From Mya arenaria (taxonomy: Eukaryota; Mollusca; Bivalvia; Myida; Myidae), in NCBI RefSeq assembly GCF_026914265.1, contig NC_069136.1, forward strand, positions 21,760,051 to 21,824,050: 64,000 nt of DNA. The letters are read 5' to 3'. The position numbers and the translations under genes were made by a program. Shown piece by piece: positions 1-64,000 of the stretch; the first letter of the stretch is position 1, and the number at the start of each line of letters is the position of its first letter. Below the pieces are notes generated by a model, which worked only from the letters and a program-made list of their open reading frames with translations, was not told the origin of the DNA and searched no databases.

Positions 1-200
1 CACATTGTATTTGGCAGTGAATAATTCAAGCAATATGAATTAGAAAATATCAGAAATTGTTCTTATTTGAAATAACGTTAAGTTTCAACTACTAAATATG
101 TCTGTTTGAATTTAAAACCGTATTTCAAGTTTTAATTAAAACTAAAAAATATTCATTTATCTAAGCATTTCACTCTTTAAAGGAAAATGGGTGCAAATTC

Positions 201-270
201 TGGTCTCCATGAGAAGGGTGCTACCAAACAGGGTTCAGCACCCTCCCATAACCCCTCTAGCTAAAACCCT
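201..270. repeat. dispersed repeat 'tccatgag..gggtgct', copy 1
   Basis: The stretch tctccatgagaagggtgct ... caccctcccataa resembles 23341-23424 and 35439-35515. It lies in the intron before the first visible NT5DC exon and is not coding. The rest of 1-336 is AT-rich intron without further recognisable features. Confidence 0.55.
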
Positions 271-336
271 ACCTGTTAGAATAAATGGGTTACAAAATAA
301 TTTGGGTTACACAATGTATTTTGTTTTGGTATTCAG

Positions 337-3300
337 GGGAACAACTCAGCTGTCAGACACGGAAGTATTGGAGCTGTACCAGGGCACACATGTTCCCATT
401 GAAGATATGAACACATTCTACGGTTCAGTGAGTAAAACATGTTTCCATATATTAAGATATGAACACATTCTACGGTTCTGTGAGTAAAACATGTTCCCAT
501 TGAAGATATGAACACGTTCTACGGTTCAGTGAGTAAAACATGCTCCCATTGAAGATATGAACACATTCTACGGTTCAGTGAGTAAAACATGTTACCATAT
601 ATTAAGATATTAACACATTCTACGGTTCATTGAGTAAAACATGTTCCCATTGAAGATATGGACACGTTCTACGGTTCAGTGAGAAAAACATGCTCCCATT
701 GAAGATATGAACACATTCTACGGTTCTGTGAGTAAAACATGTTCCCATTCAAGATATGAACACGTTCTACGGTTCAGTGAGTAAAACATGCTCCCATTGA
801 AGATATGAACACATTCTACGGTTCAGTGAGTAAAACAATTTTTAACATGTTTCCATATATTAAGATATTAACACATTCTACGGTACAGTGAGTAAAACAT
901 GTTCCCATTGAAGATATGAACACGTTCTACGGTTCAGTGAGTAAAACATGCTCCCATTCTAGATATAAACACATCCTATGCTTCAGTGAGTAAAACATTC
1001 TCCCATTGAAGATATGAACACATTCTACGGTTCAGTGAGTAAAACATGCTCCCATTGAAGATATGAACACATTCTACTTTTCAGTGAGTAAAACATGCTC
1101 CCATTCAAGATATGAACACATTGTACATTTCAGTGAGTAAAACATGCTCCTATTCAAGATATGAACACATTCTACGTTTTCAGTGAGTAAAACATGCTCC
1201 CATTCAAGATAGGAACACATTCCACGGCCATGTAATAGGGATGATAACGGACCAAAAGTCCAATCCTGAAAAATTAGTTTGAATATGGGGGATTCAGGCA
1301 ATAGAAAGCGTTAAAGGCCTAAGACCCCTGTTAAAGGTTTTCAAAGCCATTTATATCCATTTTAAGGGTACTTCTTCCTATTTTTAATGCAAGTGTCCAT
1401 CAAAAACTTTTTAACTATACAATAGTCTGAAACTGAAAGCTTTCAATCCTGATTTCAGGATTAGTCCTGAACTTTATCATCCCTGATGTAAGTAAAACAT
1501 ATTCCCATTGAAGATATGAACAAATTCTACAGCTATGTAAGTAAAACATGTTTTAATTGAAAATATGTACACATTTTAGGGCTCTACAAGAAAGGATTTA
1601 CAATTTTGATTTTCATATGTTTGAATTTAAAAGTCATTTTGGACATGTTAATAGTATACTTTTTGTTTTTAAAAGAATGTTACATTTCAAAGCAAACCAT
1701 TGGTATTCTTGGGTGTTATGAACAATATTATGGTACTACAGACATATTTTAGTGATTCAAGTCTTACAATAAGATCTATCATGATGCATGTAAAGTGGTG
1801 TTTTTATGCTCTCCCAGGAAGATTATTGATGAAACCATGCATAATTCCCAGGTTTGATTAGCTACTCCTGGGATATTTGTTCATATATATCTGGCATGAC
1901 TTCAACATTGTTTTTGCTCTCCAGGGACCCATGCATCAACTAGTGGATATGTTTGCTCCTCCGGAAATGAATCTCATCACCAACATCACAGATGTAAGCT
2001 CACTTAAATATTTCTAACAATTAAAGGGCTGGGCACAAGAGAGACATTACTCCTTCTACTTCTCCTTCTCCTTCTACTTCTCATTCTATTTCTCCTTTTT
2101 TATTCTCATTATTCTTTTCCTTCTCATTTATCTTCTACTTCTAGTTTTCATTCTACTTCTCCTTCTTCTTATCTTTCTCATTACATTCCTCCTTTTCAGT
2201 CAACTTCTTCTCCTCCTTCTTCTTCTGACTAGTTTTTCATTATTTTTCTACTTCCCTTTCTTCTTCTCGTTCTCTTTCACTTCTAATTCTGTTTCTCCTT
2301 TTCATTCTCATTCTACTTCACCTTCTACTAAATATAGTTCCCTTTTCATTCTCTTTCTCATACTTCTTCCAATTCTCTTTTACATTATACTTTTACTTCT
2401 TTTTTTCTCTTTCTCCTTTTAAATCTTCATCTCAATCTCCTGCTACTTCTCCTTCTCATTTTATTTCACCTTTTTATTCCCCTTCTCCTATTTCTTCTTC
2501 TCCTTATCGTTTTAATTCTTATTCTTCTCATTATATTTTCTATCTCAATCTCCTCCTTTTACTCTTCTTTCCCAGTGGTCGAAATTAGCACAAGTCTGCA
2601 AGCCCTGCACTGGTAAAATGTCTTCCAGGCTTGCTCAAATTCTGAATTTTATATAGCAGGGCTTGTTCAAAAATATGATTCCATGCAATAGACTTATAGT
2701 ATAAGAATTCGGGCTTGTTCATCCGAAAGTCTAATTTCAATGACTGCTTTCCCCTTCTCTTTCTTCTTCTTCTCTCATTTTCATTTTTCCTTTCATCTTC
2801 CTACTTCTTTTCCTTTTCTCATTCTCTTAGCACATCTCCTGTTTATTCTATTACTTTTTGTATTTCGCCTTCTACTTCTACTTTATGGAGTTAGCATCTG
2901 CCGCTGAGCCTGAATTGTGAACACAAAATGAGACAGTTAGTTTGTACCAATGTATTTCAATTTTGAAAACAGCTGTTAACCTATCTGAATCTCTTTTGAG
3001 TCCATTTTCTGAGCACTAGTTAAAGTTCAATAGAAATATTAAGTATGGAAAGATGTGCCCTTTGTACAAGAATTGAGTCAACAAGAAAATTGACCAAGAT
3101 TGACTCTACTGTACTTACTTATTCATGGATGATATGTACATTTTTCAGTACTTCATTGAGAACAACATACCTTATGATCCCGAATATGTGTTCTACGACG
3201 TCAGAGTGAGTGAAGTTTTGTTTTATCTTCTAAGCTACTTCGGAAATATTGTGTTATTTTCACTACTGTTATTTTTACAACTATTATTTTCACTGATTTA

Positions 3301-6300
3301 TATTTTTACTCTTCATAAAAATCGACCTGTTTTAATTATAATGTAAAAAAAGCCTTTTCTGCAGTTGTTTTTTTAAATGACATTACCCTAAAAAGCTGTC
3401 AAAATCATTTGTTTTTCACATGATTTTCCAAAAAATGCTTATTAAATGTACATCTTTCTTAGTAAATGAATATTTCAACCACTGTCTTGCATTTAGATCA
3501 ACACAGATAATGAAAATGGGGCCGCATGATGAGGATATTTTCAGTCATTGGAATTAGACTTTAGGAGGAAAAGCTTGAAATTCTTACACACATGCTTGGC
3601 ATCAAAAACACACACCAAGCCCTGTTATTTCAAATCCAAAATTTGAATAAGCCAGGAAGTTATTTTACCAATAAAGGGCTTGCTAGCTTGTACTATTTTC
3701 ATGAAAATGGACATCTACAGTACATGTATTTTACGTGTTGAAATATGTGGTGTGTTTCAGAATGCAGTTCAAGGTGTCCATACCTCAGGACTTCTACATT
3801 CAACCATCATGAATGACCTAGGTATACATTATACAGAACTGCTAAGAGACCACTGAGCATTACCTTTCCATTACAAATTTCCATGAAATGTTTTACAGTA
3901 TTTGAAGATCTTTAAATCATTGAGGGTTTGATTATGTTTTTGATTGTTATTTGATACATTTCTTGAGGGAAAATGAACAATGATTTGGGAACAGCTCATA
4001 TATTTCTTGAGAAATAGAGAACAATGGTTTGGAAACAGCTCTTATATTTTTTGAGAAATAGTGAACAATTATTTTGAAAAGGCTCTTATATTTCTTGAGA
4101 AATAGTGAACAGTGATATGGTAAAAAGGCACTTATATTTCTTGAGAAATAGTGAACAGTGATATGGTAAAAAGGCACTTATATTTCTTGAGAAATAGTGA
4201 ACAGTGATATGGTAAAAAAGCACTTATATTTCTTGAGAAATAGTGAACAGTGATATGGTAAAAAGGCACTTATATTTCTTGAGAAATAGTGAACAGTGAT
4301 TTGGAAACAGCTCTTATATTTCTTGAGAAATAGTGAACAGTGATATGGTAAAAAGTAGGGATGCAAACGAATGGCAAAATTGATATTCGAATATTCGGTA
4401 ATTCTTTCGATCGAATATTCGAATATTCGATAACCAAAATACATCTTTTCGAAGTTGTATTAAACTATTATTATCATTCGCTTAAGTAATAGCCAATTCA
4501 TTTTGATCCTTCTTTGTCGTAGCAACTACGCGCGGCGGACCCTGATTTCCCCATATGAGCCTCTGAAATTCCCCATTTTTATATAGAAAACGGTAATTCA
4601 TTATGAACAATCAAAAATCAAAATCGAATAATTCCGCTGCCTTCATATTGTGAAACAATGTGAAATTAGATGGATTCCTAATCATATGGCGTAATGAGCC
4701 AATGGAGGGTCTTTCCGTAGGACGAGCAGTCTCGTTCTGGGATAGACCTCTACCTTATATACCAAACCAACTCGGGAACTAGTAAAATGATAAAACAAAA
4801 CATTTATGAATTTGATTCTTCTACATCAATAGAGGCAATATATCCTAAAACGCTATACTATACAGTAACATTTCAAAGCAAGAACAGTGCATCGAAACAT
4901 GGAAAACAAAAAGCAAATGCCATACATAGTATCACGGCAATTTGAGCAATGTTGCATAGCTTAATCTGCAACCAAGACAGCACATTAGTGTGAAGGCCGT
5001 TTCCTTAGATCCTTAATTGGCAAAGGCATTGGTGTCACTTGTCCAATAGCAAGTTGTAAAATTACGGGGACTTTTTATATTACCCGGCGATATGTCCCTA
5101 AATGACATATGACGCGTGTTTAGTGTAATGTCATCACATTCACACCTCTGGCATTAGGGGCCAATCATTGTAAAAACATGACAAAAGAACTAAATACACA
5201 ATTGCAGCCTTGTAGGTCAAAGGTTTTTTTTATTTTATTGATTCAACATTTTTTTTCGAATATTCGAATACCGATTTTGCCATTCGAATACCAAACGTTT
5301 GATCGAATATTCGAATATTCGAATATTCGTTTGCATCCCTAGTAAAAAGGCACTTATATTTCTTGAGAAATAGTGAACAGTGATTTGGAAACAGCTCTTA
5401 TATTTCTTGAGAAATAGTGAACAGTGATTTGGAAACAGCTCTTATATTTCTTGAGAAATAGTGAACAGTGATATGGTAAAAAGGCACTTATATTTCTTGA
5501 GAAATAGTGAACAGTGATTTGGAAACAGCTCTTATATTTCTTGAGAAATAGTGAACAATGATTTGGAAACAGCTCTTATATTTCTTGAGAAATTGTGAAC
5601 AATGATTTGGAAACCGCTCCTATTTTGCATGGGAAATAGTGAACAACGGTTTGGAAACAGCTCTTATATTGCATGGAAAATAGTGAACAATGGTTTGGAA
5701 ACAGCTCTTATATTGCATGGGAAATAGTGAACAGTGATATTATAAGAGCTCTTATATTTTATAAGTGAACAGAGATATGGTAAAGGCTCTTACGGTATAT
5801 TTCATGGGAAATAATGAACAGAGATATGGTAAGGGCTCTTATTTCATGGGAAATAATGAACAGAGATATGGTAAGGGCTCTTATTTCATGGGAAATAGTG
5901 AACAGAGATATGGTGAGGTTTCTTTTTTCATTGGAAATAATGAACAGGGATATCAATAGGGCTCTTATATTTCATAGGAAATAGTGAACAAACATTATTA
6001 TGGTGCGGTTTCTTATAAGCTCAGTGGTTTCTAGAAATTGTTCTGTGCATAATGTGTCAGTATTTGCACTTGCCGTTTCAGAATGCTGTAGAGGGCGTAC
6101 ATAGGAGCGGTGATATGCACCGCACTATCATGAATGATCTGGGTATTTCTGTCAGCGTTGCTTGATCAAATTGCAAGCTTATTGTTTGTGTTCGAAACTT
6201 CCTTCGTCCTTTGTTAAGATGTTCCTAAAAATGTTCTTTGCAGAGATGCAAGGATTTGCACGTATTCTGTTTATGTTTTTGAATTCATGCTCAATCTGTT

Positions 6301-9300
6301 TTCTTCCACTGTATTTATTGTAATGAAGGTGATTTTGAGGTTTGAAGTATTTTAAAAATTAATTGAAGGAAATATATATAATTTGTTCCAAACATGGAAA
6401 TTTCTAAAACATTTGTCATAGAAATATATATTTGGGATCAGATAGTGGATATTTTTTATTACATCTAATGTGATTAAAAAATTTGTTAAGATTATCCAGT
6501 CGTCATATTATTTTTTCTCTATTTTTATTACAGTAAATTTACTACTGAGAAAAGGAAACAATCAACTTCAAAACTAGCCCTCAAAGTGATGGTAGGAAAA
6601 CGTCAAACAAACAATTAATAAATGTTTTCTCCATTGTACATTCATTCTGTCTCTGTCTTTTTTTGCAGGGAAGTTCTTGGAGAAGGAATCCAAGACTAAG
6701 CAGTTTTTGGAAAAGCTTGTAAAAGCTGGGAAGAAGATGTTCATCATCACAAACAGTGGCTTTCCCTTCATGTTTGTATACTTTATAATTCATTCATACA
6801 TTGTTTGTGATGGTTAAAGCTTGTTGAAGCCCGAGCGAAGATTATTATCACAAACAGTGGCTTTCCCTTCATGTATGTACATGTATACTGTATAATTCTC
6901 TTAAAGCATTGTTTGTGGTGGTAAAAGTTGTCAAAGCCATGAAAAAGATGTTTATTATCACAAACAGTGTCTTTCCCTTCATGTTTCATGAATAATTCAC
7001 TAAAAACTTTTAAAGAGAAAAAGTCAAGGTATTGTCATAGCCATGTTGCTGTTGTTATCATCATCAGCATTGGTAGTGCCTTCTGCATGCAAAAACTTGT
7101 AAGTTTAGCCACGACTCTAATCTTGGCCATAACATAAAATGTTTGTGTTTTCAAATGAAATTTTGTGCATAACATATGCATTTAAAGCAAGCCCCATAAC
7201 TCTGCCTATGATATGTGTTGAGTTATTTCCCTTTGGCGACCGAAAATAATCAACAGGTGACATTAGCATTTGCTTTGTGACTCTCTAGTTGATAATGGTT
7301 ATAGTTTTTTACACTTAGCATTTGGGTAAAAACTTTACTTTTGATAATTTTTTTACCATGTCATAATTCTAACCATGTAAAGTATTGTATTATCGGCTTC
7401 CCACTAGCTTGCATTGACAATTTAAGGCTTGTTTTGAGGAAATACGGTATTTGCCGGTTTTGGGACCATCTGGTGTCTAGCCCCTTTATATTAATTGGTA
7501 CACACCAATGGCTGTGGAGTTTTCACTAAATCCTCGAGACGTTTTCCCCTTCAGAGATGCTGGTATGCGGTATATGGTTGGGCCAGACTGGCAGGATCTG
7601 TTTGAAATTATTGTCGTCAATGCCAGAAAGCCCAAGTTCTTCAATGAATCCACTAGGTAATAGCAATGGGCATTGATTATTTCAATTTGAATTATTTACA
7701 TTTTGGGTTAAAAATATCCTTGAGGTGGTCAATTTAATTAATGAATACATACATTGTGAAATTAAAAATGTTACTTGCAATTTCTTGCATATAGAGGGTT
7801 TCTGGACAGTGTGACAATGTTTTGGCATAGCAGGTTAGCAATCATAGAATAACAATATCTTATCAAGTGTTTCCAGTCCAGATACCGGGGTAATGAAATC
7901 CTAGCAGAGGGAACTTGCACACGCTAACCAGCCATGTTGCGTATTTAAGTGTCAGATTTCTTTTATCCTGACTTGAAGCTTATGATTGCATGCATGATAT
8001 TTTCCATTTGTGTAAAAAATCGATTGTAGAGATTACTACTTTTGTATAATTTTTATGTACATTCTATGAGGTTACAGTCAAAACTAGTTATATCAAAGTC
8101 ATTGGGACGTAGGAAAATATCTTCAGCTTAATATGCAGTTTGACATAATGAATACAGAAAGTGTGTGAAATTCGACCACATGGGCTGAAATTTGATGTCA
8201 ATACCGGTATATTGAAAAAATCAACATCAATCAAGCGAAATTGTTTTATTTAGAAGCGGAATTGTTTTAATATTTAAAAACAGAAGGAATAAATTCAGGA
8301 CCAGGAAAAAAGATGGACACAACCAGAAAAATTGAGATATCACAGATTTAGAGTTACTGTAATATTATTTTTCATTTGAAAACAGAAGAACACTTTACCT
8401 TTCTATTTCCACCAGGCCATTCCGAATGTATGATCCTCTCAATGTGAAGACTTGGGAACGAGTGAGAACACTGGAGAAGGGAAAGGTTTACGTACAGGTA
8501 TGCATTGAACATGTGGTAGCAGTGGTGATGTTTAGTGGTTAGTATATCAGACAGTGGCTCAGAGGGTTTTGGGTTTGATCCCCATTCAGAGCTTCATCGA
8601 TGACAAGTACTGGTTATTGGCCAGGAATGCTTAATGGTTCTTAATAACATGTACATAGCAGATTTTTAAAAAAGTCTACATTTTTTTTTTCACTATGAAA
8701 TGTCTTCAGAGCTCATGTTCTTTGTTCATAACTGTGAGGTAAAATTTACTTGGTAAAATAAATTTTACCTCATAAATATTGGTTTAAACATATTTTAATT
8801 TTGATAGAAACACACAAAGTATGCAAGGTCATACATACAATATCAACGTATAGGGTTGGACTGGAAGATAAACAACTTACCAAAGCCCCTTCCCAACCTC
8901 ATAAATATTACCTCTTGCTTGTGAAGTTTCATCCACATAGCATAAATGTGACTGGTATGAAGTCATAGCCAAAAAGATCCACCTGTATAAATTCAGATGT
9001 TAGATTTCCACATATCTTACACATATGTATAAGTCCGGGTATATAGTTTATATATTGTTGTAAATTCCACTTTTATAAATTATTTGATATTTAAAAGAAC
9101 TCAAAAAATGAACAAAGATTCAGTGGTCAAAATTAACACAAGCCAGCAAGCCCTGAACTGGTAAAATGCCTTCCGGGCTTGCTCAAATTCTGAATTTTGT
9201 ATAGCAGGGCTGGTTAAAAAATTTGACGCCAAGCAATAATATAAAATTTCAGGCTTGTTTATCTAAAAGTCTAATTTCAATGTCTGAGGATTAAGGTTAG

Positions 9301-12300
9301 CTAGTTCATAAAATGCTCATCATAGTACTGAAGCTTGAACGATTGGATTGAAAACAACTTCAATGATTTTCCCCATGATATTCCCCATTTTTCAGGCAAA
9401 TTTCATGACTTTCCCCATTTTCAGAAATTCTTAAATTATTCTCCCATTTTCAGGGCAACTTAAATTATTCCCTCATTTTTAGGGCAACTTAAATTATTCC
9501 CTCATTTTCAGGGCAACTTAAATTATTCCCCCATTTTCAGGGCAACTTAAATTATTCCCCCATTTTCAGGGCAACTTAAATTATTCCCCCATTTTCAGGG
9601 CAACTTCAATGATTTCCGGCACATGACTGGCTGGCATGGATCTAAGGTGCTCTACTTTGGTGATCATGTGTACACTGATCTTGCGGTATGTTTGTAAGAT
9701 ACTTAAAGCTTCTGGAGCAATCTTATCAACAGGCGTACGACTAAATATCTTAAAATAAAGCTTGTCAATGGTGCATTAACGTAAGTGAGTGTCAGAAATT
9801 GAACAGGAAGTTTATTAGCTTTGCCGCAATTGAACAATATTGATATAAATTTCAAACTAGTTATTTTAAAATACTCAGACCAAATGATTAAAAAAAATGA
9901 TTGGAAGATATGTGCATTGATAAGATGGCTCCTATAGGTATGGTATGGTTTTATTTTTATTTATTTTACCCCAGACAAGCAAATTTTGAAGGGGGTAAAT
10001 TGGAGTCACCCTGTGGTTGGTCTGTCTGTTGCAATTTTCCTTGTCCGGAGCATAATTTAAAACTGACTGATGGAATTTACTCAAACTTCATACAATGATA
10101 CAAACATGATAAGAGAAGTGCAGTGAACAGGAACCATAACTCTACTTTAAATTATTACAGAGTTATTCCCCTTTGTTGCATTTGTTGACTATATAGCATC
10201 TAATAGTATGAATGTCTCATTCAGTTCAAGTAGATTGACTGGTCCTTGTTTTGTTCTAGGATCCATCCCTGAAGCACAGCTGGAGAACAGGAGCCATCAT
10301 TCCTGAGCTCGAGGTTGGTTTAATTATTGTCTGGGCTTTCTTGTGGCCTATAAAAAAAATCATCAGTGAGGTATAAAGTTTGTGTCTCTGTAAAAGACAG
10401 TAATAATACATTTGATATCATTCACAATTTTTACATTTTTACCTTGTTTATATGCCTGTTCATAGAACAGGTTTGGAAATGTTAGTGTTTTTTTCTCCGC
10501 AAGCAAATCATCAGAGGTTAATCTGATATAGCTTTGAAAGGGTCTGAGTGAGTAGAGCTCTTGACTGAGGACTTTAAACAAAAAAATCATTATAGAGATG
10601 GATCTCAGCAAAGTCACCATATTTTGACTGTTCCATTTGCTTAAAGAATTCATTAAACAAAGCTCTGTTAGTCAATTATCACAGCAGAATTAACTGTTTC
10701 TGCCGATGATGCATTTTTCTAGGATGAAATAGAGAAGATGTTATCCGAGGAGTACAAAGTATCCGTGCGCTGGCTGATCATCTTACAGAGACTGCTCGAG
10801 GAAATACAGGTATAATCTCAATGTATATCTCGCAATTATATTTCAGCTTTTGCAAACAAGATATTAAAGGGACTCCCTCATGTTCTGTAAAATGCTCTCT
10901 CTATTTAATTTCAAAATAAAGTGTGGCAAATTATTAGGAGCGTTAAAACTAAGATACTCTCAGACACTTTGCAAAATTTCCACCTTAATGTTTGTTTTAT
11001 AAGACCATAAATTTAGCTTTCATAACATGTCGTCTAGTTGAACATATCTAAATTAATTAAAGCAGTGCCAAAATTTTAGCGCACCACATGCTAGCATTGC
11101 TTTACAAAAAGGCAATTTTTTTTGGATGAAATCTGCCCACCAACCCCATTGTTTTTATATGCCCATTTTACGACAGGATGGGTTCATCTGTGGCAAGTAG
11201 GCAGATGGAGGGGCAGCGTCCACTTATTGGTCAATGTTTGTCAAGAAGCTTTTATCATATAATATGGACATTACATGTACGGGCATCATATTGAAGCCAA
11301 TTTCAATAACCAGCCATGTCTGCCCAGTCTATAGACTTATGGCCCTTGAATTGCTTAAATAAAAAAACAAACTTGTTGTTTACATTTGGTGAGTTTTTGT
11401 TCAATCACCATATTAACAAACTTAGACCTTATGTCTAAGGCCAAAATAACTTGACCAGTTTAAATTACCAGCCATGTTTCCGTAGTCAGTTTAGAGTTGT
11501 GCCACTTGAGATGCTTGAATTTAACAAACTTAAAAAAAAACCATCAACATAATTTTGACTGGCATATCTTGTGACAGTTTGCCACTTTAATCTTTTAAGA
11601 ATGCTGGTGAGAATCTTACATTATTTTTCTTATGCCTAACTAGTTGAAAGGCTTAAAGGTAAAGTCCATTTGTACAAATGGTTTGTGTGTATGTCCCAAA
11701 AAAGCTACGTGGATATTTTAGTTGCCTTGGGTTAATTTTAACATTAAAAAGACAGATATAAACCAGCAAATGGCAAAATTGTATAAAAGAGCATAAATTC
11801 AGTTAAATATATTTAGTTAGTGACTGAAGTTAATCACAATTTAATACATGCAAATTTAACTAACAGTTGGTCGATAGTTCGGAACTTTTTAGTTAAAAAT
11901 GTTGTTTACAGCATTGTTGTTAACTTTAAAAAGTTAACTTTTTTATGATGTGCTCATAGATGTCTGTCCATGACTTCCAGCATAGTTAAGATTTGAAAGT
12001 TAACAATTATGATGTATACTTTTACATTAAACTTAAGTTCTGAACATTCGGCCCATTGTATTAAATATCGATTTGAAAAAATTCTTGTTGATATGAGATC
12101 ATAGATAATATATATTGTGTTGTGGTAGTTAGTTTATTGTTTATTCCTGTGTTTTTGTAGTTTTTCATATTTTTTGTAGGCTTCACGGAATGGCTCTCAG
12201 GTTGACCTTCTTTATGACCTTTATGCTATTACGTTAAGAAGCACCCTTGTATCATTCATTCTCTTTGGTTTAGTTGGATTTTTTTTTTCTTATTTTCAAT

Positions 12301-14863
12301 TTTGTCACATGACGTTGCGTGTTATACAACCATTATGTATTTTGTTATATTAGTGTGATACAACTTGACAGTGACCTCATTTCGCCTTACTTAATGTTTG
12401 AAACTTGTTGCCAAAACAATAACAAATAGGAATGAAGGAATCTTACATACATTAAATTCAACATTTTATCAAATTTGTAACAGAAAAGATACAAAGGGTG
12501 CAAAAGGCTCACCTTCAAAAGTTTTCTAAACTTAATTTTTGTATTTAATGGCAACTTTTGTCAGACCCAATATGTATGTAATTACTGTAAAAATTTGCAT
12601 GGTGCACAAATTACTGATCTCAGAGCTTGGAAAAAAATAAAATGCTAATGTTCATTAATATTCAAGAACAGCAAGAGAAAAACAATAGAATAAAACCAAG
12701 TTTATACTTAGCTTTGTGCAAATTCGATTCTATGCCTTTATGCAATGCTTGTCTATTTCATTCACATGTTTATTTGTTGAGAATTTTGTCAAATTTAACA
12801 ATGTTGTTAACGCCATCATTGTTAACTTTCAAATCAAAACTGCTCAGTATTCCAAACAAGAGTTGAGACAACTGTTTCAGCTGCACTTGTTTCATTTGAA
12901 AACATTAGCACATCATCAAATATTTCTTGTTGAAAAGTTAACAACAGTTTCGCTTTTCATGTTGTTAACTTTAACAAAGTTCTGAACAATCAACCAATTA
13001 TCACCTTTATGCTTTTAATATGAAACCTTAACAGACTACTTCCCAATTTCATTAAAATCATATCATCCAGTACGCCAATTACGTAACATTGTTGTAACGT
13101 TGTGGTGGGTAATGTCATAAATCGAGTATTGAGGATCTGATTTATCTGAGAATGACCATCACCCCTTACTATTCTCAATCTTTTTCATTTCCATTCTGGG
13201 TATGGTTAAACTTTATGTTTTCTTTCGAATTTTTCTTTCACAATTTTAACATGCATGATGATGATGAGTGACGGTATTTGTCTTGAATTAAAAGGGGAGA
13301 AAATTGTTTTTGTGTGTGAAAATCATACCTTTTATTCCTTTTTATATGTTTAAATATGAAGATGAACATGGAAATTAATATGAAATAGTTGTAATGTGTT
13401 ATAAGAATTGTCTTCATTAATACAGGCAGTTAAAGTTTATAATAATGTTCAATAATTGTAACCATTCTACATTTAGTTTGACTGTGTTGATTTTAGACAA
13501 AACTTCTTATAGACTGTTGAATTACCAGAGTATGATTGTGTTTATTTATTGTGTCTTTCTTTCACCTGCAAACGTATTTGTATTAAAAAAGATATGTTAC
13601 CACAAAGGTCCAAAATTAGGTACAATTGGGTGCCCTTTTGAAATGATAGTACTTTGACGCATCATAAAAAAGTGGTAAAGCAAATTCATTTTTTTAAACT
13701 ATCATGAAAAAATGTATTGATATTTCAGTCATCAACTTTTGTGTCATTTGCAAAGCATAGCTACCACCAAGGGATTGCTTTGTTCGGTTATGGTGTCCAT
13801 GTCGGCATATGACTAATTTTTTATCAACTATTTGATATACAGTCTTCCAACTTTAGTCATGTGATGGTTCATAGAAAAGCCAATTGATTTCGGGGTAAAT
13901 AGGTCAATGATCATGGTCATGAGGACCTTTACCAAAACGTTACAGGTACAATGCCCTTTGCCTTTGTCGTCAATACACTTTTACTCACATTTACAGTATT
14001 GTTTTGAAACAGCAGGAGACAGCACTCCTGACAGGCAACACATTCAATGTGGGAATTATGGCTTATATGTTTCATGTGAAACAAATAGAATTTAGAAAAT
14101 TACATGTTGTGTTTATGTACTATGCATGTGGGTAGAATGCCCTCTTTATACTTGTACTCATATTCACCATATTTTTTGGCATCAGCAGGAGACGGGGAGT
14201 CATGAAATGATTGGGGAGCTGCTGGAAGAACGAGATGAGATCAGGTAATTTGGTTAATCTTCCATATATGTCCCTGATAGATGGGAAGGGGGCCTTTCCC
14301 TGCTGATTTTCACAGGGTATAGGCCTTAATTGTGCATACCCTGATTAACCTCGCTGTAAGACAGTGTATTTGTCGGCCATTTTGTTAACTGTTAACCTGT
14401 ACCCAAATGTACTCCTTCAAGGTAACACACTACCATTTTTTATTAATAAATGTAGACTAAGATGTTTAGTGCTAGAGGATCTGGTAACTGACACTTGTAC
14501 ACCTTTTTATGCTTTTATTTGCTTTATTTACTCTCATGGCTGCACCACTTGTGAAAATATTATGTTCTGTGATCACTTGGTGAATTATATTTACAACGAA
14601 ATTAAATATCCTCAATGTATTTATTTTTCAGATCGCAGTTGAAGGAGCTGTGTAACCCACGATTTGGCAGCATGTTCCGGACTCACCACAACCCGAGCTA
14701 CTTTTCCCGCAGGATGGCGCGCTTTGCCGACATCTACACATCGAAACTGACCAATTTGCTTCAGTTCTCTGAGAATTATACCTTTTATCCGCGTCGATCC
14801 TTCCTGCCACACGAGAGATACCCATTCTATGACCCCTCGAATTCTCCAATAGATTTGTCATGA
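337..14863 (+). CDS. NT5DC2/3: 5'-nucleotidase domain-containing protein 2/3-like (HAD family), 3' part of gene
   Basis: Twelve exons are read in order: 337-427, 1925-1993, 3149-3205, then either 3761-3821 or 6082-6142, 6669-6771, 7555-7656, 8416-8497, 9599-9685, 10260-10313, 10723-10809, 14186-14244 (or from 14189), 14632-14863. Phases match at every junction, giving 360 residues to the TGA at 14861. Recognisable family blocks are [30 protein letters not shown] (HAD motif II region), [23 protein letters not shown] (HAD motif IV acidic pair), [13 protein letters not shown], and a C-terminal [17 protein letters not shown] followed by TFYPRR. The order and spacing follow NT5DC2/NT5DC3. The N-terminal exons with the catalytic DxD motif and any mitochondrial targeting peptide lie left of the window, since exon 1 here starts mid-codon. 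The family is assigned a nucleotidase fold; substrate is not settled. NT5DC2 and NT5DC3 cannot be separated here. Confidence 0.93.
389..1240 (+). repeat. Splice-donor minisatellite (49-bp unit, about 17 copies) seeded by an NT5DC exon end
   Basis: The first unit is the last 39 nt of exon 337-427 plus its donor (ttctacggttca then gtgagtaaaac). The same block then repeats through the intron, almost always keeping gtgagt. Units are 49 bp, or 52 bp where ccattgaag is replaced by ccatatattaag. Three unit types (ccatatatt, gttccc, gctccc) recur in that order, hinting at a 150-bp higher-order repeat. Two more degenerate units follow at 1497-1580 after a MITE. The exon copy is the only one expected to be coding. 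Confidence 0.92.
1235..1487. mobile_element. hAT-like MITE inserted in the splice-donor array
   Basis: The ends tagggatgataac and ttatcatccctg are inverted copies. The flanks share atgtaa (left ccatgtaa, right atgtaag), a likely target duplication. Junction-array units resume immediately after it at about 1487, so the element inserted after the array had formed. No ORF is present. Confidence 0.55.
2044..2890 (+). repeat. Long polypyrimidine (CTT/TTCTCC) tract
   Basis: About 700 bp of near-pure pyrimidine built from ttctcc, ttctac and ttcttctt steps, interrupted by a MITE at 2573-2746. It lies in the NT5DC intron between 1993 and 3149. No exon is visible in it. Such strand asymmetry can form triplex (H-DNA) structures. 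Confidence 0.85.
2573..2746 (+). mobile_element. MITE family 1, copy 1
   Basis: It starts cagtggtcgaaattag and ends ctaatttcaatgactg, which are inverted copies of each other. The interior has agccctgcactggtaaaatg and gcagggcttgttca. Other copies lie at 3540-3706 (degenerate, reverse), 9121-9286, 25418-25574, 25975-26140 and 37632-37796 (reverse). Confidence 0.8.
3540..3706 (-). mobile_element. MITE family 1, degenerate reverse copy
   Basis: Reverse-oriented and diverged: gaattagacttt, catgcttggcatc, accaagccctgtta and aaagggcttgctagcttgta all match family 1 in order. The terminal repeats are eroded. It lies in the intron just before alternative exon A. Confidence 0.6.
3761..3821 (+). CDS. 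NT5DC2/3: alternative exon A of the NT5DC gene (mutually exclusive)
   Basis: This is a 61-nt exon with acceptor tttcag and donor gtatac, encoding [20 protein letters not shown] plus one base of a Gly codon. It enters at phase 0 and leaves with one base, exactly like the exon at 6082-6142, to which it is clearly homologous. Because 61 is not a multiple of three, using both or neither would shift the frame. It corresponds to the family's AVxDVHxxG block. Confidence 0.9.
3947..5990 (+). repeat. Intronic minisatellite, 44-46-bp unit, between the two alternative exons
   Basis: The unit is roughly cttatatttcttgagaaat, agtgaacagtgat and then atggtaaaaaggca or ttggaaacag, present about 24 times. Later units (5600-5960) carry gcatgggaaat or tcatgggaaat instead. 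A 986-bp hAT-like element splits the array. Several ORFs arise only because units lack stops in some frames; they are not genes. Confidence 0.88.
4356..5341. mobile_element. Non-autonomous hAT-like DNA transposon inside the minisatellite
   Basis: The left end tagggatgcaaacgaatg and right end cgtttgcatccct(a) are inverted repeats. Both are followed inward by iterated cgaatattcg subterminal palindromes. The 8-bp sequence gtaaaaag occurs directly on both sides (4348-4355 and 5342-5349), the target-duplication length of hAT elements. No transposase ORF is present. A related end is seen at 49267. Confidence 0.88.
6082..6142 (+). CDS. NT5DC2/3: alternative exon B of the NT5DC gene (mutually exclusive)
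   Basis: This is a 61-nt exon with acceptor gtttcag and donor gtattt, encoding [20 protein letters not shown] plus one base. It is 15/20 identical to exon A (3761-3821), with changes concentrated in the middle (TSGLLHS versus RSGDMHR). It has the same length and phases, so either exon splices correctly to 6669-6771. About 2.26 kb separates the pair, filled by a minisatellite with a hAT-like element inside it. Confidence 0.9.
6735..6990 (+). repeat. Three-copy tandem repeat of an NT5DC exon end with its donor (~105 bp unit)
   Basis: The exon 6669-6771 ends atcacaaacagtggctttcc then cttcat, followed by gtttgt. This exon end is repeated at about 6839-6876 and 6947-6984 with 101-110-bp spacing, each copy followed by intron-like sequence. 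The second copy keeps a gtatgt donor; the third has gtttca. Only the first copy is in the reading frame of the exon. Confidence 0.88.
8511..8645 (+). mobile_element. tRNA-derived SINE-like fragment
   Basis: gatgtttagtggttag resembles a pol III A box, and gggtttgatcccc at about 8571-8583 resembles a B box. Together they give a tRNA-like head, followed by tactggttattggccagg, which recurs near 29832. It is intronic in the NT5DC gene. Confidence 0.5.
9121..9286 (+). mobile_element. MITE family 1, copy 2
   Basis: cagtggtcaaaattaac at the start and ctaatttcaatgtctg at the end, with the family interior agccctgaactggtaaaatg. It is intronic in the NT5DC gene, just upstream of the splice-acceptor array. 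Confidence 0.78.
9350..9598 (+). repeat. Splice-acceptor minisatellite, 29-bp unit x 8, upstream of an NT5DC exon
   Basis: The true exon (9599-9685) begins after ccattttcag with ggcaacttcaatgat. Upstream, the block ggcaacttaaattattcccc plus cattttcag repeats with an exact 29-bp period. The AG dinucleotides end at 9395, 9424, 9453, 9482, 9511, 9540, 9569 and 9598. Each unit therefore contains a polypyrimidine stretch, an AG and about eight bases of exon start. A further exon-like copy, caacttcaatgattttcc, starts near 9353. Confidence 0.93.
9940..10180. repeat. Dispersed repeat-like intronic segment
   Basis: Contains gtctgtctgttgcaattttc, ttgtccggagcataa and aaccataactctac. Phrases of this type look like ancient interspersed repeats. 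No exon is found. Identification is by general appearance only. Confidence 0.35.
11866..12056. mobile_element. MITE family 3, copy 1
   Basis: Begins gtcgatagttcggaacttt and ends aagttctgaacattcggccc, an imperfect inverted pair. The interior has several gttaactt/aagttaac blocks. Related copies lie at 12777-12995, 21226-21493, 42065-42317, 45100-45230 (partial) and 33015-33092 (partial). Confidence 0.65.
12777..12995. mobile_element. MITE family 3, copy 2
   Basis: Left gagaattttgtcaaattt aacaat and right gttaactttaacaaagttct gaacaatcaacc are inverted relatives. The interior sentence gagacaactgtttcagctg is shared with the copy at 42065. Confidence 0.65.
14184..14188 (+). promoter_or_regulatory. 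NAGNAG tandem splice acceptor of NT5DC
   Basis: The sequence atcagcag precedes gagacgggg. Both AGs (ending 14185 and 14188) are in the same phase, so splicing can include or drop one Gln codon. Tandem NAGNAG acceptors are commonly used alternatively. Confidence 0.55.
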
Positions 14864-14944
14864 AATGAATCATTTTCTTGATGGCTTGTGAAATACTCCC
14901 GTAGATTTTTCTAGAAATGTTTTGTGTTCAGTGTGTTTAGTAAT

Positions 14945-15105
14945 CTAGGGGCCAGTGCTATGGGCCTGTGTTCAAGGGGGCCTGTTCTAGTGGCCTGTGT
15001 TCTAGGGGCCTGTGTTCAAGGGGGCCTGTTCTAGTGGCCTGTGTTCTAGGGGCCTGTGTTCTAGGGGGCCTGTTCTAGTGGCCTGTATTCTAGGGGCCTG
15101 TTTTG
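14945..15105 (+). repeat. GC-rich direct repeat in the NT5DC 3' UTR
   Basis: Repeats of ggggcctgtgttc, gggggcctgttctagtgg and cctgtgttctagg occur about seven times, with ~20-bp steps. Its GGGG runs contrast with the AT-rich surroundings. Confidence 0.8.
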
Positions 15106-16210
15106 TTTAAGTGAAATTATCTTAGGTCATATTTTTCTTATATTTATTTTTATTTACAACAAGTGAACCTTAAGAAATACTTAAGTTGAAATCAGACATG
15201 TTAAAATGAAATCAGTGAACAAGTTGCCAATTGTTACGTTCCTACAGATTTAAGATTTTTTAGTTACGACTAAAATCCTTTATTGGAACGGCCTGCAGCT
15301 GAAAATATTATTTGTATGTTGAACTTGTTACAGCATGCAAAGTTAAGCCAGAATTCGGATTTAGTTTATCTTGGGCTACCAGTTTTGGGTTTGAAAAAAA
15401 ATGTGTGGGCAATTTTATTTGTTTTCTATTTATCAATTTTGAAAATCCAAAATCTCTCCCACTTGAATACCAAATCATGGACACTGCCCCTTGTCAAGTT
15501 CTTACTCAACTGAATACTTTATTTCAATCCAGTGTATACTGTATGTTAAATGGAATTAAATTTTAATTTATACATATTTTATTTTGTATTTTCCTAATAT
15601 TTTAAGCAAATTTTATGTGATCATTTGTAAGGTCTAAAATATGTCATTCAATTGAGTACAACTTGAAACATTTAAGAGAAATTATGAACCTGTTTTTAAA
15701 CACCTATGTTCAATGTCTTAACCTAAAATCTTTACCAATATAACCTTTGAAAGACTATAAACAGAGGAAAAATATTTTGGTGTTTGAAGCATGTTAGGGT
15801 GTGAAATGGGTAAAATGAGCCTAGTTAGTTATTAAGTACTCAGTTTTTGAAAAACAGGGCTATTTATGAGTTATTTGGCATTCTGCTCATTATTTCGGCT
15901 GATTTTTATCACATGTATATAAATTCTATATCACACTATGGGTAAATATGACGATGATGCATTACGGTATTTTTATTAAGTATTCATTGTATACATTGCC
16001 TGTTATCATTGTTTTGAAAACAAGTTTATGTTTCATGTTATGATGTACAAATAGCAGTGAAATTTTATTTATGTAATGAGATTATTAAATTCTATTCAAA
16101 TGTGTTCTTTGCACTTCAATATATTTGTTATGTTTCGCACTTAATAACATGTTAAATACATGTTTATTTATCTTACTCTAAATGTCTTACCATACTCTAA
16201 ATTTCATGTA

Positions 16211-16325
16211 AGGGCTATTCCATTTAAACATATAACCCCCTGGGGGAAGGCACTTTTTAATTATGGCAACCTCCTACAGAAGCAAATTAACACTTTTGGT
16301 GTCCAAATAAGCGAAAAAAGACACT
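16211..16325 (-). mobile_element. MITE family 2, truncated reverse copy
   Basis: agggctattccatttaaac and ccccctgggggaaggcac match the reverse complement of the right end of the element at 22755-22929. It breaks off near gcgaaaaaagacactcgggt. Confidence 0.7.
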
Positions 16326-16639
16326 CGGGTGAACAATTGGGTCAGTGTAAACAATATTTAAAAAAAAAATCACACCCAAGTGAAACAGTTACATTATATG
16401 ATGATACAGATAGCTGCCATTGTTACAAATGTTGAGTTTGTCAAAAATAGACATTATCCACCCTTATTTTTCAATTAAAAACTGAACAGCATGAATTAAG
16501 TTGCCATATTTACATTTCACAATATTAGTATTTTTTAGGAGTAACAGTTATCAGATGTAAGAGTATTATTTGTTTGTTATTGTGCTTGTTTTAATAAAAG
16601 TAAATCAAAGTTGACACTTGCTATTTTTTTTTTGTGGTC

Positions 16640-17430
16640 ATACTCATTATACATGTGCATAAAAGCAGCATTCCATAATGATTAATCTCTCAAGTTTGAC
16701 CTTTATTTTGAAGTAGAGAGTGGGTCTTGCACACGACACATCACCTTAAATAATAAACTAACACATGTGCCGATTTACTTTAAAATCCCACTGTGCATGA
16801 TCAACTCTGTACAAATATTTTAGATTTGTCCATATATGTAGCATAACATAACGATTAAACTTTGAACCTTGAACTTTAAGATAGTGCCTGGGTCTTGCAA
16901 GCCTTTATGTATCCAATACACGTACCAATTTCTTCTAAAATCTCCCTGTACATGACATGTTACAGCTCAGGCACTGATACTCTTATTTGCATTAATGCAG
17001 CATTCAGTAATGATAAAAATCGAAGTGTGACCTTAAAATTTGAGGAAGGGTTGTGGATCATGCACACAGGATACATCAAATGTCTGTATAAAACACATGA
17101 CTGTGCCTGTTTACTTTAAAATCCTTTACTACATGATATAGTTAGAACATGGACACAACCAACTATACTCTATGTGCATTAATATTCATATTAAATATGA
17201 CCTTGAACTTGCAGATGATACATTGCCTTTATGAACCAAACATGTGTACCAATTCCTTTTAAATCCCTTTGTGCAGCATTCAAACTCAATAGACACGGAT
17301 CTATGGGCATATATGTAGCATCCTCATAATGATAAAACCTTGAACTTTGAAATATCTTGAACAAGACATGTGCAAAGTTATATTTACATCCTATGTGCAT
17401 GAAATAGTTGCAGCACTATCATGACCAACT
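16640..17430. repeat. Degenerate ~200-bp repeats with tgaccttgaactt
   Basis: Phrases recur in the same order about four times: gaccttgaacttt, gggtcttgcacac, atgtgccaatttactttaaa and atcctctgtgcatga. Another unit lies at 18520-18660. It lies between the convergent NT5DC and CUL3 genes. No coding sequence is present. Confidence 0.55.
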
Positions 17431-20400
17431 ATATATAGAGAGAGAGGATCTCAAATGAGTGTTTGTATCGAATTTATTAAGAGTTCATTTAAAAACGATA
17501 AAACAACTTTATTAAATTTGATACAAAATAAACACCAATTTAAGATTCTGTTTATAATATAACTCATTTCAAAACACTTCTCTTGTCATAGTGCTGTAGT
17601 GCAAAGTATTTACATTGAGTGTTATTAGGAAGCTTTATCCCCAGGAAAGAAAATAGCCAAACATAGAACATTATAAACAATAAAAAAACAAAAATCATGT
17701 CTCAATTACCAACCCATGTTTTCTAAGGATTTACTTAAAAACCACAAAAATACATATTTAAATCCATTTAAATCAAGGAAATCAATAAAAAGAGCAATGT
17801 CATAACTGTGTGTGTGTACATGTCATTTGTTGGTTTAAGAAGAACAAAAGTCAGCGTTACAGTCCCTTTCAATAGTGCGAATACTCTTTGTAGCTGGTCG
17901 ATTACAGCATGAATTTTGATGGATGTGTGCAAGGACATTATCTCCGTGAATTTGAGCACCATAAATGTTGTGAAATCCACCAGAAAAAGTGGAATTTGGT
18001 GTGGAATAAGTGACTGTGTCAGTGTGACAGTGTGTGAACTTGAGCTTGTTGGCGAACTGCCTAGAATGAGCATTTTGCAAGGAAGTTGACAGGTTATTTT
18101 CACTGGAGTACAAGATGCTGGACATTTCCTTGTGTTGATTTGGATAAATGTGGCTATCGTTCTTTATAGATGCGATGTTCTTGTATACCGATGTTTACAA
18201 AATCTGGTTCGCAGGAACTTTGTTGTCATTCAATTTCTAGACGAGGTATTTTCTGGCGCTGTGATCAGGAAATGTTTGTTTTGATTAAGCCCAGCCTTCT
18301 TCACCATTTGTTTCATAGTGGAATTGAGTTTGCCGACACCGACAAGATTTCTTTAGAAACATTGTTTCTAATGTTTGTTTACATTTTTGACAGCGCCTAT
18401 AGATATATTTTTCTATGATGCGGTTACCTAACTTGCATAGTTATTACACTAGTTATATATGAAAATTATTGCATGGGGTTATATCACTCCTGCGCTGTTG
18501 TGTTATAAATGTAGATATATGCAGCATATGCATAATATTCAACATGCAAGTTTGACCTTGAACTTTATGGTCATGGGTATTGTACATGACTCACGGCCTT
18601 TTAGTTCTAAACAAATGTGCCAGTGCCTTTTAATGTCTCTCAGTGCATACCAAAGTTACAGACCAGAAACGCAAAAAAAAGAGGAGTGACTGCGATTTTT
18701 ATTTGCACATCTTTGAGGAAATAAAAATATGGTCGTCTTGTCGCCAAAACTTTGTAGAACTACTTTCAGTTTTTGACACATTGTCTTGAACATGAACATG
18801 AAACAAATGATCTTCATACAGTGCTGTACATTTTTCATTATGGTAGCTACAGCCAATTTGTTCCAGAGTTATGCACCTTATACATAAATTCAGTATGTAT
18901 AGCTATTAGAGGTTTGTGGAGCTAACACTTTCCACAGAATGATATAGTTTGTTTCGGTAAACTGGTACACATGATCACCATACAGGGCCTTAAAAATTTC
19001 AGTAGCTACATCCAATTTTGTTCCAGAGTTATGACCCTTATATTTAAATTCATTATTTATAGCTATAAGAGGTCCACAATTTTTGACAGATTGTTCCGAA
19101 ACTTGGTGAACATATAACAATAAAGTGTAAAAGTACCCAGCATATTTCTCATATTTTCCACATGTATCTGACAAAGCCAGGCTCAAGGGGAATTATGTTT
19201 GACAAATATCTCATTGTCATGGAAACTATATTTACCTTCCCAGGGCAGTGTTCCACATCCCTGACCTTAGTCAAGCCAGTAAAAAAAGCAAAATGACAGT
19301 TTTTAGATTTAAATAGAATTGCAATGAATTTATCCAGTAACACAAAAATGATAGAAATTTACATAACATCAGCAAAATTGTTTGAAAGAAATGTCCCACA
19401 GCCAAGGCATTAATGTTTCATTAAAAAAACATTTGTAGAGTAACCAAGTATATACATCATTTTTTCAATACATATGTTTTGAAAGTGTACCATTATTTAA
19501 AGATGAATTTGAAGTTTGTCTTGACAAAAGCTTCCAACAAGACAAGATCATTAATAACTTTGACTATGGGACATTTCCCAACTAAAATGAAAATCTCGGG
19601 CAATTTCAATGGCAGTAACAATCAAAAGTCCTTTCCAAAAATCAATTTAACTATCATAGTAAGACCTTAAAATCAATTTAACTATCATAGTAAGACCTTA
19701 AGTAACAGAGCAATGGAAAATTTATGTTAGAACTGTGACAAGCGGAAACTGAAACATGTCTAATCAATATTTTCATCATGTCACAGATGTTCAGCACAAA
19801 AAAGGTCACATCATATTTTCCCTGCTTATATTTTAATTACAATAAGAACTTTTTGTATATGTTGCAGTACTGTTCAAATTGGCCTGCAGACATTTGTATA
19901 ACACTAAGATAAGTTCTCCACTGGCTATCTTTCCATTAGTTTGCACATTTAAAGCATTTGATTGGTCAATAGTTATCATTGGAAAAATATTGACCAATCA
20001 ATAAACAAATATATTGTACATGTAAGCTCATCTAGTTGTTTAAATAATGAAAATACTGAAAAAATACTGTCATTAAAATCACCAAAAACAAGACGAAAGA
20101 ACTGCCTCTCAATCTCATGCATTGAGATTTTTTTGTACACTAAATGAATGATTCACATGGGAGTAACAGAAACAAAAGTGCTGCGGAAAGAAACTCCTTA
20201 TTGTGAATGTGAAAAACTGAATTCACATCGTTTGATTTAACTTTAAAAAAAAAATCAAAAGAAGGAAAAAATAACTATAAAAGGGACTCCCAAAATTCTC
20301 ATCCATTTAACATAAACATTAAATGTTTTCAAAATTTGTGAGAAAAAAAATACATCTAAATTCATTTGAATATCTTGAATTAGTTCTCAAAAGAGACTTC

Positions 20401-21826
20401 AATGCTATTTTTAAAGGCAATAGATTTTGATATTAAACAAGCTACATGTATAGATGTGGAAATTAGATTTGTAGAGAAAGCCTAAAACCATGACAGACTA
20501 AACCTTTAGTCAGCCATCTTATATCACTGGTTTCAAGACATTAACACAACAAAATAGCTCACTTAAAGACAAAAATAAATCAAAACTCTCGATCAGTGAG
20601 AGTGCAGCTTTAAAAAATATTTATCATTTTAAAGTGTACACATATTAAGAGTTGTACTTACTTTTGTTTAAAATTCCCCTCCCCCCACATTTTTCAACAT
20701 AAATTAAATAACTGTACAGTTTTCAGAGAAATAAAAATAGAATGGCAACTAAACTCATTTCTGTATTGATGAATGAAATTTCACTATCATTGCATTACTA
20801 TGAAAATGACATATCAGGACATATTACCAGTTTTTACTGTGGATAATACAGTGGGAAAATTAATCCATCGGGGGAAAGATGGTCAGAAACAAGATGTAAA
20901 ATCTTAATTCATTTTCCAGTATAAATTTCAAGACCTTTTTGAAATCTGCCTCAAATCGATTTGTCAAAAACTGATTACAATCTATATTTCTAAGGCAACG
21001 ATATTAATCATACTGGGAAAACCTGCATACCATCAACAGTAAAACTTGGTTACTCTTGAAATTTGGATGCAAAACTGGATGACAAAACATTCTCATGAAA
21101 TGATAAAGCAGTTGCATTCAAATTCATGATAATTTTCTCTGATCATGACGCAGCTGACAGATAAGGCGCATTTGTATAAAACCCTCGAAATGGAAAAGTG
21201 CCTTAGGCAGTTTCTACTACACTATGGGTCAATGGTTCAGAACTTTGTTTAAGTTAACAACGTGAATAACAATATTGTTGTTCACTTTTAAAAGTGAAAT
21301 ATTTGATAATGTGCTCAAATATTTAAATATGAACAAGTACAGCTGAAACAGTTGCCTGAAATCTTAATCTGAGAAATGCAGCATATCACAATTGCATCCA
21401 TTGAAATTCAAGAGCAGAACAGTTTTGAAAGTTAACAATGATGATGTTAACGATGTTGTTGTTAACTTTAACAAAGTTCTATACAATTGGCCCAATGTCT
21501 ATAATTTTAAGACTTCACAAAAACTGCATTAATATTTGACAAAAATCAAAACTTTAAATACTTGCATCACATATTCACTCAATACCTCTAAATCGTCAAA
21601 CATTAAAAATAATTTAGAATTGTAACTATTTTTTATTTTTAATCGCTAACTGAAAATGAAATACAGAATGCAGTTCAGTCATTGCTGAAAAATCATATTT
21701 ATAAATGAGTAACAAAAAATATGCCAAATATGTCTTCATATTTGGCATAAAACAACAAAAAATAAATGATAGTGGCTTTTTCAATTCTGTTTATATGAGT
21801 TTGTCTCCCATGACAACACAAGCCAT
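17431..21826. other. Intergenic sequence between convergent NT5DC and CUL3 genes
   Basis: No protein or RNA gene is supported. It holds a short imperfect palindrome at 17452-17545 (gtttgtatcgaatttatta with its inverse), two ~170-bp related blocks at 18850-19090 (ttgttccagagttatg), and a 33-bp tandem duplication at 19640-19702 (tcaatttaactatcatagta). It also holds a family-3 MITE (21226-21493). Part could be extended 3' UTR of either gene. Confidence 0.5.
21226..21493. mobile_element. MITE family 3, best-preserved copy
   Basis: Left gggtcaatggttcagaactt tgtttaagttaacaac pairs with right gttaactttaacaaagttct atacaattggccc over about 35 bp. No ORF is present. Confidence 0.75.
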
Positions 21827-21832
21827 TTTATT
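21827..21832 (-). terminator. Candidate polyadenylation signal of CUL3
   Basis: tttatt on the + strand reads AATAAA on the - strand. It is followed in the transcript direction by ggcttgtgttgtc, a GU-rich element. It would give a 3' UTR of about 730 nt after the stop at 22562. Other AATAAA hexamers exist further left. Confidence 0.35.
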
Positions 21833-22561
21833 AGTTAGTACAAGGCATATTTAACCATCTCTCTCGAAGTTGTGAAAGAGTAACAAGTACTAATATTACA
21901 CAAACATGTACAAGACCCATTATTTACACACACCCATCACATTAAATTGTACCATAGGCAGTATAGCCACACTTAAGTACAAACAAATAATTTGCCTGCT
22001 ATTTCAAACATCTGACCACATTCGTAGCATGCAGAATCCTTCATCTAGAAGCACACACAGGTTTTACACATGACTTTCAAATGTAATAAAACTTCTTGTA
22101 TTACAATAATTGTAATACAACTTTAATTGACGTCATTTCACCCCATTAATTTGGTGTCATACCATTAACCGAAAAATGAAAATAATCTTCATTTTTGTCG
22201 ACAAATGTGTCGTGTGATAAGAGTCTTACATTTGTTGCCATTTTATACAAAATGTTATAAACTCTTAAATGAAAACGCTATTAAACTTGCCATATAGGCT
22301 TGCCTTATAGCTTCTTTTAAACTTGTTTCATAAATGGTTGTATTTAATGGCAACTCATGGAAAACCTATATATCCATCTGTCAACTAATGGCGTGAGAAT
22401 GTGTCCATCCGTCCGTCTGTGTGTATCTTGATGCGGGGTGTACAGGCGTATTATCACATCAACCTGGCCAGGCAATTATGCTGGCTGCTACAGTCTCAAA
22501 TGAGATAGATTCTAACACAGCCCAGTCTCAAGTTTATAACAAGTTTATGCCACAATCACAC

Positions 22562-22586
22562 TTATGCTACATATGTGTACTTTTTC
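22562..22586 (-). CDS. CUL3: Terminal 25-nt coding exon of CUL3
   Basis: After acceptor ttttcag, one G completes the Arg codon split from the exon at 23437-23543, followed by AAA AAG TAC ACA TAT GTA GCA TAA. The peptide KKYTYVA matches the invariant cullin-3 C terminus (KVYTYVA). It is too short to stand out as an ORF, but the phase and sequence agree exactly. Confidence 0.93.
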
Positions 22587-25500
22587 CTGAAAATAAAAGA
22601 ATCATATTTAGAATAACCATGTTTAGGAATTTACAACATAATAAGTTAACATTTTCACAAAAGTATAAGAGTAAGATTCAGAATTTTAAAAAACAACAAC
22701 AGAGAACAAGAATACCAAGATTTTTTTACTATACCAAGATGATTGTTACTATTAAGGGCTATTCTAGTAAAACGTATAACCCACAGGGGGAAGGCAATTA
22801 TTTAGTATATGGGTGGGTGTCTTTTTTTGCTTTTTGGACCCCGAAAGGTTAAATTTGCTTCTGTAGGGGGGTCGTATATTTTAAAAGTGCTATCCCTCTG
22901 GGGGTTATCTGTTTAAATGGAATAGCCCTGATATGGACACTATAATACATTTTTTTATATTTGGAATTCCGCTTTCTTAAATATTTAATTTCTTAATAAC
23001 TGCCTTTAACACAGATTCAATATTTCTATTGATCTTATACACAGTCAACATTATGACCTTCTCAAACACATGCAATGCTGTACCCGCAATGCTGTTCATC
23101 TCCTTTCATTAAGAATGCAGCAGAACTGACACCAAAGCATGTCTGTTTTTCAAGTCAAACAAGCGACATCATTCAACAATTATAATGGGCCTTGCTTTAT
23201 ATGTGTGAATTGTCTCTCACAATGTGCATAAAAAGTTTCATTTGAAATCATAAGCAGTTTTCAAGTTATAGCAAAGGTTTACGTTTTTGCACAAGGACTT
23301 CAACAACGAAAATGACACAAAGGCTATGACTATAATTTATGGCCTCCATGAGGGCGGAAGGGTGCTACTAAAAAAGACAGGGTACAGTACCCTTCCGTCA
23401 CTCCCATAACTAGCGAAATCCCTTAAGTTTGTTTACCTATCCTCAGGTGTTCTTGCTAGATACTCTCGCTCTATAAGCCCTTCTATTCTCTTCTTGATCA
23501 CCACCGGACTTGGGAGGAACCGGCTCTTCAGCTGCTCTGTACACTGTACGGAGAGAAGACGATACATGTTACAAGTGTGGGAAGGATATTTATGAAATTT
23601 TATATATCGATGGCTAAAGTCAAAATGCAAAAGCTAAAATTTCCAAAGTTTCCAGAAGCAACGTTTTAGGTATTTTCATGGTGATTTGATTATATTAATT
23701 TTTTTTTTACAAAAAAGTTACAATTTTTTGAAGTTCGGCATTTCTATTTTTCTGCGAAATGTCCAGTCATTGTTTGACATTTTGATCATATGATACAACA
23801 CCATTTTCTCATAGGACTATTTATAAGGCATTTTGAAAGAAGATGCAGCTCGTCTTTATGATTTTAGTGCTCTAAATGTTCTAAAAGTGGAAGAAAATGC
23901 AACTTCGGCATTTTAAAGTGAGGCCATATACAGGTTATAGATGCTTTTGCATACAAAATGAAAATTACAGAGACAAGCCCAGAAGCCTAAAATTAAACAA
24001 AGATCCTGTTTAAAGGGACTCGCTATTCGTTTGTAAATGCAATTTTCTCTTTAATTTCAAAATAAAGTGTGGCAAATCGTAAGGGGAGTAATAAAACTAA
24101 GAAACTTAACAGTTGGAACCCTTCAGCAAATCTTGATATTTGCATAAATATCGTCTTAGAAGACACCAATTTTCAATAGCATTACTAACAGCTTTGAGCA
24201 ATTTGTTGTTGTGTGATTGATTGATTGACATTATCACGTGATGTTGTCAATGTATTGTTATTGGGCTGGTATGTGCCAAATGAAAGAAAATAAAAGGGCT
24301 TTTAACTCCATGAAATCATCACGTCAATAATTTTAAGTTTGAACAAAAGCTTCCCTAAAATCTCCAATAGTTACAAAGTTATGATCCCTTCACATAATTT
24401 CAGATGAAACATTGGCAAAACAGTGCCCCTATGTCATTGGCAGGGAATGAAAAATAACAAAAATGACAAAATAAGGGCAATGGTACATATAACAAACCAT
24501 CACCACACATACCTCTGTTACTAGCTGATTATGCAGCAGTGACTTTCGTGATTTCATGATCCGCACAAGGGCAGCCTCGATCGTTCAACGGGGTCAAGGA
24601 AATATATCATACATCAGAATGCTAAACAATGATATTCCATTTTTTAATGACTTGATATTCCATATCTTGCCAACCAGAGCCTTAATGGGACACAATTTTT
24701 AACCAGATTGATAAAACTTCCTACATAAATCTGTTATACCAACTTTAAAACTTGTACCAATTTAATGAGGTTATTTTTTTTGTAAATGAGTTAGATTTAA
24801 CAATATTCAGATTTCTACTGCGATAAAACCAAGGATGGTATTCAATTTTGGTCTGAATTGGATCTAAGAACAATGCAGCTTATGGTGTTACTGGTAACGA
24901 ATAACTGACCTATACAGTAAATTCAGTCAATGATGTGACCATGAGATTAACTTAAGATGCATATATATATTGAATACCACCCCAACGCTATGACAATACA
25001 CATGTTTTTCTACACACAAAGTTGAGGAGCTATGACAGTGATTTTTGTATAAAGGATATTCATGTTTCCGGTCCTCGTCCACCTTGGTTCTTGTCTCTCG
25101 CCTCTCTGGTTCCGCCTCGCCCTTACTGGCCGCCACTGAAATACACCATACAAAATCACTAACACTCACAATAATGTTTCCATGGTATACTGTAGATCTT
25201 TTCAATTTCTCAAGATCATACATGCCATATTTCTGGGAGGCTTCTCAGGGGATTTACTAGTGGGTTTTCATCAGTTGTAATTAATTGTCATTTTTTACAT
25301 GTTCTTCTTAAAAGGGCACTTTATTTAAACTTTTTCTTTTTATCTGAAAAGCACTGTATTGTGCTGCTAACAAAATGCATTGCACAGAACAGTTGTTGTC
25401 ATTTCATCAAAGCACACCAGTGGTCGAAATTAACACAAGCCCGCAAGCCCTGCACTGGTAAAATGTCTTGCTCAAATAATGAATTTTATATAGAAGGGCT

Positions 25501-27050
25501 TGTACAAAATTCGATGCCAAGCAAATTTATAAGAATTCTGGCTTGTTCATCCAAAAGTCTAATTTCGATGACTGGCACACATAAACCACTGGATGCAAGG
25601 GACTAGAGCGAAACTACAGGGATTTCCCAACTGCCTGGGGATATGGCATGTATGACTTAGATGGATTGCATAATACTTTCTACAACAACAAACAAAGGCA
25701 TGAAACGTCTCTAAATGCTTTCTAAAATCAAATTTTCCATTTGGTAATTACTAATATAATAATAAAAATGTCTACAAAATCAATACTTTAAATTTATTTG
25801 TAGAATTACCGGTAAAAGGAGTGAACATTTCATCCTTCAAAATAAATTCTGAAAATTTCTTTTTGTGTTCTTGTCTGATTGATAGTGACCAAATAAATCA
25901 AAGTAAGTTTTTGATTTAACTTCAACTAAAATAGGTCAACAAAAAACACCATGCATTATTTAAAAATCAACTTACAGTGGTCGAAATTAGCACATTAGCC
26001 CGAAAGCCATGCAGTTGTAGAATGTTTTCAGACTTGCTCAAATTTTGGATTTTTATGGCAGGGCTTGTTGACCATTTTTTATGCCAAGCACCAAGTTCAA
26101 ATTTGGGCTTGTTCAATCAAAAGTCTAATTTCGATTACTGAACAAAGATATAAATATATACCGCATTTAAAATTGTGTTCTGTAAGAATTTATGTAAAAG
26201 TACCATTTTAATATTTAGAAAATACAAATTATAATCACTGAAACCCAAGTAGTAAAAACATGTATCGAAAACTGAACATGAAATACACAACAAAGCGGAG
26301 CATTTTTTGGCACAATATTTCTTAAGCAATAATTTTCAATTCAGGTGTAAAAATGAAAACTGTAAAAATGATTTTGTAAAAAACAGCACATTACCTGTTT
26401 GTATTTTTACTCGGAACAATTTGGATGTAAACTGATCGTTGACTGTGAAAACATGGCTTGGTTCTGAAAACACATTAAAAGTTGTGTCATATGTAGAAAA
26501 TACAATATGCTATTAATACTGCATTTAGATATGAGAGGTTTTATTCTATTTAAGTGGATTTTGACTCAAAATCTGCAAACATTCATCTGAGTAAAAATTG
26601 CTATGATAAAAATTCATTTTAATAATGCACTATTTTGTCAAATGACTTTATATATGGTTAATATTTGAATATTTAACTACTGGGCTTGTCCCTGTAGTTT
26701 TCTTGGTAATAATTGTTTAAGCCGGTCGTACCTATTTCCTTGGTCTTGGGTTCCTTGTGGAGGATTCGCTGCGCTATCTTCCCGACGGCTAGGGACTGCA
26801 TGGCTCGTAGAAGGTCCTTCTCAGGGATGTCAGTCTCGCTGCGAATCTCCTGAAGGTCACATGTTGGTACAATATTTTAATTTTGCTAAAATGTCAATTA
26901 CAATACATGACTGAACGGTTTTCTCATACATTTTCAGATGGGGTCCTTGGGCCCTCTTGGTTCATGAAATAGGGGACTCTCTTGATTTCATCGGGCCCCA
27001 ATAAAAGATTCCATGGTTAAGAAATAAGGGTCTAACATAGTTAAAACAAA

Positions 27051-27086
<36 letters not shown>

Positions 27087-30000
27087 ATTTATTGTAGGGG
27101 TCCATATAAAATGGCAAATGGGGGTCCCTAGCAAGATAATTGAGTCAGAGTCGTTATGAGCTAAAAAAAGATTAGTTATTTCCAAAATCAACATACATTG
27201 CAAGAAGTAACAAGGGTAATACATTTTTTTATGACGACTAAGTTGTGCCTTGAAATGTGTGTTAGGAATTCCTGCCCTTCATGTTTATTACTGTGTCAGG
27301 AACATTCCGGCTAACATCAAACAATTTTTAGTTAATCAAAGTACTGTGGAGCGAATGCCAACAGCAATTTTCGACCCATTATTTTTCCCAATCAAACAAG
27401 GGGCATACCGGTAACTTAACAACTATTTAATTTAAGTCATAAGTCTAGCTTCACAAGTGTGAATTGTCTCTTGCAAGAAGTATACCAAGTTTCATCATTT
27501 TCTTAAAAATGTTTATTGAGCTTTAGCCAAGGTTAAGGTAAATTTTAATAATGCTGAAGCGCCAACATGAAAGACTGGGCCTAGTTCAAAATATGTGCAT
27601 TGTCTCCTATAACAAATATAACAAGTATACCAAGTTTCATCAATATTTTGGAAATGTATTTTGAGCTAAAAGAAGGTTAAAGGGTTTTCTTTAATGATGC
27701 TCAAGCCAATGACACAAGAGATACAACATCTAGATTTTTCTTTAAAAACAAATGACAAAAAAATTCAATATTTTAATGCAACCAACAAACCTCATAAGTC
27801 CATTTCTCCCTATTATTGAACTGCATAAGAATGCACATCTGATAAGTGGAGACCTGTATGATGTGTTTACGTGGCCCCTTTGACGAGCTTGCCCCTGCAT
27901 TTTCACTCGCGTCCTCTTTCTTAACTCCGTAAAACGTGGCATTAAGGTCGGCAGAGCCGAGCTGAGGCTGAAGCGTGAGCTGACGTCCACTGTGCTTGGC
28001 CAAGTAAAACCTGTTTCACATAAATTAGTTTATAGATCTTCATATAAAAATGTTTGCCATATTTAGAATACAATTACACGATTAATGTTACCGTATTCAA
28101 AGTATATAACTCTTTAACAATCCCTCTGTTGTGCTAGCTTTTATAAACAGAGATTTTATTGACCAGGCAGCAGAAGGGCTAAAACCATTTTGGCCATGGC
28201 TTTTGGGGGTGGAGGGAGGGGGGTGGCGGGTGTGGGGGGGTAGGAAAGGGGGAAGCACCATGCCACAGAAGCAAATCAGGCTCTTAAGAAGCCCTTTCCC
28301 AAGCTATCCTGATTTCACATTTTAAGGAAAATGGAGTGTCAATGTTGATAATGTAAAAACAAATAGAGTTACAACCAAAAACAAGTAAATCAATTAAAAA
28401 AAACGTTTCTTGGTGCCTTGGAAAAATGAGATCCGTGAAAATCTGTGCACAACCCTTAATATACCAATTTCCCCCCTGCAGAGTAAAGGGTCATGGATTT
28501 GATATCCACTAGAGGCACATAGCTACAAGATATAACCATGTATAGCGTACCTGCGGAACTGTTCAAAGGCTAGCCTGGGAGAATTGGGTATGTTACACTT
28601 GGGAGTAGCTGACTGTGTGGGCCAGTAGCCAGTGGTCAATACTCTCACTGTTAAGTCCACGCCCTGTAAATTTACCTGAAATATTTAATAACATTGTCAA
28701 CATTTGGCCACGATGTACTTTTGGTATGGGTTTACATAATGTTCTTGGCCTTTTATGCATTAGGGAATTTTGGCAACATATATTGTGAAATTGGGGAAAA
28801 AAGTTCAACCATAACTGAATGTGATGATGATGAAGACAGCTCTGCAGATTGAATACCAACTCTAATTTTGTTGTTTATTCGGTCAAATAAGGGAAATAAT
28901 TCCCCAAATATTAAAGCCGGAGTTATTGGCCATATGACACATGTGCATATGGTCTCATGCCATGGTATATGTGTAAATATCTTCAACAATTTTAAAGAAA
29001 TATCCAAGGTTAAATCTATAGCATGCCACAGATTTCAACAACGATAGCACGAAGGCTACCATGATGCCATGATTTTTTTTTTCGAAAAATAGGCTACAAA
29101 ATACTTCTTTCTGGTTTAATTCTGTATTTCACCCAAAAAGAATGCATGGTTCTGTTTTAGTGATATTACTTACATTTGCCTGGGTGATGAATGTCTTAAA
29201 CTCATCCATGTAACTGTTGGACACAGTCATATCCTTGAACATGCCCTCCAGCTTTGACGTAAACTGGCACCCACATTCCGTCTGCAACATAAACAACACT
29301 GTCACTTAGTCCTAGTCCTAATTGAAAAGGGCAGGGTGCTAGGTCAGAAAGGTCACTTTTGATGTGCCTTGAATGAGTCTTAATGGGGCACTTACAAGGG
29401 TCAATGTTCAATTCATATAGTGTATGAGCTGAAACTAATTCCAATACTAATAATTCTTTACTTGTCAAAAAAATTATGAACATAATTTATTATTCTTATT
29501 ATTTATATTCATATTTGGAAGTTGAAACCTAAGGTTAATTCAAATTTCTAACATTTTCTATGAATTTTTTATGCTTTAATTAAACACTGCTGATTCAATG
29601 CGCCCTTTTGTTCCTCAGCACCCGGTCCCTTTTCTGTAGCAGCCTGTCCTTTTAAAAACCTAGCTTAAACTCTACCTTAGTAAATATAAGACTCGATCTA
29701 ACCAAATGTCTTGAGGTCAAGATTGAGCATTAATTGGTCTTAAGGTATAAGTGTCCATCTCTCACCCAAGAGGTTGTGGGTTCGATATCACCGGGGGATA
29801 CTTTCCCACAGCCTCTCAAAATAGACACCAGTACTGGTTTTTACCCAGGAACCCAATAGTGATTTTATAAACTTAACTTTGTCACAATCTGATTAAAAGG
29901 AATTAATATAACCTAAGATTTGTTTACGAAAACTGACCTTGAGTTTGGAGATCATGTTTTTCTCAGAGTCGTCCGACACACTCTTGTTGAGGAGGAGTCG

Positions 30001-33000
30001 TCTAGCGAGATGCTGCTTGTAGTAACGCTCAAACACGTCCTTCTCCTGCAGGAAGCGGAACAGAACCATGCTCTTGTCCAGCACTATCTCAATCTCCTGC
30101 TCCGACATCTGAAACATTACACCGAGTTATAGTGATCGCAATGATCGCATATTATCAAATCAATTATCATCAATGGATGCCCGGCATTGGCAATAATCGT
30201 AAATAATCTTAAAAAACAATCAATACTTGTCAATTGGTGCCCTATATTGGTGATAATTGATAACTTTCATTAATAATCGATGTTCATTGAACTTTATTTT
30301 TCTTAAAAATTATTAAATAAATGTGTGAAAATATTATTTTTTTATTTGTTGAATCATAACATCATATATTCAAATTTGTGTTCTGATTGTTCAAAGAAAT
30401 AGAGGATAATTGTTTGCTTCAGTGTAAGATCGCTATATATTTCACGAGTGGCGAAGCCATAAGAGCCATATTCACTTTGGTGTTCAAGTTTAAATCAACT
30501 ATAAGATATGCAAATACTAATTTTTTGGCTAATATGGAATAGAATGGCGGCATGCCCTGCCCCATAACTTCAATGTGTGTATGAACATGCATGGACATAA
30601 TGGACTTTGACAAGATACATGGACGTTTTACAACAATAAAAAGCAAATATTGTGCGCATTTTTTCCATTTTAAGAAAGCACTTTCAGGGATGTGATTGAC
30701 CTGGCAGCCGGAGGGCTGAAACATTTATGGCCATGTGTTTATGGGGCGCTCTTTGGGTCAAAAGAGCACTGCTGTAGAAGAAAAAATGGCTTTTTAGAAG
30801 CTCTTTTGAGGGCTCTCCTGACTTAAAATTTGAAGCAAACTGGAATATTGACTCATACAACTGAAAGCAACCAAATAATTTTTTTTAGGTTATTTATTTT
30901 TATTTTTTGTGTGTGTGTGTGTGGGGGGGGGGTCTCTGGGGCCATATGCTCCGCGGACAAATCACATCCCTGACTTAGCCCCTTTTTGGGCCCACCCTGC
31001 CCTTTTTAATTTCTGGCTAAAATAAAACACTTTAAGTACAAAATAAATTTCATTTTAATGACACACTGGTTCGTTTATCACGTCATTTTAACAACGATCT
31101 CTGATACGAGTTTTGACATGGAATATGGACAATTGTATTCTGTGTAATGAATTGCTTAGCAGATTTATGATGCATATATAATAAAAACAAAAAAATATTT
31201 TCTTACCCCTTTTACTCCCTTTTTCAGCTTGTCGTCAATAAACAAGGACAAGTATTCCGGGGATTTGGGATTCAAATTAATGAAATATTCAAAGTCACTT
31301 GAAACCATTTTCTTAAACAAATTGTCATTACTGAAGGATTCGTGTAGAAAGTGGTCAAATCTGTCCTTTAAGTCCAGTAAATTCTGAAAAAGAAAACAGC
31401 ATGTTTTAAATACTTTAAATTTCACTACAGTTTAATTTGGTGAATAAAAAAAAAAACTGCTTTTTTTCTGATTATAAATGTAAACTTTCAAGAATAGATT
31501 TTTAATCTTATTAAGTCTGTATCTTGTTTGTAAAAGTGAAGAGAGTATCAGATTTAACCATATTTGTTTTACAACGCCTGTGAAATATTTTTTTACAAAA
31601 TAATCTACGGTACATCATGATTCTTGGTACATGATTGTTTATCATGTGAATGTGGTCTAATATTGCAGGGGAGACAATATTTCCCCAGTCATCCAGCTTA
31701 GTAACCAAGTATCAAACTCAAATGAACCCTTATTAGGAATCTTTCCCCGACCACACTGATGAGATTTGGTGGACAACAAGAGGGAACCACACCATAACAT
31801 TCTAAATATGTGATAGCATTCTTACTTGAACATATGTTATAGCATTGCTACCTGGATATATGTGATGGCATTGTTACCTGAATATAATTATGTGATGGCA
31901 TTGTTACCTGAATATATGTGGTGGCATTCTTAACATGTGATGGCATTCCTACCTCTATATATGTGATGGCATTCTTACTTGAACATATGTAATAGCATTG
32001 TTACCTGGATAAATGTGATGGCATTGTTACCTGAATATATGTGATGGCATATTAACTTGAAAATATGTGATGGCATTTTTACCTGAATATATGTGATGGC
32101 ATATTAACTTGAATATATGTGATAGCATTGTTACCTGAATATATGTGATGGCATATTAACTTGAATATATGTGATGACATTCTTACCTTTACATATGTGA
32201 TGGCGTTCTTGCCATCTTCCCCCTCCTCGGACACAAGAGCCTTGCCCTGCTCCCGGAGGTAGCCACTGATACATCCACACATCGTTTTTAGGCCGTTGGG
32301 GACACGCACAAGCAGTTTGTACATGCAGCCAAGATCTGTAGATATATACATGTATGTACACACAAGCATGGTACAGGGATTGACACCACAGCTGGAGGGC
32401 TGAAAAGATTACGGCCAGGGGTGTGAGGGGGGCGCTTTAGGCCCTAAAAGGGAATTAAGCACCCTGCAGTAAAAGCAAGTTACTTTCTATAAGCCCCATT
32501 GAAGCAAACTTGAGTGTCAATACTAACAAAAAGTTACAACAAACAGCAATTAACTTTTTTTTAATCAGTAAAAAAAAAAATTGGGGAGGGGGTGGGTCCC
32601 TGGAGCCATTAGATCTGCAGAAATCAGCAAATATGCAGATATCCCTGATTGAATTATGCTACACTGCCCAGGACATTATGGGGTTTACATTTACTTACCA
32701 GATAAGTTTATAGCAGCAAACTAGCAAGGAGAATCTTAAGATGAAAACATTACAAAAACACTGCTCAATTATATTTGGTTATCTTAATATTATCCCGCAT
32801 ACCAATACTTCATGTGCTTCATATTATCCTTAAACATTATTTCCCACTGTTATTCAATGATTCTGTGTACTCCTACAACACCATTTTATGTGACAATGGG
32901 CCTACTTTTTACATTAACATTCAAACTCTAAAAAATCATAAACACACATGCGATCTGCAGAACTTTTCACAAATATTAAGACAACTGATCTAGCTACTCG

Positions 33001-36000
33001 TGTTTTAACACAAAATTATCTCACTTTTAAAAGTTAACTAAAGTTAACAATGATACTGTTAAAGTTTGACAAGTGACTGAACAACCAGCAATATGTAAGT
33101 TGAAATCTAACTTGTACTTGTAACAAAGTGAACTCACCATCTGTCTTGTTGTTCTTGAGCATATGCACAACTCCAGAGTTCTCCATCTGCAGTAAGGAAA
33201 TAGAAAAATATGAGTCAAATGGAAAATATTGGCAGTTTGGCTCCCTTAATGGATTAACTTACATTCATAATGCATTGCATAACGTAAGACATACATGCTC
33301 AGAATTCATATTCATGTACAATTACATAACTTGAGTCTTTTGTTGACCTGAGTTGACCATGCTTTTGGGTTCTTTAAATATGGACATATACTAGAAATGT
33401 TAATCGAAGTTTCGTTAAAATATTTGTTAAAATATGAAATATTTTAATACTTAATTTTTCAGACCTGAAAATCATTTTGGTTTTCCAGATTAACTCTATG
33501 TGTCAAGCAGAACAAACAAACTAATAAATCTATAAATATATCCTTTTGTTTCACATCGAAAAACGCAGTATCTTACCCAGATCCTTTTTTTAGTACTTTT
33601 AAGCAAAGAATCATTATAATTTTTTGTTAACTGTTTGAAAGAACTAGTCTTAATCTGAAGTAAATCCATTTTTATATTTTAAACTACAGAGAAAACTCCA
33701 TAGTTCATTAGTTGTTTTTCAATCAAAATAAGTGTATAACTCAACTATTATGATTTTATTTTAATATTTTGAGAGTTTTTTTTGTGAAACAAAGGTTTAA
33801 GCTGCCACCAAGGCTATGACAATACCACCAGCCTTTCCATTATCAGCAGCAAAACTTGTTTCATTGACTGTTGAAGAAAAATATAGAGAAGGTACAAGCT
33901 TTAACCCTCAGGCTGCTGATGGCGATTTTAAAGGCTTGCAAACAGCTTGGAACCAGACCAGACACCGAGTAACTCGGCGCCTGGTCAGGTTCCAAGTAAA
34001 ATGAATGAAATTAAGAATAAACCAGACAACATTTTTGAGCAGACGAAAATTTACCCAGCATGCCAAGGGTTAAATTAATCAGAAACTTGTTTAAAATATA
34101 TGAGTTCTGAATAAAGCCGATTTAAAGGCTGTTTTACCTCTACGATGGTCTTCATGTGTTTGGAGATGAGTTCCTCCTCAAGGACACGCACTATCGGCTC
34201 CTCGGTGGACTTGTCCAGGTAGTGGGTGGCGCGCTCAGCCTCCTCATTAATCCGTGCTTCAACCTTCTTGATGTACATAGACGCACTGTTTTCCGCCAGG
34301 AATTTCTGGCTTTCAGCCTTTTGAAAAAAAAGTTTGAAACTAAGACAAATTTGGGGATCCATAAGCTCAAAATCTTCTATGAAATGATATCATGATGTCA
34401 TGTAACATTTACATAAAGCTATGAACATGCTAACAAAGACTTTGCTGGTGTGCACTAAATACTTAAGTTTCTGCCAATGATTTTTGATTATCAAACCGCC
34501 AGACACCAAGTGAAAAATTGCCATTAGATATTAAAATATATATTAAAGGCTTTTAATGAATGAAATATCAATCCTATAAAAGTACATATGTATATTAATA
34601 AATAATATTTCAGGGGCTAGAAATCTTTAACTATAAAGCCAGACTTAAGAAAACATACAGACTTTAACACTGTGAGCACATACCATATAGAATTCCCTGG
34701 ACTCCAGTAGGAAGGGCTTTTCAAAATCTTCAATATACACCTGTCTTGTCTCTATACCTAGTATCATCAGCATCTGACATGCATTCTTCACAGCCCCTCT
34801 GGAATAATGGAAAAATTACAATGGATACAATTGTGAGCAGTTAATGATAGATGCCAATCATTTATAGCATTTGCTTTTTTATTTAATCTTTAAAAGGCCA
34901 GTTGAGCTGGTGATTTTTTTGTTGATATTTAGGGATTGAAATTTCAATTGATTCTTAATTAAATTTGATCATTACACAATAACAATAACAGCAGTCCCGT
35001 CAACTTGAACACAAATATGGAGCTCTATTAACAGAGCTGACAGCACAGTTAGTCCTTCCCAAACACACTTCATAGCATACCTGTCTACAACTTCCCCACG
35101 TCGTTCCTTGGCGACCATATCAAGCAGCGTGTGGCGGAGATGTTCGTTTATCGACTGGTGTCGTACCACTTCATCCCGGAATATCTTCAGGCCCAGGTTG
35201 TATACATTGTCTACATTGTTCTGTTGTACATACACTCTATCCTGTTGGAGTACAGTAAATAATTTGATAACCACTGAAAAAAGCTACCGACAAGCAGATA
35301 TAAATCATATAATAATAACTTCAGTGACAGTGTTGATAAAGTTATTAACACAAAGATTTAACAATATTATATGAAATATTAAATATTCGACCATCTTAAG
35401 CAGTCTATCCTAAGAAGGTAGAAGGGTGCATATACATTTCTCCATGAGGACAGAAGGGTGCTATGAAGAGAACAGGGTGCAGAACCCTCTGATAACACTC
35501 TAGCTAAAACCCTATGATAACTGTGCGAACATAACATACCATATACATGAGTATGTCTCTTATCATGACCATGGAGGTCTGATGGTCACTCCAGGCACTG
35601 TTAAGGGTCAGCAGAAAGTTGTTGTTCAAAGAGCTCAGCACATCAACTTGTACCTACAACAATGATGATCAATGGTTTATTTACATTTCAAGATCAATCG
35701 ATCTGTTTAATATTACATTCTCTTTTTCTGATTTTATAAAACGAGATCATGAAGTAAATATTCAGAAGCTTTTTGCTAGAAACTGTGGTTGTATTGGTCA
35801 CAATCTATACAATGATTATGAAGTGTTTTTTGGAAATTACTGTTATAAACAAAATAATAATACAATATTATGATAAGCTATAGGCTTAAAAAATGATTGT
35901 TCCAAGGTATTTTTGTGTCACAAAATGTCAAACAAACTATATCTTATTTGTGGACTAAATGCTTTTTTTTGCGAAGGCATTATAACCACAATTGAAAACT

Positions 36001-39000
36001 TATATATTTTTGTTCCTGAGTTTACCTTTTTGCAAAACAGTATATTCTTTAACAGATCTAAAAACTGTCTGCCAAATATAGACTGCTTGTACCTTTTTTA
36101 CCAAATGTTCTGTGACCACTTCCTGCAATCCGGAGTACAATTTCTCGCCATGTTTGTGTAGGACCATTGTGTAGGCATTTCTGTAGAGCTCTTCAAAGCT
36201 TAGCCCACTGTTGTTTTTCTTCTGGATTTCCTGTATGGCATTTTTCAGCAGAGCCCAAATGTTGTCAACATACTTTTCATCCATAGTCATCTAAAACATG
36301 ACATGTACATTGAAATATACTTTTCATCCATAGTCATCTGAAACATGACATGTACATACATTTTCAGTTGAAATAATGTCCAACTACATTGTATAGAGCT
36401 ATTTCAGCCTATTTTCACAAAAGAAATGTCCAAAAACAGATAGGGAAGGTAGGCATCATATAATTTTTAAGGCTTTATGTTAAAATGCTATTATCAACAT
36501 TGGGCTATGGCATTCAAGCAATCAGTTAATCAGTATTACAAAAAATTAACCAACAGACTATAAAAACAGTAGGTCCAGGGACTCCTATTTTGTAGGTAAG
36601 AGTCGTGTAACCTGAACAAGAAGTTGTTGTTTGTTAGGCCTTGTGGCGGTGTATTACAGAAGAAGCAACAGACACGTGCATACTCAGGCTAGTCTTAACA
36701 TGAAAAGGTACAGGAGACAGTGGGATTTTTTCACCATTTTGGGAATGGGGCCTTGGAGTTGGGGAAAAAATGTGTCACCTTGACTGAAATTTGGAATTCC
36801 TGCTGCCTATGAAAGTACTAGAAGGCTTTAAAAATAGGCACTAAAAAGAAATATATCAAGTTTATTTATTCATAAATGTACCAACCTAACAAAAAAGGTT
36901 TCAGAGTCGAACCTCTTTAACAAAAAATTTAACTTTTTCTTCAAAACATAAAATCCTTTAGTATTGAGAATTGGGCTGAATATCAGTCCATAATTAGTCA
37001 GAAAAAAAGCACTGGGAAAAGTTGTACCTGGCTACAAAATCACCCAAAGTATTATCTATTGTTTAGATCTGTGAGCTAGAAAACGACGAGATAAAAGGCA
37101 ATTTGTCATATTTTCCAAATTTTATTGAACTTCATTACACTTGAATGGTCTGTGGGTAATAACCAACCAGCCGAGGTCAGCAGGCCAGAGTGCTGTGCTA
37201 GTGTTTTAGTTGTTGTCCATTCCAGCCCACTTCAAGAATTATTTTCCTACCAATTTTACCATACAATACTCAAGCATGTTCTAAACCTATCCAACCCTAA
37301 TCTTAATTAACCTGTTTTTTTAATGTTTTTCTCTGTAGCATGTGAGTTGATTTCGCCATCCGTAGTGTATAAAAGACTGACCGGACGGGACCAATTCCAG
37401 ACCAACAGAAATCAACAAAAATCTCCATATTGATCCGGAAAAGGAAGTTGAATAATAAGACTGGCCGATCTGGAAGGTGTATTAAATTATAAAAATATGT
37501 ATTGTATTGTGAAGTGCATTGATAGTTTCAATACAATTTGTAAACAATACGTTTTAATGTTGAGCATCAATGAAATGTTATCCGTTTCATGTTGACTATT
37601 TACAAATGATAAAACATCAGTTTCAGATAATCAGTCATCAAAATTAGACTTTTGGATCAACAAGCCTGAATTATTATACAATTGCTTGGCATCAAATTTT
37701 TGAACAAGCCCTGCTCTATAAAATTCAGAATTTGAGCAAGCCCGAAAGACATTTTACCAGTGCAGGGCTTGCGGGCTTGTGCTAATTTCGACCATGGGAT
37801 AATGATAACAAATATTTGATAATGTACAAAAGGGGCAAATTCAAACGATTATTACTATTTTTAACCAAGTGGTTCCATAAAATATAGCAAAGTAATTTGC
37901 GTCAAAATTGTAATTGCTTATCGTTTGACTTGTACATTTATTCTGGCAGGTTTGTTATTGGTCCCTAATCAATTTGAGCTATTTTTGATGGGGTCACGGA
38001 CACTACGGACCATGGACATTACCGACCAGACACTACGGACCAGATTTAGGGACATTACGGACCAGATTTAGGGACAATACGGACCAGATTTAGGGACATT
38101 ACGGACCAGATTTAGAAATTTACGGACCATGATTTATATTGTTTTTAAACATTTTTTTTAATTATTCACTCATTGGTCTGAAATTTGTTAATAAATACTT
38201 GAATATTAGTGCTCAGTATGACAATTATCTTTAATGTAACTAAAAAATCCCATGAAATTCCAATGTTAAACATCAATGTATTTTTAATAAAGTATAATGA
38301 TAATTCGAATAATAATGAATAATAATGAACGTAATATGTGTTTATCTTATAATTGTAAATGTGAATATTAATGTTTTCATATGTGATCGATTGCTTTCTG
38401 AAATAAAATTTGAATAGTCATATTTGTTTGTTTTCCGTTTCATCTGATTTAATTGAAAGTGCGCCGTTACAATGGGTTTTCACACTTTTATGATTGCCAA
38501 TTAAAGGTTGTCAGTGTAAAGTTTGTTTCTTTTGTAATATACCGCCGATAATTACGGGTACAATTATAACTAATTAAGGCAACAGAAATTGCCAGTTTGA
38601 AAAATCAGTTTGCAAGAATTGCAACAAACACACATTGTTTATTGTTTATATGTAAACACTGATATGTTCTTATATGTGCTCGATTTATTTTGGTAAATAA
38701 ACTGTTTTGGGTTCATGTAAACACTGACATGTTCTTATATGTGCTCGATTTATTTTGGTAAATCAACTGTTTTGGAACATATATCTTCTGTTGCTTTTAA
38801 CTGATTTAACTGCCGATCTATTCGAATTTCACGCGATTTTTCACAGTTTTATGGAAGATATATCGTCATACTGAGCACTCATATTCAAGTATTTATTAAC
38901 AAATTAAAAACTAATGAGAGAATAATTAACAAAAATGTGTTTAAATCATGGTCCATAAGTTTCTAAATCTGGTCCGTAAATTTCTAAATCTGGTCCGTAA

Positions 39001-39531
39001 TGTCCCTAAATCTGGTCCGTAATGTCCCTAAATCTGGTCCGTAGTGTCTGGTCCGTAATGTCCATGGTCCGTAGTGTCCGTAATTCTTTTGATGTACCGG
39101 CTTTCTATATATGGGTTCTTTTTAATGAGAATATTGTCCACCCGGTGTCTATCCAAATATAATCAAGTATTGTATGTAACTTGTGTATCATATATTTAAT
39201 AGTAATATTTGGTACGGAAATGGTCCAGTCCGGCCAATCTTTTATACCCAATCCAAATTCTGAAGGCTTCAAAACCATTTCCAGAAATCTGCGTTGGTCC
39301 TGTCTGACCAGTCTTTTATACCCAACCTCTCCAAACATGGTATGCGACTTTGAAGTCACTAGTAGTGCAACTGTGTCGGTACCACCTGACTGCCCAATGA
39401 TTATGACAGGAGTAGAACAAAACATGCTCAAGAGGGTACAGACATAAGGTCTTAAGAAATATACAAAAGCTACTAACAGGAAACGCCCTGATCCTCATCT
39501 TGGTATCCTTTTTCGCTTGGTTCCGACTCAT
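22562..39531 (-). CDS. CUL3: Cullin-3, scaffold of BTB-type CRL3 ubiquitin ligases (complete, 19 coding exons)
   Basis: Exons, 5' to 3': 39478-39531, 36093-36290, 35540-35653, 35081-35241, 34684-34798, 34138-34317, 33138-33186, 32187-32335, 31207-31383, 29938-30108, 29174-29281, 28551-28675, 27791-28010, 26732-26849, 26395-26463, 25060-25135, 24513-24582, 23437-23543, 22562-22586. They sum to 2286 nt, i.e. 761 residues, against 768 in human CUL3. The start is ATG at 39531 ([18 protein letters not shown]). Signature blocks are [28 protein letters not shown] (substrate-adaptor end), [42 protein letters not shown] (cullin homology, RBX1 binding), and VRIMKSRK with the predicted neddylation Lys705. 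The 3'-most exon is tiny and ends YTYVA. All junctions are GT-AG except one AT-AC. It is convergent with NT5DC and divergent from the ASB gene. Confidence 0.97.
22755..22929 (+). mobile_element. MITE family 2, full copy
   Basis: It starts agggctattctagtaaaac and ends gtttaaatggaatagccct, with inverted tips agggctattc/gaatagccct. The interior has acccacagggggaaggcaat and ggaccccgaaaggttaaat. It lies in the last CUL3 intron, about 170 bp from the terminal exon. Other copies lie at 16211 and 57372. Confidence 0.82.
23341..23424. repeat. Dispersed repeat 'tccatgag..gggtgct', copy 2
   Basis: ctccatgagggcggaagggt gctact and agtacccttccgtcactccc match the copies at 201 and 35439. It abuts the donor of the penultimate CUL3 exon. 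Confidence 0.6.
24583..25059 (-). other. CUL3: U12-type AT-AC intron in CUL3
   Basis: The intron starts ATATCCTTT, the minor-spliceosome 5' consensus, and ends ttgaac (AC). A branch site tccttgac lies about 11 nt before the 3' end. Splicing joins CATGA to GATCGAG, giving His-Glu-Ile-Glu-Ala, which is the conserved DRKHEIEAA segment. No GT-AG pair gives this protein sequence. Confidence 0.93.
25418..25574 (+). mobile_element. MITE family 1, copy 3
   Basis: cagtggtcgaaattaac to ctaatttcgatgactg. The flanks share gcacac directly (before and after), a likely target duplication. It lies in a CUL3 intron. Confidence 0.8.
25975..26140 (+). mobile_element. MITE family 1, copy 4
   Basis: cagtggtcgaaattagcac to gtctaatttcgattactg, only 400 bp from copy 3 and in the same CUL3 intron and orientation. 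Confidence 0.78.
27054..27083. repeat. (AT)n microsatellite
   Basis: Uninterrupted at dinucleotides in a CUL3 intron. Confidence 0.95.
28125..28450. mobile_element. MITE family 5, diverged copy
   Basis: ttgaccaggcagcagaaggg ctaaaaccattttggccatgg and a G-rich middle (ggtgtggggggg) correspond to 30685-30972 and 32374-32647. The ends are eroded. It lies in a CUL3 intron. Confidence 0.5.
29735..29870 (+). mobile_element. tRNA-derived SINE-like fragment
   Basis: ggtataagtgtccatctc is followed by a B-box-like gtgggttcgatatc and then tactggtttttacccagga, which resembles the tail at 8608. It lies in a CUL3 intron. Confidence 0.5.
30685..30972. mobile_element. MITE family 5, copy with perfect 13-bp termini
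   Basis: cagggatgtgatt at the left and aatcacatccctg at the right are exact inverted repeats. The interior carries gcagccggagggctgaaac and a gtgtgtgtgggggggggg run. It is intronic in CUL3. Confidence 0.78.
31808..32213 (-). repeat. Splice-donor minisatellite, 26-bp unit x ~15, seeded by a CUL3 exon end
   Basis: On the - strand, exon 32187-32335 ends GCCATCACATATGTAAAG, then the donor gtaagaat. The following intron repeats this unit as gccatcacatatattcag then gtaacaat. Alternate units read attcaagttaatat, so a 52-bp higher-order period is visible. Many units keep an AG|GTAA donor. The exon copy differs mainly at the codons that encode YVK. An ORF reads through the first four units. Confidence 0.93.
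32374..32647. mobile_element. MITE family 5, copy 3
   Basis: cagggattgacacc at the left and gatatccctg at the right, with ggagggctgaaaagattacg and a G-rich stretch, parallel to 30685-30972. It lies in the next CUL3 intron 5' of the donor array. Confidence 0.65.
33015..33092. mobile_element. MITE family 3, partial copy
   Basis: ttttaaaagttaactaaagt taacaatgat and gaacaaccagc match one end of family 3. It is intronic in CUL3. Confidence 0.45.
33898..34077. mobile_element. MITE with taaccct/agggtta ends (family 6)
   Basis: ctttaaccctcaggctgctg at the left and cagcatgccaagggttaaat at the right are inverted. An internal hairpin, cttggaaccagaccag / ctggtcaggttccaag, surrounds caccgagtaactcggcg. 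It sits 60 bp from a CUL3 exon. Confidence 0.65.
35439..35515. repeat. Dispersed repeat 'tccatgag..gggtgct', copy 3
   Basis: ctccatgaggacagaagggt gctatga and cagaaccctctgataacact match 201-270 and 23341-23424. It lies in a CUL3 intron. Confidence 0.6.
36271..36351 (-). repeat. 47-bp duplication of a CUL3 exon start with its acceptor
   Basis: On the - strand, atgtttcag|ATGACTATGGATGAAAAGTAT appears first at 36337, and 47 bp later as ttttag|ATGACTATGGATGAAAAGTAT at the true exon start (36290). Use of the upstream acceptor would shift the frame (47 = 3n+2) and meet a TGA. The upstream acceptor looks at least as strong. Confidence 0.85.
37632..37796 (-). mobile_element. MITE family 1, copy 5 (reverse)
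   Basis: cagtcatcaaaattagac to gctaatttcgaccatg, the reverse complement of family 1. gataat lies on both sides as a possible target duplication. It lies in the first CUL3 intron. Confidence 0.78.
37991..39086. mobile_element. Foldback-type DNA element with long, internally repeated inverted termini
   Basis: The left arm is tandem cagatttagggacattacgg steps following acggacactacggacc. The right arm is its inverse (ggtccgtaatgtccctaaat). The inverted homology continues inward at 38160-38225 versus 38868-38935 (aagtatttattaacaaatt), for ~230 bp per arm. ttttgatg flanks both sides (37983-37990, 39087-39094), an 8-bp target duplication. Inside is a 59-bp direct duplication at 38650 and 38709. It lies in the first CUL3 intron with no ORF. 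Confidence 0.85.
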
Positions 39532-39599
39532 CGTGTTTTTTTTTCTTTTCTTCGACTTCACTTCCAGAAATCGAAAACAGTAACGTTGTCTGTCCTTTA

Positions 39600-41231
39600 G
39601 TCTGGACTACAGGCTAAAACAGAGAATAACAAACGGTGCAGATTGAAAATTGGTATGGCTGGTTGCCTGAGGACTTAGACCATTATTTTAAAAGAATCAT
39701 ATTGGCCTTTGTATTGTTATTTCGTGAATTGTCAACTTTTGTCGAAATTTCAGTTTGTGTTTAACTTCCCAGAACGCAATTGCATTTCCTGTTTCACGTG
39801 GACGCTTTATTTTGATTAATGTTTTCTCTGATAACTGAAGAAAAGCGTTTGCTGACTAAGAGTAATAAGTCGCGGAAAATAACGGCAATTCCTTTACGAC
39901 ACATACCGGAAACTGACAGCTACTTTCACTTTGAACATATGATGATGTGCAAGTTTAACTTCAAATCCTCTTTAATTAAACAGCTTTCTCCGCCATGGCA
40001 AGTGAACTTAAGCAAATGTGTTTTACAGCGAGTGGCTGTTGTATCAATATCATAAGAGTTATCTGGAAAACAGATATTGCGTTCTAAAAATAGATACATC
40101 TTACTCATCATACTTTATTTTTGTCATGTTTTCAGATTTATGTAGTACTTAAGTCTATTTATATTGAGTTATAAATAGTAAAGTGATTCTGATATATATA
40201 AGAGTTGCGGATCTGTGGTTTAGTGGTAAGACACTGAGTGTCAATCCAGGGGTCGAAGGTTTGATCCCCACCTCAACAGTAAAATATGCCTATACACTCA
40301 TTGACCGACCAGTGGGGCAAATCATTTATAGGTGAATGGGTCTCTGAGGAAAAATGAGCCTCAGGTGCAGGACTTAAACCCATAACCATTGTTACACTAG
40401 CAAGGATCTAATCGTAAGGCTGGGTCTAATCCTAGTCAATCTAAATGGATGTCAGTGTGTCTTTGGCGGTTTTATGATTCTGGCACATTCATAAGAAATA
40501 TCAATTATTTAAAAAAAGTTCTGATAATCAGATGGGCGTCAACTAACTGGTTTTTACTTTTACATGTTTAAAACCAACTACGCATGAGTAGGACACATCA
40601 AATTATTTCCAGTCCAAGCATTTTCAAACCAAGCATCAAAAATGATTTTAACATTTAACATTCACAGTCTCTCAGTTTGAATGTCATATTCAAACCAAAC
40701 ATCAAAAAGAACTTAAAATTATACAGCCTCCAAGTATCAATGCGTTGTTTTCTCAAAATGGATTTTACTCTTATTATGGAAGTACAAAAAGTTTGATACA
40801 AAAAAGCTGTCGATACATGTAGCCCAATTGCACATTTTTTAAATCGAAAAATAGGTATTTAAGGTGATTATTAAGTTACTTGCTGTTCATGTGCATAGTG
40901 TCTTGGGCATCATATGAACCAACTTTTTTTCCTCAACAAATAGATAAGCTTTAAATTATTTCATCATACTTTTACAAAACATGTTAAGTTAACATACTTT
41001 AATATACCAATATTCCTGTTTTACAATTTGAGTATACCAAAGAATATTGAACGTCAATTCAACTTTACAAGGACTCTCCACCGACACCTTAAGCCAGAAT
41101 TGGTCCTGCATCGTATCCATACAGATACAGATGGTCTCTTTTGATATTGACTTAACAATTACAATTTTTCAGCTTTCTCTGTATTGATTTTTCATTTTGT
41201 TTAGACATTATTTTGATGATTTGTTTTTCAG
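39600..41231. promoter_or_regulatory. Divergent intergenic/promoter region between CUL3 (-) and the ASB gene (+)
   Basis: About 1.7 kb separates the two start codons (39531 and 41272). It must hold the 5' UTR and promoters of both, unless far-upstream exons exist. No TATA box or CpG island is obvious. A SINE occupies 40205-40445. The remainder is AT-rich and unassigned. Confidence 0.45.
40205..40445 (+). mobile_element. tRNA-derived SINE
   Basis: The A box tggtttagtgg at 40216-40226 and B box ggtttgatccc at 40258-40268 are spaced as in tRNAs. A ~170-bp non-tRNA body follows (gaccgaccagtggggcaaat, tgagcctcaggtgcaggac), ending near ggctgggtctaatcc. Confidence 0.75.
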
Positions 41232-41251
41232 ACTGCCTTTCTAGTATCAAA

Positions 41252-41299
41252 ATGAATGTGATTTCCACATCATGGAAATGGATACAGACAGTGAGGTAA
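41252..41299 (+). promoter_or_regulatory. Out-of-frame upstream ATG overlapping the ASB start
   Basis: An ATG at 41252 (atgaatgtgatttcc) precedes the chosen ATG by 20 nt in another frame. In genomic sequence its ORF runs across the exon donor to a TAA at 41297. If it is in the mRNA, it could reduce initiation at 41272. Confidence 0.4.
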
Positions 41300-44200
41300 C
41301 TCAGTCGGAACACAGTCGTGTGGAGTGTTGTGTAAAATGCGCTATTTCCTTTAGTGTTGTATTTACTGACCTGCAAAATTTAGTGACATTTAACCTAATT
41401 TTCAGATTTACATCAGATGTCACTTATAACAACAATCTACTATGAAATAACTATGATTATAGCATTTTAAGAATGTCAGAAAATCTTCTAAGGGCTTATA
41501 GATGTCACTGAATTTTACAGGTCATATGACACTTAAGGAAATAGAAACAGTTCATGCCCTTCACACCACTGTGATTCAGAATAGAATAAAATAGAATACC
41601 ATGTTGTTTTTTGTTTCAATCTTCATCTTTTTTTTTTGCAGAATTAAATTATCATGAATATTTGTACTTTAAGAAAAGGATATAGCATATAATAAGTAAA
41701 CAGTGCTGATTGTTGAGGATAGCGTGTAAAAATGAACTGTCTTCTAACTTAGAGCTTTATAAGGAAAAAATTAAAGGTGACCGTATCCCCCTGTGATGGT
41801 TAGAAATATTTTGATATAGTTACATGTAGGTTATAATTACATTTTGAAAGTTCAGTTTTTCTAATAAATTATGAAAGGGGTGAAAACAGACTTACATAGT
41901 TTTTACTGTCTTATGTGTGATATGTACCAGGGTATAATATATTATTAAAAAATACACTCTCTTAGCCATAGCATAATGATGACTAAGGAACTAAAATGAA
42001 TTAGTTGAAATAATTGTGTACAAAAAAACCAGCTCTGATTATTATTAGATCAGATATTTTCAAGATTGTTCTGAAATTTGTTAAAGTTAACAAGTTTGTT
42101 AATGACATCATTGTTAACTTTCATACCTTTTCTGCTCTGGAAGTTTAATGGATTTACTTGTGATTGAAAAGATTTCTAGCAAGATTTGAGACAACTGTTT
42201 GTGCTATATTTTTCAATTCAAATATATGAACATATCAACTATTTCATGTTTAAAAGTTAACAATGATGTTTTTGATTGCGTTCTTGACTTAAACAAAGTT
42301 CTGAACAATCTGCCCATTGTTGTGTTGAGGCTCTGAACCTTTTCCCTTTGGGGTGATTTGTTGCATTATGTAGTTTAAAAAAGTAACTCAAACCTAACAC
42401 CAATGGTTGGCTGAAATGTAAGGGGTGCTGACCTTCTTTCTATTCTCTTCTCACAACCATTTCTGCAGCTTCTTACCTAATCCACAAATGAGGATATTTC
42501 CCTTTTTAGGCTTCTAAATTCCATATATCACACAAGGTTACAGAGGCTTCAAGCCATAAAAAAGCCACTGGCCATCGGCGGACCTTGATAACTCTAAACA
42601 CACTTACAAAATGATTGTCTGTTAAATGAGTACATCGATGATTGAGTGCTTGTGATTTTTTTAGCCCTAGTGTTTTGTTATTTCCTAACACTGCTTATTT
42701 CACAGAATGTGGGGTACCAGCGGCTGTGTACAGCCATCAAGCGTGGAGACATCAGTTTTGTTCAGCACTTGATCAAGTCAGGTATCTGATGAATTAAGAC
42801 ATCTAATTAATGAATAGCCAACTTTAAAAGGCGTTTTAGGACATATGAATTTTAATAAATACAAATACCTTAACCTATGAAAAGCTAGTTCCAATATTAA
42901 ACTTGAACATCTTTATACACCTGCAAGTCTGTATTATGTTTTTGGGCTGGTCATTCATCAGTCCTTCTTTCTGTTCATCCTTCTGTGAACGCTTTAGTTT
43001 TCACCCAATATATTCAGAATGTTTCTGTCTTCAATCTACAAACTTAGTTAGAATATTGAGTATGACCTACCTGGTATTTAGATCCTAGTATGAATATTTG
43101 ACATGACAACATAGTTACTTTTCCAAGAAAAAAATATTTTCTTAATACACAGGGCATTTTTCTAGGCTTAGGGGACAGGTCACATGCCTTTGCCCTTCTA
43201 TGCTGTTTTCCCTTGTATATGGATTTTTCCAATTTCATCAGATACAGCAGAACAAATTCTAAATAACATTTATTTAATTAAATATTAATTTTCATTAAGA
43301 AACATGATTGTGTCACCAATAGTGTTGGTTTATCAAACAAATTTCATAACTGAAAATAAAACCAAATTGGCAACCATAATCAACAAATCAGAAAGAATGG
43401 AAAATATTGGCCTGAATGTAACATTTATCTTTATTTCAACTGCTAGTATGTCTTATATATTTGAAAGTTGGTCCAACATATTGAAGGTCAAAGGTCAAGG
43501 TTGTGGTGACCTTTGCTCAAAAATGCAATAAGCACAGAATGGTTGAGATTTTGGTCCTTAAACTTAGAAATAATATTGGTCATGACAGCAGGTGACCCGT
43601 CTTTATTTTCTTAGTCAAAAGGTCAAAGTCATGGTGACTTTTATAAAAAAAAATGTTCCAGGTGTTCCTATTGACAAGTTGAGCAACAGCAGCCTCTGTC
43701 CACTCCTGCTATCTGTTGTCACTGGAAGACCCGATATAGCATCCCTCCTTATTGAGGCTGGGGCGGAGGTGAACGTCTATACCAGGTAGTGGCAATTTTA
43801 CTAACGATGTTAATTTGTTTATTCTAATTTGATTTTGAGCTGATTTTTTCTTGTTTTTAAGTATTGGTAAGTTTTGTAGTGTCTTGAATTCTGAGCTGTT
43901 TCTAGTTCTGTAATATGTGACAGTTATAATACAAAAGTGTTAACACTCTTTGCATATTTATATCTTCAGTGACTTTGGAACACCCCTCCATGTTGCCTGC
44001 TTCAATGGCAATCTCTCATTGGTTGATGCTCTTCTCAAGGGAGGGGCAGAATTTAGAGTGAAAGGTCCAGCCAATCAAACACCATTATTCATAGCTGCAC
44101 TGAGGGGTCATTTCAAAGTTGTCAAGCTTCTGTCAGCAAAAGGATCTGCTCTTGATGACCAGGACACTCTAGGTATACTTTGATTACATGATGATTAATT

Positions 44201-46886
44201 TATGCAAAAAGGCAATAAAAAGTAAAACAAGTGATATATATATATGTATTGATATATAACCAACCATGTTTTTTTACTCACCATATCGCAATCTTCCACA
44301 GGTGATACAACTGAATCACGACGATGTGAATTATATTTCGTTAAAATCATGTAAACAAACTTTGTTTCCCCCATTTATTTCTAGTAAGAGCCAAATTTGG
44401 CCTGAAATTGACTTACGGTATTCAAAAAAACAACTTTTAAATTCTATTGGAAAAAAGTGTGTCCTATATCAAGACATTTACGATATAAACATAATTATGC
44501 AGATGCTTTCATTCAATTGAACCACTGATTAACAGTGTTCTACATGCTTTATGTGTCTATGTTACACGGTTGCCTTGCAAACTTAAGTGACTGTACACAC
44601 ATTTGTACATTTTTTATCAGTTTCTTGCCCATAATTCAGAATTGCTAAAACTTGTAGAGTGACTTCCTCCATTACGTGATAAAGTACATAGAAGTATTAT
44701 CTATTGCAGGACTTACAGCCCTTCATGCAGCCATTATTGAAAACCATGAAGATGTTGCTGTTGGGCTTATCAGAGCTGGCTGTGGGGTCAAAAAGCGTGA
44801 CTCCAAGGGAAATCTCCCCATCCATTATGCAGTGAAGAATTCCCAAATTGGCATTATAAAACTGCTGGAAAAAGCAGGTTGTAAAAAGGGTTTATTTCAT
44901 TGTAATGCTTTGTTGGATTACGGTAGCACATTTACTGTGCTTTGTGGTATCCAAAGTTTATTTTAGAGTGATATTTTATTATGGTACTATTGCACTGCAG
45001 AAGTCAGAGCTCGTTTAACGGCCTAAGTGCATGTTATTTTAGGATGGGATCATGTAAGACCTGGTAAATTGAATAATATAGGAAATATTTGATAATGTAT
45101 TCAAATCTTGAAAGAAAACAGCTGTCTCAAATCTTGTTAGCAATACAGCAGATAGCAGGGTTATTCATCAAACTCCAGTGTTTTGAAAGTTAACAACTAA
45201 TTAACAAAATTCTGAGCACTCAGCCCATTAAGCAACTAGTGTGATTTGTCTAATATTTTTAGCATTGTTTTTGATCATTATAAAAAAGATACATGCCCTA
45301 TTATAATATACATGTATGTGGGTTGTTAGGAAAACTTGAGACTGTGTTTATAAACTTGGTACAATAAACATTTTTCCACCTGATAGATCCATTTATTGAT
45401 ATTCATGGCCAAGTTGGTATTCAGAACAAAGTTAAACATTACATTTTTCCTTTTTCGAAGTTGTTAACACTGTCGGAAGACATCAAAACTTAGCACAGAT
45501 TTTTGCAGACATGCCTTAAAGATTAGATTTGTTTTGTTTTAATTAGATAATTTTATATTTAGATATTTTATTTAACCATGACAGTATATTTCAATTGTAA
45601 CAACCCTCATTTTACAGGTTGCAGTATCGACAGCAGGAACAGCAATTTTGAGACACCCCTTACATTGGCAGTGCTGTCAGGGAATATCGACTGTATATCC
45701 ATCATTTTGAAACTTGGTAAAGACTTATGTGAACAAAACTTATTCATGTATCTTGATTAGGTTTTGATACTAAATGCTGAGCAGGACTCATGTAAGATTT
45801 TCTTTTTCTAAAAGTTTACCCATATTATCATTGGTGTTGTATTAAGTAGCGCTTATAAATAATATATTGTATGGCATGCAACAGCATTGTTCATATCATA
45901 AATAATTCTAAAATAACCAATTGGAATGGATATGCCTTGACATTTTAATTGCAAGTTTAACTCTTGGTTTAGAGTGTTTTTATTGGTATATTTAAAGCTA
46001 GTCAGGATATTTTTTGATGCATTTTCACATGTTGCAAGGGACAACAAGTACTTGCAGATTAAGGTTCGTAATTTAGAGTTGCGTTATGACCATTGTATGT
46101 CTGAAAAAAAAACACTTGAGCGTTGAGGTTCTTCCCAAAGCATTTTATTGAGCAACTATCTTACAAAGACAGCCAAATAAACACTTTAATACATATGCTT
46201 TTTAATTTACAGGATGTGATGTGAATGTCTCAAGGCCAGACAGGAGCACAGCTTTGCATACCTTGGTCTCCTGTTGTCATGGCAACCAAAAGTTCCACAA
46301 AATTCTGAAACTTCTGTTACTCGCTGATGCGGACATCGATGCTCAAGCTTTCAACACACTGGAGACTCCTCTTTATAGAGCAATTTCTTTGGGAAAACCA
46401 GATTTCGCAGAACTCCTTTTAGCATATGGTGCTGACATGAACTTATCTAGTCCATTTGACATAACAGCATTGCATTTAGCCTATATTAAGCAGTATTATC
46501 ATATAGCATCCATGATGTTGCATTGTGGTTTGATTTGGAAACGAGAAAGGTGGATAAAGCAGATTTCGACTTCAAACTGCGATCAGTCAAAGCATTTCCA
46601 TGACAACGTCATAGCAGTACGAAATAAACCACAAAATTTAGTTAACTTGTGCCGAACATCATTCAGAAAGAAAACAAGAGGACAGCTCTTCAGAATTTTA
46701 TCAGCTATGCACATGACTCCGAAGCCAGTGAAAAGCTACTTGTGTCTTTCTGATATGTGGCTGACATCTAGTCTATGTGACCTTGACCCGAAGGACTCAA
46801 GGTTAAGCTCCGATTTGGATGAATTTCTTGCTGATCCTGTGTCTGTGAAAATTGTCCCTCGACCAGATTTAGACTATGAGTACTAA
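41272..46886 (+). CDS. Ankyrin repeat and SOCS-box-like protein (ASB family), 7 coding exons
   Basis: Exons: 41272-41295, 42706-42781, 43662-43785, 43970-44172, 44710-44877, 45618-45716, 46213-46886. They total 1368 nt, i.e. 455 residues, and all phases agree. Roughly eight ankyrin repeats follow one another, for example GTPLHVACFNGNLSLVDALL, QTPLFIAALRGHFKVVKLL, LTALHAAIIENHEDVAVGLI, ETPLTLAVLSGNI, ETPLYRAISLGKPDFAELLL and ALHLAYIKQYYHIASMML. Near residues 370-410, PQNLVNLCRTSFRKKTRG resembles an elongin-binding BC box (LxxLCR), and MTPKPVKSYL sits where the Cul5 box (LPxP) lies. ASB proteins are substrate receptors of elongin B/C-CUL5 ligases. The specific ASB orthologue is not identified. 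The C-terminal ~40 residues after SYLCLSD are family-atypical. The start is MEMDTDSE; the exon probably begins after the acceptor at 41231. Confidence 0.9.
42065..42317. mobile_element. MITE family 3, copy in ASB intron 1
   Basis: tgttctgaaatttgttaaag ttaacaag at the left pairs with cttaaacaaagttctgaaca atctgccc at the right. The interior gagacaactgtttgtgct is shared with 12777-12995. Confidence 0.7.
45100..45230. mobile_element. MITE family 3, partial copy
   Basis: aaacagctgtctcaaatctt and gaaagttaacaactaattaa caaaattctgagcactcagccc are diverged family-3 segments. The left terminus is missing. It lies in an ASB intron. Confidence 0.5.
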
Positions 46887-47021
46887 CAGTTATAACAATT
46901 GCGCTTATTTTCTTAGAAAATGCCAAATATATTTGTTGAGCTCTCATTTAAAATGCATCTAACAGTGAAACCTCTGTATATTCTGTTTTCATTAGATAAA
47001 AACAATTTCAGTGTTATTGTC
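46887..47021 (+). other. Start of ASB 3' UTR
   Basis: Follows the TAA at 46884-46886. No coding sequence is seen. The UTR may continue through the MITE to any of several AATAAA hexamers (for example near 47567, 48716 and 49219). Confidence 0.4.
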
Positions 47022-47723
47022 TTTAAAGCTGCACTCTCACAGATTGACAGTTTGAACAACTACCATAGTTTATTGTTTTGGAATGATGAGCAAACTTTTA
47101 TTAAACATGTGGAAACCAGTGAGATAAGACTGCTGACAAAAGATCGGGTAGCAGTAAAATTTTCATATTTACATTCACAAAATGATATTTTATTTACTAT
47201 TTTGGGTTTGTTCAACTTTTTATATCTGTCAAAAATGGCCATATTTTTAAACTTTTTTTCCAATTATTGTACAACACAAAACCTGAAAGTAAGAATATGT
47301 AAATTGGTGATTCCTTATTTCAACTACATGAATGCAGATATAACCTTTCATTTTATGCTTGTTAAATTTCCCTCTTAAGGCTGCACTCTTACAGATTGAT
47401 TGTTTTGACAAGTTTTTTTTAATTTATTTTCATTTGGAATGAGCCAATTTTGCATAAATACCTGGAAACCAGTGATATAAGACTGATGATGAAGAGCAGA
47501 TCACAGTTTTCATTATAACATTTGAAAGTGTAGGTTTTATGGCTTAAAGTGTTACTAACGTTTTAAGAAAAATAAAATTTTCGGCCGTTTTCCAAACAAT
47601 TGAGATCTGTTCTAATGTGAGCTGACTTATATGACTGAATTGAAGGCATCGATGCTAAAATCAGCTGATTCAGAGATAAATAAAAATGTCAAAATTGTTA
47701 ATCTGTGAGTGTGTAGCTTTAAA
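47022..47723. mobile_element. MITE family 4, composite of two left ends and one right end
   Basis: ttaaagctgcactctcacag att at the left is matched by the inverse aatctgtgagtgtgtagctt taa at the right. A second left-end copy, aaggctgcactcttacagat t, lies at 47377. So two elements are nested or one is partly duplicated. A further right end lies at about 20590-20616. The 152-residue ORF inside is AT-rich chance sequence. Confidence 0.7.
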
Positions 47724-47923
47724 CATACAAAGAATCTCCACATTTCACTTTGTTTTTGGATTTCATCTCAAACAGCATGCGCTTTAATTTGTAACGCAAA
47801 AGAAAAAGGTAGCTTGTCAGTTGAATTTAAATGCTTTTTTCGCATTTTTGGTGATTGTTATGTATATTCAAAAAGAACTTTTAATGTTGGGAATTTTGAT
47901 TTTTTTTATATATATATATATAT

Positions 47924-47964
<41 letters not shown>

Positions 47965-49266
47965 TATGTTGATTTGAAGTATGGTATCACTTCTTGTTGT
48001 TTGTGTAAAGATACATCTCCCAATTCTCATGGTCTCTACGATATGAAATTTATGCAAGCAACAAGAAGTTAGTATATGTTATACTAGTATTATATATTAT
48101 AACAACACCAGAGATCAACCGACTAACTCAATTGTTTCATGTATATGCCAATTCATGCCTTAAAAGCAATTAGCAAACTTAATACCGTATTAAATTGCTC
48201 TAGTCAAAGTTGTTTTATATATACATACTTTTTGTTATACTTATACAGCTTGTTCCTGTGTTGATTATATCAGAGTTTCTTTATTTAATGTATTCTCGTG
48301 GCCTGAAGATTTAGATTTAAATTATATCTTGCTGTTTTGAAACATTTTGATATTACTACCAATTACTGTTGAAACTGTGACCCTTTCTGCTGTTAAATCA
48401 GTGTCAGTGCATCAGTATGTCAAGAATGGCTGAACTTCAAAAAAAGATTGTTTTTTCTTTAACAACTAAACACCAATTATGTGTTTTAAGAATTAAAAAA
48501 AAGAAAAACATGTTTTAGTGGGATATGAGATTAGGATGATTTTTTTTTAAATATGGAGCATTCTCTGTAACATATGTTCCCGCTTATTAGACAAGAAAAA
48601 TGGGTCCCGATTTTAACCTTGTAAGAGAGGCTTCAAGAAATTCAGAAAGAATCGAGTCAAAATCAGTAATATTTAGGCTACAGTATTTGACTGTCTTTTG
48701 ATAACACTCAAATAAAAGTGACAAGATTACAACCATCGGATTAACACAACCATCTGCTTTGTTTCGCTAGGATGAATACTCAATATTTTCTAACTAGCAG
48801 ATATTTTCTAATTTACAAAATTAATGCTTGTTATTGGTCAAAACACATGGTAGATCACACATGTTTCCGTGAGAGTGAGATATCCATATTCTTATTTTTT
48901 CCAGTGTGGATGAAAATATAAAAAAATAAATATGAATGGCCCATTCTCAATTATATTTTTTGTTTGTAAGCTTTTACCATGTCTTCCTGATTTTTAATAA
49001 GTTTAACTAAAAAAAAGTTTACCTTGTGAAATTCATAATTGTGAAATTTTATTGTTTTATTGTTCTTCAGTTAACACTCAAGTGACAATAGGCATGCATA
49101 CATTTTTTTACAACTTAAGAACAACTGGTAGCTTTCCCACTTTACCACTTATGTTAAGATATGTTAGCATTTTGTTGTTTAAGTATATTTAACTAAAATG
49201 AAATGATAAATGTTATGTTAATAAAGCAATTGAATATTGTTATGTCTTTAAGTAATAGTTAAAACT
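47724..49266. other. AT-rich stretch without recognised genes
   Basis: Contains an (AT)n run at about 47908-47961 and otherwise no exon, RNA gene or element that can be supported. It could include the distal 3' UTR of the ASB gene. Confidence 0.5.
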
Positions 49267-49400
49267 AGGGATGGAAGCGAATATCCGAATATCCGAGTAT
49301 CCGGATATCACGCAAGTATTCGGATACCATAATGGGTATTTGAATATTCGTTAAGAATTAAACTTTCAATGAAAAAGCTTAGCCAAGTTTCCAAGTTTAT
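49267..49400 (+). mobile_element. Single end of a hAT-like element related to 4356-5341
   Basis: tagggatggaagcgaatatc cgaatatccgag resembles the left terminus at 4356 (tagggatgcaaacgaat...cgaatattcg). No matching right end is found before the LINE, so the element is truncated. Confidence 0.6.
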
Positions 49401-49569
49401 TTCGTATAACTCATGTCACAAAACATGACAAAAAGAGTATTGAAATATATATATATATACAACTATATAAAGAACGAGAATAGTCTCAACATTTTAAGAC
49501 ATAATCTATAAGAATAAATAAATTCAGTCAGTGTTATCCAATATTAACATTATACCTTTATAATGGAGG

Positions 49570-52421
49570 AGGTATTTAAAGGGAAACAAAATGCATCAAT
49601 GTATGTATCATTATGAGAATCTAACCATTATCTCTTTAATAAGCTTACAGAGTTTTTCAAAATGTATACCTGAATCAGGTCTTATTTGCATTACTTGTTT
49701 AAATTTAATAATATTTGGATGTCTAGACTCTAATATATTTATTATCAAGACAACTTTTTCTTTTACCAACAAATTCTTGACATTCCAACAAATAATGATA
49801 TTCATCTCCTATGCTATTATCGTTACAAAATAAACATTTTCTATCGTTGTATTCTACATTATTCCAGCTTCCAATTTCCACAGGTAATTTGTTATTTTTA
49901 GTTCTAAATTTTATCATATATCGCAAGAGTTTGTAATGTGTCTGTACAAGATAATTTTCAAATTCAAACTTTTCTTTATACAATCTATAATTTATACATT
50001 TTCTAGAAGTATTTATAGTAGAAAACCATTCATTAATAAAGAGATCGGACAATTTTTGATAAACAGTTTTCTTTAACCATAATCTGTTTAAAAAGTCATG
50101 ACTCTGCCAAATGTTAATATGCCCGCATTTAATCAATATTTCCTTAATATTACGAATCCACTGGAAATAGGACTGTCGTGGATTTTCGGAAAACATAAAT
50201 CTACTAGGACAATATTATATAAAGATACAGTAAGTTTAGGTAACGGTGGGGTTATTAATTTTGACCAAAAGTCAATCAAACGTGTATTAATGTCAATATT
50301 TAGAGGTTTAACACCAGTTTCGCCATATACAATACAGTTTGGTGTACTGCTCTTGACACCTAACACATATTTCAAATACTTTAGTTGAACTTTCTTGAGA
50401 ATATTAATATTACCATAACCCCAACATTCACATCCATATAACAAAATAGGTTTGACAACTTTGTGAAATAAATCAATTTGCAATTCAATAGAAAGACAAT
50501 GATATCTAGCTTTCTTCAACAAAACAAACATAGCTTTAGTGGCTTGCTTTGCGATATATTCTTTTGCTTTGAAAAACGAACCACTTCTACTAATTAACAC
50601 ACATAAATATTTATATTCGTTTACTATTTCTAATTTATCATCGCATAGAAGGAATTCGTGTTCAACACGTCTTCCCTTCGAAAAAATAAGCACTTTTGTT
50701 TTTGTGGTGTTAACAGTAAGTTGCCATCTTTTACAATAATGTTCATATATGTTTAGAGCATTTTGCAGATCTGTATATGATTCTGCCAATATGACTGTGT
50801 CATCTGCATAGAGCAATACAAATAACTTTAAAAAATCTATCAAACGAACATCATCATCATGTTTATACACAATTGTACCATTAACAATATTACTATTTGC
50901 AAAAAAGCTATGTAAATCATTCACAAACATAGAAAATAACAACGGAGAAAGACTCGCCCTGCCTTACACCTATACCTATAGTACAAGGGAAATAGTTTGA
51001 CTTTACACCATTAACACGTACACAACTTTTAGCATTTTCATACATATTTTTTAGAATTTGTATAAATTTCACTGCTATACACATTATATCTAATTTAAGC
51101 CACAAGTAGCTTCTATTTATGGTATCAAATGCTCCTTTAAGATCTATGAATGCACAAAATAACTTTTTCTTTGAATTATGAAGAAGGTCTATTAACATAT
51201 TTATGACAAACATATTGTCCACTGTTGAATATCCTTGTCTAAAACCTGATTGATATTCACTTAACAAATCATGATTCTTGACAAATTTTTGAAATCTGTT
51301 ATTCAGTATTATGGTAAACAATTTACCAAAACAACTAAGTAAAGTGATTGGTCTATAATTTACAGGATCAGATGTATCACCTTTATTTTTATAAATTGGA
51401 TGTATAATACCAACGGTCCAGTTTTGTGGTACAAGACCTTTATCAAACATAATGTTAAAAAGTTTAATATAAACTTCTTTGAAACAACAATAAGAATATT
51501 TGATCTTCATTTAAAATATTATCTTCACCACAAGCTTTATTGTTCTTTAATTGTTTAATCGCTTTTTCAATTTCATCATATGTAATTGGTATATTTAACT
51601 CATTTCCGTCAATATCAATATTTTCCATATTATCGTCGTTCAGGTCAATATTATCAGAATTAGCATTGGAGTTAATATTTTTGAAATGATTATACATATC
51701 TTCTAAAGATGCATTGACATTACTAGACTGTTTAGATTTTAAAACTTTCCAAAATTCTTTTGGCTTAGCCTTACTCATTTGCTTCAGTCTAATAGCCTTT
51801 TCGTTTGTTTTTATTGCAGAATCTAGAAAAAACTTGACCAATACTCGAAACAACATGGTTCAATGCATCTATATTTGTATCGTTTTCATTTTCAAGACTA
51901 GTTAACTCTCTAAGTACATCCTCAATCTTATTTGAATTGATATTATTAATAAAATCATTTTTTTTGCTAGCATTCCACAGTTTTGCAACAACTTTATCAT
52001 CACAGGAATGTTTAAAACTAGATTTACACTAAAATGTTAACAACATATGTACAGGACTATGAACATCTAAAAAATGTTAGAAAATTCATCTATGCTTAAT
52101 TGAATAACATTAGCAAAAATATTAGGTGTACAAATAAAATAATCAACCATGCTAACACCTTTGCAAGTTGTTTTGCCCTTAAAAATCAGCAATCGTACGG
52201 CCATTCAAAATGTACATATTGTTTAGTTGTAAAAAGTCAACTAGCTTTCGACCACAATCATTAGTTATTAAATCCGTATTAAATTTCTGTTTGCGTACAT
52301 TAGCTGAAAAATATTTTTCATTCATCTGTAAATCTTCATAAAGTTCATCTAAATGCATTTCATGAAATATATCGTAGTCACTATATATATACTCTTCTAT
52401 GTCTTTTGTTCTCAAAGATAT
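49570..52421 (-). pseudogene. Broken non-LTR retrotransposon (APE endonuclease remnant, reverse transcriptase, C-terminal zinc motif)
   Basis: Read on the - strand, three main blocks occur. Around 52415-52080 is the end of an AP-type endonuclease (NDCGRKLVDFLQLNNMYILN, then SMVDYFI in a shifted frame). From 51856 to 50133 is a reverse transcriptase: NYRPITLLSCFGKLFTIILN, LLSEYQSGFRQGYSTVDNM, CAFIDLKGAFDTINR, GVRQGE, LLYADDTVILAES (YADD catalytic motif), TKTKVLIFSKG. At 50196-49723 is a C-terminal CLFCNDNS...HYLLEC Cys/His motif. Frameshifts near 52185, 51490, 50930 and 50180 break the frame. The first half of the endonuclease is missing, so it is 5' truncated at about 52421, exactly where a palindrome begins. 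The clade (Jockey/I/RTE) was not resolved. Confidence 0.9.
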
Positions 52422-52502
52422 AGAGATAGCATCCTAGTCAGAGTTAGCATATATGTTTTAACTTAAAACATATATGCTAACTCTGACTAGGATGCTATCT
52501 CT
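52422..52502. repeat. Perfect 81-bp palindrome (40-bp arms, 1-bp centre)
   Basis: The left arm begins agagatagcatcctagtcag and ends tgttttaa. A single c at 52462 follows, then the exact reverse complement (ttaaaacatatatgctaac to ctatctct). The right arm runs straight into the 32-bp minisatellite, whose first unit it resembles. The left arm abuts the 5'-truncated LINE. Confidence 0.97.
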
Positions 52503-54250
52503 GCCATCTTGTATGCTCAATCTGTCTAAGAGGTCATCTTGTATATGCTCAATCTGACTAAAGGGCCATCTTGTATATGTTCAATTTGACGAAGATGCCT
52601 TCTTCCATAGCTATTTCTGGCTAAGAAGCCATCTTGTATATGATTAATCTGACTAAGAAGCCATAATGTATATGATCAATCTGACTAAGAAGCCATCTTG
52701 TATATGCTCAATCTGATGAAAGAGGCCATCTTGTATATGCTCAATCTGACTAAGAGGCCATCTTGTATATGCTCAATCTGACTAAGAGGCCATCTTGTAT
52801 GCTAATTCTGACTATGAGGCCATGTTTTATATGCTCAATCTGACTAAGAGACCATCTTGTATATGCTCATTCTGACAAAGAGGCCATGTTGTATAGGCTC
52901 ATCTTGTTTATGCTAAATCTGACAAAAGAGGCCATCTTGTATACTCATTCTGACTATGAAGCCATCTTGTATATGCTCAATCTGACGAAGAGGCCATGTT
53001 GTATAGTTTTAATCTTACTAATAGGTCAGCTTGTATATGATCAATTTGACTAAGAGGCCATCTTGTATGCTCTTCTGACTATGAGGCCATCTTGTATATG
53101 CTCCATCTGACAAAGAGGCCATCTTGTAAATGCTCAATCTTACGATGAAGCCATTTTGTATATGCTCAATCTTATGAAGAGGCCATCATGTATATGCTCA
53201 ATCTAATGAAGAGCCTATTTTGTATACACTTAATCTGACTAGGCTAGGGGACCATCTTGTATATGCTCATTCTGACTATGAGGCCATCTTGTTTATTCTC
53301 CATCTGACTAAGAGGCCATCTTGTATATGCTTAATCTGATGGAAGAGGCCATCTTGTATATGCTCCATCTGACTAAGAGGCCATCTTGTATATGGTTAAT
53401 CTGACTATGCTAGGGGGCCATCTTGTATATGCTCATTCTGACTAGGCTAGTGGGTAATCTTGTATATGCTCAATCTGACTAGGCTAGGGGCCATCATGTA
53501 TATGCCCAATCTGACTATGAGACCATCTTGTATATGTTCCATCTGACTAAGAGGCCATCTTGTATATGCTCAATCTGACTATGAGGCCATCTTGTATATG
53601 CTCCATCTGACTAAGAGGCCATCTTGTATATGATCCATCTGACTAGGAGGCCATCTTGTTTATGCTCCATCTGACTAAGAGGCCATCTTGTATATGCTCC
53701 ATCTGACTTAGAGGCCATCTTGTTTATGTTCCATCTGACTAAGAGGCCATCTTGTTTATGCTCCATCTGACTAAGAGGCCATCTTGTATACACCCAATCT
53801 GACTAGGCTATGGGGCCATCTTGTATATATGCTCATTCTGACTATGAGGCCATCTTGTATATGCTCCATCTGACTAAGAGGCCATCTTGTTTATGCTCCA
53901 TCTGACTAAGAGGCCATCTTGTATATGTTCCATCTGACTAGGCTAGGGGCCATCTTGTTATGTATATGCTCAATCTGACTAAGAGGCCATCTTTTATATG
54001 CTCCATCTGACTAAGAGGCCATCTTGTATATGCTAAATCTGACTAGGCTAGGGGGCCATCTTGCATATGCTCAATCTTACTAGGCTATGGGCCATCTTGT
54101 ATATGCTCATTCTGACTATGAGGCCATCTTGTATACGCTCCATCTGACTAAGAGGCCATCTTGTTTATGCTCCATCTGACTAAGAGGTCATCTTGTATAT
54201 GCTCAATCTGACTAAGAGGCCATCTTGTATATGCTCAATCTGACTATTAA
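52503..54250. repeat. Large minisatellite, 32-bp unit, about 55 copies
   Basis: The unit is aagaggccatcttgtatatg followed by ctcaatctgact, with variants (ctccat, ttcatt, ggctaggggg). Slightly longer units carry aggctaggg. There is no credible coding potential. Confidence 0.95.
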
Positions 54251-54509
54251 AGATAAAGAATATTAAAGATAACCTTTTAAAATTTGCTTTTCTGAGTCAG
54301 AGACTCAGACATTAGTGAATATATGTTCTGTAGTCAGTATCTACAGAAGACACGGGTGAGAGGATGGCCTCACAACTAAACAATAAACAAGGGATGCAAA
54401 ACATCACAAACTGACAAAAACGGACTATATGTCTTTATTAATTAATGTTAGGGTTATCACTTTGGAATGGTTTGAACAGAAACAGGTGTTCACTAAGTTT
54501 AAACTAGTT
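54251..54509. other. Spacer between the two minisatellites
   Basis: Unique AT-rich sequence with no recognised feature. Confidence 0.6.
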
Positions 54510-55730
54510 TATGACTTCCCCATGCACACTTATTGGTTCTCCAACTCTACCTCATTGGTTAGCAACTACCTCACATTTATGGGTACTTAACCTCACTCTA
54601 ATGGGTACCCAACCTCACACTAATGGGTACTCAACCTCACACTTAAGTGAACTCAACTTCACACTTATGGCTACTCAACCTCACACTCAGGGGTACTCAA
54701 CCTCACACTTAAGCAAACTCAACTTCACACTTATGGGTACTCAACCTCACACTTAAGTGAACTCAACTTCACACTTATGGGATCTCAACCTCACACTTAA
54801 GTGAACTCAACTTCACAGTTATGGGTACTCCACCTCACACTCATTGGTACTCAACCTCACACTTGACAGTACCCAACCTCACATCATGGTAACTCATAGT
54901 TATGGGTTCTCAACCTCACACTTATGGGTTCACAACCTCACACTTATGGGTTCTCAACCTCACATATATTGGTACTCAACGTCAGACTTGGCAGTACACA
55001 ACCTCACATTATGGGAACTCAACCTCATAGTTATGGGTTCTCAACCTCACAGGTATGGATAATCAATCACACACTGTAGGATACTTAATCTTACACCGTA
55101 GGGTACTCAACCTCACTCTTATGGGTACTCAGCCTCACAGTCATTGGTACTCAACCTCACACTTGGTGGTACTCAACCTCACACTTGGTGGTACTCAACT
55201 TCACACTTTTGGGTTCTCAACCTCACATTTATTGGAACTCAACCTCACACTTATGGGTACTCAACCTCACACTCATTGGTACTCAACCTCACACTTGGTG
55301 GTACTCAACCTCACATTTATTGGAACTCAACCTCACACTCATTGGTACTCAACCTCACACTTGGCTGTACTCAACCTCACATTATGGGAACTCAACCTAA
55401 CCTCACACTTGGCGGTACTCAACTTCACACTTGGCGGTATTCAACCTCACACTCATTGGTACTCAACCTCACCTCACACTCATTGGTACTCAACCTCACA
55501 TTATGGGTATTCAACCTCACACCTGGCGGTACTCAACTTCACACTTTTGGGTTCTCATCCTCACATTTATTGGTACTCAACCTCACACTTGGCGGTACTC
55601 AACCTCACATTTTGGGTTCTCAACCCCACACTTAGGGGTTCTCAACCTCACACTTATTGGTACTCAACATCACACTTGGCAGTTCTCAACCTCACATTAT
55701 GGGTACTCAACCTCACATTTATGATCCAAT
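54510..55730. repeat. Large minisatellite, 22-bp unit, about 55 copies
   Basis: The unit is roughly cacacttatgggtactcaac ct, with variants ttggtggtactc, tcattggtactc and attatgggaactc. Because 22 = 3x7+1 and the unit lacks stops in the + frames, long overlapping ORFs appear in all three frames (up to 234 codons), each a 22-residue repeat. These are by-products of the repeat. Confidence 0.95.
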
Positions 55731-56099
55731 CTTGCACTTGTCCCAACATATATCTATAAATGTTTCTATATGAGGTAAGGTAAGAGGCTACAGATAAAGA
55801 CATAAATGACTTAACATATTCATAATTTAATAACAACATTACTGACACATAATGATCCTGACTTCAGAATTCAACAAATCCCAGGATAATTATTCAATTT
55901 CACAAGCTTGTTAAATTAGGTTTCTTGCCTTTAATCTTGTTTGTTTAATCATTTTTAACGACATTCCTGAATAATCCAAATTTAACAATAATAAAACCAC
56001 TATTGCCAAAATGCTACAAAACACAGCTAATTGCCAGTACTCATTGAAACACACACTAGTCACATTTAAAATTTCAGTCTCAGAAGTGAAACGTAACAG
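55731..56099 (-). other. Probable 3' UTR of the IRAK-like gene
   Basis: Lies directly downstream (on the - strand) of the stop at 56100. It has no ORF or element of note, and AATAAA is not obvious before the 22-bp minisatellite. Confidence 0.35.
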
Positions 56100-58800
56100 T
56101 TAAGACATACACAAAGCCTGCAATTCTGACAAAATGTCCACAACATTGACTCGTTGTTTCTTTCTACGTTGTGAACACCTTTCAGATATGTCCGTAAGCT
56201 GAGCAACGACATGTTTGGGCCATTCTCCGCCTGAATTGTCCAACAATTCGTACATGTCATTTTCCTCTGTATAACTTTTTAAATCCTTTTCCTCTCTAGT
56301 TGAATCAAGTGCTGGTGCGGCAGTAAGCATTTCCAGTATGATAATACCGAAGCTCCAAGAATCCAACTTAGTTGATACATCGAAATTCATGGCCTCTGGG
56401 GCTAAATAAGCAGACGTTCCGATGACAACACGAGTGGACATCGGGGCCGTGGTGTTTCCCTGTGGACCTGCTCTTGCCGTTGCAAAGTCGCCCACTTTAG
56501 GGTTAAAATCTTCATCAAGAAGAACATTAGGGCTTTTAATGTCCCTGTGAACAATACCTTGCTCATTAAGGAAGACAATGCCCTCAGCTGTTCCACTCAA
56601 AATAGAGAGACGGACTTTAACAGATAATGGTGGTGTGTTACCTCTTCGGTGTAGTCGATCTTCTAATGACCCATTACACAAATACTCATAGACAAGGCAC
56701 TTATCAGGGCCATTTACAGAGTAAGCATACAGGCAAACAATGTTTTTATGCCTGTGTTTTGTTAATGCTTCAAGTTCCGTTCTGAACTGTTTGTCCACTT
56801 CATCTACATTCTTCAACTTTTTAACTGCCACCTTATGACCATTTTCAAACACACCAAGGTAGACCTCCCCGAATCCACCCGATCCAATCACTCTTCCACC
56901 TTGAACAAGCTCACCTGGCTTGAAATTGTCAGTAATGTGTTGAAGAATGCTGTAATCCATCTGTCGCTGAGGACCAATCAGTTTGTAGATATCGGAATTT
57001 GTAGAGGAAGGCGAGGTCAGTACAACATCTGATGACTCGCATGGTTCTTTCCTAACATTTTTCTGCCTTTCGTATATCACTTGTTGTCGACAATAATCCC
57101 CCTCATCCATGAACAAGACATTTTTTTCTGGAGGTTTCGCATAATCATAAGGTGGATCTTCTGACACTGGCAACTGGAACATAGGGTCTTTCGGCACAAA
57201 GCACATCTGAAAACAGACAATAAAAGTTTTTCCCAGTTGTCATTAAGATCATATAACCAAAAAAGAAGACAAGCTAACACCACCACAACATATTAATTAT
57301 GAATTTATTTCATCTTTTTCAGGTGAAAGCAACTAAATATTAAACAACTAAGTATAAAAAAGAAATATCTCGGGGCTATTCAAGTAAAAGATATAACCCA
57401 CAGGAGGAATGCAATTATTTTCATAGTATATGGGTGAGTGTCTTTTTTCGCTAATTTGGACCCCAAAAGAGTAAATTTGCATCTGTGGGGGTTGGTATAA
57501 TCCAAAGTGCCTTTCCCCCAGGGGTTTAAATGGAATAGCCCTAAGACATCTAGGGTCGGTTGCCTTCCTGAATACCATATACCATGGGATAATTTATTAA
57601 CTGCAGTTTCCATTCCATCATTTAAATTATGTTTAAACAAGCTTGTAACTTTATCAATTGTTATTTGGAATTCTTTACTAAGATTATGATACAGAAAACA
57701 AGTGTAGAAATTTACCTGCGAGTTTGAGCCTGACTCTGGTTGTTCACTGCTTTCCCGAGAATTAATGGCCTTCCCTTCAAATGATGGACCTCCACTAAAA
57801 TATGATATCTTATTGTCACCAGATGAAAGTGATGATGGTTGCAGTTTATCGTAGCTATTTTCGCCACCTGTTGATGCTAGTTCACTGTAATCTATCGATT
57901 TTCCATCACTATAGGGCTTTGAAGGGCTTAAGTTATACTCATCAACCTTAGAAACATAATACTTGTGTTTTTCATAACTTTCGTCAATATTTCCCTTCGA
58001 GAGTTTGTCATCAGACCAAACAGGTCCTGGAAGACTAGGAGGTTCGTCGGCTGTATGGAGACGCTCAACTTTGCCAACCTGAAGCACATTTTCTGACAGG
58101 TAATCGGCTGCTTCGTACAAGTCTGCCTCCTGCAATACTCGAATCAAGTGCTTCACCTTCGGTAATTGTGTAGACCAGTCATCTGAAATTAGAACACAGA
58201 TACAATTGGATAACACAGACAATGTTTGTAAATTTATGTAAATTAATCATACAATATGATACATAATAAGAAGTTTTTCTAAAATTGGTATTACGCGCAA
58301 GAGTGCCTGGATCAGAATATAGAAGGAAAACAAGTGACTGAGTGTAGTTAACAGGTGAACTATGTATGTGAGAAAGAATTAGCGGCTCTATTAGCTCAGT
58401 TGGTAATAGAACTCCATTCTAGCATTCCGGCGGTTGGTTGTGGGTACTGTACGAGCTCTACACTGGCCCTAGATTACATGAACTTTAAATGTTGGGTAAA
58501 TGTTGATACTAACTATAATATGAAAGAAACACAAAATGAACTGTATGTACCTATGATTGATTTCGATGGACTTCCGTCTTGACGCCGACCTTTATCTTCA
58601 AAAAGACGTATTTGTAGATGTGAATATCTCATTTCACAGTCGGCTTTCCCCACATCAGCCATACGTCGTGGAATCTTTGACACAAATCTTTCCCATTTCT
58701 TGTCGATGTCAAGGCGATTACTTATGTTTCTGATAACAGAAAATGGTAGTTTGTTAAGACATGTTTCTGCCGTAACTTGATTGTGTTTCCCACCCATCAT
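56100..58800 (-). CDS. IRAK/Pelle-type kinase with N-terminal death domain
   Basis: Three exons: 58551-58800, 57716-58182, 56100-57206; 1824 nt, 607 residues, phases consistent. Residues ~12-112 form a death domain (LPFSVIRNISNRLDIDKKWE, LQEADLYEAADYL), the homotypic partner of MyD88. A ~200-residue Ser-rich linker follows, then a kinase: GSGGFGEVYLG (347-357), VAVKK Lys368, LVYEYLCNGSL with the tyrosine gatekeeper typical of IRAKs, HRDIKSPNVLL (Asp461), GDFATARA (Asp479), GTSAYLAPEA. The DFG glycine is alanine. Length lies between IRAK4 (460) and IRAK1 (712); the domain order fits both, so no symbol is given. IRAKs relay Toll/IL-1 receptor signals in the cytoplasm. ATG 58800 was chosen because it begins next to the death domain; an in-frame ATG at 58878 exists. 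Confidence 0.92.
57372..57542 (+). mobile_element. MITE family 2, copy in an IRAK-like intron
   Basis: ggggctattcaagtaaaag to gtttaaatggaatagccct, matching 22755-22929 along its length (acccacaggaggaatgcaat, ttggaccccaaaagag). It makes an intronic ORF that is not a gene. Confidence 0.82.
58383..58465 (+). pseudogene. tRNA-like relic
   Basis: ggctctattagctcagttgg taatag resembles a tRNA 5' half with A box, but the B box is degraded (ggttgtgggtact) and no acceptor stem closes. It lies in the first IRAK-like intron, probably from a SINE or a dead tRNA. Confidence 0.5.
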
Positions 58801-59116
58801 TTGTTCTCTGTAACTACGGTAGATATGTGCTGTGTATGTGAAAATGAAACCCGGAAATAAAATGGGAATTTCCCACATGACGTCATCATTAAATTAAACC
58901 AATAGAAATCGATTGGTATGGAACGGGAACCATCGTTATTGAATTATTCAATCAGCAATATTGAACAAATTTAGTAAATAATCCAATTACGATGATTATT
59001 TTTAATAATAAGTATTTTGTATAAAAATATCTTCAATTCTGCATTTTTATTTTTCCGAAAAGAAGTCATAATACCAAAAAGGTTTATTTACAAACTAGAA
59101 TCAAACCTCAGCACGA
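58801..59116. promoter_or_regulatory. Region between the IRAK-like start and tRNA-Leu
   Basis: Likely contains the 5' UTR and promoter of the IRAK-like gene (read on the - strand). An acceptor-like gtagttacag lies just upstream of the start codon, so a separate 5' UTR exon is possible. No TATA box is evident. Confidence 0.4.
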
Positions 59117-59200
59117 GTCAGGATGGCCGAGCGGTCTAAGGCGCTGCGTTCAGGTCGCAGTCTGGTTCTCCAGGCGTGGGTTCGAATCCCACTTCTGACA
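59117..59200 (+). tRNA. trnL-CAG: tRNA-Leu (anticodon CAG)
   Basis: The acceptor stem gtcagga/ttctgac, anticodon stem ctgcg/cgcag with loop ttcaggt, a long variable arm as in class II tRNAs, and T arm gtgggttcgaatcccac are all intact. No intron is present. The T-run tttttt at about 59204 can act as the pol III terminator. It lies 317 bp upstream of the IRAK-like start, on the opposite strand. Confidence 0.97.
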
Positions 59201-59216
59201 CAATTTTTTAATCATC

Positions 59217-60000
59217 GACATGTATTTTTAAGCAAACAAAATTAAAAGCATCGTCAATAAAAACAAGTAAAAATAGCCAAATAAGCTAATAATCCGACAT
59301 AAATAACAAAACATAACCATCAGCATTGTTGTGGAGGCAGTAAACCAGTTTATAAAAATGTTGCTTTCTTCTTCAAGATTGGTCATTACAACATCAGGAT
59401 TTTTTTCACACACAGAAAGAGTATTGTCATATGCATATTTATACTTGGAGCCTTATTGATAAAGTAAAAAATGTCATTGAGAAAAATGTTGAAGACTAGA
59501 GACCCTTATATTGATCATTGTGGCATCCATTCAAGATAGGATGGAGTCCCACTCACTGGTAATTTTTACTAAGTTTGACCCGTTGCATAAGTTAACATGC
59601 TGGGGCTTAGATACTATATGCATTAAGCTTGTCTAAGATGAGATACAAGACAAGATACAAGAATCTTTATTTAAAGTCGGGTATGTGTTAACAAGAAACA
59701 TTTGCTCAATGAGCTATATTCCGACATGAATAACAAACATACATAACATATCAAATAACAATAACAATGAGCTTGTGACCTGGAAATAAAAGTATATATG
59801 TTAAAATGAACACATATTGGAGCATGCATACAAAAAAAAATACAAATACAAATAGGAAAGTAGGATTAGAGCATCGCCAACAGTGATAACACCAACAAGT
59901 TTTTCCGGCTGTACGGCCAGTCCACACGCGCACGGTTCCACTAGTTGATATACCACTGTAAATTGTTAGTTGTTTCAACAGTATTACTTAAAGGGTAATC
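59217..60000 (-). pseudogene. CR1/Jockey-like LINE fragments (RT and 3' region)
   Basis: 59310-59645 matches 61160-61480: on the - strand it contains the reverse transcriptase YADD neighbourhood, ending VCEKNPDVVMTNLEEESN. 59640-59760 (tacaagaatctttatttaaa, attccgacatgaataacaaa) is probably LINE 3' sequence. Near 59880-59950 the peptide VRVWTGRTAGKTCWC parallels the LINE C terminus at 60545 (IRTWTGPSCKCSMC). It is heavily rearranged. Confidence 0.7.
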
Positions 60001-60539
60001 ATATACATTGAAGTAGCAAAATTGTAAGTAGCAAAATATACAAGGGAATAGAAGCTTTGTACATCGATGTGTAGTTTGTAAAAAACACACACAAAAAGCT
60101 AATAATTAATCTAGCATGATAGGAAAAATACTTTGCAGGAATTGCTTTGAGGAGGTATGATATGTATCATGTTATTTTGGTATTACACCTATCACTGTGA
60201 AAGAATGTTAATTGAAAAAAATAAAAAAGTAAAAGTCGTAACATCTAAACAAAATACTTGCCGAAAGAAAAACACAATTAGTTGTATGTGTTCGACAGAT
60301 GTTATATACATTTGAACAATCATAATTATATGTTAGCCCATGTAGTTTAATTTAACAAGTTATAATTTTAGTCAAAGAAGTCCGCTGAAATCATTTCTGG
60401 TATTTGAATCCCATATCTTGTCCAGTGGGTGTAAGCCATCCCACTGAAAACAAAACTCCTTAACCGTTAAGACAAAGGATAAAAGATATTCAGTGCAACA
60501 TCTTATAGTTCTCAATTTCTTCTATTTTTTAAACCAAAA
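60001..60539. other. AT-rich spacer among LINE fragments
   Basis: No gene, RNA or complete element is recognised. It may be diverged LINE 3' UTR. Confidence 0.4.
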
Positions 60540-62825
60540 AGGTATTATTTACACATTGAACATTTACAAGAGGGACCTGTCCAGGTGCGGATCAGCCTTC
60601 TAAATTCCAGGTAGTTTTGGGAGACCCTTATTTCCTGTGGGAGGCTGTTCCATACCTGACTGGCCTCAAAGCGGAAAGAGTTTTTCCCATATTTAGTTGT
60701 TCTTACTGATTGAACGTCTACACAGTTTTCGTATCTCAGATTAAAATTACATGTCTTAAAAGTTAAAGGTTTTGAACATATTCTGGTGAGATACCATACA
60801 AACATTTGTAAGTTTCAATAGCAATGTATCTTATCCTACTCAAATGTAATGTTGGCAATTTAATTCTATGAAGAAGATTTTCGTAAGTTGAGGTGTAATC
60901 ATTAAAAACAATTTTTAAAGCTCTGTACGTATTGCATCTTTTCCATTTTTTCTGTGTTGGTCTTGCTACAAAAAGGCCAAATGACAGGACAGTAGTTGAA
61001 ATTCGATCTGATAAAATATGATGATAAGCTAAAAGTTTCACTTACTCTTCACAAACAATGGTGTTATTAAGTATATTGAATTGTTTTATTTCTTTAACAG
61101 ACCTTGCGCCAACTGAAATTGCCTGAAATCTGTCAGGGTTAGCCTGCATTTGATTGGAAGTAAACTAGTTTATCAAAATTTTACTTTCTTCTTCAAGAGT
61201 GGTCTTAACAACATAAGGATTTTTATCACACACAGAAAGAGTATTGTCATCTGCATACTTATACAAAGCTGCATTATTGATAAAGTAATAGATGTCATTG
61301 AGGAAGATGATGAAAACTAAAGGCCCTAGTATTGATCCTTGTGGTACGCCTTTAAGGATGGAGTCCCACTCACTGGTAATTTGACCAAGTTAGACACGTT
61401 GCTTTCTGTTTGTAAGATAGCTGTGCATAAGTTTACATGCTGGGGCTGAGAGGCCGTATGCATTAAGCTTATCTAAGATGAGATCATGGGGCAGACAGTC
61501 AAATGCTTTTGAGTGGTCCATTAGAACTGCGTCTACTTATTTGTTCTCATCAAGGGCCTTTTTTCCAGTCTTCCACCAACCTTAACAGGGTAGTTTGACA
61601 TCCAAATGTTGTTCTGAATGCTGCCAGAAAAGGATGAAAAATGTTATCAAAATGACTAATTAGTTGCTCACTTATGACCCGTTCATATAATTTGGACATT
61701 GATGGTAAAATACTGACTGGTGTATAGTTCTTTTCAATAAAGGGGTCATCTTTCTTGAAAATAGGGGTAACTTGTGCTAGCTTAAGACTATTTGGAAACG
61801 ATCCTTGGTTAATAATTTCATTGGCCATGTTTCGGATAGGAATCTGTAAAGTATCTTTTCCAGCAATGATGATTTTGGGAGGAACCAGTTGCTTTTTTTG
61901 GATTTAACCTGTCAATGTATTTTCCATTATCTTTATCGGTGATCGGGGTAAAGTGAAAGTCAGGTGGCATTTGGCAGTTTTCCTTTATTTTGTCAAGACT
62001 AGGGTGTTTATCTTTAACCCGAGTTCCAGATATTCTAATATTTTCAGCTATATTAATGTAAAATGAGTTCATTTTATTGGTCACCAGCTTTTGATGAGAA
62101 ACCAAATTCCCTATGTTGTCTTTGAGTATTATTGGGTTTTCTGATTAATTTGTAGGTTTCTGTGAGAGAAAAGGGTTTAATTGTCGGCCAGAAGTCCTTG
62201 GATTTGGGTCCTCCACTACACCGTTCTTGGAAATAAACAGCTATAGATTCTCTTTTCACCTTGGTTTTGAGATTTCTGAACTTAGTGTAGTTTAACCAGT
62301 TGGCCATGTTCTGATTTCTGTTATAGGTGTTTTTTGCTTGACGAGCCTTATAAATTAGTTTACGGTACCTGGATTTCATATAAGGTGGTGGATTCCTTTT
62401 GGGGGGTTTCTGTTTTAGTGGGGCATGCTCGTCAATAACTTGTTTCAATAGGTGTTCGTGGGCCCAATAAATATCGTCCATGTCCTCAAAGACATGGGCG
62501 AGATGGAATGGTACGTGAGAAAGATGTTCATTAAATGATTTGTTGTCAAAGTTCTTGTATGACATTAAATGATTTGTTGTCAAAGTCATTGTATGACCTG
62601 AAAGTGACCTTCTTTTTCATAAATGGCTCACAATGTTCTCTTAAACTTGTAGCTATGAGCTTGTGAAGCCACAATTAAAGTTCACAGTTTAACACATGAA
62701 AGACTTTGCATTGTTGAGGATGACATCAATAAGTGAGTGCCTGCAATTTTTCATAAAAGTAGGTTCAGAGATAATATTTTCCAGGCTAAAGTTATCACAA
62801 ATGTTATGAAGAGGTTTACATTTTT
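60540..62825 (-). pseudogene. CR1/Jockey-like LINE copy A, defective
   Basis: On the - strand, in order: the endonuclease end (FMKNCRHSLIDVILNNAKSF, 62700-62760), a linker with KSRYRKLIYKARQAKNTYNR (62340-62400), the RT start (FPNSLKLAQVTPIFKKDDPF, NYTPVSILPSMSKLYERVI, 61650-61800), the YADD region (about 61220-61260), and the C-terminal domain (LPTLHLSRIRYIAIETYKCL, FEASQVWNSLPQEIR, 60545-60880). Multiple frame breaks make it non-functional. Confidence 0.88.
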
Positions 62826-64000
62826 CTCTTTTCAGATCATTGAGCAGACAGTCGAATGCTTTTGAAGGATCCAATAGCCCTTGAACTGCATCTTCATATT
62901 TGTTCTCGCCAAGGTTTTTCCCCCAGTCTTCCACCAGCCTTAACAGGGTAGTTTGACATCCATCTTTTTTCTGAAACTAATAGGAAAGGATGAAAACTGT
63001 TATCAAAATAGCTAATCATTTGCTCACTTATGACCCATTCATATAATTTGGACATATATGGCAAACTACTGACTGGTGTTTAAGAATTTTCTATAAAGGG
63101 GTCATAAAGGGGTCATCTTTCTATGGGTAACTTGTACTTTCTTTATACTAGTTGGAAAATAATCCCTGGCTCATATTCCATTGGCCATGTTTCGGATGAG
63201 AACATTTATCTTTGCGAGCGATGATGTTTTTGGAAGGAATCAGATCCATTCCAAATGTTTTTTGTTTTTTTGGATGTAACCCATCAATATATTTTCCAAT
63301 ATCTTTTTCGTTGACCGGGGTAAAATGAAAATCAGGAGACATTTGGCAATTTTCATGTTTTTTGTCAAGACTCGGTTGTATATCTTGTAATTGAGTATCA
63401 TTGTGTTATCCGATAAATGTGTAGGTTTCTGTGAGAGAAAAGGTTTAATTGTCGGTCAGAAGTCTTTAGATTTGGGTCCTCCACTACACCGTTCTTGGAA
63501 ATAAACAGCTATATATTCTCCTTTGACCCTGGTTTTTAAGATTTCTGAACGTGGTATAGCTTTTAACCAGTTTCGTGGCCACGTTCTGATTTTTGTTATA
63601 GGTGTTTCTTCATTGAAGAGCCCTATACATAAGTTTACGGTACCTAGAGTTAACGATTCCTTTCGGGGGTTCCTGTTTTACGTGGGCATATTCGTCAGTG
63701 ACTAGTTTCAATAGGTGCACATAGGTTTTGTAAGCACAATTTATATCAACCATGTCCTCAAAGATGTGGGCGAGATGAAACGGTATATGAGAAAGATGCG
63801 CATTAAAAAGCTCTTGTAAACATAAAAAAGTGACATTCTTTTTAAACGGCTCGCATTGTTCTATTATACTTGTTGCTATGAGATTGTGACAGTGGCTAAG
63901 GTCACAATTAAAGTTAACAGCTTTACACATAAAATACCTTGCAGTAGTTTTTCATTAAATATGTTGGTTCAGAGATAATATTATCGCAGCTGAAGTTATC
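62826..64000 (-). pseudogene. LINE copy B, truncated and fused to copy A
   Basis: 62830-63100 repeats copy A's RT segment (compare 61480-61720), including DPSKAFDCLLNDL, and 63150-63990 repeats its linker and endonuclease. Copy B stops within its RT at about 62826 and joins copy A's endonuclease directly, head to tail. The right part runs off the window. Confidence 0.8.

Follow-up and report, generated by a model that had tools for sequence, protein, structure and literature searches.

Five tandem arrays in a 64,000-nucleotide window of the Mya arenaria genome (the window being the whole stretch of DNA that we analysed) consist of repeated copies of the very exon-intron junction that each of them borders. 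Does tandem duplication in this genome start preferentially at splice junctions, or does it strike them no more often than it strikes other places, and is it simply tolerated there? The initial annotation of the window had left both answers standing.

The exons of the two genes concerned, NT5DC3 on the forward strand and CUL3 on the reverse strand, were placed by tblastn, using NT5DC3 proteins of Ruditapes, other molluscs and Mya together with a human CUL3 sequence. A Mya arenaria NT5D3-like protein matches three of the window exons at 100%. The exon ends found in this way fall at the borders of the arrays, with GT or AG correctly positioned, and so all five junction-built arrays are confirmed at the places where they had been described (Table 1). 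Three of them lie on the donor side of an exon and two on the acceptor side. In each array the outermost copy belongs to the exon, while the remaining copies are intronic and keep their GT or AG mostly intact.

Table 1. Junction arrays of the window, the exons that they border, and associated features (positions are those of the window).
Feature	Position	Strand	Composition	Basis
NT5DC3 exon N1	335..427 (acceptor end approximate)	+	donor GTGAGT from 428	tblastn and border reading
A1, donor array of N1	388..1227	+	17 units of 49-52 bp, last partial	
MITE-like insert within A1	1232..1492 (limits approximate)	.		read from sequence
Two extra A1 units past the insert	1497..1584	+		
NT5DC3 exon N5	6669..6771	+		tblastn and border reading
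A2, donor array of N5	6711..6999	+	3 copies of ~105 bp	
A3, acceptor array of N8	9383..9614	+	8 units of ~29 bp	
NT5DC3 exon N8	9599..9685	+		tblastn and border reading
A4, donor array of C8	31797..32207	-	16 units of ~26 bp	
CUL3 exon C8	32187..32336 (acceptor end approximate)	-		tblastn and border reading
CUL3 exon C2	36092..36290	-		tblastn and border reading
A5, acceptor duplication of C2	36270..36357	-	2 copies	

The first unit of A1 is the N1 exon edge with its donor, and the last unit of A3 is the real acceptor with the N8 exon edge; a 14-bp exon-like fragment lies near A3, at 9355-9368. The junction copy of A1 finds its best match 150 bp downstream, that is, three units away, and TRF additionally fits a period of 258 bp to this array, which suggests duplication of blocks of units. 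The distal units of A1 are among its more diverged ones. The MITE-like insert in A1, of about 260 bp, has inverted ends AGGGATGATAA and is flanked on each side by ATGTAA.

Since A5 is absent from the TRF list at the default score, we did not use TRF alone. Instead, we define a junction copy as a copy, lying within 500 bp and scoring at least 40, of a segment that crosses an exon edge with at least 7 bp on each side of it; low-complexity local copies were dropped before counting. The local-copy scores of the five window arrays range from 78 to 155. When the flanks of all 457 edges were shuffled 20 times each (9,140 trials), no copy reached a score of 36 and eight reached 30. Thus, the five arrays are not chance matches.

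As a test set independent of the window we took ten conserved many-exon genes from the same genome (1,216,080,610 bp in 18 contigs): PRPF8, CLTC, SNRNP200, CUL1, CUL2, CUL5, CUL4, POLR2B, SF3B1 and EFTUD2, the last three of which were covered in part. The cullins were located by family and the other genes by sequence fragments; ATP1A, SERCA and VCP were also located and stand outside all counts. The 253 kb around the ten genes were read before any arrays were inspected, and a second copy of CUL4 adds 5 kb. A spliced-alignment script yielded 225 exons outside the window, and the 406 of their 450 ends that carry an assigned splice site were used; the exons of CLTC join as a single uninterrupted frame. 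Within the window we counted 51 edges, namely 30 of the 34 CUL3 exon ends and 21 of the 26 NT5DC3 exon ends, the ends of N11 and N12 and the acceptor of N1 being excluded. The window's ankyrin and kinase genes are without exon models, and their edges enter no count. The acceptor coordinates of N2, N4b and N8 used in the counts are 1-2 bases off, which leaves the copy search unaffected.

Junction copies occur at 5 of the 51 edges in the window and at 10 of the 406 edges in the ten other genes (7/203 donors and 3/203 acceptors), and SF3B1 has one junction copy at a score of 37. Nine of the ten genes, all except CUL5, hold at least one junction-spanning event. CUL4 offers a case no less clear than those of the window, with 16 units of 42 bp in tandem, of which the first is the exon edge. 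Junction-spanning duplication is therefore common in the other genes sampled, at about one edge in 40, which bears out the view that such duplications are tolerated at splice junctions.

Whether junctions are struck preferentially is a separate matter, which depends on how often duplications arise in the introns themselves. Of 7,275 intron points, counted with the window genes, 937 (12.9%) fall within a local copy, which means that small tandem duplications abound in these introns. In our null, copies are clustered into events, each array is reduced to one unit, and one unit per event is placed randomly within the same introns. The ten other genes contain 52 array events, 11 of which span a junction, compared with 10.9 +/- 2.8 (SD) under random placement and 10.8 from a formula-based expectation. 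At score thresholds of 40, 50, 60 and 80 we observe 11, 9, 7 and 3 junction-spanning events, versus 10.8, 10.4, 9.8 and 8.4 expected, and a reach of 1000 instead of 500 gives much the same results. Thus, junctions outside the window are struck at the neutral rate, and the comparison of arrays at exon edges with random placement, which the initial annotation had put forward as a genome-wide check, reveals no excess in these ten genes. The deficit at the strictest threshold (3 versus 8.4, P about 0.01) may mean that tolerance at junctions is incomplete, young, strong arrays being less tolerated there, or that the exonic copy escapes homogenisation.

Two other ways of counting were set aside. By coverage, 12.9% of intron points lie in copies versus 2.6% of 310 edges, and junctions would seem depleted; this null was dropped because an array of many copies counts repeatedly in the intron and once at the edge. 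A first count of events in seven genes gave 8 observed versus 15.3 expected (about 8.8 with a stricter unit length), and was replaced because separated copies of one duplication were counted twice.

The window itself tells a different story from the ten other genes. Here 5 of the 15 events span a junction versus 1.75 expected (P about 0.02), and the count exceeds expectation in all eight settings of threshold and reach (P 0.008 to 0.052). The remark that five such hits would be unlikely if minisatellites started at random therefore holds for the window alone, but not for the ten other genes. If duplication began preferentially at junctions, for example because exon edges tend to break or to impede replication, an excess of this kind would be expected, and when all 12 genes are pooled there are 16 junction-spanning events versus 12.7 expected (P 0.18). 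We discount the window excess, however, because the hypothesis was formed on the window. The ten other genes also hold 12 arrays that border an edge at a distance of 0-49 bp, versus 6.7 expected (P 0.03), and these together with the junction-spanning arrays number 23 (P 0.075). This mild excess points weakly towards a preference for junctions. Three of the edge-bordering arrays, two in CUL2 and one in POLR2B, have one of their copies within an exon and may go back to old events that spanned the junction; counting them gives 14 events versus 13.5 expected at whole unit lengths. Poisson limits for a count of 11 are 5.5 to 19.7, so that an enrichment at junctions above about 1.8-fold is excluded, a smaller one being compatible with the sample. 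On balance we consider a preference for junctions unlikely, given that genes independent of the hypothesis show about as many junction-spanning events as expected, or fewer at stricter thresholds.

It is important also to ask whether the arrays might be kept by selection, in that spare sites would make recognition of the exon edge safer or would supply new isoforms. Spare sites do frequently score as high as the real splice site, although the compared copies in POLR2B and EFTUD2 have no splice signal worth the name. The CUL4 exon edge ACAAA|GTATGT recurs at 15 downstream places, 10 of which are in frame and stop-free and would add 14 to 140 residues, and CLTC has one such copy, adding 31 residues. 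Yet the splice letters are kept no better than other columns of the repeats. With partial copies excluded, GT letters have changed in 1 of 30 cases across 15 copies of A1, versus 6% in other columns, and in 3 of 26 across 13 copies of A4, versus 11%; AG letters have changed in 1 of 14 across 7 copies of A3, versus 14%. On these small numbers, the spare sites give no sign of having been either weeded out or protected. Moreover, a switch to the compared copy (the best-matching one, which is not always the nearest) breaks the frame or adds a stop in 14 of the 16 junction duplications; at the N8 acceptor, for example, moving by 29 to the A3 copy loses the frame. The Mya CUL4A-like gene model, which is a model and not RNA, joins at the exonic donor, and the frequency of junction arrays equals the neutral expectation. 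Maintenance by selection thus strikes us as very unlikely. That the arrays are errors of assembly is scarcely credible. Some loci, such as CUL4 and SF3B1, are indeed assembled twice, but the units within an array differ from one another, A1 holds a later insert, and the 16-unit array is present in both CUL4 copies with the same spacing. These two copies are 99.8% identical over 2,658 bp and have equal unit numbers, a comparison of one pair that may represent the same reads or two alleles. The units might instead derive from a dispersed mobile element whose ends resemble splice sites, and certain other arrays of the window, at about 4356-5341 and 38029-39048, are indeed tied to mobile elements. 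The junction units, however, include the gene's own coding edge, and a query of four A1 units, searched against the genome with very common words skipped, gave 5 matches, all at this locus; we give this idea almost no credence.

We therefore return to ordinary duplication, and think it likely that the five arrays are minisatellites produced by local tandem duplication that is indifferent to junctions and is tolerated at the exon edge. Random duplication together with tolerance at the edge explains the counts, and no preference for junctions is needed. Local tandem duplication, which covers about one eighth of the intron sequence in the sampled genes, would strike regardless of junctions. Where a unit chances to extend across an exon edge, its outer copy would stay joined to the exon and still serve as the splice site, and the other copies would arise inside the intron, where they should be nearly neutral. 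Slippage or unequal exchange would presumably then raise the number of the intronic copies, and these would diverge; normal splicing would use the exonic copy, a step on which the CUL4 gene model alone speaks. This neutral reading, based on a sample of ten genes and on slippage as a presumed step, is one that we hold with good though incomplete confidence.

What would such arrays mean for splicing? The suggestion of splice-site turnover holds insofar as the copies keep usable signals, but the compared copy preserves the frame and is free of stops in only 2 of the 16 junction duplications, those of CUL4 and CLTC. The further suggestion of intron gain finds no sign here. All five arrays are confined to a single intron each, flanked by consecutive exons, with no new intron between duplicated copies, and the Mya CUL4A-like model, the one independent gene model that we checked, contains no duplicated peptide. 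The CUL4 protein of Dreissena is likewise without an insert. Exons N1 and N4-N7 are absent from the Mya model of NT5DC3, and two of these have donor arrays; because the model lacks other exons too, nothing follows from this omission. It is possible, if rather doubtful, that the random birth of minisatellites, by giving about one exon edge in 40 a duplicate splice site, a minority of them in frame and open as in CUL4 and CLTC, feeds new isoforms and, rarely, shifts of splice sites or new introns. On the neutral reading, spare splice sites are a by-product of the turnover of intron minisatellites. Splicing in Mya must pick among up to 19 near-identical sites, so that these arrays offer a natural experiment on the recognition of exon ends.

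Similar structures are described in other systems. In human genes within segmental duplications, variable tandem repeats occur at exon-intron boundaries (PMC2812944). Like the repeats treated in the portion of that work used here, the Mya minisatellites overlap exon-intron borders; the human repeats make recent paralogues differ in exon or intron length, whereas the Mya arrays lie in single conserved genes, where we saw no change of protein. In the potato RdRp gene, an intron was gained through a duplication that crosses a boundary (PMC4974935). Boundary-crossing duplication in Mya likewise supplies spare splice signals. Unlike the potato case, as the part of the source consulted presents it, each Mya array stays in one intron, with the partner splice site in the neighbouring exon and no new intron (PMC4974935).

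The closest parallel is with the 'mirages' of amphioxus, in which an exon edge and the adjoining intron are copied in tandem, as in PGBD5 and troponin C (PMC3902484). As in those sections of the amphioxus account on which we draw, the Mya units span the exon-intron boundary, both in the five window arrays and at 10 of 406 other edges; donor and acceptor cases both occur; and spare copies, though not every copy, hold splice signals (PMC3902484). Unit lengths overlap as well, at 10-160 bp in amphioxus (PMC3902484) and about 26-105 bp in the Mya window. For amphioxus, haplotype length differences and RT-PCR are on record (PMC3902484), whereas the Mya arrays are known here from assembled sequence alone. 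The open-licence literature that we searched yielded no report of junction-spanning arrays in bivalves. The kind of array is thus already known, and what is new is the bivalve case and the neutral baseline. In amphioxus, junction minisatellites were noted gene by gene, and it has been debated whether new introns may arise through them. Unlike the mirages as set out in the sections cited (PMC3902484), the Mya arrays come from a bivalve, reach 19 units and are accompanied by a random-placement baseline. With a second, distant phylum in which junction minisatellites are common, and a baseline without targeting, the idea becomes a rate.

Among the ten further genes that we sampled for junction arrays, CUL4 carries one with 15 spare donors, that is, intronic tandem copies of an exon edge and its splice donor (ACAAA|GTATGT), of which 10 are in frame and free of stops. 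We consider this array the most suitable site at which to seek the use of spare donors in RNA. By the queries used, CUL4 is also one of several genes, with CUL5, SF3B1 and ATP1A, that appear twice on a single contig. The two CUL4 copies lie in opposite orientation and are 99.8% identical across 2,658 bp. Such same-contig pairs represent either recent duplications or uncollapsed haplotypes.

Within the window, both versions of one NT5DC3 exon match residues 229-249 of the Ruditapes protein (by tblastn), and they are likely to form a mutually exclusive pair. The window also contains an ankyrin-repeat gene, the reverse transcriptase of a retroelement, and a protein kinase that we take to be IRAK-like. 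Two long minisatellites, with 32-bp and 22-bp units and roughly 40 to 50 copies, lie outside NT5DC3 and CUL3.

Locations of features in the window and in the Mya arenaria assembly (G000)
Feature	Location	Strand
CUL4 junction array, 16 units of 42 bp	G000:C15 ~52183.4-52184.3 kb	minus
Paired gene locations	C15 52.17 + 52.79 Mb	
Paired gene locations	C6 11.75 + 13.88 Mb	
Paired gene locations	C1 10.62 + 11.95 Mb	
Paired gene locations	C5 1.99 + 10.04 Mb	
NT5DC3 exon, version one	window 3761-3821	+
NT5DC3 exon, version two	window 6081-6142	+
MITE-like insert	window 1232-1492	
Minisatellite, 44-46-bp units	window 3958-5990	
Insert, ~1 kb	window 4356-5341	
22-bp array, CUL3 intron	window 38029-38136	
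22-bp array, CUL3 intron	window 38942-39048	
Ankyrin-repeat gene	window 46206-46883	+
Retroelement reverse transcriptase	window 50136-50963	-
Long minisatellite	window 52503-54246	
Long minisatellite	window 54568-55723	
Protein kinase	window 56103-57239	-

Two arrays are interrupted by inserts. A MITE-like insert with inverted ends AGGGATGATAA, as read from the sequence, sits inside A1, the donor array at NT5DC3 exon N1, and A1 is therefore older than the arrival of the insert. The minisatellite of 44-46-bp units is broken by an insert with inverted copies of TAGGGATGCAAACGAAT at its ends and GTAAAAAG flanking it on either side, a pattern that we take to be that of a hAT-like element. The two 22-bp arrays in the CUL3 intron are inverted copies of one another, an arrangement like that of a foldback-like mobile element.
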